Assembly: GCA_013115135.1 (NCBI GenBank)
Contig: JABANP010000141.1
Location: 50,590 to 114,589 of the forward strand
Direction: 5' to 3'
Length of the DNA stretch: 64,000 bases
Source: Perkinsus olseni
Lineage: Eukaryota > Perkinsozoa > Perkinsida > Perkinsidae
This document shows positions 1 to 64,000 of the stretch, piece after piece. The first letter of the stretch is position 1. Each line of letters starts with the position of its first letter. The notes beneath the pieces were generated by a model. The model saw nothing but the letters and a program-made list of their open reading frames with translations. It ran no database searches and was not told the origin of the DNA. Made by a program: the position numbers and the translations under genes.

Positions 1-300
1 TAGGGGCTCGGCAAAGCGATGTCATGTGTTGCGGTGTCTGAGGTTCCGACGTGCTGAGTTGCGATGAATCTTAGATTGCCGCGAGGCGAGCTCAGTCGTG
101 CTTCGTACTGCTACAACCATGTCGTTTTCAGAGGCCTGAGATACTAGAGTAATCCGAAAGTGACTTTTCTGACCTTTATAGGGTTCACTCGACGCCTCGT
201 CGTCTTAGTCCGATATCGATCGTGAAAGCGAGCTTCGAGTATCAACCTCAGCATACCACAATCACCGTGCTCTTCCTGTGGGCTTAGTTTTGCCCCCGCC

Positions 301-876
301 ATGATCTCATCACCACCACCTGCTTTTGTCAGTGCGATCATCATCTTGCTCGTCTTTGGACGATGTGAGGCTCCTCATGCTCTGCTACCCGACCAACAGC
401 CACAGCAGCAGGGGGTGGTCGTGTTGGAGTACCCTGTCTTACTTCTTGCTTTGCCTCCACGCGTCCTTAATAAGACCTTTTGCGACACCACCAACAACCC
501 AGAAGATCTGCTCAAGTTGTTTGCCATCAGCTTCTCCGCAAGGGGTCCCTCTTCGGCTGAGTTGGATGTTGTAGTGATGACTGCGAGTGGCAAGGTTCAT
601 TATCATAGTGGTTTTCTCCACGTCTTCATGACCGAGGCCCGTGAGTTGAGGTTCTTCCCTGCGGATGCTTATAAAGAGTTCTTCGCTATTATCGACGACA
701 GGCTTATGAAAAACAACTTGGACACGCTCGGAAGCACCACAATCAGAATTCTTGACCACGGCTTGGAAGTCCTTTTTGATGACTATGGCCATTTGACACT
801 GTACAACCATGAAGCCATACCGCTGCCATCATCAGGAGAGCCTCGTGATTGGTTGGAAGGATGCCCGACTACTTAA
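301..876 (+). CDS. Secreted lineage-specific protein, tandem copy 1
   Basis: Single-exon ORF of 191 aa from a true ATG. The first 25 or so residues are a signal peptide with a hydrophobic core (SAIIILLVF) before a likely cleavage near RCEA. The rest has no family I recognise. It is a paralogue of the next gene: both share KLFAI-FS, AELDVV, H-Y-SGFL-V, a basic RLxKNN stretch and a C-terminal WLxGCP. Two cysteines are conserved between the copies (FCDT/YCKS and GCP), which may form one disulfide bond. It is probably exported or placed at the cell surface. Function is unknown. The length and signal peptide are seen; secretion is inferred. Confidence 0.7.
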   Translation: MISSPPPAFVSAIIILLVFGRCEAPHALLPDQQPQQQGVVVLEYPVLLLALPPRVLNKTFCDTTNNPEDLLKLFAISFSARGPSSAELDVVVMTASGKVHYHSGFLHVFMTEARELRFFPADAYKEFFAIIDDRLMKNNLDTLGSTTIRILDHGLEVLFDDYGHLTLYNHEAIPLPSSGEPRDWLEGCPTT

Positions 877-1398
877 CAGTGCTAGATCTCACTAGTACGT
901 TTTTAGCATCTTTCGGGATCTTGAAGTTGACTTGAGTGCTTGGTGACGAATGGTATCGAACTCGGTGACGAACTAGTTGTATCTTACTGGTACGAGCTGA
1001 TCCGTACGAAGGCGGTTATCGATGATCCTTGCTTCATCCACCGACACCATCATCATGATCGTTCCCAACATTTCCTGTCGATGATGGGTCCTGTATCATA
1101 TCAGGCATGTATGGTTCCGCTGCTGCACAAGAGAAAACAACCTTCTGTCTCCCCTGATGGTGGTCGTCTCTGGCTGGGTTCGTCGATTCCCGCAGGAGTG
1201 GCCCTTGGTTATTTTCACGATAGACATGTCGCTGTTTTGGTGTTGAAGATATTCGTGTGTTGAGTTTTAATTCGAACGGAATATGCCGCAGTAATGACTG
1301 CGTGAATTGTTTCCGTAGGTGATAGCCACGACCACGGATCTTTACACAGTGCCTGCAGCGCTGCTTTGCCCTTTCTTCTGAGTTATCATCCCTCCATC
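877..1398. other. Intergenic spacer between paralogues
   Basis: About 520 bases between the two secreted paralogues. I see no convincing gene. A CA/AT-rich stretch and short open frames occur, but none resembles a known family. It should hold the 3' end of copy 1 and the promoter of copy 2. Confidence 0.4.
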
Positions 1399-1956
1399 AT
1401 GCCGTCATACCCTCCTGCTTTCACCAGCATCGTCATGTTCTCCATCCTACTTGTCCAGCGTTGTGGCGCTCCTAGTGCCTTACAGCAGCATCACCAACCG
1501 CAAGACCCCGACACTCTCTGGGATGTGTATCCAGAGGTCCTCGACCTGACCTATTGTAAAAGTATCGATCTTGATGATGCTCCAATGAAGCTGTTCGCCA
1601 TCGGCTTCTCGTCTCATGTCTTTTTCAACCGCGCTGAGTTGGATGTCGTTATGGATTTCGGAAGCGGCAAACGTCATTACTACAGCGGCTTCTTGAACGT
1701 CTCCATGTCGAGCGCTGGTGAAGTAAGGTTTCGACCTCTCGAAAGATACGACGCCTTCTTCAAGACGATTGACGCTAGGTTGAAGAAGAATAATTTCGAC
1801 TTACTAGGGCGACCTAGAATTAAAATCTTGCGCGACTTCATTCAGATCGATTTCGGGGACACGGGATTCATGGGCATCCCTGACGATCAAGCCGTACCAT
1901 TGCAGTCGGTGGGAGATCTGTATAATTGGCTGGACGGCTGTCCTGTCAATCAGTAG
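1399..1956 (+). CDS. Secreted lineage-specific protein, tandem copy 2
   Basis: The open frame can be extended upstream without an ATG; the ATG at 1399 is chosen because it opens a signal peptide (AFTSIVMFSILLVQRCGA) of the same kind as copy 1. The mature part aligns along its whole length with copy 1, with conserved KLFAIGFS, AELDVV, HYYSGFL, RLKKNN and a terminal WLDGCP. The two genes are in direct orientation about 520 bp apart, so a local tandem duplication followed by strong divergence is likely. No known domain is visible. A role outside the cell is inferred from the signal peptide only. Confidence 0.7.
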   Translation: MPSYPPAFTSIVMFSILLVQRCGAPSALQQHHQPQDPDTLWDVYPEVLDLTYCKSIDLDDAPMKLFAIGFSSHVFFNRAELDVVMDFGSGKRHYYSGFLNVSMSSAGEVRFRPLERYDAFFKTIDARLKKNNFDLLGRPRIKILRDFIQIDFGDTGFMGIPDDQAVPLQSVGDLYNWLDGCPVNQ

Positions 1957-2346
1957 TGGAATATTCCTCAAGTTGCTGCATGTGCGTGTTTGGATGTCCC
2001 CTACCGTCTTGTTGCTTTGGAGGCATTTCCAACCAGGCGGGCTGGCGCCCGAGGGTTTTTGACAGGCTTTAAGGATGGCTCTCATCTCCTCTGGCGATGT
2101 ATTCCTCCTTCGAGAGGACCGTGATGATTATCTGGTTCACCTACCATCTTTGTGTGGTCGAAAGATAAAGTCTGCATCAGCCGGTTCTTCGTCCATCTTC
2201 GTACCTTTCGCCGGTGAGCTTAGATGCTCCACCGCAGGCTCTCGGCTCTAATTCGTTCAGATACAATCGGCAGCGTCGCTGCGGACAAGGCTTCTCTAGT
2301 GGAGATTAGAGGTGGGTGGTAGAGGTCGTAGGTTCGATTCCTTGCA

Positions 2347-5300
2347 GTGGCATTTCGTCTCACAGATATCGATTCAATTGTGAATGTTGAGTTGCCTGAC
2401 GGAGATGACATCAGAATGATAGCGGCATGCCGAGACTGTCTGCTTGCTCTCGGTGGGCTCCTCGGGAATTACACGGTATCACTGGGGATCGAACCCGGGA
2501 CCTTCTCAGGGAGATCTGGCAAGTTGTACAGCGCGGCCACTGAGATCTCACAGTCGCCAGCGCCGCGCGGGGTCGGCGGCGCTGCGAGCCTCCCTGATGG
2601 TAACGGATGGAAGGAGGTGAAAGCTGCTATAGGTCGGATTGATCCGCAGAAGTGCAGCGCTTTAGATACCATCTTTTCGCGAAATCACAATTCGGTACAT
2701 CGCTTGTGGGGGCAGCACATGCTTCGCAATCACACAAGGAGGCGATGTGTAGGTCGTTGCCAGCTGCTGCCTGACAGAATTTCGATTCCACGAGAATTAG
2801 CAAGATTATGGCGATCTGAGTAGATATTCTTGGGGGACAAATTTTGCGGGGGAGGCGGCCAACTTGGGATCCATCAGCTCAGTACCACGACTCTCGAGTC
2901 GATTGACTAAGCTGAAGGTGTGAAGAGGTCCCGGGTTCAAATCCCATCGGGAGTTTTTCTCTATTAAGATCCTCAAGATAGCAGTAGGAGGTAACCACTG
3001 CCTCGGAATAACAGGATTACAGCAATGCGTGGCTTGGGGTGAAAACACATGTGGCCAGTTAGGGGTGAGTTGAGGAAACGCAAGATTAGCAAGATTCCCT
3101 AGTTTCTTCGTAATTTCTTTGTAGATCGGCAAGAAACTCTCGTCGAGCAACCAGCCACTCTTCGTGAATATGCCGGCTCGAACAGATAAGGAAAGTAGGG
3201 CGGAGCGAAGCGATTACCATTCACCATTTTCGCTCAGACTGTGATGATCATCATATGACTGTCGTTGATATCGCTGCTGGCTGGGCCCACTCCGTCTTTG
3301 TGGACAATAACGGACATGCATACAGGTCACTCTGCCTCGAGCGGTGGCGTATCTTAGGTCGAACCCTGCCTCTTACGAACCAAATACGTCTAGTACTGGC
3401 CTATTCACCCAACCGCGAGATCCCCAACCTTCCCTTCCTCAGTTTTGGTCTAAATTCTCATGGTCAACTCGGACTGAATGACACCCGATCTCGCTGGTCA
3501 CCGGAGGTGATCACGACACTTCGGTAGGCCTTAAGGGTCTATCGATTCTGGGGTATCTTTGTCGCTCAGAGAGGTCACGCATATTGGTTGTGGTAAGCTG
3601 TTCACAGCAGTGTGGGCGATGGGAACAACGAGAGCCTCTCGGGGAGCCAGGGGCGTCTACTATGCTGGGAAGGTCGACCTGCTCACTGTTAATGCTGATC
3701 TCTGAGGGTGACAAGGATATCTTCAGAATCTTCGCAGCGCGCCACCGGTTGGCGCGGTCGTTGATGCGGACCCTGAGGAGCCGAATGAGGTGACAGCGGC
3801 CACTAAGGATCACGATGGACTTTTCTCGAAGAAGTTTGTGAGACGGCAGGAGCGTAGGTGCCGATGGCGAACGACCTGGAGTGGCGATGCGCACGCGTGC
3901 AGGTCCGCATATTTTCACCGCCACTGGCAATTCGACGGCGAAATTCACAGGGCCACTGGTGAGAGTCCGATGAGCTTATCATGGTCATTTACGGATTTCA
4001 GGATATGCGTCCGCCGTTTCCGTCGGAGTATACTCTGTCGGCGCCTATTACTGCTATATCAAGCATGCTAGCCTCGGATAATGTGAGCCCTGTGCTCGGT
4101 ATCATCATACCATCTTTTTCGCAAATCATCAGATGGTGTACGTCTTCGCTTCGACACATATAGCAGCGCTCTCTCCGAGTATTGCAAACCTCTCCGGTGG
4201 TACTCGAGTGGCCATTCATGTTACGGGTGAGTGTATCTTCCAACCTTGCAGGATACAAACTAGCTCAAGTTGCTCTCAGGCCTATCATATCCTTCTTCAA
4301 CCCCCAGTTCCCTCGGCCAGGCTCGTGTCCGTCTGACCCGTCAAAGCCCAGCACTTGACCACATCGTTGATGCCCAGATTGATGTCGGGGTGGCCCCGTG
4401 GGGCTTCTCACGTCCACTCTCTCCTTCAGGAACTTTCACCTGGACGGATCTGTTTCGACTTTCCCGACCTCTCCCTCTCCCCACTGGCGCCACTGGTAGA
4501 GTCGGCAACCGCTCCCACCTTCCTGGGCGTCCAGGTGGGTTCGATCCGAGGGAGAGGGAGTTCTCTGTTATTTTTTTCCGTGGGAATTTCTGCTCAGTTA
4601 TCGTTGGACGACGGGCTCTCCTGGACGGCCTTGGACGAGACTCAGCCAAAAATAGCCGTGATGAAGTTCCCGGAAAGGCAGCTTGTGGTAAGTCCTGATT
4701 TGTTCCTTCCTGACCTATTCCGAATCTTGCGCGCTCGACCTGAAGATTCCTCCCAGGTGGTGCCCAACTGTGCTTCTATGACTGGTGGTGCCCCATTGAC
4801 TGTGTTCCTGCCCGGAGCCCCTGGCCTGACGGTCGAAGGCGAGCCCGCTGGCGGCCCGCCTGCCCTTCCTGATAACCTCCCGGTGGGCGTGACGGCATGT
4901 GACAGCATCTCTCGTCTCGGCACTTGACATCTAGAGCATCCTCTAATGGAATGTCACACCCGAGACGAGTCCCTCCAGTGACGTCATCCCCTTCCAATCT
5001 GCCGCCCGTCTCCTCTCGGTGCCCCCCCCACTCTCACCGGGGTTTTCTGTTCAGGATGATTCGTTATTGGCACTCTTCACCATTGAGTGCCGGTCGAAGG
5101 CTGTTGACTCGGAGGACTTCGATGACGTGTGAGTGTAGCGGAGCCTCCTGATTCGCCTCCCCTTTGATTCATAGCCTCTGAGGGTTCCACCTGACTGACT
5201 TGGTTTCCGGCATGTGTGGCACAACCTGATTCCTCAGTATTTGCTTAAGAATCTCATGGGACGGAATCCTTGGGGTCGTGTTGGCGCACCCTTGGAAGTC

Positions 5301-8300
5301 TCCTCTGCCTCGCCCAATACGGAGAGAATCGCCCCACCTGGGTTTCGAACCCGGGACCTCTGCTGTGTTCGCTATAGCAAGCATTTTGCAGGTACGCTGA
5401 CCGCGAGATGCTTGTGGATGCCAAGCCGAGGGAGAAGGTGAAAATCAAGGTACCTGGTTGGAGGTCTATTAATGTAACCCAGAGGACCCGGTGAGCTTCG
5501 CTCCGCCGTATCTTTCAGGGAGTCTCTTGCATCTGCCCCTCCTTCGACCCCGACATCATCGGCTCGTCAGCTGGTGTTTCCGTCCAAGTCAGCCTCGATG
5601 AGGGCCAGACCTTGCTGGGTCCGCCCCTTCCCTTCAAGGTGAATCCTCCTTTAGCGGAGCGAAGTTTTTTCTGTCGTTCCGTTTAGGTATTTTCGTTCAT
5701 GATTGATCGCATCGTGCCGGCTGTGGGCGAAGCGGCTGTCTCGACGAGAATGGAGGTTGTCCTGGGCGGCCGGATGCCGGTGGTGACAAAGAAGCCGAGG
5801 ATTGGAGTAAAGCTCCGCGACACAATTTGTCGCGCGCCGCGAAAATTACATTAGGCTATCCTGCCTGGTAAGAGCGATGCAGCGGGTCGGAGACGGAGAC
5901 CCCTGATGAGGGAAATGCCGGAGGCAGTCGCGGAGGTGAGAGCTTCGCTCCGCCCGAAAATTGAATAGTTTCTCGATGTACATGCGTGCATACCAACTTT
6001 TTCGAAACTCTCGCTGGTCATGGTTATAGCCAGGCTAGGGTGGACGGCACCATCCGCATCTTCTTCACGATGCCCAGCTTGGAAGATTTACTTCCGGAAA
6101 AGACTGTGGCTGTCGCCGAGGTGAGCGTATCTTGCGCATGCGTGCAAGTCATGAGTTGTCCTGTATGTTGCTAGAGATACCTGAAGATTCCGATCGAAGT
6201 ATCTCTGAATGACGGTGCTGAGTACTCGGAGGACGGATTTTCGTTCACGTGAGGCATGGGCAATGAATTTTGTGGCGCAGTGACTTTCAGTTACCTCTTG
6301 CCGCAGGGAGCCGAGGGAGGTCAGCAATTTTCACGCGTCGCTCCGCTAGGCATTTTTCAGATTCGCCCACCTTCACGGCAGCCCCCGGGCTTGTATAAGA
6401 AGCCTGAGGAGTGGACGGAGGGTGAGGAGGCTGAATTAATGAGAACAGAAATCGCTTCGCTCCGCCTTTCTCAGAGGACAACAGGATTGACGTATCCGCT
6501 GCGATACCGGCTGGGACAGAGATGTGCGTCCGGCTGACGGAAGGCGATTTGCCAGTGGATCTAGTATATGCCGACGCGAAGATCAGGCTCAGGTGAGACA
6601 CCCTTCGCTGTGCGCACTTCGACCCTTAGAATAGGGTTTTCCGCGCGCTCTTGCAACTGCAAATTCGCAACTGCAAATTCATGAAGTTGCTGCAGTTGCG
6701 CTATAGCCCTAATTCACGTGAAGTTGCGCGACACAATCGATCAGGTGGGCGGGCGAGAAGTGTGGTCTGCGCAGTAAGGTCGAGACAGTTGTCCGCCGAA
6801 GGCGGACCGACAAAATTGACTCAGTGTTCTTTCGCTCGCTCAGGGATCGATGGATGCCCTTCGGTGGAGAGTAAGATGATATTCCTGCAATCTGGCGAGG
6901 AGTAGCTGGCTCTATGAGAACTCCGGGTCGCCCAATAAGTATTTTATGGCGCGCGCGCAGCGCGCGAAAGAAAATTTCCTACTTCATGCAGTTGCAAATT
7001 CAGCAACTGCAAATTCATGCAGTTGCACCGGTGGTGTTGAAGTTGAATTAGGTGCAAACCCTACCTTAGAATCTTCGCTGTGCGTGTAGATACGTTCTTG
7101 ATGGAGAAGATGAGGCAGAGGGTGCGGAATTGAAGCCTCCGGCGGATCTGGAAGTGAATTCTCCCTTGAGTGCGAAGCGTATCTTTTAACCTCACAGGTC
7201 ATGGCGGGAATCTCCTTCCACGGAGAGAAGGATATCCCGGTGGTTGAGTTCACCACTCCTGACGTCACGGCGTCGCAGTTGGCCATGGAGTTGGGGACGG
7301 TGGTTGCGATGGAGGTGTCCTTTGCAATAGACGGCCAACACTTCCATGAGGTGACCTCCAGAGTCGGCCCAATGCAGTTATCGGACAGTCAGGTTGTTGA
7401 TGACGACGGCCAGGCTGTGCGGTTTCTCTGCGAAGTATCTTCAGACTCATGATGCGCACGAGTGAGGTCGTCATCGTGACTGACAGAGTCTTGTGTTTGG
7501 AGCGAATCTAGCGGAGCGAAGCTTTCGTCGTTTCTTTTGTGTGTCGTCATGGTTCGGCAGTCATCGTCTGGCCGAGAAGAACTGAACCCTGTGGTCGAGG
7601 AGGTAGGCGGATGGTCGTCGGAGTGCAGACGCAATGGCACTCTCAGTTACGATTAAACCCTTCCGTGGACCCGGACCGGGAAGACCCGGGAAACGATGCC
7701 TTGCTTGACTTCTATAGCGCTGTTGGTCGAGAGGACGAGGAGCTAGTCCGGTAATCCGAAGGTCCATGGTTCGAGTCCCCTGTCGAATTTGATCTGCCCC
7801 TTGGCAGGTCGATGGTAGCTGACGGACGGCCTCTCGTCAAGTTGAACTCACTGAGAGCCTCGCCGCTGCTTCTGTCTTTGTGGAACAACAACCCTCGAAT
7901 TCTATCGCTGCTGTTGGACGCCGGGGCTGATGGAGTAAGCGGCGACAAGAGAAGCGGCTTCGCTCCGCTGCATCATGCTGCCATGTGTCAAGGAGCCTCC
8001 GAGTGTATCAAGGTAAGCCCACATTGACCGTCTTGTGTGGAGGACCCCTTCCCTTCGGGTTAGCTGCTGGTCCAGTATGATGCTGATCTGTTATGTCGGA
8101 CTTCGAGAGGAGGCTACACGCCCCTCTTCCTGGCCTGCGCATTGGGGATCACGGATAACGTGGCAACACTACTCGCTATGGCATTGCAGAGTGAGACCGC
8201 GCTCACGCCTTGACCTATTTCATATCTTGCGTGCTTGACCAGAAGATTTTCAGGAGCTCCTGCCGTATCGAGCCTGCCCGGCAGAGCGTTCATTGAGTCC

Positions 8301-9385
8301 TGCAGCACTACGCGCGGCCACACTTGTTTGGTGGCAGCAGTGAGAACAGGAAATCGCGAGCTAGTAGTGAAGGCCGAGTCAAGCCCATGCCCTCCATCAG
8401 TGGACAGGTCTCCCTTCTAGTCCACTGCAGAGCCTCCGTCTTAGCGGCTGATCCTAACGGGATTACTCCAGTGGAGGCGGCGAAGGGACGGTATGGAAGA
8501 TCATCGGAGACTGATCCGCAGAGGTTCGATCCCTGGTAGTTGTATTCTGCTTCAGGGATGACATGCTAGAGGCGCTGCTCGGCCGGAGCGCTCGACGAAA
8601 AAGGTAGGTCGGCGCTAAAATGAGTGTTTCATCGAGTCCCTGTGGTCCGCCTCTCTCGAGCCCACGGAATGGCTTCATCTTTTATCAACATTACTCGGCC
8701 TAGGAAGGTTCAGCATCATTCGGGTGGTTGAGGGCCGGGTATTGAGTATTTCCTCGGAATCCGCGGCGGCTCTTTCAACTTTTGGTTTAGATCACCTTAT
8801 AGACCACTTCCAACGGCAGTGGCGGCTGGAGGGCTGCATCGCTCCGCCTCCTCCTCTGAAAATATTCCGTCTCCGTTGGCTCGGAGAGTGCTACCTAGCA
8901 GATCACTACCACCACGAAGGGTAGGACTGGTTTGAGGAAATGCAAGAGTGCAAGTGACACACTTGTTGTCAGGGTGGAGGCTTTCTTGGAATCTCCTTTC
9001 GGCGGGATGGTCGCGCTGGTTTCTTGAACCCAATGTCGATCGGGAGGGTCCCGGAGGCTGCACGCATGCGCAGAGTCAGATCTCAGGCCCAGCAGAATAT
9101 GAGACTGATGGATCGAAATTTGGTCGTCCAGCCGATGGCTGTGCGTGAGACATTTTCGCGCGCCACGAAATTGGCCTCTTTCAGGCGAGCGCGAGTGTGC
9201 GGCAGTACGAGATGCTGCTTTCCGAGGAGGGTGTATTGAAATCTCAACGATTGCTCGAGAGTCAGGTTGGGGGACCACCAGGAGAGACAGCGAGAGGCCT
9301 GAGGAAGATTCTGATAGAAAAACAGAAAATTGGCAGACGGCAGGTTCTGGAAGGCCTTGACCTCATGCGCTGGTGTTGCTGTTGA
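2347..9385 (+). CDS. RCC1-repeat / IPT-TIG-like / ankyrin multidomain protein (many exons)
   Basis: A run of short exons in one direction, read as probably one gene. RCC1 blades come first (about 2350-3700): IACGGSTCFAITQGG, VAWGENTCGQLG, VDIAAGWAHSVFVD and FGLNSHGQLG. They are followed by an IPT/TIG-like start near 4150-4230 (LSPSIANLSGGTRVAIHV) and several beta-rich segments with a recurring VSLDDG or VSLDEGQT pattern (4600-7450). Ankyrin repeats follow at 7700-8500 (LSLLLDAGADGV, APLHHAAMC, GYTPLFLACALG, DPNGITPVEAAK). A basic, possibly coiled C-terminus ends at 9385. Clear splice joins include 5449/5519, 5638/5687 and 8190/8254. The 5' end was not found. IPT followed by ankyrin recalls CAMTA-type proteins, but no CG-1 domain is visible. 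It could be two adjacent genes. The introns hold most of the repeat elements described below. Confidence 0.55.
2484..2560 (-). repeat. tRNA-like intronic sequence (Gly-like)
   Basis: On the minus strand a B box (GGTTCGATCCC) lies downstream of an A-box-like CTCAGTGG and a loop reading TTGCCAG, like tRNA-Gly(GCC). It sits between RCC1-coding exons, so it is intronic. The acceptor stem is not convincing, so it is a tRNA relic or tRNA-derived insertion, not a clear tRNA gene. Confidence 0.45.
4688..4756 (+). repeat. Intron made of hairpin element, family A
   Basis: A 69-nt GT-AG intron (GTAAGTCC to CCTCCCAG). It contains a TGACCTATTCC tag and the inverted arms GAATCTT (4722-4728) and AAGATTC (4743-4749) around a 14-nt loop. 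The same tag-plus-arms layout recurs in introns of unrelated genes. Confidence 0.7.
5336..5400 (-). repeat. tRNA-like intronic sequence (Val-like)
   Basis: Minus strand reads GCGAACACAGC, then AGAGGTCCC and the B box GGGTTCGAAACCC. This resembles the anticodon (AAC), variable and T-arm region of tRNA-Val. No paired acceptor stem is seen. It lies in the intron-rich part of the RCC1/ankyrin gene. Confidence 0.45.
5450..5518 (+). repeat. Intron with GC-rich motif, family C
   Basis: A GT-AG intron whose removal joins KIK to GVSCICP in frame. It carries GCTTCGCTCCGC followed by GTATCTTTCAG at the acceptor. The next intron (5639-5686) carries the same motif in reverse complement (GCGGAGCGAAG), showing insertion in both orientations. 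Confidence 0.65.
7745..7790 (+). repeat. tRNA-like intronic sequence (Arg-like)
   Basis: Plus-strand loop reading GTCCGGTA, then AAGGTCCATGGTTCGAGTCCCC, the order of anticodon loop, variable region and T arm. It follows directly after an ankyrin-coding exon. No full cloverleaf can be closed. Confidence 0.35.
8191..8253 (+). repeat. Intron made of hairpin element, family A
   Basis: A 63-nt GT-AG intron (GTGAGACC to ATTTTCAG) in the ankyrin region. It contains TTGACCTATTTCATATCTT, then GTGCTTGACC and AGAAGATT, the same tag and imperfect arms as at 4688-4756. Confidence 0.7.
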
Positions 9386-9492
9386 TGTTGAGAATTTGGC
9401 TTTGTGTTTAGCAAGCTTTGACCTAAGATTCCTCACTTCCCTTGCAGAGATAATCTATCGTTTATCGATCGATCCTCGATCCTCTCCTCGTA

Positions 9493-12400
9493 TGTCGACC
9501 ATTCGACCAGACCTATCGAATTCCCTTCCCTGCCTTGCCGCTACTACCGTCCCTGAGAAGAATGAAAAACAACAACAGAATACCCTGGAAGGTTGCCAAC
9601 CTACTCCCGCGGACGGTGAGCCATTTCGTCTGCCTCTCTCTGTTCAATAGGCCCCCTGCTCCCCGGAGACCCCCTGCTGCTCTCCGGGTGAGCGGTCGCG
9701 CTTTTGAATTCTCGCGCGCCCTGAAATTGTCAGCACTGTGGAAGGCGGGGGGGGGCAGGGTGGCGCTCAGTTAACCAATTCTGAAATTCATAGTGGAATC
9801 TGGAGTTGCATATTGCTTGTAGAAAAAAATCCAGAATCGGCCCTGAGTCTCGAAAGTAGCTTATCGAACAGGAGGATGGCGTGTGGAATACCTCGTTGAT
9901 TTCAGAATCTTCACCAACCTCCTCGGCTCCAATAGGGGCTGCTGCTGCTGCCTCCAACTCTAATCGTCCTTCCAGTGGCCGGATACCGGTCCTATTCCTC
10001 CTGTCGGTAGATAATGTCGGCAGGTTGATTGGAAAACAAGGAAGGATTATCAATCAGGTTAGCGGTCGGGAGAGTACCATCTCTTCGCTTATTGATGAGC
10101 CCTTTCGCCCTTTTATTGATAGGCCTGAGGTTGACCTATTTCGTATCTTACTAGGATGTTGGCTGGGATATGCCGTCGCCTGTGCCTTCCAGAAGAGGAC
10201 TTCGATCCTCAACGCGTGGAGAGGGAGATCTTCCGAGCTGACTCTAAGGTGAAGTTTTCCACATCCTCCGCCCCGGAGACCCTCGTTAACTTCCCATCCC
10301 TCAGGTTTCGTCCGATACCTGCTGCATTTGCCTGCTCATCCCGGGTAAGCTCCATCAGCGCCCACTAGCATCTCGCACAGCTGAGTCCAGGTAGTACGCT
10401 GCCGGGCATGATCGGTCATGAAGGACAGACCGTGAGGAGTCTCCAAGCCGATACAGGCTGCATAATTCAATTCGTCACAGAGCCTGTTGTTGGCACTCCC
10501 AACTTTAGAAGGTCAGCCAGTGAGGGGTACCGACTTGAGTGACCGTGTTGACGATGTAGGTGCCGCATCACTGGATGCTGGCCGAACCTGGGTAGGGCAG
10601 TGATTGCTGTCGTTGAGAAATTGCAAGATTTGCAAGATCGAGGACGAGCTGGGGTTTCCTTCCCCGGTGGATGGGACCCTCTCACCAACCCAGGAAGACT
10701 GGAAGATAACGAGTTGGCCGCTAATTGTAAGTCGCCCGTTGGATTGAACCCGGGAGCTTCGCAGTGAAGTCGGACGGTCTGCCCTGTTGATCAATCAGCT
10801 CCCTCTTCAAGTCGCGACATTGGCCTGCCCTCTCTCGCTGTTATCGAGCCGAGTAGATTCCTGGTGTCACCTCAAGAGGCCGCCTGGCTCCTCGGCAAGT
10901 CGGGTAGGTCAAGTTCCTGTCCGCCGTCAACGATCGGGAGGCCCCTCTTAGGTCGAAAAATTAATCGCCTCCGCGACAAGTACTCTCCCGCCGTATCCAT
11001 CAACGTTGATACGGTCACTCCGGAATGGAGGGTAGTACTACTTATCGATCATCCGGGCGCGCGATAAGGCAGTTTTCTCTTCAGGTGGTGTCGGTTGGAC
11101 TATCTTCACCTTATTCCCGTTCGGCCTCTCTAAGGAAGGCTCACGCCCTGCTGGACCTCCTCGGCGATCTCGAAAGGTGGGTCATCCATTTTAGGATTTC
11201 TTAACCTGTCGGTGGTCTCCTCAATGGCTCTCTCGTGGTGATATCTTCATTTCTATTGTCCACCACCTTCGACCTTAGGGCTGCCGGGGACGTATGGCAA
11301 GGCATGGCAAACTCCTCTGACGGCCCACCGTCGTATGTAATGTTAGATACCCGACACCGGCCGTGATCGGTCCGAATGCTTCTTCGGTGGAGGCCAACTT
11401 CTTCCTCCGTCATTCTGGCTCTAAAATGAAGGTGTTGATTCCACCGGAGCTCTTCGGGGCGGTGATGGGCCGTGGTGGAGAGAGGATGCGCAGACTTACT
11501 AGGGCCACAGGAGCCGCTATACAGAAGTACCGCCGCTGGGATTCGAACCTGCGAAGGGGTGGAGCTCACCGTTTTTCAGAGTTAGACCCTCGGACTCCCC
11601 TTTATCCACTGGAGACACTCTGACGGAGTCGGTTATTCGCAGGACTCTGAGCTCCCACCGACTCATCGAAATTTCGGGCACGTCTAAGCAGAAGGCTGGT
11701 AAGTCGACCCGTCAGCAATCATCCGAAATCTGATGGGGGGGTACCGGGTACTATGATCACCCTCCTTCGAGAAACCCCTACGGGACCCAACTTCCCTACT
11801 CGCCAATAATTAGGTCTTCGGTGCGAATAGCGTACAACGCTGGTGAGGTGTATGACTCGTTGACTACAAATAGCTGTTGGCATGATAGAATTCAAAGCTC
11901 GTGCCCCCCGACTGTATCTTCGTCCTGTGGTAGCCTCCTCTCATCTCATCTGTGTTCCTCAGACGCTATCTTGAGGGTGGTCCAAATCATGGATCGCAAA
12001 GCTCTGGACATCGCCGGCATCCCGGATGACGACCGTAAGGATTACTACCCGAATAGTTCATCGTCATCCATCTCATAATTCTTTAGGTGACTCTTCTTCC
12101 GGCAGCCCATCCGTCGCCTCCCCCCGCTCCCCTTCCACCAGCGTTCATCGTGGTGGTAACAATTCCAACGGCATTACGGAGAGGCTCAGTGAGTGTGTTA
12201 TTGTTATTGAGCAAACGGTTGAGTGTGGCGGTAGGTGCTTTCGAAAGGAGTGTCCGCGAGGCCCAGTCGATGCCACAGCTCATCAACACCTATGTCACGA
12301 TGACGGTGAGAATTCAAGCCGGTCAATCGAATGGTCCGGGTTCAATCCCTTCAAAGAACGCTCAGAATATCGTGTTCGGTAGAGCTTTAGTCATCGCCAC

Positions 12401-12778
12401 CTACCTCAGATCGTCCTTCCTTCTCTACCTCAAGCTCAGCTACTCCTCGCCGAAGCCGGTGGGATTCTTCAACAAACCGGATGCCGCATCACAGTGGGCG
12501 GCTTCGTTCCCGAGTAAGACGGCTCTCTTCTCTCATCGAACGATCGTCCCCTTTCCCTCAGCATATCTCTCCATCCCAATGATTCCCCTAATGGAAGAAG
12601 CGCCTTCGACCTGCCTGGCTCATCCACTTCCTCGCCATCATCGTCGTCCACTCGTGGTGGCGTCCTTGCTTGGCTGACCGGCACTCCACTCCAGAACACC
12701 CATGCCTTCTTCCTTATTCAGCAGTATATCGCGGCGACTAGGATGCTCCATCAAAGGCCATCCTACTACACCCACTAA
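9493..12778 (+). CDS. Multi-KH-domain RNA-binding protein
   Basis: Several exons encode KH-type RNA-binding modules with the GxxG loop: VGRLIGKQGRIINQ (near 10010-10057), LPGMIGHEGQTVRSL (near 10400-10450), EAAWLLGKSG (near 10880) and LFGAVMGRGGERMRRL (near 11450-11500). Ser/Pro/Asn-rich linkers follow. The last recognised exon ends with RPSYYTH and TAA at 12776-12778. The proposed start is an ATG at about 9493 opening an S/T/Q-rich leader. At least four KH units resemble PCBP/Nova-type proteins, which bind single-stranded pyrimidine-rich RNA to control splicing, translation or stability. Introns carry family A, family D and tRNA-like sequences. Exon joins between the KH units were not all resolved, so the domain count is a minimum. 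Confidence 0.65.
10058..10154 (+). repeat. Intron carrying family A tag
   Basis: The intron follows RLIGKQGRIINQ and ends in TTGACCTATTTCGTATCTTA then CTAG. The tag and left arm match the other family A introns; the right arm is missing or diverged, so this may be a truncated or older copy. The acceptor lies inside the element. Confidence 0.55.
11531..11625 (-). repeat. tRNA-like intronic sequence with long variable arm
   Basis: On the minus strand an A-box-like AGTGGATAAAGGGG is followed by a possible anticodon arm, a long GC-rich variable segment and the B box GGTTCGAATCCC. The long variable arm points to a tRNA-Ser or tRNA-Leu ancestor. The anticodon stem is imperfect (four pairs with a 9-nt loop), so it is probably not functional. 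Confidence 0.45.
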
Positions 12779-13230
12779 GAAGGGCCTCGGGTGCCATCCG
12801 ATGATGTTGCCCGTTGCTGCTGCTGCTGCTGATGTATCGATGTCGTATGAAGTTAATAGTTATTTAGAAGCAGAAAACAGCGGAGTCGATGGTGGCTGAT
12901 GATGATGTACATGAGGCTTGTCGCCGCTGCCACCGTCCTCTGTTGATCCCTTTATAGTCGTCTTCACAACCCCATAATAATAGAATCTCCTTAAAGATCG
13001 GCGAATGAAAGTTATATCATCTTGAGTATCCACAACAGATGGCGAAGGTCTTTATATATATTGATGATGATATGCCGAGCTATGTTGTAGCGGCAGTAGG
13101 TATCTTTGGTTGACTCGTGTTGTTAATAGAATTTGCAGGGGCCTAGGGTGTGATCTAACGTAGTGTCTTTCGATCGAGCGTGGCAGTGGTGGGAGAGGTT
13201 GAGTCCATCACTTCAGTATCTAATCCCGTC

Positions 13231-14108
13231 ATGGCTGAGGAGGAGGCAGTTTCATACAGTCTGGTCACCGAGGAAGGGGAGACGAGGCAGACGGTCTTCG
13301 GCTACACTGGGAAGGTCAGCTCGCGTTCCCTGCCTCCTGCGAATCAGCCACTTCAGGGTACTGCCACCTACCCCAATGGTGATGTCTATGAGGGCCATTT
13401 CGAGGGCGGTATGAAGTCGGGCGATGGTGTTTATACGCACAAGAACGGCAATACTTATGAGGGAAGGTGAGGAGACCGGTGGTGCCACACTAGCGTCAGC
13501 GATAGTGCAGTTATGAAGAAGGCAAGCGGCATGGCATAGGGATATACACGATGGTTGAGGGCGGCAGCTACTACCATGGGTAAGCTGATGGAGGGCTGAT
13601 GAGCTCAGGCGTCTGGCAGGTCTTTCGCTAGAGGCCTGTATAACGGGAAGGGCACGATGATGTATGGCGAGTCGGGTGATGTCTACACTGGAGAGTGGGA
13701 GGATGGCCTTCGGCACGGCACCGGCACCTACGTCTACCGTAGAGGGCAGGTGGGCTTGTGTGCATCGAGTACACGGTATATGGGGACACAGGCGTCGATC
13801 ACGGGGAGCTGGAAGGAAGATAGGATAGTCGAAGGGACGTGGAGACTGTCACCTGATCACAACAGCCCAGTCTTCGAAGGGAAGTTCGATCCTAAGTAAG
13901 TTGAGCATCCGACGGCAGCAGCAGCGCCACTCGAAGCTATCAAGTGGGAACGCGTAGGTTCAGTCAGCCCATCGGTGAAGGTGTTTGGACGCTGCCAGAT
14001 GGAGGGAGAATCTTCGGAAAGTACACTCAAAGTCACACACCATCGGACATCAGTGATGACATCATCACCAACCTCCATTGGGTATCATCGGATGGTGCAT
14101 GTGTATGA
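13231..14108 (+). CDS. MORN-repeat protein
   Basis: Exons encode a row of MORN repeats: TATYPNGDVYEGHFEGG, SGDGVYTHKNGNTYEG, SYEEGKRHGIGIYT, YNGKGTMMYGESGDVYTG and LRHGTGTYVYRRG. A C-terminal WTLPDGRIFGKYT repeat follows, and the frame closes at the TGA 14106-14108. The ATG at 13231 opens MAEEEAVSYSL; the open frame continues upstream without another ATG. Each MORN unit is about 23 residues with a YxGxxxxGxxxGxG core and forms a beta-hairpin ladder. Such proteins act as scaffolds in cilia (for example RSPH1), at apicomplexan basal complexes, or at membranes. Which role applies here cannot be told from sequence. Introns lie near 13468-13511, 13577-13625 and 13748-13800, among others. Confidence 0.75.
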
Positions 14109-15315
14109 TGATGATGCTGTTGACGGTGATGAGGAGTGTCGTGTTAGTGGAGATTTGCTGCAGATACTCATAGCTGCATCTTTCTGACACCTCTAGCTAC
14201 ACTTGGGTCCGACCAAGACTACTCGGGATATCTTCGACTATCATTCGATTGTTGTATCGCCGACGGATCCATACTCGAAGCTACAATAAAACGTGGTCTG
14301 CATGATTTCGTCGAAGAGATTGCATGAAGCATTCGACCGTTGAATCGAGGAAATCGGCATGAATGACAATATTCCATTGCCCTGTTCGCAGCGCGACCTT
14401 GCACGGCACCGGCAAGTGAGCAATTATTATCAACGAGACCATCGAAGGGTTCGAGGACGAACTTCGCGCAACAACTTCCCCTGACCTTTACATGCGATGA
14501 ATGTCGAAACCCCAACCCCTCAGAAATGCAGAAGAGGCCACGCGAAGGGGGCAGAAAGGCTGCATCATCATGTACCGAAGGATAAGAACTCTCATGGCGA
14601 GGGGGTATACACGGTGGTTGGAGTTATACCTAGGTATATCCCCGCCATTCTGTGTTGGGGGAGTTCGACGAGGGGCGGAGCGTCATCCAGTCGAGGAGGA
14701 AATAAACATTTAGAAAGAAAAACTCTGCCGTGAGAGTCTCGTCTCGAAGAATCCACCATGATATCCATCCCTGCCAATGGCATCAACATATTGCGATGCT
14801 TCCAGTTTCCAACACTTCGACGAGTGGATTGCTTTCGGCGGTCTTTTTGTCGATTTCGGGACTGAGGGGTGGAAGTATCTTGCTCGGAGTCCGTAGATTT
14901 CGGAGAGATGACATCGAGTGTACAACTGACAGCTCAACAGTATAATACATGAGCTAGAAACATCCCTCGTTCCCCGAGATGACCTGTCGGGAGGATCTAA
15001 GATGATAATCAAATAACGTAATAGACTCAATTTATAGAATATCCGATCATACAAAAAGATGTCACACAGACAACTGCCGAGGAGGCGATGAGCTCACTAC
15101 GGTGGGCCGCGGATCCTGACAACAGCAAGATCAACGGTCAAGCATGGACACGAGGACCTACAGTCGGGGGCGTCGATGGCTGCTTCTTCTTCGTCTTCTT
15201 CACTGCTCGTGATTTCCCTCGACCACCGCAGATGCAGCGGAAGCACTTACGGACGTAATGGCCGAAAAGGAACCTGCGTAGACTTTATCGGGGAGAGCTA
15301 CCAGAAAGGACCGTC
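14109..15315. other. Convergent intergenic region
   Basis: Lies between the 3' ends of the MORN gene and the chitin synthase gene. Several open frames of up to about 110 codons occur, but none shows a known domain or a convincing splice pattern. It should contain both 3' UTRs. Confidence 0.35.
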
Positions 15316-18300
15316 TCACCAGACGGAACCGATGGTTTTGAAGCCGTTAAAGGCAACAACAATACCGAGGACGACAAGGAGGAAGGTATCAGCCGACACA
15401 GTCTGGGCTCCTCCATCGAGGGTCGTACCGGCGACAGCCTGAACAACACAAATTAAAACAAAGATGAGATGACGAGCTTACGAAGATCAATCCCAGATTG
15501 CAGAGAGCCCAGAAGAGAACCAGATAGGTCCTGAACTCATTGCGCTGGGCTTGAACGTCTTTTTGCGAAACGTCATTATTGTCGAGGCCTTTGGTACCTA
15601 CAGGGAAAGAACCTTCGAGATGGTCGCGATGGTGACTGCCGCTCACCCCAGGAAAGGTCGTGTGTGTTACAAAAGGCGAAGACTTGGAATACGTTGATGT
15701 AAGTTGGCGCCATGAACGTGTATTGGAAGTACGTGAGGAGTATATGATGTCCCTGAGGTGACAGTGACGATGAGGGATGGGAAAGACGGACTTACTTCAC
15801 AGTGAAGAAAAGCAACAATGACGTAGCTGGCGACCGCCGCGATGCCGACTGCCGCAAGGACGATATCGTCCGACTCGATGACGTTATAGACGGCAAGAGC
15901 AAACGTGCCCATCATGAAAACACCAAAAACAAGTGAGATTAGAACGTACCTGAGGAGGGGGTGGAGGGGAAGAGGCGGCTGGAAGGGGACTTACAAGACC
16001 CGGAGGGACCGTCGAGGAGCGTCAGGCGCCGTACCCATGGCGAGGAGGAAAATACAGAACATGAGGAGGAGGTATCTGACGGGAACATGCAGTCAGGGAT
16101 ATGCAGAGATGAAGCCGCTATGCCACGCGGGACTAGAACGGCGGTCAAGCACAGCGACAACTGAGCCTTGCCTCGAATCCCAGCTCTGCCACATGGCATA
16201 GCGGATTCATTTCGCATCCTCTCGTTATGAGACTTACATAAACTTGATGACGACAAAGACGATGTCGGCGCCCTCGAAGAGATGGTCACCATCGTTAACG
16301 AGGAAGTCATCCCATAGGATGAGGAAAGTGAGGTAGAAGACGCCCACCAGGAACCACGTCATAATGGTGTTGAAAATATAGTAACTGAGAGGAGAATGAA
16401 TGGCGAATGAGATCGACAGAATGACTTTACATTAGTTCGATCATCAGAGCGAGTTTGCGGATGACGTTGTGACGGGTGGTGAAGATCCTGAATTGGAATA
16501 GCCCCTGCCAGAGTGAGAAGAGTTGGGCGAAGAAGGAGCCGTTCAGCCATCGCCGACGTTGCTTGATGAGAGCAGCGCATGTGTCCGGCACCTGATTTAG
16601 GAAGAGTGAGTCAGCTTCTCTGTAGCGGATCGCTTACATCCGTCACGGCCACCGAGCCTTTGACGTATCTCAGAACGTTGGCAGCCGTTCGACTGCAGAC
16701 CAGCTCCAGTGCTAAGATACGGTCTTCTGCCAAGTACCTTCAGTAGAGGCAATTTCGCGGCGCAGTGACGGAATGGGAAGCTCACATATTTCCAAGGAAG
16801 GGGTTGACGACACCGCCATGGGTGACGCTCTTAAAGTAAGGTACGATGGGTCGCTTGGCAGAGGTTGGTCCAAGCTCGGGAGGAGAGAGAGCCGACCACC
16901 GATAGGCTGAGAATGCACCGGGTAAGACCTGATAGAAAAACTGTAAAATAGCCAAGTTGGCTATGACTTACACTGATGAAACCAAATGAAGATTCACAGG
17001 CCTTGTCGAAGCAGTTGCCAACTTTGTACTCGAAGTTCTGCGAGGCCACGTACCTGAAGAAAACCTTAGAGCGTGAGGGTTCGCAGCAACGACGGGGACT
17101 TACCAGTTGTAGAAGATGTTGATGGGGTGCAAATTGCGGTCGACTGTGATTTCACCGCAGCAACCGGCCACCTTGTCGCTGGCATCCATAGCGTCAATCA
17201 ACTTCACTATTGCGTTCGAGTATGGTCGGGTACCTGCACCGAGGAAATAGTCTAACCCATCTTGTATCTTACATGATTCGACCTAAGATACTTACCAGCA
17301 TCAAGACACACACAATATAACTCTTCATGAACCGTCTCCTCCGCTCTTTCATTCATCGTTCGATAGAAGTGATGGGCGAATCCTTCGAAGAACCAAAGGT
17401 GCGTATCCAGCTTGCCAGCGTTGAACTCCTTCAAGGCAAACATCATCTGCAATGGCGGGTAATTCTCGTAGTGGATGACGTTCTCGAAGAGGTGCACATA
17501 AACCGGCTGGCCGTTGTCGACTGTGAAGCGAGGATGGTCACGGGAGGCGCTCTTGTCGGGAATTCTGTCAAAGTTATATCGGTCGATGGGCTGAATCCTC
17601 CCGGAGATGTCCATCAGACCTTCTTCGCGATACATCTCCTCGAGGTCAAGATACATGCCCATGCGCTGCAAGGCTTGCAGGTTGTTGTAGGCGCCGTTAA
17701 TTCTGGTTCGACCATCGGCGAGGAGACAGACGCAGATCTCCTCCCACTTGTAGTGCGTCTCAGCGACGAACTTGCGGACGTTCTCCAAGACACCGACGAG
17801 AGTGCCGGGGACACCGCCGGACTCCATGGCTTGCTCCTTGAAAGCCTCGGGGCGGTCGTTGTCGGGATTCTGCTGAATGAAAGTCAGACCAGGTCGACGG
17901 ACGTCATCAAGTCCACCGCAGGGCTCTTGGTACATGGTGATGCCTGCTGGGGAACGGTGAGAAGAGGGTGGGGGGCCGACGACTCACCGATAAAAACTTT
18001 TATTTTGGCGTTGGGGTCCTCGATGAACTTCAATTTGAAGGGCGCCGGCGGAGGCATCCCTTCGAAGTACTCCGTGTAGAAGTCAGAGTCGAACATCTGG
18101 TCCAGGAATCTTGGGAACTTGAGACCTCGCTCCTGGACAATGACAATGAGGAAAGATACGCTAGGGCCAGCTTACGGCGTAGTTGATGTTCTTATGGTAG
18201 ACAAGCTCCTCCTGAGAGACCGTGATGGGAGTGTACCGGAGCTGATTGTCATCACGATTCAGGTCGAAGCCTTGGATTTGCTGAGAAAAGATACCACTAA

Positions 18301-18423
18301 GTCACGCAGTTGAGCTAATTTGTATCTTCCTACCATGCGACCAAGATACAGCGGGTCAATATTGATATAGGAAGAGTATCCTCCATGCGAGGGGTGGATG
18401 TGCGGATGAGGTCGATTGGCCAT
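15316..18423 (-). CDS. Chitin synthase (GT2 family), multi-exon
   Basis: Minus-strand exons give an integral membrane glycosyltransferase that would make chitin from UDP-GlcNAc. Landmarks in order: start [59 protein letters not shown]; the donor-site LAEDRIL; the acceptor and processivity motif [10 protein letters not shown]; then several transmembrane helices. [17 protein letters not shown] and NTHDLSWG follow, the latter a chitin-synthase hallmark. The protein ends GFKTIGSVW. All catalytic motifs appear intact. More than ten short introns interrupt it; two of them (17234-17295, 18281-18333) are family A elements. No myosin head or chitin-binding module is visible. Site of action is inferred as the plasma membrane or secretory vesicles, supplying cell-wall or cyst-wall chitin. 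Confidence 0.85.
17234..17295 (-). repeat. Intron made of hairpin element, family A (inverted)
   Basis: A 62-nt minus-strand intron starting GTAAGTATCTTAGGTCG and containing TGTAAGATAC. The arms TATCTTA and TAAGATA are perfect complements. Relative to the 4.7-kb copy the element is in the opposite orientation to the host gene, and it overlaps the 5' splice site. Confidence 0.75.
18281..18349 (-). repeat. Family A element spanning an exon-intron border
   Basis: The 53-nt first intron of chitin synthase is 18281-18333. One arm (18343-18349) lies in the coding exon, where it encodes part of LYLGRM, and the other arm (GTATCTT, 18322-18328) lies in the intron. The splice donor sits in the hairpin loop. 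Confidence 0.6.
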
Positions 18424-19607
18424 ATTAAAAACTCCGACTGAATTTTTTGAAGGGTCACTCAGAACATGTCCCGAGTGCCGAACCCGACGCTAGAATATCT
18501 GAGGTCGAAGCATGCAGGATTCAAGTCAGGTCAAGTTGAAGCATACACCAACGAAACATGCGCTGCTACGCTGACGAATTGACCTAATTGCATGAAAATA
18601 TTTCGTGCATCCAAGTTGAAGTGGAAGCAACAAACCATCGTTTTCGTCCAGCATGTCGACAACTACGGGACCCCTTCGGCTCAAGTTGACCTTCTCGAGC
18701 GGCTCATTCGAGGCGGGAGGATATCAGTCGATGATGATTGTGGTAGTATCTTGGGGTTGAGCGTGCAAGATTCAAGTTCGGTCAGACGAAGTACATGTAT
18801 GAATTATCTGTTCTATCCACATTGCGAGTCTTGTCAGCGGTATCGTCGGTTCTTCATTCTTTCTCGTTAGTGTCTTGCGGACGCTACTGTTGGAGACGGG
18901 TCATAGGCGTTTTATTTTTGGTTCGTAAAAACTATCAGACGTGATTTTTCTTACACAAGAGTAAGGTCTTTTGAGTGTGTTTGCTTGAGCTCCGCTGTTA
19001 GTTCAACCAATCCCCCTCCAACTCGAGTCCATCGAATTCAAAGCGAGTTTGGGAGGGCTATCATTCCCGCCGTAACCGCCGAACTCGACTTTTTTTGGTT
19101 TAGAGGAGGGACGAAAGAAGGACCGTTCAATTGGGTTTCTGGCAGCCAATATTCGATAGTTATCGAATTCTGTTTTTTCGTCGAAAGCTGCGAGTATAGT
19201 GCGGGCGAATCATAATCGTACCCGGCTCGGCGCGAGAATATCTTAGGTTGAAGCATGCAGGATACGTTTAGGTCCCGCCGACGGTCCGTACTGTATCGGA
19301 TCTCCTGCATCATCTCCAGTCCCGGCCATATCTCTCCCACTTGAAGGGCCAATGCTCTCAGTGGTCCGTATCGATCGATGGTTTTCGACTCCCCAACGAG
19401 AGTGTCGTGCGGGAGGTACTGAAGGGAGGAGTTTGCTCGTGATTCCTTGTAGTTGTGTGCATCCCGTTCATCCACAATAGTCATATCACCAGCCTCAATT
19501 CTCAGTTTTTACCTCAATTCTCCTAATTTTCGTTTTTTCGGGTTTTCCAAAGAATTTTGATCTGAACTGGTGAAACATGCTCAAAATTTTTCTTCCTGAA
19601 ATGTTTA
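18424..19607. other. Divergent intergenic region with three family A-like copies
   Basis: Between the chitin synthase start and the first coilin-like exon. It contains diverged family A elements at about 18490-18540, 18745-18790 and 19225-19275, each with TATCT(T)(A)GG, a TTGAAGC or TTGAGCG core and a GCAGGAT or GCAAGATTC arm. They could lie in untranslated introns or be intergenic insertions. No coding gene is recognised. Confidence 0.45.
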
Positions 19608-20840
19608 ATGTGGTTTTCTGGTATACAGAAATTGCCTCGTCGTGATGGTAATGCTCTTTCTGGCCTTTCCGGAGGTCCGTCTGCGCCTGCTCGCTTCGTC
19701 CTACCGGGACGTTCGACGAGCGATGCGACTCACGCGAAGTCTTCTCTGCTAATGCTGAAGTCAATTCAGATTCTTCGGGACGATGAACTTGTCACAGTCG
19801 ACGGAGTGCCGTGCGAGGAGGAGCCGTCCGTCATCTATGCATTGCCACCATCGGCGGGAGAGGGCGACCGTCGTATCCGATTGGACGAAACTTCAACTTC
19901 CACTCCGAAAAAGCGCAGCCTTAGGGAGGTTCGCAAGGGGACTCCAAAGCCGAAGGGAAGGGCGCCTAGCAGCAGCAGTGATGAGGATATGAGTGGAGAA
20001 AGCTCAAGTGAGAGCGAGAGTTCAAGTGATGAGGAGGAGAGCGCATCTGAAGCGGTGAAGGCCGTAGCACCGATAGCCCAAACACAGGAGAATGAGCCTT
20101 CATCGCCGACGTCCTCATCCTCGTCTTCGAGCTCGGAGAGTGAATCTTCGTCTGACGAGAGCTCAGCGGCGTCGGAGCCGATACCCCAGCCGAAGCGACG
20201 GAAAGTTGAGGCCTCCCCCGCGCCCGTCCAGCAGGAGGTGATTGGGAATGATAAAGTTCGTTTTGTTGCTGCCCGAAAGCTCGAAACACCGGTGGAGGAG
20301 GAGGCGAAGGAATCCAATTGGAAGTAGTACTACAGGGGGGGGGCAGGGCGAGGGTGGTTTAGTCATTTTTCTGAGGTATTGATCCTTGCTGCCTGGTGGT
20401 AAGAGAATGGCTAGCGGCTGGCTTATTAGAATTCCATTACTCCAGTACGGCCCGTTTCTCATTAACAGATTTTATCGTTTTCTTCGGGTGGTGTGTCATA
20501 AGCATTGAAATTCTCAGCCTCCACGATGGCCTGCTCAGGTTCGACGATTGGCACGAGAAAGTCGAAGATTTGAGGGCCGGCCAGTTTGTCAAGTTCCGCA
20601 GTTTGCAAGCGGATCCTGTTACGGGCAGAAGCAAACTGTTAGAACCAGAGGTAGTGGGAATTGAACCTGGGTCGTCTCAATTGGAGGATGACGACTCGCT
20701 TACTCAGGTGTGGAAGCTGCTGGCGTTGGATAACGGAAAAGCTGTACTTGTAGATTGCAAGGGTCGGCATGACGTAAATAGAAGATTTATTCGCGGCAGG
20801 GAATCTTCGCCGTGCGCAAGATTCTTTCGACAGGTCATCC
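19608..20840 (+). CDS. Coilin-like protein (tentative)
   Basis: The first long exon (19608-20327) has an N-terminal segment with RFVLPGRST and later IQILRDDELVTVDG. This is the order seen at the end of the coilin ubiquitin-like domain, a surface-exposed ...LPP-EST then a LRD-D...V pattern. A long Ser/Glu/Asp-rich tract with basic clusters (PKKRS, PKRRK) follows, a likely nuclear signal. A GT-AG intron of about 190 nt then joins ESNW to NLHDGLLRFDDWHEKV and LRAGQFVKFRSLQAD, which resembles the atypical Tudor fold at the coilin C-terminus. Coilin organises Cajal bodies and snRNP maturation. Similarity is by eye and weak. Boundaries with the following La-motif exons are unclear. Confidence 0.4.
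20653..20710 (-). repeat. tRNA-like intronic sequence
   Basis: Minus strand shows a loop CTCCAAT, then GAGACGACCC and a B box GGTTCAATTCCC. A second B box without a clear body lies at 20945-20958, and a third, with ATTACACTGAAAGGC upstream (Val-like), at 21541-21575. All three lie between coding exons of this cluster. Confidence 0.4.
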
Positions 20841-21491
20841 CTGAAAAAGATATGTTCGGCCTTCTCGTCCACGACCCGGAAGAGAATGCTCCCAGTGCGG
20901 ACAAGCCTCAGCAGCAGCAGCAAAAGCAAATTGGTATGGTGTGGGGATCGAACCTGGGCGGAATGGTGGATATATTCAGGCCAGCACGTCGCCTCCCCGG
21001 CCAACAAAAAGGGCCCCAAGATTTCATCGTTAGCGTATGTCCCTCCAATCGCCTCTGACAAGGCAGCGTTGAAGAGACAGAAGAAGAAATTCGGGTCGAT
21101 CAGACGACAGGTCGAATGGTGGCTGAATAAACCCAATTGGGAGAAGGATGAGCACTTGAGGAGTTTGGTAATACTGCTTGCGCATGCGTGCAGATTTATT
21201 GTGTCGCATTGTCCCCTCTAGGCCTACCCTGGGACACACTGGGTTCCGGTGCATGAGTTGATGAAATTCGAAAGACTCCGGGATCTTTCTGATGACCAGG
21301 CGGAAGTTGTTCATGTCATGCGGACGGAACGATGCGGAAAACAAGGTGATGGACTTTCTGTGGTGATCGGAGAGCTCATCGTCGTTGTCTCGGCAGATCC
21401 GAGGTTGGAGGTGTCGCCCGACGGGTACTACGTCCGGCATAAGTGTTGGGTCGAGGCGGACACAGCTGGCGGGCCGAAGACGGCAGCTTGA
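20841..21491 (+). CDS. La-motif (LARP-type) RNA-binding exons
   Basis: Exons encode SIRRQVEWWLNKPNWEKDEH then, after an intron with a GCATGCGTGCA motif, WVPVHELMKFERLRDL and SDDQAEVVHVMRT, ending with LEVSPDGYYVRHKCW. The frame closes at 21489-21491. This is the full order of a La motif: RQVEFYFS-like helix, VP-L--F-R---L, then a wing ending in a charged strand. La-motif proteins bind RNA 3' ends or poly(A) and affect RNA stability and translation. The motif is near the C-terminus, unlike genuine La where it is N-terminal. No RRM was seen. It may be the 3' part of the coilin-like gene or a separate gene. Confidence 0.6.
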
Positions 21492-21579
21492 TATGAGTGA
21501 TTTCTAGTGGAGTATTTTACCGTGTTAAAAATGCCGGGTGTGAGGATCGAACCTGTGCCTTTCAGTGTAATCTAATTCA

Positions 21580-22743
21580 ATGCCGACTTCATCATCCTCT
21601 ACACCATCTCAGAGGATTTACTGTCATAGTTGCGGCCGTGTGACCGCGTCGACTCCCTCCGAGCCCTGGAGATGCTCCGCTTGCCACGGCTATTTTGTAG
21701 AGAAGTGGGACCGGTCTGAAGACACCCCGTGGGTCGCCGAGGCCGATCGAGATCAGACCATGGCAGCAGACGAACAATCGATTGATGCTGCAGTAGTAGC
21801 ATGAATTGCTGCTGCTTCGCTCCGCTAAGATTTTTATTCAGGTTAGCGAATCCCAGTCGAGCGGCGAAAATGCGTCACCGCCGCCCCCGGACTATCCGGC
21901 ACCCCCACCAGTGACCATCGCGGTTGATATTATTGAGACACCTCGGATGTCCCCTGCTGATGAAGCTTGGAATGCAAGACGGGCTGGCGTTGAGGAAATG
22001 CAAGATAGCAAGATTGTCGTTGTTCAGGCCGTCCGAAGGAACCGTGCTGCGTCTTGGTGGATTCCTCCGTCAAGAGAGCATCAAGCGATGGGCAGAGAAT
22101 CTTTCGAGTGAGCAGAAGGAAGGTGGTGCGCACAGCGAAGATTCTTCCTTCAGCAATGCCCAGCCATTCGGTGCTGGTCATGGTATGGTACTTGGGATGG
22201 ACGCGATACCCCTCTTGCTCGGCCCGAATGGCCGACCCCAGATCGGACAGCAGGGAAACGCCACCGCCTCTCCACTCGAGAGAGCGCTCCTGCAGCAAGT
22301 CCTTATGGCAACGTTCAACCACCCAGGGATTCGTAGGGCAATTTCGTGGCGCGCGGTCATTTGCCGCACCGTCCATTATAGGTTCTCATGCGACATCGCC
22401 ATCAGTCCTGTCCCGATTCAGGGATGTGACGGCCACTCGAGAGGATGAGCAAGATGAATGTGCTATATGCCAGGTGAGTGCAGGTAGCGCTCGCCCTGGT
22501 GATCGATTTCCTTCATTCTCAGTGTCGTTATGTAACTGGTGATGTGCTGAACCGAATACGCGATGCCATTCCCCGGGACGTCCCCTGTAGTTGCCCCCAT
22601 GCTTTTCACAAACAGTGCATTCGGCCTTGGCTGGAGCAGGTGGGCTCGGGGGTGGTCTTACCTCGGCGGCTGTGATTTCTTCACTTTTTCAGCACAACTC
22701 CTGTCCAGTGTGTCGCTTCGAGCTGCCCTCCGATTCCTCGTAA
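21580..22743 (+). CDS. RING-H2 E3 ubiquitin ligase, RNF126/BCA2-like
   Basis: Starts MPTSSSSTPSQ and has an N-terminal zinc ribbon, IYCHSCGR then WRCSACHGYF, like the BCA2 zinc finger of RNF115/RNF126. A Pro- and Gln-rich linker follows. The C-terminal RING-H2 reads DECAICQ, CSCPHAFHKQCIRPWLEQ and HNSCPVCRFELPSDSS, closing with TAA at 22741-22743. The zinc ligands are all present (C-x2-C, C-x-H-x2-H/C, C-x2-C). Such proteins transfer ubiquitin from an E2, often to cytosolic quality-control or endosomal substrates. At least five introns interrupt it. That at about 21787-21840 carries GCTTCGCTCCGC, and one near 21990-22028 the GAGGAAATGCAAGATAGC element. The RING itself is split by introns. Confidence 0.75.
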
Positions 22744-23311
22744 AATCGTTGTTTTATGCGTATGCTCTATCAATAACAGCAGCAGCAGCGAGGATGGTTC
22801 ATTCGATACCGTCGCGCGCCACGAAAATATTGTTTACTCTCCCGAATCATCCCGCTGCAATATCCGTCGTCTCGAAAATTTAATATCTCTATACAGTACC
22901 TCGTTCGCTCCCTCCAGTGGATTGCTCTGAGCATTAGATACCCTGATGATGATTCTATGTAAAATTGATAACACTGTAACACTCAAAAGGCAGTAGTAGT
23001 CTTGAGGGACGTATACCGTCACTCGCCACGAAATTACCATTTTTACCGGCTGTTAGTAGCGATGGATTCTGTGGACTCACTGACGAGATGAAGTTGCTGG
23101 CGTTAAGTGGGTCAATTAGCATCGAGGGTTGGTCGGATTTCGGGAAGGAGTGGTACGAGAATACTCCGCTTGCGGTACTGTGAGAAAGGCCTTGCTAGCT
23201 TCTACTGGGTGCTGCAAAGATTCCCCTGTTCAAAGCCCTAGCCTTCGTGTCGGGCCGTCATTCGTAATCGACGCTCCTTCTCTGCCGAGCCGCTTCAGTT
23301 TTCCACCGGAG

Positions 23312-25290
23312 ATGATTTCTCGATGCCTGGCGGGCCCCTCTGCCGCTCTCTTACCCCGACTTCACCAACCCGCCAAGTTGATATCTTTGCGGTGTTTTGC
23401 GGCTCATGGGGCTCTCGCTGATAAACTGAAGGGTGTGGTGGACGAGGCCAAGTCGACAGGAACGTAAGTCGAGAAGCGGTTGATGCGATCGACATATTCG
23501 GCTAAGGTACAAGTCGGAGAGAGTCATCACGAGCCCGCAAGGGGCCAGTCTTCACGTAGAGGGCGGCAAGCAGAAAGATATTTTGAATTTCTGTGAGTCA
23601 ATGGACGGAGCAGGTCGGATGTAGCATTGCCTTTCTGGTAGGTGCGAATAACTACCTTGGTCTTTCGAACGATCCACAGCTCGTCGCTGCTGCTGCCGAG
23701 ACTTTGAAGAGCCATGGTTTCGGTCTGAGCAGTGTTAGGTTTATCTGCGGTACTCAGGATATTCACAAGAAGCTCGAGAAGACCATTGCGAAGGTAGAAA
23801 TCGATGACAATACCCTCCTTGGTCGGGGTGAATTCTGAGTTGTTCGATGGCTGTTCAGTTCCATAGCATGGAAGACTGCATTCTGTTTCCCTCCTGCTTC
23901 GACGCTAACGGCGGTATTTTCGAGACTTTGTTGGGTGGAGAAGACGCGGTCATTTCCGATGCTCTGAACCATGCTAGTATTATTGATGGAATTAGATTGT
24001 GCAAGGCTCAAAGATTCAGGTGAGTGTTGGTCGGGTGGTCGTTCTTGTGCCCTGCTGGCCCAATGGATAAGGCGCCACCCTCCTAAGGTGGAGATTCCGG
24101 GTTCGATCCCCGGGTAGGGTAATTTCTATTTTTCCATTCCGTTTTCATCCAGGTACAATCACTTGGATATGGTAGACCTGGAGGCGAAGCTCCTCGAAGC
24201 CAAAGACGCGAAAGTGAGCGGTCACCGACTGCTGACTGCCAGCCAGTAGCCTCTTAGCACCGCAATCGACACGAGTTTTAACAGATACGCCTCATCGTCA
24301 CCGATGGAGTCTTCTCGATGGACGGCGATGTGGCTCCTCTAGACAAGATTGTCGAATTGGCTCACAAGTACGTGTAACCTGTCAATAGCATCAGACTTTG
24401 GTCGTAGGTACCCTAACACTTACGTTATGGTAGACGAGTGCCATGCTACTGGAGTCTTCGGGGCCAATGGCCGCGGCACCCCTGATATGTTTGGTGTCAA
24501 AGTAGACATCATCAATTCAACTCTGGGGAAAGCACTCGGTAGGTGCCTCGGGATTCTGCGTGGCTGCTTTATCCGCGTCTTGGCTGAGCGTTGGACTCTT
24601 CCCTCTCGTACGTTGAAGTCGTTGCATGCTGCGATCTAATTATTAACCGAGCCCCTGTTCCCTCGCAAGGTGGCGCGACCGGTGGGTATACAGCAGCCTC
24701 CTCTGACATCATCGAGGTCATGCGTCAGAAGGCACGCCCCTATCTGTTCAGCAACTCAGTGGCCCCTAGCGTGGTTGGCGCTAGTCAGGTAGTTCACCAT
24801 CCGTGAAGCGTGACCTTATTTCACTCGCAGGTTGCCTTTGAGAAGTTGGAGAGGAGTCCCGAACTGCAAGAGAAGCTAGCGAAGAATACTGAGTACTTCC
24901 GGTGAGACGATCTCCTCGTTCCTGGCACTGGGGTGATCATCCTTCGCAGGCAAGCTTTGAACAGAGCTGGTTTCACCGTGTTGGGCGATGCGCGTTGCCC
25001 TATCGTGCCTGTTCTCCTTGGTGATGCCCGACTCGCCACTCAGTTCGCCGATGCTCTCCTCGAGAGAGGCATATATGTTATCGGATTCAGTTATCCTGTC
25101 GTACCTAAAGGGCAGGCCAGGATCAGAGTGGGCGCCCTACATATTTCGGCAAACTTCGAACTCGCGTCTTGCCCCTCAGGTGCAGCTTTCCGCGGCCCAT
25201 ACTGAAAAGCAGTTGCAGAAGGCGGTGGCGGCATTCGTGTCAGTGGGAAAGGAATTGGGTATATTGGAACCAATCACCGGAGACGCGTAG
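23312..25290 (+). CDS. GCAT: Glycine C-acetyltransferase (2-amino-3-ketobutyrate CoA ligase), mitochondrial
   Basis: PLP-dependent alpha-oxoamine synthase that cleaves 2-amino-3-ketobutyrate with CoA to glycine and acetyl-CoA in threonine breakdown. Spliced landmarks: an Arg/Ser/Leu-rich mitochondrial presequence; [95 protein letters not shown] with the Schiff-base Lys; and YLFSNSVAP. The end is [21 protein letters not shown] then LEPITGDA. All PLP-binding motifs (SH/NHAS, DECHATG, TLGKA) are intact. It differs from ALAS and serine palmitoyltransferase by the FCANNYLGL start and the close kbl-like pattern. About eight short introns; one hosts a tRNA gene. Confidence 0.9.
24049..24121 (+). tRNA. 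tRNA-Arg(CCT), nested in an intron
   Basis: A complete 73-nt cloverleaf including discriminator A. The acceptor pairs GCCCTGC with GTAGGGT (two G-T wobbles); the D arm is GCCC...GGC with an A box TGGCCCAATGG; the anticodon arm is CCACC-CTCCTAA-GGTGG with anticodon CCT; the T arm is CCGGG-TTCGATC-CCCGG. A T5 run at about 24129-24133 fits a Pol III terminator. It lies inside the GCAT intron that separates KAQRFR from YNHLD, on the same strand. It would decode AGG codons. Confidence 0.9.
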
Positions 25291-27816
25291 TAGAAGCGGC
25301 AACATCATCGACCTCAGGGATGCCAGAGAGCTTAGATGGTCATCGTAGGTACTCTATGTTTACTGAACGTGGCCGTCAAGAGGCGCAGGAGGACGACATC
25401 TCATGGTTTAAAGATCACTGATGTTTTTACAAGAGTTTTATCCGTTACTTTAGCACTGTTGTGTCACATACAGTAATCTTTCCGCCGCCGCAATGAAATC
25501 GAAGACTGAAGAGGAGGTGTACATTCGGACTGCCCAAGGATCCCTCGGCGACCACCGTCGGCGAATTGGATCATGAACATGTGCATCGCAAATCCTATTT
25601 ACTAATAAGTAACGCCTCTATCAGTCGTGTGACTGATATGTTGTGACTATTCACAAGAGGACAATGATCACATGAGATGCATGGTTAGCGAAACTGGGAG
25701 AAGCAACAGCGGGTGGTAGAATCGCTACGGAAGACTCGATCTTCAGAAACGAAGAGGGTGCATTCAGTTCCCTCCATGGCTATTACTCCTTTGTTCTCCT
25801 CCTGTGATTCCTAACAACGCCGTTGTTGGGGAGGCCGTGGAAGCACTAAGGGCACTGAGACCAGTGCACCTTGGATGAACACGATAGACCGATATGAGCC
25901 GTACAGTGAGAGCCGCAAGTAGGATAATAGCTGACTCGCAGAGGTCGATCAACCTCGTGTATACGCATATACATTGGGTTTTGGACCCAGACCCTAGTAG
26001 TTCGGCTGCCAACGCTCAACCATGACGGCTGTACTGATAATTCTAACAACTAGCCTATCTGTTGCTCAAGCCTAGGTGTCGCGGGTCTACACTAAAGACT
26101 CTTTAGCAGGTTTATTCAGGGTACCTTTCATGATCAAAGAAGCATGATAAAATCGTCCTAAACCTAAGATTAGGCCGTCTTCGAATTTAGGATCCTGCTG
26201 TCCTTCAAGGATTTTCATGTAAAACAGCTTGACTTTTTTAAGGACGTCGTAAGGTTAGGGTCCCATTTCTAAGTACGTCCTAAATCCTCACCGGTTGGGA
26301 TTTCTTGTGAAGTAGGCCCCAGTTTCCCTTGAGTGGGTAGCTCTGCTCTGACCTGTTCGACCTTCATCTGCGCCAGAACCAGCAGCCAGGCAGTAGCCTG
26401 TGTTTGTTGCCTTTGAGTAGTTGGAAGCCACCACGGTTCAGTAGGACACGGGAGCTGTCGGACATTCCGGCCCGGACTCCATACCCGGTCTGGGTCGAGT
26501 CAGCAGTCTCTCGTATCTTACCTCTGTTAGAGGAATGTCTTATTGTAGTCTATCTCCCACTCTCAGTGTGCATGCGTGCACCCTTTTAGCTATGGTAACA
26601 CTGACTGGTTGTTGTGCGATCAGTATTGATGAGATTGGTAATATCAGTCCGTAGCCATCTTGGCTCGAGTTCTGAATTGTTGGGTTCAGTGTTGTAGTAG
26701 TTCGTTAATATGTAGCCCCACTAGGACGAACACCACGACTGATGGGTGGTAAGAAAGCTCCTTATTGTATCATCCGCTATAGCGTAACAGACTACTAGTC
26801 TGAGACTAGCTATGCCAGTAAAGAGTAAGAACAACGCATCTATCAATACTCAACGATTACTTGCCATAGTGACAACAATAACATTAATATCTTCTTCTAT
26901 AACATTCAGTCAATGTCTGGCAACCCACAAGGGAGCGGAGCACCTGCCGTTGATACTCTACGTCCAGGGAGCGAGCTCCCATCCGCCATAACCTTCATGA
27001 CTGTACCTAGTGCTAGCCCCCGGCTAGCTCGGTCGTTCAACTCAATTGAACTACCGCAACTTTCTCGTGACCTCTGGACCAGAGGTTGTGCGCACCGGAG
27101 GCTTTGGTGCGCACGCGAAGTTCTCTGCGTGGTAATCTCGCTCACAGCGGTCCTCCTACGTTGGATTGCCACCCAGAATGTTGTGCCTTTTACTTTACAA
27201 CGCTCCAGTATCACCTACGTCGGGTTTAAGACTCGAACTCTGGGTGATAGGAGTACCTGAGCCCTGGTGTACAAGGGCGGTGCGAATTACTCTTCGGTTA
27301 CTCGTTGTTACTTGGTTCTGCGGCATCAAACCCCACCCGTGACGAACCTCGTTCGCCCATTATTCGCTGCATGAAACGGTTGCAGCCCATCGGCTGAAAT
27401 GAATAGAAGAAGAAGCTATAATTCCCATCCCATCCCAAGAAGATTGCAATGATCCTCAATCCTATGTCCATCCCAGGTGTTGTTGAGTCAACCACTGCGG
27501 GTGTTACTACTAACAACCCGCCAACGCGGGACATGATCATGTCCCCAACAGGGTGACGCGCGTTACCTGGGAAAGGGAGGCCTGACCTTTCTCCGCGACG
27601 GTCGTACTACTCCTCGAACAGGTGCATTGCGCCGTTCATCCAGAGCGTAAGAATGTCGCTGATGAACAGCGGCAACGAGGATCGCCGCCACTTCCGTTCC
27701 ATGGCTCCTAACGTGGATGATATCGCCTAGCGCAGTTGAAAGTTCGCTAGTGAGGGCGCGTACAAGCAGTTGTGCTAGCGCCAGAAGCCAGCACAGAGAA
27801 TAAGGATCCGCCCCGC
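25291..27816. other. Gene-poor region with many short palindromes
   Basis: No gene is recognised in about 2.5 kb after GCAT. Open frames are short and do not resemble known families. Many small inverted repeats occur, such as CTAAAGACTCTTTAG (near 26094) and GTGCGCACC...GGTGCGCAC (about 27088-27115). It probably holds degraded mobile sequence. Confidence 0.35.
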
Positions 27817-29430
27817 CTCACTAGTTGATAGGTCTCGATGGACTCGTGCGTTCGAAGTAGTTCACCTGACTGACCGCGGATGAATTCCGGGGCGCTCGGG
27901 GGTTTGTCAAGGATGAATCATCCTGGATGATATTCGATAGCGTCACGACTACTAGTCGTCGACTAGTTCTTCGTGGGACTCGGTACCCTAGTACCCATGT
28001 CCACACCCCTCCCCCTCATGACGGATCACACTGGGCCATCTTTGGGCCCCCAGAGGGTTTGTGGAGATACGCGTCTCCGAGGCTGCCGCTTATCTACCAT
28101 CATGTTGGATCGATCCTTCCTCCGTAACTCCGAGAGCCATGAAGATGCATTCCTCTCCTCGGTGCCGAAGAGAAGCATCACCCGAGTTGGCTGTTCTCCC
28201 GCGCTGCGCTGCGAATTATTTGTGCGTCTTACATTCCTCTTGTTGTTTCACGCGTGGCGTGCCCCGTTGCCCGCTCGATCCGTCCTTTTTTCGACTATAA
28301 CATGATGCCCTTAATCCCAATCAATGCTCCAGGTACTGAACGTACCACCATACCGAGCTCTTTTTGCATATTATTATGGAAGTTACGCAGCGCGACCATG
28401 CCAATACTGATGTTGTGCTTTCGGGCTCCCTTGATGCTCCTTCTGGGACATAAACTGTCAACTAGTTGGGTCTCCAAGAAGGTTGGTAGATGGTGTACCA
28501 TTCCCATTCTTGCCTTGTTCTTCGGAGCATATAATGTCTTATCTCGAACGGTTTGCGGCTCGCTGGTCTATCATCCACTCGACAGGCCCCCAATGAGAGG
28601 GACCATGGATGAAGCAATTTTGTGGGCAGTTGGAGCCTCCGCTGTAACTGTTTTATCTTTCATCATACGAAGATCATATGCATATGATCCTCATAGGGAG
28701 CCACTTCAGTGTCGCAGCGAGCCGGGGCTTCTATCAAAAGTTCGAAGCGCGCAGAGTAGTGCAACCTAGCGTATTCGCTCGTATTACGTCTCTTCCTAGA
28801 TGTGTTGAGTTCCCCGAAACGATGTGTCAATTTACTGGTAACAACATTACGGTACTGTACAGGTTGTACAAACAATCTCACGGCGGGAGTTTGAGAGGGC
28901 CCTCATCCCTTCTCGAGCCGAGAGCCGAAACTCGCTTCTTCCACCCGTCGAAAATTCCCATTAGACTACGAGTTATGCACTCCTCCGGCCTCAACCGCCC
29001 TTATGAACTGCTGCGCTACACTCCCTGCGGCGCTGAACGAGAGTGTACGAAAATGCACTTTCTCTGCTACTCCATCATCCCCGATCAGAAGGAGCAGGTC
29101 CCTGGCAGCGACTCACTGTCCCTCTCCCTTCTGAAGTAACCGCAGTACGGTTACTACACGGTTACTCCAGAGATATTGACCTAGAACCTTTCGTCGTCCA
29201 AATTACAGCCATCTCGATACGAGGTCGCATGAGCTCGCCCGTCGAGAGCCGGCGACTCTGGCCACGGCACTGGATCCAGTCGAATATAAGGCGCATCGAT
29301 TACGGTGATGGTGAGACGAATTTACAATGCAAGGGAGTCTCAGGTTATCGGTTAAATGCAGAAATCACTACATCTGCCTATGCCCGCATGGCTGTATACA
29401 CTCACGAGTTGTACTGTCTATTGATAGCAA
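27817..29430 (+). pseudogene. Deleted copy of the membrane TIR-like gene
   Basis: Nearly identical to 33508-35890, starting at CACTAGTTGATAGGTCTCG and running past the stop into the shared 3' flank. An internal deletion of 799 bp, with a 2-base CG repeat at the junction near 28165, removes the whole TIR-like part (copy-2 positions 33858-34656). Because 799 is not a multiple of three, the remaining N-terminal and C-terminal parts are in different frames. The C-terminal membrane segment remains open at 28254-28769. The trailing part, after further indels, ends in the same ACTCACGAGTTGTA sequence that marks the transporter 3' end in the intact copy. Confidence 0.8.
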
Positions 29431-29623
29431 TCCTCCCACAGGAGGATCAGCTGGAGTAATTTCACACAAGCAGAGGAGAGGTGTGGAGAGCGCGCTATGA
29501 GGTGCTTCAATAGCGCCAGAGCTATTAAACTGCAACCTTGAAAGACCGAAGAATCACCAATGGTTGTACTCGCTATTGTGAGCTGATGCAGCAGGAGAAT
29601 GATAAGCCCGTTCAAGAAAGCAA

Positions 29624-30101
29624 TTGATCCTTGATGGGTCAAGTCGAGATGTCAACTCGTTTCCCAATAATCCACCAAATCCTGACGGAGAGCCGGTATC
29701 GACTCCCAGGATTGACCTGAAACAAGGTCAGCGGATGTCCGAGCTTCGTAAGAATGTCGTAAAATTCTCCAGTCCTTCAGAAGAACATGTTGAGGAATGG
29801 CTCGACAAGCTCGATATGGTTGCAGGACCAGATGGTTTCAATATCAATTATCATCTTGATCAAGCTTTGCTTCTGCGCTTATCCGTGTCGGGCGTTTCTT
29901 TGCGCATATCAAGCTGTTTTGATGGTTCGACCTGGAGACTCTAATGAGCTGACCATAGACCTCGCTCGGGAACAGCCGCGTGTAGCGGCAGCTGCTGCAT
30001 CCATTGTTTCAACTCCATCCGTATGTTGTTGTCATCTACCTGGAGTTCCTCTGCGGTACATCAGTCCTCGCTGTGAGGGACCTCAGGAGCACCTTCCATG
30101 A
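29624..30101 (+). mobile_element. Possible gag-like retroelement remnant
   Basis: An open frame contains FSSPSEEHVEEWLDKLD and a following helical segment LDQALLLRL, the kind of pattern seen at the start of LTR-retroelement gag proteins. It then breaks and seems to continue in another frame. No protease, reverse transcriptase or LTR was found nearby. The call rests on one short motif and is weak. Confidence 0.25.
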
Positions 30102-31602
30102 CCTCAACGCCCAGGAAGGTGCCACAAGCTTCATTATCATGTTGATCTACCCTTAAAGGCTTCAGGGTCGGTGTACACTCCAAAGGAAGAAGCTCACCAC
30201 TTCGCTCGCTCCGAAGGGGAGTTGAAGGGACAGGCTGACTCGGCCTGGCCGAGTTCATCTCGACAGAAGATGGTGGCCGAGCTATTACGACGAGACCGGG
30301 CCAGCCACTAAGCAGAGCGTCGTTGTTGAGATAACTCCAAGCGGAAGACAGTGTCTTCAAGACACGGACCGCATCCATCGAGCAAGGGAGACTTGAAGTA
30401 ACTCAGTTGAGACTCCTGACGGTAGCCTCTCGCCAAGATGCTAGAGGAGTCAGACTCCTGCCTAAGATATCTACAACACCCCCGATTGCGTACAGCAGTG
30501 CCACAATACGAAGTATCCGAAAACTTTGGATAAGCTGATTATCATAGTGCCATCTACTTGTCATAAGTAGATGGCGCTGTTCGTCATAGAGATGGATGAG
30601 ATCGTCACTGCATGGTTGAAACCTCTCCGCATCGATACCCCAGTGGCACTGGGCCAGTGCGGACGATGCCAAGAATGGCATACAAGCTGATGGGTTGGTG
30701 CCACCAACTTTGTGGGCTGGATGTCATATCGTTCGAATCAGAATCCCCAATCAAGTGTCTGCGGATGGCGTCGTTTACGAGTATTTCCTCAATGCGGAAT
30801 AGATGACCAGCTGCTTGGCGGTACCCCAAAGGTGTGACCCACACCGTGTGAGACGACGACTCAATCAGGTGCTGATTTTCTCGTTGCTTCATTCGAGCTT
30901 CTCATGACTGTCTTCGTCGACAGTATGACAACCTCATTTCGTTCCCTCATTCATCGTTGAAAGGCTTATTGAGAACGATTCATTACGCCTAGGATTCGTA
31001 CTGTACGAATCATATCAGCGATCGTCATAGCCGTTCTGGCTAGACAAACTCGATCTGTTGAGTGGAGTATTACATGCAGCGACTGGCGCTAGGCGCTGCT
31101 TGAGAATACTCGGAGTATTCTCATGTCGAGCTGCTCGACTCGAGCACAACAGTCCGGCGCATCGTTCAGAACTCAACACCGTTGCAACTGGCCCGAGACG
31201 GACGATCACTGTTATCGAGAGCGCTGAACTCCATCCTTTTTTGGGAGGAGTTAGCGAGAAAGAAAAGACCTGTAATAGTTGAAGTAGTCCTCGCTCGCGA
31301 TGCGGACATGAATGCGAACATGAGAACCTACGAAGGAACTAGAAGTTCCTAGCTTCGTGGTGATTCACCACTGGCGAGCACACCGGTTCAGCACCGGTCG
31401 CGGCAGAAAAAGTAACCCACGAGCTCTATCGTTGATTTTCAGGAAGTTGGTGTTACAAAATATGTTAGTATAGTGAAAACTCAACCATTCCGACCAGTCG
31501 AGTTAGTTCGGTTAAATGAGTGGACCACATAACGTGGGAGCACTGGCCTATCTGATAGCCATTGAAGAATCATCAGCATCTTCTTGATAACTACGATGAC
31601 CC
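30102..31602. other. Non-coding region with dense hairpins
   Basis: No gene recognised. Short, near-perfect hairpins are frequent: ACTCGGCCTGGCCGAGT (about 30237-30254), CCATCTACTT...AAGTAGATGG (about 30548-30575), GATTCGTACTGTACGAATC (about 30991-31010) and GAGAATACTCGGAGTATTCTC (about 31102-31122). Confidence 0.5.
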
Positions 31603-32853
31603 TCACTTAGTTCTACTGAAAGCTATAGTGCGCCCTCTGTAAGGCACGTGAATGGTATCCTCTGAGGCGTAGTAGAACGACATCAGGTCGGATCCCTCAT
31701 CCACTGCTGGACCACCGCACTCTTCTCTGATGAAAGCTAGGAGATCGGAGACCGTTGCTTGTCCAGGGATGTCCGCAAGGCAGTAACCTTCGCGCTGACC
31801 AGTATGGCAAAGTACTGCTTTACTCAGGGAAGACTTGGAAACAAAGCGACCCCCAGCTGTGCACGTACAGCTTAACAGCACAGCTCCATTAGCACCATTA
31901 GCACTAATGCCGTTAGCACTAATGCCGTAAGTCAGATCAAGGGAAGGGCGAAGCCTTGTATACCTGAATGCGCCCGGTAGTAGGAAGTAGGAGACCCTGA
32001 CTAGGGGGTAGAAGACAGCATCAACACCTTTCACGTATACAGTATTTGGACTGAAGGGGAAGAAAGCCTTGAAGTCGGCATCAGACTGATTTGGGTAAGG
32101 GCACGTAGCCCTGTAAGCTTGAAGAAAATTTTCAAAGTCCAACCCACCGCGGCGGTCTGCCGGGGATACATCTTCCACCCGAAGCCAGTCGATAGGTCGA
32201 CCTTCAGAAGGGTTCTTAACGAGACGAAAGGTTGAATGGACAGGACCAGGACCACCAGGTCGTGTAGAACTCGGGCAGGAGAGGGTGATATCCACGAGAT
32301 TCCCAGAGTGGATATGGTACCTCCATCTGAATGCACCGGGTCTGTTATGCTCGAACGCCCCAGCAAGCGGGAAGGACCACTTGACGAACTGAAGGTTTCT
32401 GCCCTGGAAAGACGCAGAGCAAGTGTTCTGCACCTCATCGTAGGTGAGAGTGGCCAAGTCACCAGGCTGAATCTTAGCGTTGCGGTAGAGCGTGCGGATA
32501 CCTCCATACAAGGCGTGGACTCCTCCTGAGCGAGGGGTGAATAAGACGCTATACGTCTGGGGACCTCCGCTAAGACGCAGTGTGTGGTCATAAAACGGCA
32601 GCTCGTTAAATACTTCAAATACGAAGGTGAGCCGATTGTCCGTCTTGAGGTCGAACATGATAGTGAACGCTCCTCCAGGATCGCTGTGAACATACTTGCC
32701 GGGATCTTGAGCCGCCACCAGCAGCAGTGACTGGCTGGCTATTAACCAACTCGAGATGAAGCCCAGCATTGAGACTGTTTGAAAGCTGAAGGAATCTTCC
32801 AATTGACTATCTGACAAGTATGTCGATAGCCGACTCATACAGTGACCCGACAT
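31603..32853 (-). CDS. Secreted protein of unknown function
   Basis: An uninterrupted ORF of 416 aa on the minus strand. The ATG at 32853 would leave about 28 polar residues ahead of a signal peptide; the ATG at 32769 opens it directly (MLGFISSWLIASQSLLLVAA then QD), so that start is preferred. The mature part is Cys-poor at first, with SCTCTAG and EECGG later. A short tandem repeat of SANGI/SANGA units lies near residue 310. I do not recognise a family. It has no introns, like the transporter genes further on. Extracellular location is inferred from the signal peptide. Confidence 0.65.
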   Translation of the reverse strand: MSGHCMSRLSTYLSDSQLEDSFSFQTVSMLGFISSWLIASQSLLLVAAQDPGKYVHSDPGGAFTIMFDLKTDNRLTFVFEVFNELPFYDHTLRLSGGPQTYSVLFTPRSGGVHALYGGIRTLYRNAKIQPGDLATLTYDEVQNTCSASFQGRNLQFVKWSFPLAGAFEHNRPGAFRWRYHIHSGNLVDITLSCPSSTRPGGPGPVHSTFRLVKNPSEGRPIDWLRVEDVSPADRRGGLDFENFLQAYRATCPYPNQSDADFKAFFPFSPNTVYVKGVDAVFYPLVRVSYFLLPGAFRYTRLRPSLDLTYGISANGISANGANGAVLLSCTCTAGGRFVSKSSLSKAVLCHTGQREGYCLADIPGQATVSDLLAFIREECGGPAVDEGSDLMSFYYASEDTIHVPYRGRTIAFSRTK

Positions 32854-33507
32854 GAGAGCCTAATACTAGGCCGAGCGACCGGTACCAGATCATCACCACG
32901 CACGAGGAAATGAGACCCTGAAGCTCACCGTGGCGCTTCCTCGTATGGCTGCTTCGTGACACGAACGCGCTCGACCAGATTGTGGAGGTACTGCTGAGGC
33001 CCCTTGAATTTTACACTCTGGCTGCCGATCCTGACAGGCTCAACATGATACTACGATGAACACGCACACATCGTCAACGACCTCAGCGCCCGAACGCACG
33101 CGCTGGGTGAGGTCGTCTCTACCCCGCATCAGGTGGTCTAGGCCACATGCCTGGAGCGTGGCATCCTTCACCCTAAATGCCACCAACGTCGTTGATTGAG
33201 TCAGCTCCCCTTTCTTCCTCACGCTCCTCTCTCTGTGTGCTCGTCGGCAACAGCCTCCTCAGTGCTGCCACTGCACCTCAGCCCTGTCGCTCATGCTCGC
33301 GCCACCGTCCTCGCGTGCAAGGTTCAACTAGCAGGAAATTCAGCACGTAGACGGCTGGGAAAATAGCTCGAGAATGATCGAAATCAGCTGCTAGTCGATG
33401 AGAAGCTGAGTTGAGGCTGGCTGGCTTGCAGTTGTACACGGACGTCCCATCAGCAGAATGTATACAAAGGAGCGCCGCCACAGAGACTGTCGGTGCTCCC
33501 GCCCTGC
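32854..33507. other. Intergenic region
   Basis: No convincing gene. It ends where the homology to the 27.8-kb copy begins (33508). Confidence 0.35.
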
Positions 33508-33687
33508 TTCACTAGTTGATAGGTCTCGATGGACTGGTGCGTTCGAAGCAGTTCACCTGACTGACCACGAATGAATTCCGGGGCGCTCGGGGGTTTGTCA
33601 AGGATGAATCATTCTGGATGATATTCGATAGCGTCACGACTACTAGTCGTCGACTAGTTCTTCGTGGGACTCGGTACCCTAGTACCA

Positions 33688-35259
33688 ATGTCCACACCCC
33701 TCTCCCTCATGACGGATCACACTGGGCCATCTTTGGGCTCCCAGAGGGTTTGTGGAGATACGCGTCTCCGAGGCTGCCCCTTATCTACCATCATGTGGGA
33801 TCGATCCTTCCTCCGTAACTCCGAGAGCCATGAAGATGCATTCCTCTCCTCGATGCCGGTCACCTCTGTCGATTTTTTCTTAAGCCATTCATGGTGTGCT
33901 GGTGGCTTTTGGAAGCAAATGGCTCTTCTCATCTGCTGTAGTTCTACCTCTACCGAAAAGATCACGTTATTGGCGTCCCTCATGGGAGCTTATTTCCTGT
34001 GCTCCCCGGAGCGACACGACGGAGAATTCGAACTACTCGTATTCGTTTTTGGCTTCGTATCATTTCTGGTCGCCCTATGCATTATCCCGTTATTCAAACA
34101 TCACAGCACCATGGTATTTCTCGATAAATGTTGTATACCACAGACGGACCCCACTGCCAAGTCCTATGGTATATCGAAGCTGGCCGACTACCTGCGTGCA
34201 TCAGACAAGCTGCTCATACTCTGGTCGCCTGATTATCTCAACCGCCTGTGGTGCGTCTACGAGTTGGCCGTCTTCCTGCAGACACATGATGAAGATGATG
34301 TGATCTTGGTCAACCTTAACCACCTTAAGCTCTGCGTATCGCTAATGCTCCTTCAGTTCTTCAGTATCGCCACCATGTACCTCACAGAACCCTACAGCGC
34401 TAGAATAGACAGTACGCACAATGTGTACACTGCTCACTTCTTGGGACTGGCCACAAGTCTTCTCATAGACCAGGGAGCCTTCGACTGCGGTGAAGAGTGG
34501 CAAAAGTTCTGTTCCAGAGTGAAGCGTTTCAACATACACAAAGCTAAGTGTTCATCATTGGCCGACTACTCCTACCTCAAGCAGCTTGTAACTGATATGT
34601 ATGGTTCGGAGGCAGAGTTTGCAGCAGTCGTGAGGGGCCTTTGGTTGGGTGAAGACGAAGAGAAGCATCACCCGAGTTGGCTGTTCTCCCGCGCTGCGCT
34701 GCGAATTATTTGTGCGTCTTACATTCCTCTTGTTGTTTCACGCGTGGCGTGCCCCGTTGCCCGCTCAATCCGTCTTTTTTTCGACTATAACATGATGCCC
34801 TTAATCTCAATCAATGCTCCAGGTACTGAACGGGCCACCATACCGAGCTCTTTTTGCATATTATTATGGAAGTTACGCAGCGCGACCATGCCAATACTGA
34901 TGTTGTGCTTTCGGGCTCCCTTGATGCTCCTTCTGGGACATAAACTGTCAACTAGTTGGGTCTCCAAGAAGGTTGGTAGATGGTGTACCATTCCCATTCT
35001 TGCCTTGTTCTTCGGAGCATATAATGTCTCATCTCGAACGGTTTGCGGCTCGCTGGTCTATCATCCACTCGACAGGCCCCCAATGAGAGGGACCATGGAT
35101 GAAGCAATTTTGTGGGCGGTTGGAGCCTCCGCTGTAACTGTTTTATCTTTCATTATACAAAGATCATATGCATATGATCCTCATAGGGAGCCACTCCAGT
35201 GTCCCAGCGAGCCTAGGCTTCTATCAAAAGTGCGAAGTGCACAGAGTCCTGCAACCTAG
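33688..35259 (+). CDS. Membrane protein with a TIR-like domain
   Basis: Intronless ORF, 523 aa from the ATG at 33688. A TIR-like core is visible: DFFLSHSWCAGGFW (residues about 63-76), then VFLDKCCIPQTDP (about 143-155), LLILWSPDYLNRLWCVYELA (about 175-194). The WCVYEL motif corresponds to the WC-x-x-E of TIR domains, where the Glu is catalytic in NAD-cleaving members. A strongly hydrophobic stretch (LLVFVFGFVSFLVALCIIPL) interrupts the domain between the SHSW strand and the VFLDK strand. Several more transmembrane segments follow, including LKLCVSLMLLQFF, IPILALFFGAYNV and ILWAVGASAVTVL. A role in signalling or NAD metabolism at a membrane is inference. A deleted copy lies 5.9 kb upstream. 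Confidence 0.65.
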   Translation: MSTPLSLMTDHTGPSLGSQRVCGDTRLRGCPLSTIMWDRSFLRNSESHEDAFLSSMPVTSVDFFLSHSWCAGGFWKQMALLICCSSTSTEKITLLASLMGAYFLCSPERHDGEFELLVFVFGFVSFLVALCIIPLFKHHSTMVFLDKCCIPQTDPTAKSYGISKLADYLRASDKLLILWSPDYLNRLWCVYELAVFLQTHDEDDVILVNLNHLKLCVSLMLLQFFSIATMYLTEPYSARIDSTHNVYTAHFLGLATSLLIDQGAFDCGEEWQKFCSRVKRFNIHKAKCSSLADYSYLKQLVTDMYGSEAEFAAVVRGLWLGEDEEKHHPSWLFSRAALRIICASYIPLVVSRVACPVARSIRLFFDYNMMPLISINAPGTERATIPSSFCILLWKLRSATMPILMLCFRAPLMLLLGHKLSTSWVSKKVGRWCTIPILALFFGAYNVSSRTVCGSLVYHPLDRPPMRGTMDEAILWAVGASAVTVLSFIIQRSYAYDPHREPLQCPSEPRLLSKVRSAQSPAT

Positions 35260-35869
35260 CGTATTCGCTCGTATCACATCCCTTTCTTGAATCGAGAATC
35301 TTAATGTGTTGAGTACCCCGGAACGACGTGTCAATTCGCTGGTGACAGCATAACGGTACCGTACAGTGTGTACAGACAAATTGTTTGAAACAATCTCACG
35401 GCGCGAGTTCGAGAGGGCCTTCATGCCTTCTCAATCCGAGAGAGCCGAGACTTGCTCTTTTCACCCATCGAAGCTTCCATCAGACTACGAGTTATGCACT
35501 CTTCCGGCCTAAACCACCCTTACGAACGCTGGTAGATCATCGAAAAAGGGAACGAGATGGAAGAGGAAATGTGTAGTCCAAAGTCTGCAGTCGGTCGTCC
35601 CGCGGCCAGTATTTCCGTAAATTTGTAGTTGTGCAGGCGCACAACTATGGAACCTAAGCTCAGTTTGACGCTAGTTGATGGCTATATTAGTGTTATAATT
35701 GATAGAATCTCAGGATCCCACTTAACCGTTTACCCGACTCTGGACACGACACTGGATCCAGTCGAATCTAAGATTACGGTGACGGTAAGACAAGTTTACA
35801 ATAAAATTGCAATGAAGTCTCAGGTTATCGATTAACAACATGTGCCTATGCCGATATGGCTATATATAC
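35260..35869. other. Convergent intergenic region
   Basis: Shared 3' flank of the TIR-like gene and the first transporter. It is also present, diverged, after the deleted copy (about 28770-29430). No gene recognised. Confidence 0.5.
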
Positions 35870-37300
35870 TCACGAGTTGTATTGTCTCTCAATCTTAACC
35901 TTCAGCCATATGAGGGCGACTAAGAAGTTGACACCCACCACCACCGTCCAGACTGCCATGTAGAGCCACTGACGACCCTCAGAGGATTCAGAGATCGCCG
36001 CAGATAGGAAGGGTGAGACCAGGCCCGTCAAGCCGGCGATGGCGCTGAGCAATCCCGAGGCCGAGCCACGGTAGAGCGGAGGGTAGACGGCGGGTGTGAG
36101 GACGTTAATGATGCACCAGCAAGGGATAAGAAAGAAGTAGATGGCACACGATGCAACAGCTACTACCACAGGAGCATTGAAATACGACGATAAGGTGCAC
36201 CAAAGACAAGCTAGGCAAGCACAACCTTCAAAGATACGCAGGGATGCGCTCATCGACATCTTCTTCAACATCCATGCGATAACTGCCACACCGGGGACTT
36301 GACAAAGAACCATTAAAAATAGCGTAAAATTGGGGTTGAGACCAGACTCGACTAAAAAGCCTGGAAGAAAGAGGGTGAGCCCCCAGAAGGCAGTAGCCTG
36401 CAGTGGCCAAATAAAACACAAAGGCAACGTAGCACGGGCGAACTCTTCTCCGTGGTAGATGTGCCCGAGTGCCTCAAAGAAGCCGAGCTTCTTCGACTCA
36501 GCCGACGACGATTTATCGACAACCTCCTCCTCAGCCCTGACCGTGAACTCATCGAGACCGGGCACCGTATGCTCGTCGCATTTATTCTCTTCGGCCATAT
36601 GGAGTAGCACCTTGTGGGCTTCGGATACCTTCCTCCGTGACATCAGATACCGCGGAGTCTCGCAACGGAAGTACCACCTGAGGATGCCGGTGGGGATGAG
36701 GGGAGCGGCAGCCAGTATGAGCAGAACTCTCCATTGGGGGATGTTGGAGAAGGAAAGGTCAGCAAGATTAACCCCAGCCAAGTAGAGGACACCGATACAG
36801 CCACCGACGAAGACGACGGTCGAGTAAAGGCATCTGCGAGATTCTGGCGTGAACTCAACATAGATGAGATAGTCCAACGAGAGGAGACCACCGACGCCAA
36901 TAGCGACGATGCACCGGAACATTACCAGCGACCAGAAACTCCAGGAGAAGGCAGAGGCAATGCCAGCAAGGCCCGAGATCAGTAGGGTCACCACGAACGG
37001 CCATTTCCGACCGCAACGATCGCTCAGGTAGCCGAAAAGTGCCGAGGAGATCATCGAGAGGAGTGAGGTGGGGAAAGGAAGGAAGGCATACTTGGTGGGA
37101 GTTAGGCCGTACTCTCTCATGACTTGATCTTGAATGAAAATCACTACAAGCGTCTCACCACATACTGCGAAGAAGCCCACTGAACATAGAAGTAGCAGCC
37201 AATATTGAAACCTTCCATAGCCGATATTTTCGATAACCCTTTCAACGTAGGTAGAGGAGATAACCGCTGAAGGCATAGAAGGCCTTTGGACTTCCACCAT
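35870..37300 (-). CDS. MFS transporter, SVOP/SLC22-like, array copy 1
   Basis: Intronless 12-helix carrier of about 476 aa. The ATG at 37300 is chosen because the MVE..S start and the following VIENIGYGRFQYW match the other three copies; the frame is open further upstream. Signatures: GYLSDRCGRKWPF in the loop between helices 2 and 3, LRWYFRCETPRYLMSRRK after helix 6 (the PES-R-L position of sugar and organic-ion carriers), and a central acidic cytosolic loop. The overall pattern fits the SV2/SVOP and SLC22 branch of the major facilitator superfamily. Substrate is unknown. This copy differs from the others around residues 330-370 (CQVPGVAVIAWMLKK), so it is the most divergent there. Confidence 0.85.
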   Translation of the reverse strand: MVEVQRPSMPSAVISSTYVERVIENIGYGRFQYWLLLLCSVGFFAVCGETLVVIFIQDQVMREYGLTPTKYAFLPFPTSLLSMISSALFGYLSDRCGRKWPFVVTLLISGLAGIASAFSWSFWSLVMFRCIVAIGVGGLLSLDYLIYVEFTPESRRCLYSTVVFVGGCIGVLYLAGVNLADLSFSNIPQWRVLLILAAAPLIPTGILRWYFRCETPRYLMSRRKVSEAHKVLLHMAEENKCDEHTVPGLDEFTVRAEEEVVDKSSSAESKKLGFFEALGHIYHGEEFARATLPLCFIWPLQATAFWGLTLFLPGFLVESGLNPNFTLFLMVLCQVPGVAVIAWMLKKMSMSASLRIFEGCACLACLWCTLSSYFNAPVVVAVASCAIYFFLIPCWCIINVLTPAVYPPLYRGSASGLLSAIAGLTGLVSPFLSAAISESSEGRQWLYMAVWTVVVGVNFLVALIWLKVKIERQYNS

Positions 37301-37420
37301 TGAGGGGAGAAGGGAGCTGCCCGAAGGAGGCTTGGAAGCATAGTTTAACATCCAGCACACCGAGTAACGCAAAACCAGATGAAGCACTGAGTAACGAGGG
37401 ACGACTCCAAATGATGGGCC

Positions 37421-37726
37421 TCATAGGCCAACCCAAATGTCATCACGCTCTTGCGCCCGGTGATTCTGCCAGCAGTGGAACGCATTCCAGCTGTTATCAT
37501 CGCATCCGCTGCTCTCACCGTTCGGACCCTTGTAATGGCATACCTGGAAGAGGACACTTCACGGCATAATAAAGCGATTAATACTCACCCAATTCGCCGG
37601 GCACTTCCGACACTCTTCGGGAACGGGTTCCTCCATGGCTGTGGACTTGCAGCACGCTGTGCTCTCAGAGAGGTCCTCAACGTCGTGGGAGGAGCAACAG
37701 ACACCCTCTACTTCAAGATCCGCCAT
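37421..37726 (-). CDS. Small Cys- and Trp-containing protein, two exons
   Basis: Starts MADLEVEGVCCSSHD at 37726. A 45-nt intron (37544-37588, GTGAGT to TTCCAG) joins ECRKCPANW to VCHYKGPNG. The frame ends RAQERDDIWVGL at 37421. The 86-residue product has a cluster CRKC...C...C...HCW-x2-H that might bind zinc, but I recognise no family. The good splice consensus and in-frame join are the main support. It lies between transporter copy 1 and the Dicer-like gene. Confidence 0.4.
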
Positions 37727-37794
37727 GATAATCCCTCAACAAGACAGGAATACCGCACTTTCGACAACTCGACATAATAAGGATGATGAAACAG

Positions 37795-39324
37795 CTAAGG
37801 CGGTGAATTACTTGTTGTTGTGAGAAGAGCATTCCGTCGATCGTTCATCTCCCCAAGAGAGGTCTGTACTGGGGATCTCTCCCACACAGTCAACGAGTGC
37901 TCCAGGTTGAGCCACTCTCGAGTATCAGGACCCTTCACTGTATTCCCCTGCCGCACCTCATCCGTCAGGAAGCACTCAAGCTCCTGTAACTTGCCGAGGG
38001 TCTCCTGGATCGAACGGGTCCGTTTGTAATGATAAATGCCAACAGCCCCGACCATGGCCTCAAAGATATCAGCATAGCGCTTGTCTCGAACCGCTTGAGT
38101 ACTCTTCGGTGGCACTAATGTCAACGGCTCGAAGAGTGTGGCGTCGGTGAGAGACGGAAGATTACCACAGAGCTCCACGAAGGCCTCCGCTTGATAGTCA
38201 TTGGACCAATAGAAACGATCGGTCACTAGGACGCGCCAGAAAGCATCTCCGAGCCATGCAAGCCGACCATTTACACTCTCGTACGCAGTAAGCGCTTCCG
38301 CCATCATTCTGTGGTCACCGGGAGTTCCGCATACTTCACAAATATGAGCAACCGCTACATCGCGTGCGAGTCGGATCAAGCCCCAGGGTACAGCGTGTTG
38401 GAGCTCATCCATCACCAGCCGATCCCCTTCTGTCATCGGATGCAGTTGAGTGTACTGCGGCAGCAAATAGACCGCGGCATTAGATGCGGGGGCCTTGCAC
38501 TTACCAGGCTTCAGAGGTGCTGGCCGAGCCGAGGCGACAAGAACCTTCTGGGATGAGTCTGCTTCCAGGTGATACTTCTGTTGATACAACTGAGTCAGCG
38601 GTACCGATACCTCAGAAGATCCGGTGCTCCATGCATCTTGCTGCACGAGGAGAGTGCCGGCAGTAACATCCGGGGCGATGGAGTAGACACAATACGACCG
38701 AGGGGACGGGGTGTGGCGGGCCAAGACCAGCAAGGGGAAGAGAGAGGGATCCGAGAGGATCGGCCTGGGTCTGAGAATGAAATAGTCGACTCCGCTGAGC
38801 GGTTATCATCAGCTACATTGGTAGCCATTCCGCGGCTGAGATAGCCTCCTTTACGTGGCTCATCGTATGCCAGTCAACTTTACCATCGCTATCTATCATT
38901 ATCAAACGATACGGCAGACTGGTGTAGCGATCACCGCTTGGTCCGTATACCAGATGGAGGCAATGAGAATGAATGAACCTGAGAGGATAGTATTGGGCTG
39001 GGATTCCGATCGGCGAGTACTCTATGGTTTCACGCTCTTCATCGTCCAATGTCAAACTTGTCCCCGCTTTATCATCTATTGCAGCGGTGTCGGCGTACAG
39101 TACAGCCCACCTGAGAGCTTCAGCCGTGGGAACGGACCCCAGGAAGCATAACGAACCTCTGCAGAAGAAGGCCGTCATGGCCTCTCAATCGACACACCGA
39201 GCTGCAGTTGCTGGGCGAGTAGCAGTTCGAGCGACTCCACGTCGGAGGAGAAGGAGCTCGGCCCATAGGCTGATGAACTGCTAGGACGAGGATGGTACTG
39301 ATACGACTCGTGTTGCGAAGACAT
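37795..39324 (-). CDS. Compact Dicer-like protein: PAZ domain plus one RNase III domain
   Basis: Three exons (39324-39194, 39158-38817, 38770-37795) give about 482 aa. The 46-nt second intron (38816-38771) restores the frame; the first (39193-39159, 35 nt) is less sure, with an alternative start at 39178. The middle part reads like a PAZ domain: DSDGKVDWHTM, then VPLTQLYQQKYHLE (the YY..KY helix), then VYLLPQYTQLHPM, the LLPELC..HP end of Dicer PAZ. An RNase III domain follows: GRLAWLGDAFWRVLVTDRFY and KRYADIFEAMVGAVGIY. The metal-binding D of LGD, and D and E of ADIFEA, are present, but the Glu expected four residues before the LGD Asp is Ala. No helicase, dsRBD or second RNase III domain is seen. 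It would process double-stranded RNA, or be a degenerate partner. Confidence 0.65.
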
Positions 39325-40052
39325 CACCAACACTCCCCTCGATGACAGCTCGGCACCTCAAGGTCCTTCGGCACGACAATACAGCGGAGCATTGCTACGT
39401 GAAGCTTTACACCCATCCTCGCCCTTGCTGGGCCAGCGACAAAGGCTTGGCTCGCCGCCCCGAACGTACGACTTGCCTACGGCGCCATCAACACTCACCA
39501 AACACGACACCGCATAGAGTAGGCACAGAGAGGTGACTCATCTGAATTACGACAATGTCAGAACGCACACGTGAAATAAAACTTCTATTGCTTCATTCGC
39601 CAGAAGAAACTCGGATGGCGTAAACAGCCACGGAGGTCCAAGAGCAATTCCTAACTAGTAGATGCCTTCAACCGAACTGCCACGGCAAACGCTCGTGTCT
39701 GTCACTGCCGGTCCGGCATCTTCTGGCGAGTCTCTTCTGGCGAGCATATCCTTTCGAGGGTCTCGGTGACAGTGCTTGAGAGCAATTCCGCGAGTTCACC
39801 TGAGATTAGCGACGGGAAAAGACAGCAGAATCAACAGTATCGATCCAATGAACACTCTGCCAGAAGTCCAGTACATGAAAACAAGGCAAGTAAAGAGTAG
39901 TATCGTATTAGGGTGTCCTATAATCACATAACAAAGCTGTCTACAGCGGGAACACGAGCCTTGAAGAGCACTAGACAGCCGTGGTCAAGAGATGTACAAT
40001 GTACATTGTACATTACAAATCCAACCGTCTGTTAACATATGGCTATATATAC
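39325..40052. other. Intergenic region
   Basis: No gene recognised. The last 85 bases (from about 39967) match the flank at 46710-46789, marking the edge of the duplicated transporter unit. A palindrome GTACAATGTACATTGTAC lies near 39992-40012. Confidence 0.5.
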
Positions 40053-41483
40053 TCACGAGTTGTATTGTCTCTCATTCTTAACCTTCAGCCACATGAGGGC
40101 GACCAAGAAGTTAACACCCACCACCACCGTCCAGACTGCCATGTAGAGCCACTGACGACCCTCAGAGGATTCAGAGATCGCCGCAGATAGGAAGGGTGAG
40201 ACCAAACCCGTCAAGCCGGCGATGGCGCTGAGCAATCCCGAGGCCGAGCCACGGTAGAGCGGAGGGTAGACGGCGGGTGTGAGGACGTAGATAATACACC
40301 AACAGGGAATGAGGAAGAAGTAGATGGCACACGATGCAACAGCTACTACCACAGGAGCATTAAAATACGACGATAAGGTACACCAAAGACAAGCTAGGCA
40401 AGCACAACCTTGGAAGATGCGTAAACAAACGCTCATTGACATCTTCTTCAGCATGTACGCGATGACCGCTGTGCCGGGAAGCTCACAGAGGACCATCAAA
40501 AAGAGCGTAAAATTAGGGTCAAGACCAGATTCGACCAGGAAGCCTGGAAGGAAAAGTGTGAGCCCCCAGTAGGCGGTAGCTTGCAGTAACCAAATAAAGC
40601 ACAAAGGCAACGTAGCACGGGCGAACTCTTCTCCGTGGTAGATGTCCCCGAGTGCCTCAAAGAAGCCGAGCTTCTTCGACTCAGCCGACGACGATTTATC
40701 GACAACCTCCTCCTCAGCCCTGACCGTGAACTCATCGAGACCGGGCACCGTATGCTCGTCGCATTTATTCTCTTCGGCCATATGGAGTAGCACCTTGTGG
40801 GCTCCGGATACCTTCCTCCGTGACATCAGATACCGCGGAGTCTCGCAACGGAAGTACCACCTGAGGATGCCGGTGGGGATGAGGGGAGCGGCAGCCAGTA
40901 TGAGCAGAACTCTCCATTGGGGGATGTTGGAGAAGGAGAGGTCAGCAAGATTAACCCCAGCCAAGTAGAGGACACCAATACAGCCACCGACGAAGACGAC
41001 TGTCGAGTAAAGGCATCTGTGAGATTCTGGGGTGAACTCAACATAGATGAGATAGTCCAACGAGGAGAGACCACCGAGGCCAATGGCGACGATGCACCGG
41101 AACATTACCAGCGACCAGAAACTCCAGGAGAAGGCAGAGGCAATGCCAGCCAGGCCCGAGATCAAGATCGTCACCACGAACGGCCATTTACGGCCAATAC
41201 GATCGCTGAGGAAGCCGAAGAAGATCGAAGAGAGCATCGAGAGGAGTGAGGTTAGGAAGGGGAAGAAAGCGTAATCAGTAGCGTCGAGGTTATACTCTTC
41301 CATGATCTCGCCTTGGATGAAAACCACTACAAGCAGCTCGCCGCAGACCGCGAAGTAGCCCACTGAGCACAGGAGTAGCAGCCAACATTGGAATCGTCCG
41401 TAGCCGATGTTGTCGATGATTTCCTCAACGTACGAAGAGGGAGTAGCCGCCGAGCAGATAGAGTTACTCCGAGATTTGTCCAT
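40053..41483 (-). CDS. MFS transporter, SVOP/SLC22-like, array copy 2
   Basis: Intronless, 476 aa, start MDKSRSNSICSAATP, then IIDNIGYGRFQCW. It has the same helix and motif order as copy 1, with FGFLSDRIGRKWPF in the 2-3 loop and CETPRYLMSRRK. From about residue 130 to the end it is almost identical to copy 4, while the first 110 residues differ more. The two also share 80 bp of 3' flank. The C-terminus is WLKVKNERQYNS. Substrate unknown. Confidence 0.85.
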   Translation of the reverse strand: MDKSRSNSICSAATPSSYVEEIIDNIGYGRFQCWLLLLCSVGYFAVCGELLVVVFIQGEIMEEYNLDATDYAFFPFLTSLLSMLSSIFFGFLSDRIGRKWPFVVTILISGLAGIASAFSWSFWSLVMFRCIVAIGLGGLSSLDYLIYVEFTPESHRCLYSTVVFVGGCIGVLYLAGVNLADLSFSNIPQWRVLLILAAAPLIPTGILRWYFRCETPRYLMSRRKVSGAHKVLLHMAEENKCDEHTVPGLDEFTVRAEEEVVDKSSSAESKKLGFFEALGDIYHGEEFARATLPLCFIWLLQATAYWGLTLFLPGFLVESGLDPNFTLFLMVLCELPGTAVIAYMLKKMSMSVCLRIFQGCACLACLWCTLSSYFNAPVVVAVASCAIYFFLIPCWCIIYVLTPAVYPPLYRGSASGLLSAIAGLTGLVSPFLSAAISESSEGRQWLYMAVWTVVVGVNFLVALMWLKVKNERQYNS

Positions 41484-42699
41484 GTGTTCGAGGGCAGGCC
41501 AGATGTGCTACACACACAACTCGATGACAACAAGTATGGGAGAACACTAGCAAGGGACAAATACGCAACTAGCTCACACACAAGGATTCGCCCTACTGCT
41601 TCAGTTACAAAACTGGGACTTCGTCCTTTGAATCTACAGACGAGCGGAAGTCGAGGGTGATCATCCATTCTCGCGTCAGAAGGTTCTTTAACCTCGACTG
41701 AGAACAACGTTGCTGGACAATCGGGAATTCGTGCCGAAACCTGTCTCTATGAAGCCCATCTGACTTCGACCGTCGCGGAGACCGCAGACTCGTGGAGACG
41801 AGTGGGATGAATGAATCTAAAAGCATCGTGCGGACTTGAGCCCTCGGGCGGCGTGTACGTCATCAGCTCCTGCATTCTACGACCACATTAACCCATCCTC
41901 TCCCTTGTCAGCGGAAGACCGTAAAGAAAATCGGACAATATATCAAATTCCCTCTCTTCCTTTCTCCTGCTGCTACTACTTGCTGCAGACTTCAATGAAT
42001 CCCCCATCGGTGGGGTTAGGCATGAACCATAAGCTGATCATCAGTCATGCCGAAGAGATCCCGCGGCTCACCTTCGGTATAGGGACGCGAAGCGAGACGC
42101 GATACTCCATCTCGAGAAGATAGCGATGGTGGAAGGCCATTGAGTCACTTAGAACTGTCCAACGAGTGGATCAGAAGAGGAGACACTGGACGACGAAGGA
42201 CCCATGAACACGCTGGAATGATTGCCTACAAGTGGAACACATAGCCCGGGCGGAAGAGGATATAGCACCGGGAGAAGTGGCCTGGAGAACCCTGTGCACG
42301 CATCAATCTCGAGAAGCAACTACAAAGCGCGAGGAAAGCACACGCTCGAGGTAGAACCTGGAGACAATAGAGAAAAGGGATCAGCAAAGTCGAATTGCCA
42401 GACGAGAGGAAGAACATTCGGACTCCAGACACGGCAACGTCTCATGACTCATGAGACGTTGCCGTGTCGAGTCATGAGTGGATTGAAAAAGTCGTGTAGA
42501 ATGGTCTCGTGGGTTAGTCCTCAGCTCCAGGGCTAATAATCTCTCTTGTAAACTCTGAACACGACATTGCGGATCGAAAAAAATCTGTTCAAGTGCTAAT
42601 GATGACGACGCCAATGTAAGTCAACAATACCATAAGAAAAGTCCGGAGCTGATCGGCTTACAGCCGCGATCAGAAGATCTGCCTCATGCCTTCATGTGA
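41484..42699. other. Intergenic region with a long perfect palindrome
   Basis: No gene recognised in about 1.2 kb. It holds the palindrome described at 42429-42467 and an AGACGTTGCC-type repeat reused just beside it. Confidence 0.4.
42429..42467. repeat. Near-perfect 39-bp palindrome
   Basis: Arms ACACGGCAACGTCTCATGA (42429-42447) and its exact complement (42449-42467) surround one base. A GACTC/GAGTC pair flanks the arms. It lies about 230 bp downstream of transporter copy 3. It could form a cruciform or a hairpin RNA. Confidence 0.85.
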
Positions 42700-44127
42700 T
42701 CACGATTCATACTTTCTTTCATTCTTCACCCTCAGCCATATCAGAGCCACCAGAAAATTGGCGCCAACCACCACCGTCCAAACTGCCATGTAGAGCCATT
42801 GACGACCTTTAGAAGACTCGGATATTGCCGCTGAGAAAAAGGGGGAGACCACGCCCGTCAGCCCGGCGATGGCGCTAAGCATCCCAGAGGCTGATCCACG
42901 ATAGCGCGGAGGGTAGACGGCTGGGGTTAGAACGAAAATGATGCACCAACAGGGGATGAGGAAGAAATAGATGGTACACGACGAAACAGCTACTACCACG
43001 GGTGCGCCGAAGTACGACGCCAATGTGCACCAGAGACACGCCAGGCAAGCACAACCTTGGAAGATGCGCAGGGATGCGCTCATTGACATCTTCTTCAGCA
43101 TGTACGCGATGACCGCTGTTCCGGGGAGCTCACAGAGGACCATCAAAAAGAGCGTAAAATTAGGGTTGAGACCAGATTCGACCAGGAAGCCTGGAAGGAA
43201 AAGTGTGAGCCCCCAGTAGGCGGTAGCTTGCAGTAACCAGATAAAGCACAAAGGCAACGTAGCACGGGCGAACTCTTCTCCGTGGTAGATGTCCCCGAAA
43301 GCTTCCAAAAACCCCAGCCGAGCCGCTTCAAGCGGCGACAGTTTATTGACGAACTCCTCCTCAGCCCTGCTGGTGAACTCATCAAGAGGCGGGACTGCAC
43401 CAACGTCGCACTTATTTTCTTCGGCCATATGAAGTAGAACCTTGTGAGCTTCGGATACCTTCCTCCGTGACATCAGATACCGCGGAGTCTCGCAACGGAA
43501 GTACCACCTGAGGATGCCGGTGGGGATGAGGGGAGCGGCAGCCAGTATGAGCAGAACTCTCCATTGGGGGATGTTGGAGAAAGAGAGGTCAGCAAGATTA
43601 ACCCCAGCCAAGTAGAGAACGCCAAGGCAACCGCCAACGAAGACGACGGTCGAGTAAAGGCATCTGCGAGATTCTGGGGTGAACTCAACATAGATCAGAT
43701 AGTCCAACGAGGAGAGACCACCGAGGCCTATGGCGACGATGCACCGGAACATTACCAGCGACCAGAAACTCCAGGAGAAGGCAGAGGCAATGCCAGCCAG
43801 GCCCGAGATCAGTAGGGTCACGACGAACGGCCACTTACGGCCGATACGATCGCTCAGATAGCCGAAGATCGTCGAGGAGATCATCGACAGTAGTGATGTC
43901 AAGAAGGGGAAGAAGGCATACCTCGTGGGAGTTAGGCCGTATTCTCTCATGACTTGACCTTGAATGAATACCACAACAAGCAACTCAGAGCATACCGCGA
44001 AATATCCCACTGAACAGAGGAGGAGGAGCCAATACTGGAATCGTCCGTAGCCGATGTTGTCGATGAGCGCCTCTATGTATGAGGGGATAGCCGCCGAGGA
44101 GACAGAGATCTGTCGAGACTCCGCCAT
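42700..44127 (-). CDS. MFS transporter, SVOP/SLC22-like, array copy 3
   Basis: Intronless, 475 aa, start MAESRQISVSSAAIPS then LIDNIGYGRFQYW. Same carrier architecture, GYLSDRIGRKWPF and CETPRYLMSRRK. It is the most distinct copy in the central cytosolic loop (LSPLEAARLGFLEAFG in place of SAESKKLGFFEALG) and at the C-terminus (WLRVKNERKYES), but shares long identical DNA blocks with the others over helices 4 to 7. This suggests an older duplicate kept similar by gene conversion. Its upstream CCATGGAAAAGAGGG matches copy 4. Confidence 0.85.
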   Translation of the reverse strand: MAESRQISVSSAAIPSYIEALIDNIGYGRFQYWLLLLCSVGYFAVCSELLVVVFIQGQVMREYGLTPTRYAFFPFLTSLLSMISSTIFGYLSDRIGRKWPFVVTLLISGLAGIASAFSWSFWSLVMFRCIVAIGLGGLSSLDYLIYVEFTPESRRCLYSTVVFVGGCLGVLYLAGVNLADLSFSNIPQWRVLLILAAAPLIPTGILRWYFRCETPRYLMSRRKVSEAHKVLLHMAEENKCDVGAVPPLDEFTSRAEEEFVNKLSPLEAARLGFLEAFGDIYHGEEFARATLPLCFIWLLQATAYWGLTLFLPGFLVESGLNPNFTLFLMVLCELPGTAVIAYMLKKMSMSASLRIFQGCACLACLWCTLASYFGAPVVVAVSSCTIYFFLIPCWCIIFVLTPAVYPPRYRGSASGMLSAIAGLTGVVSPFFSAAISESSKGRQWLYMAVWTVVVGANFLVALIWLRVKNERKYES

Positions 44128-45848
44128 GGAAAAGAGGGAGAATTAAACTGCAAGGTTTGATGGCGGGATGAGATTGACAGAGGATAATCAGGGTGATGTC
44201 ATCACCGTGATGATCGCGTCTCTGCGCGCTCATGTACATGCGTACGGAAAACTGAATCGATCCTTTCGAAAGAGCTATACCTGCCGCTTCTTACACGGCG
44301 CCCAGCTAGTGGCTCGAGGGCTACGATCAACGCTCTGATGTTCTCTTCCCATGCCTAGGCGTTCATCTCGTCTATGCCAAGGCTTCTCGCTGTCCGTACA
44401 CCCTAGTCGATGAGGTTGACGCTATAGGAGCCGCCTGTGCTGTTGCTAAGAACGACGGCTTTCCCAGTTAGGGGCCGATGCGCAAAGCCCGGAGGCACAA
44501 CTGCCGAGGCGAGAGGAAGTCAAAAACCGATCTTTCCGGAGATCGTTGAGGACCTAAACATCATTTCCGCCACCTCTGCAACAATCCGACTGAAACCACG
44601 TGACACGACATTGTAGTGATCTTGGCTGAGAGCATGCGTGCTCCTTCTCAACTGTCCCGAGTTCACCAATGGAACGCGAGTCTACAAATCTCTAGGGAAT
44701 TGCAAGTGTGATGCTCTTCGCGCTGCAGGCTCACAAACCTCCGCGAGTGTTCGCAAGGTACCACTGCGTTCCGCGAAGAGACAAAGATGTAAGGACCCAT
44801 TCGATGGCAGCTTCGCTCCGCTGCGCTTGAGACGCGACGCAACTTGGCCGTGTCGCCTTGCGAGGGCGCCCGTAGTTCTGATAACAGATAAAAGTCCAGA
44901 GTCTGAGTCTGGCCAACGCCACCAGAAATTCTGGTCCAGAATACCCAAGGTCGACCAAGTGGCGCGATGCCATAGAAGAGGACAGGGAGAAGCCTACTCT
45001 TGTATTAGTCGAGCCTCAGCCACGACGCAAGGCACCCTACGCTATCTGCGTATGCGCTGGCCGAAAGGGAACAGCGAAGTACAGCAGAGCGCTAGCCTCA
45101 CAAGAATAGACGAATCGTCTACTACTGCAGAAACAGACTCAGTCTGATGATTATAGTGATAGTAGAACTAGCCTGGCGTGCGTGCAAGACGCCACGAGAG
45201 TTACTACCATCACAACCTGATAAACCGGGAGGACACCTAAGCAGCAGTCGCCACCTGAACTTTGGCTGCTCGTGCTGTCCAGTGGACCATCCCATGCTAT
45301 AGCCGCAGAGAACTTCGTGAGGGGCCAATTCCTGCCGGTGCGTCGGGAATTGCTCCAAATTCGAAGAGCTGCCAGGATCAAATGCCCGTCACTGGGATAG
45401 TAGCGTACTCTTAGTTGGCTTACAGGTGCAGTAGGGAGCCTCTGGAGGGGTAATGGGTACGACTCAACTTCATAATGATCGACACCTACCTCAATACCAT
45501 GAGCTCAAAAAAGCAGGGGAGGGTGGTGTACCTGGATTGGCTCTCACCGAAGAGCTATGGACAAGTCCCGCAACATGCCACCTACTAGGCAAAGCAAAAG
45601 GAGAGTCCTCGGCTATCACTGCCAACATTACTCAGGTGAGGCATGATGTACTCCAACACTCCCTAAATTCCTCAACCACTGAGGCCCAGAGCACTAGTAG
45701 CTCGTAGACGAAGACACCATAGTGATATGAGCTTTGGGTACGAGCCAGCCCGGTCTGCCTGATGATGACATGTGCAAAAGCGGAGAACGAGCTGCACTGG
45801 GGGAGGATCAAAGGTGAAGGGAATCCGACGAGTTAAGGACTAGCCCAT
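44128..45848. other. Intergenic region, no assigned gene
   Basis: Open frames of up to about 170 codons occur on both strands (for example 44638-45147), but composition and lack of motifs suggest chance frames. One copy of the AGCTTCGCTCCGCTGCG motif lies at 44807-44824 outside any recognised gene. Confidence 0.35.
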
Positions 45849-46299
45849 CTCTATACCATTCAGAAGCCTATTTAGCGGGTAGGGCTACATACGGCGCTCT
45901 AGGATATCACATTAACGAGTCGACAGCAAATTGGCGGTAGGGTCGAAATGTGAGGATTGGCGAACAAGGAAACCATTTCACCGGCTGGTCTCGAATGAGG
46001 AATTCAACTCCACGAATAAGGCCCTCAATTTTCTGAAGTCAATTTCGCCGAGTCGTCGCAAGCTGAGAATCACAGCGGGGAGATCGCGTTGTGCGGCTCG
46101 AGTTGATCCCTGAATTTGACGTCCTTATCGGCGGAATTGACTTGCTCATTTGAGGCCGGCCGCTAAGATGACTTCTTTGTTCGCCAATTGGATCTTCCCA
46201 TCTCGACCCTACCGCCAATTTGCTGTCTCGATAATGTGATATCCTGGAGCTCCGTATAGGCAGCCCTACCCGCCAAATAGGCACCTGCATGGTATAGAT
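45849..46299. repeat. Large imperfect inverted repeat (foldback)
   Basis: The left arm starts CTCTATACCATTCAG and runs through CAGCAAATTGGCGGTAGGG (about 45926-45943). The right arm repeats it inverted, with CCCTACCGCCAATTTGCTG at about 46207-46225 and ending at GGTATAG near 46297. Similarity is high in the outer 120 bp and weaker towards a central loop near 46050-46100. It could be a MITE-like foldback element or a locus for a long hairpin transcript. Confidence 0.75.
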
Positions 46300-46789
46300 T
46301 TAGCGAAACTGCCTCTGCTCACACGCCCTGAGGCGAGAATATGCCACAAGCCAACTTGTTTTGTATCCTGCCAGAGCCGACCTCGGATATCTATACCGCT
46401 TCCGTGGCATAGCGGCCTCAAAGTGTCATTGCTCATTGCTTCTGAAGACAAGTCGAGGGGCATATATATTTCGGGTTTTCCTACAATTACGAGTGACATC
46501 AGACACGCTAATGAAAATGAATTTGACCACAAAGCGTAATTTAGGCATTGGTATTACTACAGTCTATTGAAATGGCTCTGCTGCTGCTTGCGCACTACTC
46601 AACTTCTTCAAAGTTGAGGCGTAACTGTTCTTACTCTGAACACAACACACAAGGCTGGTGATGGGAGTGAACGGAGACGTCCCAGTGTTGGTAGCAGTAG
46701 TAAGGTAGGTCTGTGAGAGCACTAGACAGCCGTAGTGAAGAGATTTGCAGCAGAAATCCAACCGTCTGTTAACATATGGCTATATATAC
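46300..46789. other. Intergenic region
   Basis: No gene recognised. The last 80 bases are shared with the flank before transporter copy 2. Confidence 0.4.
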
Positions 46790-48220
46790 TCACGAGTTGT
46801 ATTGCCTCTCATTCTTAACCTTCAGCCATATGAGGGCGACCAAGAAGTTAACACCCACCACCACCGTCCAGACTGCCATGTAGAGCCACTGACGACCCTC
46901 AGAGGATTCAGAGATCGCCGCAGATAGGAAGGGTGAGACCAAACCCGTCAAGCCGGCGATGGCGCTGAGCAATCCCGAGGCCGAGCCACGGTAGAGCGGA
47001 GGGTAGACGGCGGGTGTGAGGACGTAGATAATACACCAACAGGGAATGAGGAAGAAGTAGATGGCACACGATGCAACAGCTACTACCACAGGAGCATTAA
47101 AATACGACGATAAGGTGCACCAAAGACAAGCTAGGCAAGCACAACCTTGGAAGATGCGTAAACAAACGCTCATTGACATCTTCTTCAGCATGTACGCGAT
47201 GACCGCTGTTCCGGGGAGCTCACAGAGGACCATCAAAAAGAGCGTAAAATTAGGGTTAAGACCAGATTCGACCAGGAAGCCTGGAAGGAAAAGAGTGAGC
47301 CCCCAGTAGGCGGTAGCCTGCAGTAACCAAATAAAGCACAAAGGCAACGTAGCACGGGCGAACTCTTCTCCGTGGTAGATGTCCCCGAGTGCCTCAAAGA
47401 AGCCGAGCTTCTTCGACTCAGCCGACGACGATTTATCGACAACCTCCTCCTCAGCCCTGACCGTGAACTCATCGAGACCGGGCACCGTATGCTCGTCGCA
47501 TTTATTCTCTTCGGCCATGTGGAGTAGCACCTTGTGGGCTTCGGATACCTTCCTCCGTGACATCAGATACCGCGGAGTCTCGCAACGGAAGTACCACCTG
47601 AGGATGCCGGTGGGGATGAGTGGAGCGGCAGCCAGTATGAGCAGAACTCTCCATTGGGGGATGTTGGAGAAGGAGAGGTCAGCAAGATTAACCCCAGCCA
47701 AGTAGAGGACACCAATACAGCCACCGACGAAGACGACGGTCGAGTAAAGGCATCTGTGAGATTCTGGAGTGAACTCAACATAGATGAGATAGTCCAACGA
47801 GGAGAGACCACCGAGGCCTATGGCGACGATGCACCGGAACATTACCAGCGACCAGAAACTCCAGGAGAAGGCAGAGGCAATGCCAGCCAGGCCCGAGATC
47901 AAGATCGTCACCACGAACGGCCATTTACGGCCGATACAATCGCTGAGGTACCCGAAAAGTGTCGAGGAGAGCATCGAAAGAAGTGAGGTTAGGAAGGGGA
48001 AGAAGGCATAATCAGTTTGACTAAGGTTATATTCCTTCATGATTCCGCCTTGGATGAAGACCACAACAAGGAGCTCTGCACAGACCGCGAAGTAGCCCAC
48101 TGAACATAGGAGTAGCAGCCAGTATTGGAACTTGCCATAGCCAATGTGATCGATGACCTGCTCGACGTAGGTGGCAGAGGTAGCCACTGAGGAGATCGAG
48201 GCGCTTCGGGACTCCACCAT
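46790..48220 (-). CDS. MFS transporter, SVOP/SLC22-like, array copy 4
   Basis: Intronless. The frame is open to 48379, but the ATG at 48220 (MVESRSASISSVATSATYVE) matches the starts of the other copies and follows a CCACC context, giving about 476 aa. It has GYLSDCIGRKWPF (Cys in place of Arg in the DR-GRK motif) and CETPRYLMSRRK. It is nearly identical to copy 2 from residue 130 onwards. The DR to DC change in the conserved 2-3 loop could affect transport and is unusual for the family. Confidence 0.85.
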   Translation of the reverse strand: MVESRSASISSVATSATYVEQVIDHIGYGKFQYWLLLLCSVGYFAVCAELLVVVFIQGGIMKEYNLSQTDYAFFPFLTSLLSMLSSTLFGYLSDCIGRKWPFVVTILISGLAGIASAFSWSFWSLVMFRCIVAIGLGGLSSLDYLIYVEFTPESHRCLYSTVVFVGGCIGVLYLAGVNLADLSFSNIPQWRVLLILAAAPLIPTGILRWYFRCETPRYLMSRRKVSEAHKVLLHMAEENKCDEHTVPGLDEFTVRAEEEVVDKSSSAESKKLGFFEALGDIYHGEEFARATLPLCFIWLLQATAYWGLTLFLPGFLVESGLNPNFTLFLMVLCELPGTAVIAYMLKKMSMSVCLRIFQGCACLACLWCTLSSYFNAPVVVAVASCAIYFFLIPCWCIIYVLTPAVYPPLYRGSASGLLSAIAGLTGLVSPFLSAAISESSEGRQWLYMAVWTVVVGVNFLVALIWLKVKNERQYNS

Positions 48221-49623
48221 GGAAAAAGAAGAGGGGAAACTACGAGGGCGATTGGCGAGGCTGAACGAACGAGTTGGATCGAATATCGTCGAAAACGGGA
48301 GGGAGACAACAACGCTACATACAACACAACCACTGTCTGCGGAACATCCGCATTCAATTTCACGTAGAATGCCCCACATTCATGTCGCGACACGACCCAT
48401 CTGTACGTTTCCCACTGCGGTTCCGATATCTTGGCTTTATAGCGAGGGCACTTGACACCACGGAGAAGAAACCTTTGCGGAGTCTTCGAAGTGATTCCAA
48501 TCGAATTGGAAATCGCGGAGCGATGCAGTGTGCGCTGAGGCGTCTTCTCCGCACAAAGCTCCTCCCGATCTCCAAGATGTTCACCTCGAACGACCTCGAG
48601 AGTTGCATAGTGAAAAATATCCTGTGCTATGCGGCTGAACTCCGCTGCCGAGATTGCCAGGTGAGCTTAGAGAGGTGGAGAAGGCTGAGCTGGTGTAGGC
48701 AACGCCTTTGGGATGAAGGGTGGCCCCTTCAAGCAATACCGGGACGGGTTACTTATGGAACGTTGAAGAAGAAATCTAGGCCGTTGACGCTGCGGAAGTG
48801 ACGTCGAGGTGGGACGACAGCTGGGCGAACGACGACTGCATAGGAGAGTGTATGTACAGCAACGGTAGTCGCTGAGAGATTACGTCATTTCCGTGCCCAG
48901 TGAGTTTTCTATTACGATGCCACATAGCAATGAGTCCAGTGGAATTGGGGAGGTTGGAGACCCAACAGGGCCCGCTAGCACTGGAAAGATGTAACTATGC
49001 AGGTCATTGAAGACGATCACGGCCGCCTATGCTTTGCCTGCAGCTGTTGTTGCTATGGCAAACATGGGCATATGTTGCGTACCGTACGCCATAGGTATGG
49101 ACGCTTTACGTCACGATGAACTTAGGTCCCCAGGGTGGTTATGTAATAGGGCATCAGAGACCAACCCCTCCCTCCACAGCTACTATAATATCACTGGAGT
49201 TCGGCTGTGGTAGCCCGCCGGACGCCCCTCTCACCACAGCTACCAGTCCTCTCCCTTCAGCCGTCCCTCCGTGGGTTAGTAACAGACGAGTATCCACATG
49301 ACAACGATGCCCAGCTGATGGCCTCGCTTCATGAGTACCTTTCGAAGATGACTCCGCCAAAACGGACGCCGGGAAACGACGACATCGAAGAGAACAACTT
49401 GATGATGCTGCGTAACAGTCGCTGCAGCTCGTTGCTGTTGTCCCTGTCCCATCCAGAGCTCGCCACACAGCAAAACAACAACACCCAAGTTAGTCAGCAC
49501 ACCCTCGTAAAAAAGTATGAGAATCATGACATCATGGGAACAACATCATCGCTGAGCTACGATGACAGTAGGAAGAAGAGTGTCCTCATCATGACCAGAG
49601 GGACCTGCATGCCTCGGTTAGTT
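48221..49623. other. Intergenic region with a possible exon
   Basis: A plus-strand ATG at 48523 opens MQCALRRLLRTKLLPISKMF and ends at a good donor (GATTGCCAG/GTGAGC, 48660). It may be the first exon of a small unrecognised gene. Another open plus-strand frame at 49207-49560 enters the antisense of the protease. I cannot assign either. Confidence 0.3.
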
Positions 49624-50832
49624 TCAGTTTACCAGCAGAGCGATCTTCCCTTCACCAAAGTCCACGTGGACGCTACATGCCCTGAACAGTGGTGTACCCA
49701 AGACGTTGAGGCCAGTCTGTTGCTGCACAAGTATTACTGTCTCCCTCTTACCAATGTTCTTACAGTAGCCTCGCGGGGCTATTTTGACAGGGATGGATTT
49801 TCGACCGTCGCCCAAATGCAGCACCAGCGTCGGGAGATAGCGGACTGCTTCTCTCCTGACGTGCAGCGAGCCCGAGCTCCCTCGCCTGTACATCAGATCG
49901 ATCCGTTCGCTTCTGAAACCATTCGCCTTCAATCTGTTTCGGAGGTTCCCTTCGATGACACCAGGCAGATCCGGATGGGGAAGGTGAATACGGTTGGAAC
50001 CCGTATCCATAGCCGTCAGGATCGACTTCGGATACTTCCACGCAGCCGAAAGATTCCCATCTGCTGCATCGAGCAGCCCCACCGAGGACACCCACGTTCT
50101 CGGGAGCGTCGGACTATATTCAGAACCATACGGGAAATGCAGGAAGGAGTAGTTGCTCTCCCTTGACTCGGTCACAGTGTCACCAATCGTCAACCGACCG
50201 GATATGAAATCGGAGTTCTGAGCGTGTGTACCCGTCCGAAGGGTATAAGACATGCGGTGGATCAAGTTGTGTTGCATAAGACCCTCGATGAAGCTCCCAT
50301 CGTCACCTGAGTTCCCCGTTGACCCTCTAGAGCCCAGTGGCAGCCTCGAGAGGCCGAGGAAGCCATGCGGTCTGACGCCAGTAATCCAGGAGGTGACCCG
50401 GGCGACTCTGAAGGTGAAGGGAGTTGGAGCCTGGTCGTCGCCCAGTGCGACCATGCCCGTTCGTCTGATAGTCTCTATTGATGCATTGCCTACGAAGTCT
50501 GATTTCGCTGTTGTTTCGGCGTCGAACAGACAGGGCGCATCTTTGGGACAGAAGTAACAGCTGGAGCGTGACTCGGCGCAAGCCCCTCCGCCGTACTTCT
50601 CTTCGTACCAGTCACCATCCATCACGACAAGGTCCCAATAACCAGTGTCTACCAGCAGCTCTACAGCTTGCCCGTCTATCGACACTCTGACGAAGCCTCG
50701 GTCGACTGGCATGGTTACGGTGGCAGCCCCCTTCGCGCTCCCTTCAGGCCTCGCCTGTACTGCGGCTCGACAGAAGGTACGCAGTGCGGCGTTAAGGATG
50801 ATGATGATGGTAGAGACCTTCGTCATCATCAT
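49624..50832 (-). CDS. Secreted pepsin-like aspartic protease (family A1)
   Basis: Intronless, 402 aa. An N-terminal signal peptide (VSTIIIILNAALRTF) is followed by a two-lobed pepsin fold. The first catalytic Asp is in LLVDTGYWDLVV (about residue 62) and the second in TAMDTGSNRIHL (about residue 268). LGTPLFRACSVHVDF near the end is the usual C-terminal lobe signature. Cysteine pairs (CAESRSSCYFCPKDAPC) lie after the first lobe strand. The first active-site motif is DTGY rather than the usual DTGS/DTGT, a small departure. No long propeptide is obvious. It is likely secreted or lysosomal and acts on proteins at low pH. Confidence 0.85.
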   Translation of the reverse strand: MMMTKVSTIIIILNAALRTFCRAAVQARPEGSAKGAATVTMPVDRGFVRVSIDGQAVELLVDTGYWDLVVMDGDWYEEKYGGGACAESRSSCYFCPKDAPCLFDAETTAKSDFVGNASIETIRRTGMVALGDDQAPTPFTFRVARVTSWITGVRPHGFLGLSRLPLGSRGSTGNSGDDGSFIEGLMQHNLIHRMSYTLRTGTHAQNSDFISGRLTIGDTVTESRESNYSFLHFPYGSEYSPTLPRTWVSSVGLLDAADGNLSAAWKYPKSILTAMDTGSNRIHLPHPDLPGVIEGNLRNRLKANGFRSERIDLMYRRGSSGSLHVRREAVRYLPTLVLHLGDGRKSIPVKIAPRGYCKNIGKRETVILVQQQTGLNVLGTPLFRACSVHVDFGEGKIALLVN

Positions 50833-51422
50833 CGGGGGAGGTTGGAGGACAACTACAACTTAGGAAATGTCCAAAGTAGGCCTTCAGTGGCTGATCCCGG
50901 GGGCGCTGCGAATCTTGCAGCCTTACCTACACTTGCAATTCCTTCACGCTTCTATCTAATACCCGAGTATCTTAGGTTGATCGTGGACTGTCACAAATCG
51001 ACCATCCGTTATTGAGGTCCTGCGTTCTCATGACGGCAGCGAAGTGTCCTGAATGCCGATCCTGGATGTGGTCCCGGAGCGATACGTTCTGAGAACGAGC
51101 AAAGTGGTGACGGGAGTGGTCGCCCGCTCCACGACATTCTCCGGGACCACAGAGTTGTCGTCTGGTCGGATGCGGGTCTTGATGCATTGTAGCTCACGAT
51201 GGAACCTTCTGACTCGGGTATCGTAGTAGGCAAGCATGTCTATGCTACCTACTATTGATTGGTAGTAGCCTGTGCTGCTTCCGGGCGTTTGTGTGCCTGC
51301 TGGTAAAGGTTGATGGACGTTTCATCTGTCTACCTGCCTGTCAGACGCGTAGAATTCCGTTTCCACTCAGTCGACTATACGGAAGGCTGTCTTGCATTCC
51401 AGACCTGTTCGTCATCTTCCCG
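50833..51422. other. Divergent intergenic region
   Basis: Lies between the protease start and the NCBP3/YbaK gene. It contains AGTATCTTAGGTTGATCG (about 50967-50984), half of a family A element. No gene recognised. Confidence 0.4.
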
Positions 51423-52908
51423 ATGGCCTTTCCCTGTCCGATTTCCCCCTCTGCTTCAACTCCCTCATCACCATCATCATCACCACAGCACCACCAGTTC
51501 GCCCCTCGACGCCCGTTCAACCCCAACTGCCCCGTAAGACCAGACGTCTATCACCTCTACGGCGTCTCCTTAGTGCATGAACCTGAGCTCATCCAAAGCC
51601 TACGGTGGAGGACATCACGATGCTGTCCGGGTAGAATGGGTTGATGATGCTTCCTGCAACCTCGTCTATCCCGATGCTCACTCGGCCAAGTCCTCGCTGT
51701 TGCCGCAGCTCGTAGGGTCGGAGTTGCCGCCTTTGGACGGCTCCTGGCTGCCTTGTAGGCCTCTCAGGAAGGTGGGTGTAGGTCTAGGTGGCGACAAGTC
51801 GTTTATGGAGGCCACAGAGCTGCAGATCAGGGTCGCCACCACCGCGGACGTGAAGGACCTCCATCATAAAGGGGATGTTGATTCTACCTATTATCAACTG
51901 AACTGTGATCGGGTGGTGCGACGAAAGCTGTCTTATCATGGCCAGGAGTGGCACAGGAAAAAGCAGGAGAGACGGGATAATTATAATAAGGCCAAGCAGG
52001 AGGCAGTGGCAGAGCCAGCTGCTACTGCGCCGAGGATCGGCCTCGATGGCTATGCTACTGCGGCTATGAATCCGCTGTTGTTTTTGAGGGCATCCAACTC
52101 GACTATGGAGGTTGACAAGAAAGAAGATCTTCTGAGTATGGTCAACAAGGCAGAGGACGCTGCTGGTTTTGGTAAGGCGGAGGTGCACGGCGGTGGAAAG
52201 GGGAAAGGGAGGAAAAGGCAGAGTGCCGACGGTATCTTGCACTCGACCTCGGCTGACAAAAGACAGGTTAACCTGCCGATTGCAGTGGTGAAGTTCTGTA
52301 AAAGATACCGGCTGAAGTATGAGGCAGTTAAATTGAGGAAAACTTATCGCAGTATTTCCTTTGGTCAGCAGAAGTCGCTGAAGAAAGGCGGTCCTCCGGA
52401 GGCCCCTCCGTGGGAGGTCTACGTGGCGGCTAATGGCCTGCAGGAGACCACACTCGCCCATGCCGTTTGGATATCCATTGGGGACTGGCAGAAGGAGGAA
52501 GGGGTGGATAAGCTGCTTCAGAGGAGGGTGGTAGTATTGGTACCCCATGTACCGGGTACGGGGGTATCTCTGGATATGATTTCGGAGAAATGTGGTATGA
52601 AGGCTAAGACGGTGTCGGTATCCCACATGCAGAAGGAGCTGGGATTCCCACCCATGGTGTGTCCACCGTTCGGCCATCAGTTCGCGCCGAATGTCGTCAA
52701 ATCCGGGGTCGATGCTGGCTCTTTACAACCGCCGAAGATTCTCATCAGCGAGGATCTTATCGCCTCGCCCATGGTCGTCTTCGACCTCGGTAATAATGCG
52801 ATCAAAATCTCGGGAAGTCAACTGAAACGGTTGATCGATTTGGGACCCGACAGTGGTTGTGATGTGGTACCCTGCGGATCGGATATCTTAGTCAAGAAGG
52901 CTGCGTGA
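51423..52908 (+). CDS. NCBP3-like RNA-binding region fused to a YbaK-type aminoacyl-tRNA deacylase domain
   Basis: The N-terminus (from the ATG at 51423) is Ser/Pro-rich, then DVYHLYGVSL and, in another frame, VRVEWVDDASCNLVY and LQIRVATTADVKDL. This is the VYG / EWLDDSSCNVV / RLATKDD order of NCBP3 (DUF2414), which binds capped mRNA. The long frame 51577-52908 has no break and ends in a YbaK/ProX-like domain: VVVLVPHVPG, VSVSHMQKELGF, VCPPFGHQF, ILISEDL, NAIKISGSQLKRL. YbaK domains hydrolyse mischarged tRNAs. A change of frame by one base near 51597 separates the two NCBP3-like parts. No intron that fixes this was found, so a sequence error, true frameshift or unseen splice is possible. Confidence 0.55.
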
Positions 52909-53091
52909 TGGAGGTTAACCTGTGGGGGACTGTAATATTGTATCTTTGCTTCGTCGAGAGTATCCTCGAAGTTTCCTATAACGTCGGTTTGATTCAGCCT
53001 CTCCTTGCGTTCAAGTGCTCAGGGCGGAGCGGCGGCCGACCCCCTCAGTTTGTGCCTTCGCCTTTTGTCTGCCTGTTGTCGCTTCTCCAAG

Positions 53092-55042
53092 ATGTCAAAA
53101 ATCTTCCGCGTGCGCAAGATACTCTGCAGATGTGTCCTGATGATGATGGTTGTGGTGATGGTGAATGGTTGGGATGTTGATGGTCATGAGGCTGTGGGTA
53201 TGGTAGCGATGTCGGCCTTGGACGGACGAGCGTCTAACCAGTTGAAGAGGTTACTGCAGGGAAAAGATGCTGTCGAGGATGCGGGTAGGATGCAGCCGTA
53301 GTGGGAATTCCGACAGGCGATGGGATCGAACGTGGGACTTTCCGAGTGTTGAGCGAGCGTCCTGACCATTAGGCCATGAGTATCTTTCAGGATGGGCCCA
53401 CAAGGCAGAGTCGGCCATCCCGTGGTCGAAGCCACTCCATTTTATACAGCAGCCTGAGCCCTTCTCGAACACTCTGGTTATCAACGACATCACATGCCCT
53501 GACGGCCAATGCCTCTTAGAAGCCATCAAGATATTCTACGACCAAGCTAAAGGGGACACTTCCAAGGTCATAGCTAGAGGTGTCAGAATCATACTCATCG
53601 TGCAGCATATCTCAGTCCTCCCAGAAGGACAGGTTGATGAGGTCGTCAACGAGGCTGCCAGTACAGGTTACAGATGCCGATGCCGTACGGTTCCTCATCA
53701 ACCTCATAGGGGACATGCATCAACCCCTTCATGAAGGCTCTCTGAGTAGTACTGGGAGCGGCCATCTAAGCGTTGGCCCGTTCGTAGTCAAGATCCTAGA
53801 CGGGAAGTGTTCATGCTGTCATTCGTTCAGCTGACGACTTCGGTAGGAAGACTCTGGTGAAGTTGCCCAATGGTTCGGTGATGTCCCTCTATGAGGTAGT
53901 ACAGGGGAACGCCCACAGTCACTGCCTGGAAGGCCTCGATATCTTTCGTAAGCAAGAACTAGTGCTATTGCTGTGACGGTTACTGTGGGGTGGCCGCTCC
54001 CATAGTCTGGGGTTCGTTAACGAAACTTCGTGGATCGTCTGCGGAGTAGTCGAGGTGACCTTGTCTTTAGTTGTGGGACCACGACATCATCCAGTCGACG
54101 ATTCAGAATCATCCGCAGTTTTGGTGGAGCGGCTGGACTCATATTCAGAGGGTGGACACGAATGTAAGCTATTTTGTATCTTGCATGGTTGGACATAAGA
54201 TTCTTGTCCCACTAGACTTACAACGCGGACAAGAAGGCTTGGCAGGACGACAACACTGCGGCTCTCACAAAATGGTGTCAGGAAAATGCCGAGTTTGCGA
54301 ACCAATTGTACTAGCCGGGGATCGAACCCGGGACCTTCAGCGTGTTCTGTTTTAGCATCTACACCAACCCGTTGACCAATGAACGCTTCCCGCTCGGCGG
54401 TGATGCTCCTATCGAGGTGGATGCCGCTCTGTTGGACAAGTGGCGTCAGTTGCTGATACAGCGCATCCTCCTCGCCGGCTCGAGGACGGCCATCGTATTA
54501 AATGATATCCTGGAGTCTAGCGCCGCTCCTGGCTTACGATCGGTAATACTATCGGCTGGATCCCTCACGCCCGACTCGTGTAGATGATCCTCTGCACCTC
54601 TAGGATTACTCTCCACCACCGCTCATCTCTCAAAACGATCGTCGGAACCACAGCATAGTTGAACAATATTCTCATTAGCGGAACATGCCATCGGGCGCGG
54701 ATTTCCTCTAATGTTTTACGAAGCCAACTGGAAGGATATGCTGTAGAGCTCTTGGTGGATTTGCCCTCTCTTCAGGGAAGCATCGTCACGCCACCGGTGG
54801 CCGATGAGATCGAGATCGATGATTTGGAGTTCGGCAACGGCCAGCCCGCTCGACGGCGTCAGAAATTGGATACCACGTCGGACATCCTCCTGCAGCTGGG
54901 GGTCCTCGCAGTTGTGGTTGTCATTGGTTTGGCCGCTTACTTGGTCTTCATGATGGTCTCCAAGGGTAAGGGGAAGGCTGGTGAGGCCGGCGGGCTCAGG
55001 CTGCCGACGGTCGTACAGAGCAAAAAGGAAATGCTCGATTGA
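53092..55042 (+). CDS. S1/P1-type nuclease with a C-terminal membrane anchor
   Basis: Starts MSKIFRVRKILCR and has a signal peptide that would leave Trp as the mature N-terminus (WDVDGHEAVG). In S1/P1 enzymes this Trp and the nearby His bind zinc. Further zinc-site motifs: RFLINLIGDMHQPLHEG and LWDHDIIQ, with WWSGW after. LLDKWRQLLIQRILLAGSRT is the last helix of the family. An extra tail has an acidic linker (EIEIDDLEFG), one transmembrane helix (GVLAVVVVIGLAAYLVFMMV) and a short basic cytosolic end. The enzyme cleaves single-stranded nucleic acids and 3'-nucleotides outside the cell or in the endomembrane lumen. The layout matches trypanosomatid 3'-nucleotidase/nucleases used in purine salvage. 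At least six introns, some with tRNA-like or family A sequence. Confidence 0.75.
53321..53395 (-). repeat. tRNA-like intronic sequence (Glu-like A box)
   Basis: Minus strand has TGGCCTAATGGTCAGGA, close to the D arm and A box of tRNA-Glu, and 35 nt later the B box CGTTCGATCCC. The anticodon stem does not pair. It sits in an intron of the S1/P1 nuclease that ends at TATCTTTCAG. Confidence 0.5.
54164..54215 (+). repeat. Intron made of hairpin element, family A
   Basis: A 52-nt intron, GTAAGCTATTTTGTATCTTG to CCACTAG, that joins RVDTN to TYNADKKAW in frame. Nearly the whole intron is the element, with the left arm TATCTTG and right arm TAAGATTC. Confidence 0.75.
54316..54385 (-). repeat. tRNA-Val-like intronic sequence
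   Basis: Minus strand reads TTGGTGTAGATG (A-box-like), then CAG-AACACG-CTG with an AAC anticodon position, AAGGTCCC and the B box GGGTTCGATCCCC. It matches tRNA-Val(AAC) closely over the anticodon to T arm but has no paired acceptor stem. Confidence 0.55.
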
Positions 55043-55406
55043 AGTGCCTTCGCTGGTATACCCGATTTTTCAAAGATCCTCGCGGCGTGGGAGAGGATGG
55101 GGTCACTTAACCGCTACTATTGCTAATATCCTTTACCCGACCTATTTTGTGTCAATCCGAGATACAGAAGAGAACTGCGTCGTTTCCCCGGTTGGGTTTT
55201 TGTGGAGTTTGATGGCTTCGAGTATCTTTCCCTAGCCGAGGGGGGATGCTCTGAGTTGGACTATCTTGATGGTGTCCTAGCTGCCGGTAGGACACATCGG
55301 GATGGTATCTTTCCCACCTCACTCGAGGTCTACATAGGTCGATAAGATACCCGCAGTACATCGCTAGTTCGCAGCCATCGTCAGCAGGTTTGACTTCTTG
55401 TTGATT

Positions 55407-56552
55407 ATGAACAGCCTCTTCCTTTCGGCGACGGCCCTTCAGCAGCAGCGTTCGCCACCAAGGCCCAACTCTCCAGCTACAAATAGTAGTATCGGAGGGG
55501 TACACCAACCTGAGAGTTCTGGGAAATGTGGTACGGAGAGATCAGTACGCGTCTATTTCATTGATAATACGTATCGTGAGGTCCGTCGTTTATCGGCCAA
55601 CACGACGGTTTCGGAGCTCCTGTATAAACTACAGCAGAAGGACGCTTCCGTTGGGCGGATGAATTTGTATTTTGTGGCGAGCGGTCGTCGAACAGTCTGC
55701 GAACGGAAGCTGGAGGAGTCTGAAAGGCCTCTGGCCATCGTCACGGAATCTGATGGGCATGGCAAGCTCGTAGCTCATCCGCCAGGGGAAAAGATACCAT
55801 CGAAGATACTTCCTGAGGAGGTGGAGGATGTCGCTGGGGATGTGCTCAGGAGGGGCACTCTTGATAAACTATCGTCCAATGGGAAGAAGTGGAAGCCTCG
55901 GGAGTTCACGTTACGGTCGTCGACGCTGGCCTATCAGAGCGGGGACAAACCGGCGAGGGTATTGGAGTTGGTGAATTGCGAGAAAGTTGTCGCTGGTGAC
56001 GGGCGGAGCGATGCTGGGGAGACGAAGAGAATCTTTAGGGTTGTCATGGACACACGTACGCTGACCCTGCGAGCTGCCACTACCTCAGACCGGGATGTTT
56101 GGGTCCTGTCGGTGGCCAAGAGCGCTGCGATATTGAAGGAGAATCGGATACTCGAGCAAGCGTGTCGGGCGATGAGGGAGAATAATAAAAGGCGGATGGA
56201 TTCCGAGATCAAGGGGTTGTTCTCGCTGACGCAGAGTTTGGATTCTCTCCTCAGCTTCTCTTGCGAGGCTCGGGACGTGTTCTTGAGCCATACTACGGAC
56301 TGTATTGACAATGGTGGTGGGCAGGGGGGAGATGAAATCGATTACGAGGGCGTGCGCGACTATGTCCTGGGGTATGAGGACCCGGATGTGCGGCAAAATA
56401 TGAGTGAAGAGGAGTATGCGAAGGTCGATGGTTGGTTGAGTAGGACGGCGTTTCCGAACATAGTCAACCGGATGTCTTTTTTGACACGTCTGGCTCAGAT
56501 CTACGCCTCCAAACCGCGTCGATCGGATAGTTATTCGCAGTATCTTGACTAG
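55407..56552 (+). CDS. RA-like and PH domain protein
   Basis: Single exon, 381 aa. A Ras-association/ubiquitin-like part comes first: RVYFIDNTYREVRRL, TTVSELLYKLQQK and LYFVASGRR (residues about 47-110). A PH domain follows: RRGTLDKLSSNGKKWKPREF, LRSSTLAYQSG, RIFRVVMDTRTLTLRA and DRDVWVLSVAKSA (about 145-260). The C-terminal 120 residues are helical and charged. The order RA then PH is that of Grb7/10/14 and MRL adaptor proteins, which bind small GTPases and phosphoinositides; no SH2 domain is present. The last three codons and the stop lie inside a family A hairpin element (56540-56567). Confidence 0.65.
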   Translation: MNSLFLSATALQQQRSPPRPNSPATNSSIGGVHQPESSGKCGTERSVRVYFIDNTYREVRRLSANTTVSELLYKLQQKDASVGRMNLYFVASGRRTVCERKLEESERPLAIVTESDGHGKLVAHPPGEKIPSKILPEEVEDVAGDVLRRGTLDKLSSNGKKWKPREFTLRSSTLAYQSGDKPARVLELVNCEKVVAGDGRSDAGETKRIFRVVMDTRTLTLRAATTSDRDVWVLSVAKSAAILKENRILEQACRAMRENNKRRMDSEIKGLFSLTQSLDSLLSFSCEARDVFLSHTTDCIDNGGGQGGDEIDYEGVRDYVLGYEDPDVRQNMSEEEYAKVDGWLSRTAFPNIVNRMSFLTRLAQIYASKPRRSDSYSQYLD

Positions 56553-56575
56553 ACGCATGTAAGATACAGAATAGG
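56540..56575. repeat. Family A element containing a stop codon
   Basis: Arms GTATCTT (56540-56546) and TAAGATAC (56560-56567) with an AGAATAGGTCA tag. The coding frame reads TAT CTT GAC TAG into it, so the element supplies the stop codon of the RA-PH gene. Confidence 0.65.
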
Positions 56576-56685
56576 TCAGGTTCGGTACCACTCATGTAAT
56601 ATTGATCACCATTCTCTACCTTTTCCCCGATTTCTCGTCGTGTTTAACTGCGGTTCCTCGTGCATTTTCAAGATTGTTTTGCTCT

Positions 56686-58957
56686 ATGCCGGATGCTTTA
56701 GAATCTCCAACCTCTTCTTCTTCCCTTCACTTTGGTCCCCCAGACGACCCGGAACGCTATCAGCTCGGGCCCCAGATTGGGGCCGGTGCCACTGCCAAAG
56801 TTCATAAATGCAAGCGCGTCGAGGACGGCCGGCTGTTCGCCGTCAAGGTGACGTTCTCCTCCCAGGTCGCCAGGGATCCAGATCGTAGCGAGATCGCCAT
56901 CCTCGAACGACTCGCTCATCGTAACATTGTGAAGCTATACGACGTAATCTCCAAAGGGACCATGGTTTACATGGTTATCGAATACGTTGGGGGAGGGGAG
57001 CTGCTCAGCTTCATTGCCGCGGATCCAAGATTCGGCCAGCAGCTAGTGGTCAAATTTATTTTCTGTCAAATTGTAGATGCCCTCATCTACCTGCACTCTA
57101 ACGGTGTTATTCATCGTGATCTCAAACCCGAAAATATTCTAATCGCTTCCCTCGGGATGCGTGGGGAGGAGGAGAAAGAGGAAGACCCAGGGCCGCCGCC
57201 GCCAGAGGGCTACCCGACCGTTCCAGGCATCAGAATCTACCCGATAGTCAAGTTGGCGGACTTCGGCCTGTCTCGGGTAGTGAGCGTGTTTGGTCGGGCG
57301 AGTACGGTAGTCGGCACGCCACAGTATTGGGCGCCTGAGGTCGTCCGGAGCAGGGAGACGGGAGAGGGTTATGATGGACGAGCTGATAATTGGAGCTTGG
57401 GGGTCTTGCTCTACGTCATGCTAGGTAATAATAGAAATCGCCTTAGCGCGCGCCGTTCTGATCGATTATCATGAGAATGTTAGGAGGGTTTCGGGAGGGT
57501 GAATAACATGCTTCTATTCAGCTAAGCGATATCCCTTTCGTCCGCACAAGAGGAAGGGAGTGTCGATGAAGGATCGCATCAACGGCGGCCAGGAGATCTC
57601 CTTCGAAGGGATGGATCGAGTCGACGCCGCCGCCAAGGACCTCATATCGCGTCTCATCGTCGTCAACCCGGCGAAGCGTATTTCCCTCGGAGAGGCTCTG
57701 CATCACCCCTGGCTGAAGGACTTCCCTCTGGCGAGTCAAGTTGCCTCTGCCCGTTCCTCTGGTCTCATCGAGGTCGCCTCAACGGCATCGTCATCGGGTG
57801 GTGGAGAGGTGCAGGAAAGAAGCTCCAGAGGTGGCCTGGACGAGGGCAGTGGCGAAGTCGCCGTAGAGGCGGAGGAAGAGTCTGTCAGAGAGCTCAGAGA
57901 AGCGGAAGAGTCGACGGTGTCCGGCGAGAGGGCGGCTGAGCGATTGAGGTTGGACGAGCTGTGCGAAGCCCAAGTGAGCCTGCTGGATCTTCTGGAGCAA
58001 GTGTGCGGCCTCCTGCAAGACGACCCCGCCATCGAGAGCCTCGTCCACACCTTCATCATCGACGCGGCTGAGTTGAGGAGGTCGACTATGGCGTTCATGT
58101 GTCGATGTGCTGATGTCGCCCAAGTGGTCGAGAAAGATATCTCCGATATGACCCTCTTCGTGGAGGAGGGGATGCCCGATTGCGCTGTCGACTGCATGGA
58201 CTCCGTGAAGAGCAAACTGATTGGTATGGGCGAGACTTGTGAGAGCCTCCAGCGTGACCACGCCGACTTCGGCGCCAAAGTCGAGAAGATCATCGTCCGC
58301 TTGCCGGGAGCTGCGGAGACATTGACAGCGAGGCAGCGGGAGGTGATCCGATACTACCAACAACCCGGTCACGAGGCCTCTCCTGAGGATGAATCTGGAC
58401 GCCAATTGGCTGCACTTCTGCATCCTGGCGAAGGGGATTTGGATTCCAAGGCCGCGGATATCTTCGACCTCTCCTTCCTGGCTGGTAGTCACAGCGACAG
58501 TAGTACCACGGATACCGGTGACAGCTCGCCGGACGAGGACAGCGGCAGTGGCCTTGATCCTAGCAGGCTGGTCGCCAAGAGCCTGTCCAAGCTCAGGAGG
58601 GTAGACCAGATTCTATCGCGAGTTTCGGCCTTCTGGCGTAATGTCGATGAGTCTGTCGAGAAGCTGTCCGACTTGCGCGAGAATACCGCCCGGCTGCTGC
58701 GAGGGGCCACCAAGTCTGATCGGATTCTCAAGCTACTGAAGTCCAGGTCTCGGGAGTACATAGCCTTCTGGAGGCACTTTGGCGGCGCGTGTCGACACTA
58801 CTCTGAGGTAGTGTGGGAGGAAGGCCAGCAGAGGGCAGCTCGACGAATGGCTTCCTCTCTTGACGCCACCGCCTCGCAGGACATGCCCGATCGTGTCCTT
58901 CCGGAGGCTGACCTCCGCCCCCCTGCTTCGTTAAAGGCTGGTGAGCCACGAGCTTAG
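56686..58957 (+). CDS. CHK2/CAMK-like Ser/Thr protein kinase with long C-terminal helical tail
   Basis: ATG at 56686 (MPDALESPTS). The kinase domain covers about residues 20-330 and all key motifs are present: IGAGATAKVHKC (glycine loop), FAVKV (VAIK Lys), EIAILERLAHRNIV, HRDLKPENIL, DFGLSR, GTPQYWAPEVV, DNWSLGVLLYVML. A 97-nt intron (57425-57521) joins VML to AKRYPFRPHK. An acidic, Pro-rich insert (EEEKEEDPGPPPP) lies between HRDLKPEN and DFG, and differs from usual CAMK kinases. About 400 residues follow with Glu-rich, heptad-like sequence likely to form coiled coils. The GTP-Y-APE and D-WSLGV patterns resemble CHK2/Rad53 and other CAMK kinases, but no FHA domain or calmodulin site is seen. 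Total about 724 aa. Confidence 0.8.
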
Positions 58958-59395
58958 AGGGTAGAGGCTAATATCCGTGTCCGCTCCCCCCATGGCCAAC
59001 CGTTCTCTCCACTGGGGTGCTGTAGGCATTCTGCCTGCGGTACTTGTACTACTATTCTGACTCATGGTCTTCGTAAGTAACATCGAAAGTCTTCCTGTTG
59101 TCGATCCTCGCTTCCAGTGTAGCTGTTCGTGTGCCCTTTCCCTGTCGATACTCTCTTTATGTTTGCCATTCTTCCAGTCACTACTACTTGCATGGTGTTC
59201 TTGTCATAGTTATCTGAGGCCTATGCTACTGCTGAGTCAGCGAAGACCAGGAAGGGAGTAGCTTTCCATTGTCCAAGGCTCAGTCTTACTCCCCCTTAGG
59301 ATTGCTTTCGGCGTCTCCCCGTCCTCCATCGCTACAGACCGTCCAACGGTCCATCCTAGGTGGATATGGACTTCCCTCTCTAAGTATCTTTCATA
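58958..59395. other. Intergenic region
   Basis: No gene recognised. TAAGTATCTTTCATAATGAG near the end is a partial family A arm directly before the next start codon. Confidence 0.4.
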
Positions 59396-59596
59396 ATGAG
59401 CACCCTTGAAGATATCCGTAAAGCACGGCATGAGCTCTGGCTGCGGCAGAAGGCCGCCTCCTCCGCCCCCGATGATGATGCCGACGACGACGCAGCTCCG
59501 AAGGGTGGTAGGAAGAGACCTCGGGATGACATCGGAGGTGGGTGCCGCCAGGTGTTTGGGAACATCCTCGCCCAATTAAACCGCAATAATTTCTAG
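59396..59596 (+). CDS. Small basic-acidic protein, pinin-like end (tentative)
   Basis: A 66-residue ORF from ATG: MSTLEDIRKARHELWLRQK, an Asp-rich stretch, GRKRPRDD and CRQVFGNILAQLNRNNF. The last part resembles the R--RMFG-L-GTL-KF of the pinin/SDK/memA family, a splicing and exon-junction factor, but the product is far shorter than that family. Its stop overlaps the stop of the opposite gene by three bases. Confidence 0.35.
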   Translation: MSTLEDIRKARHELWLRQKAASSAPDDDADDDAAPKGGRKRPRDDIGGGCRQVFGNILAQLNRNNF

Positions 59597-59948
59597 CTGC
59601 CTGCGATTTCTCGACACTCGATAAGGGCTTTCATGTCAGCATTGAGCTCGTCAGCCATGACATCGACGATCGGCCCCAAACGGAGTTCCCTCTTCGATTC
59701 AAACAGTCCACAAGACTCCACGAAAACGTGCGCCCTGCCAAGCCCCGAGGATGAGGTCTCGTTTCTAGAGGCCGGTGCTGAATCCGACCAATGGATTTCT
59801 CGTTCGCAAATTGCGCTTCTGTGATTCGCTTGGGGCTCGTGGAGATTTGACTCGTCATGAGAGCACTCCGCCTCAATCTGTCACGCATGATAGCCATGCT
59901 AACCCGACTGCGATGTAGATTTCTGAGTTCCTCCTTAATACCCCTCAT
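59593..59948 (-). CDS. Small coiled-coil protein, possibly prefoldin subunit 1-like
   Basis: Minus-strand sequence from MRGIKEELRNLHRSR, with a basic helix, then QFANEKSIG; after an unresolved frame change, AHVFVESCGLFESKRELRL and ending KALIECREIAGS. The helix, beta-hairpin with (V)GR-F-like sequence, helix order recalls prefoldin beta-type subunits. The splice needed between the two parts was not found with a normal GT-AG pair. Its start is only 11 bp from the TDP2 start, in divergent orientation. Confidence 0.3.
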
Positions 59949-59959
59949 ACGGCCATAGC

Positions 59960-61557
59960 ATGATCTCCGCCTTCGGCGGTAGGATGCCATCGGTTCTTCA
60001 TCTCATTCAAGGTACTGACGAGTCGGCGCCCTCTGAATGGGAAGTAGTCCGGATGGCCGACGGTCCCCGAGGCAGATCAGCGGCTGCAACTAAGCGTGTG
60101 CGGGTCGAAGGAGGTAAGTCACTCATGGTCGTATCGCGGCAGGGGAGGTGACTCGCCAGGCTCCATCGCTCGCCATTCTTCGACGTTCTTCCCTCGTACT
60201 CAAAAGTGTTATCACGTGTGGCTGAGATCTTCACCAAAGTAGCAACCATCTTGCCAGGTAGCATTGCCAGCAATGGAAGACAGCATCCCCAGTCCGACCC
60301 CTCCCCGATATCAACGTTAAAGATTCTCTCCTGGAACGTGGACGGGTTGGACCAACACTCGGATGAAACCGACATGACAGCCCGGGCGATGACCGTCGCT
60401 TCCCATATCGTGGATGAGAGGCCCCACGTTGTCCTCTTGCAGGTGGGATACTCCTCCGCTTTGGACCTCACCCTTCCTGGGCGTTCAGGAGCTCATCGAC
60501 TTCAATTTGACCTGGTTACGTCGCCTCCTGTCGGAGTTCTACGATTTCTACATCCAATCCTCCCCTCCCCTGCCTTACTTCGTTGGCATCCTTATCGATC
60601 GCTCAGCAGTGGCGATCCGTGGACCACTGGTAACGGATAATTTCGCCACTACCAAGATGGGCAGGGCCTTGGTAAAGACTCCGTCGTACCACATTTCGCG
60701 CTATTCCTGGATGAACTACAGTTATCCTTGAACGGCGAGGTCCGTCTGACCACGGGCGATCGAGTGAAGGTTCACATCGCGACCGCCCACCTCGAGTCCA
60801 CCAAGGCCTTCGCTCGGCCGAGGGTTGAACAACTCAAAGTGAGTTCGGGTAGCTTGTATGCTGGACGAGATGAAAATTCATCATTCAGGAATCCTTCACC
60901 GACATGCGTCGCTCCGTCGCCCAGAATGGCTCACATTTGGCAATTTTCGGCGGAGACCTCAACATCAGGGATGAGGAGGTGCGCCAGGCCCTCTCGGACG
61001 AGAGAGCAGATATCCTCGACGCTTGGGAGGTAGGTGGTATCTTCGAAGGTATCTTTTATGTATCGACATCGTCATCAGGCGAGTGGTCGGCCAAAGGAGT
61101 CCGAGTTCACTTGGGACATGCGGAAGAATGACAACCTGGGAATCAAAGGGAAGCCTAAAGCCAGGTGGGTTCATCGGGCTTCGACCTAAGATACTCGACA
61201 TCATCTTCTGCGGTATGGCAAACTGCGGCAACTGCCTACCGATGGCAGCTCAGCCGCTTCTCTGTTCACCCCCTCGCGATGGCTAACACACCTCCGTCAT
61301 CATCCTGAGTCAGGATTCCTCACGTCGTATGGAGGTCGGCTGTTTTCAGATTCGACCGGGTTTATCTAACCAACTCCAAGGACATGAAGGTATCCCCGCA
61401 GAGCTTCCGACTGACCGGCACTGAAAGATGCGACATGGACGAGGTGAAGGGAAAGAAAAGATTCCCGAGTGATCATTTCGGCATCCAATTCGAATTAAAA
61501 GTGGAGTTAAGAAAGAAGGAAGTGATTGATCTCAGTGATGATGATGATGATGATTAG
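59960..61557 (+). CDS. TDP2: Tyrosyl-DNA phosphodiesterase 2-like (endonuclease/exonuclease/phosphatase fold)
   Basis: Removes topoisomerase II tyrosyl adducts from DNA 5' ends. Spliced motifs in order: ILSWNVDGLDQHSD (catalytic Asn), VVLLQELIDF (Glu after an intron at about 60441-60488), VHIATAHLEST, FGGDLNIRDEEV (Asp and Asn), SEFTWDMRKNDNLGIKGK, RFDRVYLTNS and RFPSDHFGIQFEL (final Asp-His). All EEP catalytic residues are present and the TWD---N-N motif is typical of TDP2. The N-terminus (MISAFGGRMPSVLHL) lacks an obvious UBA domain. The protein ends in a poly-Asp tail after VIDLSDD, a SUMO-interaction-like sequence. About six short introns; one holds a partial family A arm at 61180-61198. 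Confidence 0.85.
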
Positions 61558-61642
61558 ACGTTTCTTATTATTACCATGATCGATTCGCTTTGTCAACACA
61601 ACCGGCGATGAGGGACAGTAGCACAGAAACTCATGACGTCAA

Positions 61643-62743
61643 TCATACACGAGACTGCCTCTTCGACAGCCGCAGGTCGGCCATCCGTCGGTCGATCCAG
61701 TCGATACCTTCTGAGATCTCCGCTTCACTGAAGACTCGACTCGGACGACACCGACCCTTGCAGGACATAAGCCACTTCTTCAACCCGGTCATAGCGGATA
61801 AGGCCTTGGTGTTACCCGAACAACAAAGATATCGAAGGGAAGAGAAAACGTTGTCGATTCGACCCGAGGCGTTGGCGATGATCTCTACAGGATCGTCCTC
61901 TGCCAGTGTCGACGATGCGCCAGTCAAGCTCCCTTGAGCTCCGTCGAAATGGTGACTGCTACCATCAGTCGTCCACACCAGCACACTGCGGCCCAGCCGA
62001 CTGAGGGCGGAGTGGGTGAGGGGGTCCAATGCCGTGTTGCTGGCGACCTCGAGGACCTCATCGGACTTCACCCGAGCTCGGCAGACTGCCTGTATGACGG
62101 GATGATTGGATGCGGCCAAGGCCTTCAGTTCCGGCCGGACCAACTTGTCGCCGAAGCAGTCGCGTAGTTGAGCGACGGTGAGGTCGATCGAACCGGGCAG
62201 GGAGGAGAAAACCACACCTCCGGCGGCGGCTATTCGGGTCAACTGCCGATCAGTCCAAGGCACGTCGTGGGCGGGATTGAACATGACGTCGAGAAGAAGA
62301 CCTCGAGCAGTCCCAATGGGGAAGAGCTCCGCCGTTCGATCAAACGACTCGGGTTCAATCCTCACAGAGGGATATTTCCGAACGAGCTGACCGCATATAA
62401 TAAGTCGCCAACTCGCCTCCCTCTCCAAAGCGCTCAGGCCCACTCTGATGCTGACTTGAGTGAGCCCATCAGGATGGTTCCGGTCCAACGCCTCGAAGCA
62501 CCGCACTACCTTATCAACATCACCGAGCTTCCCGTACAACTTGGCCGCCATTGTGACCGCTCGGGCGTCAGCGAGGTCGATGGAGGACTCGAAGAGGGCG
62601 ATGGCCTGCTGCTGGCACCCCTTCAGCATCAGCTGCTTCATCGTCGCTACCAATGGAGGTCGACCATCCTTCTCTTGTACGTGCGAATCTCGTACCACAC
62701 CTTTCCGAACCGTCGTCGAATTGTACCGTCTAGCAGTGAGCAT
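61643..62743 (-). CDS. PPR-like mitochondrial protein
   Basis: A single exon of 366 aa from the ATG at 62743 (MLTARRYNSTTVRKG); the open frame extends to 62839 without an ATG. The start is basic and Ser/Thr-rich, like a mitochondrial targeting peptide. Next come helical pairs MKQLMLKGCQQQAIALFESS and VTMAAKLYGKLGDVDKVVRCFEAL, which fit pentatricopeptide repeats. The rest is helical without a clear motif. PPR proteins bind organellar RNA. The family call rests on two repeats and is moderate. Confidence 0.5.
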   Translation of the reverse strand: MLTARRYNSTTVRKGVVRDSHVQEKDGRPPLVATMKQLMLKGCQQQAIALFESSIDLADARAVTMAAKLYGKLGDVDKVVRCFEALDRNHPDGLTQVSIRVGLSALEREASWRLIICGQLVRKYPSVRIEPESFDRTAELFPIGTARGLLLDVMFNPAHDVPWTDRQLTRIAAAGGVVFSSLPGSIDLTVAQLRDCFGDKLVRPELKALAASNHPVIQAVCRARVKSDEVLEVASNTALDPLTHSALSRLGRSVLVWTTDGSSHHFDGAQGSLTGASSTLAEDDPVEIIANASGRIDNVFSSLRYLCCSGNTKALSAMTGLKKWLMSCKGRCRPSRVFSEAEISEGIDWIDRRMADLRLSKRQSRV

Positions 62744-63035
62744 GCCAGGCAGCAGCCTCCAAGGGCAAGCAAACGAGGGCAGGCGAATCAGCACGTGACG
62801 ATGGGAGTCCAAAAAACAACCTGCGACCTCCGATAACACTTCGAACGCAACGCCTATCGGACGCTATAAAAAAGACCTCCTTCTTTCTCGTCATAATGTG
62901 CCCAACCCCCAAGGGAAGGGTGTGCGAAATTGTCAACAATAATGGTCAATGCTCAGCCCAGTACGATAGTGTCATCATCGATAAACTCATATCTGAAGAC
63001 AACACCACCTTATCCCCCCCTCCCTAGGCAGGCCC

Positions 63036-64000
63036 TTACGTAGGGATCTCCATATTCAACGGTGCCGGTCCGAGCCTGATCCTGCCTGAGTGATCGTAGT
63101 GGCTGCCGTGGCAAGGGCAGAAGTATCCACCGTAAAGGCCTTGGTCGGGGTAGGGCACACAACCGAGATGGGTGCAAACTCCCAACATGACCAACCATTC
63201 GGGCTTCTTCACGCGGTCCTTGTCGCGCTCGGGGTCCCTCAGGCTGTTCACGATGGCATCATCAGCGGTCGCGGCATCGATCATAGCTTGTGTACCTGCA
63301 GTCGATGTTGACCTACTTCGTATCTTACACGGTTCAAGCTAAGATACCACTCTTACGTCTTCTCACAAAGACCGGTTTTCCTCTCCATTTGACGACAAAA
63401 TTCTGGCCTGGTTGTATGCCTCTCAGATCCACTTCGATAACCCCAGCAGCGATAGCGTCACGAGCCGGCCACAAACCATGGACGACCTTAACGACCGTGC
63501 CTGCCACGAGTGATGAACATACCAATAGGGAAGAAAATCAATTACTACCTCTCAAAAATGCCAAGCCAATAAGACCGAACATGCCCGTAGCGAAGTAGTG
63601 GAATGGCCGACGATCAGCGTGCCAGGTTGGCAGGCGAGTGTGACGGAAATCTAGATGGCCTTCCGGGACGCAGGTGTCCGGGCAGGGGATGTTCTCGGCG
63701 TATCCTACGGGACGGAAGTTATCCGGGTTGAACCTAAAGATACGAGTATCTTTCATGCTGGCTCATCACGGTTAAGGTCGACCTTGCAATAGACAAGATA
63801 GCAGGTTCTCCCTCTCTCTTCCACACATCAGTACGAGTGACATTGGCACCTGCAGGGATACTGACACCTCTAGCTGTTAAACGGGGACTTACCAGCGGCC
63901 AACTCCCCCTTAGCAACATCAGGCTTCCTCGGGAAGACAGGCTCACGAAGATGCTCATAATGGCAGTAGACATACCTGAGCAGAGTACAAGATACCAACC
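63036..64000 (-). CDS. UQCRFS1: Rieske iron-sulfur subunit of complex III (5' end outside window)
   Basis: Minus-strand exons, ending at TAA 63036-63038. Reading order: [37 protein letters not shown] then [20 protein letters not shown] (helix start); [37 protein letters not shown]; then the 2Fe-2S site CTHLGCVPY and [12 protein letters not shown], ending [10 protein letters not shown]. Both Cys-x-His boxes and the CPCHGS loop are intact. The protein passes electrons from ubiquinol to cytochrome c1 in the inner mitochondrial membrane. At least four introns are visible; 63296-63356 is a family A element. The first exon(s) lie beyond 64000. Confidence 0.9.
63296..63356 (-). repeat. Intron made of hairpin element, family A (inverted)
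   Basis: A 61-nt intron that joins VFVRR and RTQAMIDAA exactly at the conserved FVR-RTQ of Rieske proteins, so its borders are certain. It starts GTAAGAGTGGTATCTTAGC and has TGTAAGATACGAAGTAGGTC, the best-preserved copy of the family. Confidence 0.85.

Follow-up and report, generated by a model that had tools for sequence, protein, structure and literature searches.

A dispersed 40-nt repeat in short introns of unrelated Perkinsus olseni genes and its partial likeness to introners

Short introns in unrelated genes of one stretch of Perkinsus olseni DNA (64,000 nucleotides, the window) carry copies of the same short palindromic sequence, element A. The question raised by this locus is whether insertion of the element built these introns, the introner view proposed in a sequence-only reading of seven of them. 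All seven stretches are present in the window, and all carry related sequence. The dispersal of the family, its unrelated hosts, its occurrence in both orientations relative to genes and the existence of introns made mostly of the element were borne out by the introns of conserved proteins and by pattern counts.

Element A has the consensus TTGACCTATTTCGTATCTTnCAnGCTTnAACCTAAGATAC, about 40 nt long, and is dispersed through the 61.48 Mb genome (968 contigs). Alignment of 49 copies gave the consensus nnTTGACCTATTTCGTATCTTnCAnGCTTnAACCTAAGATAC with a mean column identity of 70% and little conservation beyond it; the 49 are what remained of 62 non-redundant copies scoring 12 bits or more once 13, mostly with a poor second arm, were omitted. 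The element is asymmetric. A conserved tag and arm, TTGACCTATTTYGTATCTT, is followed by a loop and a partly complementary arm, AAGATAC, both of which are more variable. Genome-wide, the tag plus first arm (18 specified bases, at most two mismatches, duplicated regions included) gave 711 matches (344 forward, 367 reverse) against 4 for the reversed pattern (4 and 0). A 20-mer of the element gave 134 matches, duplicated regions again counted in, and a pattern with 21 specified bases that takes in the loop and the two arms gave 31; the controls gave 0 in each case. A profile made from 46 copies, which included those of the window and of L026 (overlapping L050), was run on 264 kb, comprising the window and 20 arbitrary 10-kb stretches. 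It found 23 matches of at least 10 bits, 13 of them inside the window and 10 in the 200 kb outside, four of the latter lying in L050, which overlaps a locus previously known to contain matches. Neither a single dinucleotide-preserving shuffle nor the reversed sequence gave any such match with the same profile. The motif GTATCTT occurs 103 times in the 264 kb; base composition predicts 29 occurrences, and the reversed motif has 18. At L049, similarity of the elements between otherwise different loci is confined to blocks of about 38–57 bp with 84–93% identity. A chance origin of the similarity is ruled out by the genome-wide pattern counts and the profile controls.

Other repeated sequences were noted alongside. 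Two stretches of L050, 4148–4308 (about 160 bp) and 4446–4580 (about 135 bp), belong to dispersed repeats with more than 10 copies each, the first up to 94% and the second up to 80% identical. An 89-bp block with 90–91% identity is common to L012/L017 and L018:1461–1549, the flanks being otherwise unrelated; by eye it comprises about 22 nt of exon and an element A intron, and L017 and L018 lie 7.4 kb apart (C945). In the window, 35854–48379 holds four gene copies, 79–99% identical over 300 nt, and the two that were scanned are major-facilitator transporters. Between two of the four gene copies, nested inverted repeats at 45850–46298 (arms of 76, 42, 36 and 31 nt, 76–92% complementary) form a foldback-like element.

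Table 1. Introns and element A copies in the window, and protein-fixed element introns at other loci
Feature	Position or locus	Strand	Length (nt)	Element A	Remarks
Candidate intron, additional	4227..4279	+	53	antisense, 4239–4270
Candidate intron	4688..4756	+	69	sense, 4711–4751	compensated arm pair GAATCTT/AAGATTC
Likely intron, ankyrin-type gene	8191..8253	+	63	sense, 8209–8250
Candidate intron	10058..10154	+		10130–10158	tag and first arm only
Chitin synthase intron	17234..17295	-	62	antisense, 17255–17293	phase 1; Pfam PF01644 (6e-21) spans junction
Chitin synthase likely intron	18281..18333	-	53	antisense, 18309–18349	straddles donor; in frame
Element A copy	18493..18535	-		14.3 bits	upstream of chitin synthase exons
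Element A copy	18744..18775	-		18.1 bits
Element A copy	19236..19266	-		17.5 bits
Weak element A copy	46357..46391	+		10.8 bits
S1/P1-type nuclease intron	54164..54215	+	52	sense, 54167–54204	tag altered to donor GTAAGC
Second nuclease intron	54308..54355	+	48	none	tRNA-like motif (family B)
Element A copy	56539..56580	-		32.4 bits
Rieske iron-sulfur subunit intron	63296..63356	-	61	antisense, 63307–63349, 37.9 bits
Tsr1/BMS1-type gene intron	L021		75	sense	PF04950, 3.3e-39
NOL10 intron	L022		60	antisense	PF23098, 9.4e-16
Mitochondrial carrier, two introns	L050		53 and 64	sense	PF00153, 4.8e-14
Mitochondrial carrier, last intron	L050		48	antisense	PF00153, 4.9e-6

Eight GT-AG introns of 48–75 nt, made mostly of element A, were fixed by conserved protein in six unrelated genes, four with the element in sense and four in antisense orientation (Table 1). 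These introns were selected for flanks readable as known proteins, and four of 10 proteins scanned against Pfam had no match. The p68-like helicase intron of L005 (53 nt, antisense) is convincing by eye, had nothing in Pfam and was left out of the eight. Removal is exact at the protein level, as judged from a transcriptome protein for the Rieske gene and from protein homology for the other seven introns. The Rieske junction had been held to be fixed by protein conservation, and this was confirmed. Over its 130 aa the spliced fragment shows 100% identity to P0001, an MMETSP transcriptome protein that differs from the genome at a single residue beyond the fragment. PDB Rieske chains align across the junction, the best match being 9fq7, a P. 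marinus structure. In the nuclease, the PF02265 match (1–112; E 1.1e-5, 25.9 bits, under the curated cut-off of 29.5) spans the 54164 junction. All three carrier junctions are in agreement with P0121 (FOZ60_001180), an annotated protein of P. olseni, and, except for one junction-adjacent residue, with the P. marinus relative P0122.

The position of the element relative to the splice sites varies, the distance ranging from 0 to 23 nt in the eight introns. In the S1/P1 nuclease intron and the first sense carrier intron, the tag TTGACC reads GTAAGC/GTAACC and, by sequence, forms the donor itself; in the remaining six the donor lies 3–15 nt outside the element.

Among the seven introns of the sequence-only reading, three (63296, 17234 and 54164) are thus protein-fixed and two (8191 and 18281) are supported, while 4688 and 10058 stay candidates, the unspliced frame being open in both. 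Splicing of 8191–8253 joins the frame (97 against 49 open codons), with an ankyrin match (1.6e-4) in the upstream exon. At 18281–18333 the element is present but crosses the splice donor and extends 16 nt into the exon; Pfam gave no match there, and a chitin synthase paralog, L051, has a possible acceptor at the equivalent place. The 4688–4756 candidate has good splice sites and coding flanks. The fragment named as a scaffold protein among the proposed hosts has no Pfam match at E 0.01. At 10058–10154, where 130 codons are open without splicing, the tag and first arm are present and the second arm is absent; the KH protein named as host rests on a weak match that stops at the proposed junction. 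The arms given for all seven, GTATCTTA and TAAGATAC, are exact in 17234–17295 and 63296–63356 only, and variants occupy the other introns (GAATCTT/AAGATTC at 4688, ATATCTT/AAGATTT at 8191, GTATCTT/AAGATTC at 54164). The additional candidate at 4227–4279 has donor and acceptor scores of 6.0 and 6.1 and weak coding flanks.

Association with splice sites was also measured across the family, using the splice-site scores of an ab initio gene finder for both the splice-pair and the containing-intron tests. The gene finder, trained on sequence that included the window, called 33% of bases exon and predicted some false long introns; of 23 elements it put 9 in introns, where 3.1 would be expected, a rough figure. 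A splice-site pair required, in one orientation, a donor no more than 25 nt away and an acceptor no more than 30 nt away, and the set comprised 62 non-redundant elements of at least 14 bits, less one short of flank. At the lowest threshold a pair was found near 23 of 61 elements compared with 131 of 1220 control positions (P about 1e-7). At the two stricter thresholds the counts were 11 of 61 elements and 38 of 1220 controls, then 7 of 61 and 11 of 1220, both differences being significant. The matches thus lie often near intron borders, though not always, 38 of the 61 elements having no pair nearby at the lowest threshold. For 85 elements, counting duplicates, the best containing-intron scores exceeded those of 510 random positions (P = 3.4e-7), with no excess of elements at scores of 20 or above (5% against 4%).

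Pairs in sense and antisense orientation were about equally frequent (12 and 11 of 61). Shared splicing signals alone, already disfavoured in the sequence-only reading, are rejected as the source of the likeness: the element lies in both orientations within protein-fixed introns and has pairs equally often either way. As a separate observation, in the introns predicted by our own gene finder in the window and L031–L050, GT frequently comes directly after the acceptor (G 62%, T 57%) and AG directly before the donor, so that introns tend to have AGGT on both sides, a feature of dinoflagellates.

The lengths of the introns bear on how the element came to lie in them. Median length is 60.5 nt in the eight element introns and 47.5 nt, just 13 nt less, in eight introns of these genes that lack the element (43, 43, 44, 47, 48, 48, 49 and 50 nt; one 48-nt intron carries a tRNA-like motif, the 47 was hand-counted, some borders were read against the paralog L051 and not fixed by Pfam, and one long minisatellite intron of the carrier gene is omitted). 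Accumulation of the element in pre-existing introns, with later deletion trimming the length, is an explanation that we regard as rather unlikely, though it deserves weight. A 48-nt intron that received the element would reach about 88 nt, compared with the observed median. Subtraction of 40 nt leaves 8–35 nt in the eight introns, less than the shortest P. marinus intron reported, 39 nt (PMC3101222). With such short totals, simple insertion into existing introns does not explain the element introns. Three observations speak for pre-existing introns: element ends seldom coincide with splice sites, every comparable element is common to duplicate copies, and the 17234 intron agrees in position and phase with an intron of the paralog L051 (C531:24200–27700). 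The intron of the paralog is unrelated in sequence and carries a tRNA-like motif in place of element A, whose best score anywhere in L051 is 5.8 bits. The shared position weighs against a recent gain at this site. L051 also has at least four introns that are missing from the window gene.

Comparison of duplicated regions gave the same indication of age. All 14 aligned elements were present in the duplicate copy at 3–7% divergence and a fifteenth is shared by coordinates, most pairs having been found through a tag match in both copies, which biases towards sharing. Sites with and without the element, a proposed mark of intron gain, were not found between duplicated regions: there were no empty sites in L003/L015, L005/L008/L009, L010/L014, L012/L017 and L051/L052, nor in C20/C370 or L027 versus C192. 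In the C370 copy the spacing of the three carrier introns is matched. On C71, a distant carrier relative can be aligned without a break across both sense junctions at only 28% identity, and the match to a relative on C30 is limited to the exon between these two junctions. Target-site duplications, likewise suggested as a check, were not found at the element edges in the 42 copies tested: matches of 4 nt numbered 11 where 7.0 are expected (P = 0.075), and none reached 6 nt. By eye, GTGC stands on both sides of the element in the last carrier intron; this does not generalise. The consensus has no terminal inverted repeats, the tag lying outside the palindrome without a counterpart at the other end. 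Sharing between duplicates, the shared paralog position and the absence of target-site duplications make the family look old, and no sign of recent movement was seen in the duplicate-region comparisons.

Between duplicates, elements differ slightly less than their surroundings (23/682 against 687/13547). This, together with the better conservation of tag and arm than of loop and second arm, could be attributed to a functional intronic motif, selected for a role in splicing or transcription and copied by duplication or conversion. We consider such a motif improbable, as the two gene-relative orientations are about equal both near splice-site pairs and among the eight introns, other introns of the same genes have no element, and its three occurrences in one carrier gene are at different places. 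Local conversion between copies was considered separately and rejected; two diverged elements (L027/C192) hinted at it, and overall divergence is lower in elements.

The palindrome itself was examined in the 49-copy consensus alignment, which omitted 13 of the 62 copies, mostly with a poor second arm. In the eight-pair stem 81.1% of cells are paired, against 33–50% with the partner slid, and isolated compensated pairs occur, such as that at 4688. These features would be expected if the hairpin were conserved as an RNA structure uniting the splice sites, as proposed for Amoebophrya introners. However, shuffling of partners among copies still gave 80.2% paired, with 55 of 500 shuffles as high as 81.1%, and covariation is slight: cells changed on both sides of the stem number 9 against 4.4 in shuffles (9/500), and the covariation score was reached in 41/500. 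RNAalifold predicted no consensus structure for element A, and in the protein-fixed introns the stem generally stops short of the splice sites. Conservation of the hairpin is, on these results, very improbable. The name hairpin element is fair for a DNA palindrome and does not in itself argue for a functional RNA.

These results suggest, at slightly better than an even chance, that family A is an old, degenerate, introner-like, short non-autonomous dispersed repeat whose insertions into coding sequence became introns. Copies would have spread through the genome and landed in genes in both orientations, and those landing in coding sequence would persist as short GT-AG introns consisting largely of element A. 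For splicing, the spliceosome may use sites in the adjoining sequence, or a donor arising by few changes within the tag (TTGACC to GTAACC/GTAAGC). We infer that insertion of the element made introns and that the spread was DNA-based; the step from insertion to intron rests on intron length and orientation. The introner interpretation is thus partly supported. Unrelated hosts, both orientations and short length stand for it, whereas target-site duplications, terminal inverted repeats and a presence/absence site were not found in the copies compared.

Element A is accompanied by a second short motif, that of family B (GGTCCCGGGTTCGAATCCC), which resembles the 3′ half of a tRNA and has 19 matches (at most two mismatches) in the 264 kb. 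One of these matches lies inside a tRNA-Arg gene, 24048–24122. In the window the motif also occurs in the 54308–54355 nuclease intron and near 2484, 2933, 5340, 7767 and 11538, and it is present in the L051 chitin synthase intron. At L027 (C20:126771–129649), eight element A copies and several tRNA-like motifs occur within 2.9 kb, and all eight copies are shared with the C192 copy of the region. L027:2355–2519 consists of four tandem 41-nt units, each starting like an antisense element (CGTATCTTAGGTCGA). C192 is 61 bp longer than the C20 copy. About 20 bp of this are small indels (gaps of at most 14) in the compared part, and the final 360 bases show no length difference. The other 41 bp fall in the tandem-unit stretch; by length, not letters, one extra 41-nt unit in C192 is the likely explanation. 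A broader proposal would be that most of the sequence of Perkinsus introns comes from a small number of tiny repeat families, A and the tRNA-like B among them, which recolonise long-lived sites repeatedly. Elements A and B would then swap at one position, as the chitin synthase genes of the window (A) and C531 (B-like) may illustrate, and elements could multiply in place as tandem units, as at L027. We regard this proposal as unlikely.

Element A resembles several known systems in part. Like MITEs it is short, non-coding, dispersed and palindromic; unlike them it showed no terminal inverted repeats or target-site duplications. With the introner-like elements of Dothideomycetes it shares the occurrence of similar introns in unrelated genes and a predicted secondary structure, but those elements are longer and nearly identical, whereas element A introns are short and diverged. 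The genome of P. chesapeaki is public. That of P. marinus is public as well, according to PMC7789003, and the question of intron gain is therefore directly testable.

Among the open-licence papers that the searches listed, no report of such a family in Perkinsus was found. Perkinsids diverge close to the base of the dinoflagellate line (PMC3101222), a line with published introners in Amoebophrya (PMC7789003) and in Symbiodinium (PMC9860276). If family A is introner-like, intron building by mobile sequences would extend to the perkinsid branch. The Amoebophrya introners (PMC7789003) are alike in their alveolate host, intronic repeats, inverted repeats and hairpin. There the inverted repeats stand at the intron ends, with direct repeats of 3–5 nt over the borders of mainly non-canonical introns; in element A the palindrome is internal, and all eight introns are GT-AG.

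The survey of 3,325 genomes (PMC9860276) found target-site duplications in 49 of 130 introner families. Element A differs from the surveyed introners in having no target-site duplication, terminal inverted repeat or presence/absence site in the copies compared, and in usually stopping short of the splice site. By the border filter of that survey, with the element taken as the 40-nt consensus, similarity starts, at both splice sites, no farther than 10 nt into the intron or 5 nt into the exon in one of the eight introns, the last of the carrier gene. An asymmetric 40-nt element in which neither kind of repeat was detected could escape a survey based on borders. The likeness to the introners of the same source lies in similar introns in unrelated genes, in either orientation, in family median lengths that begin at 30 nt and in a preference for aquatic hosts.
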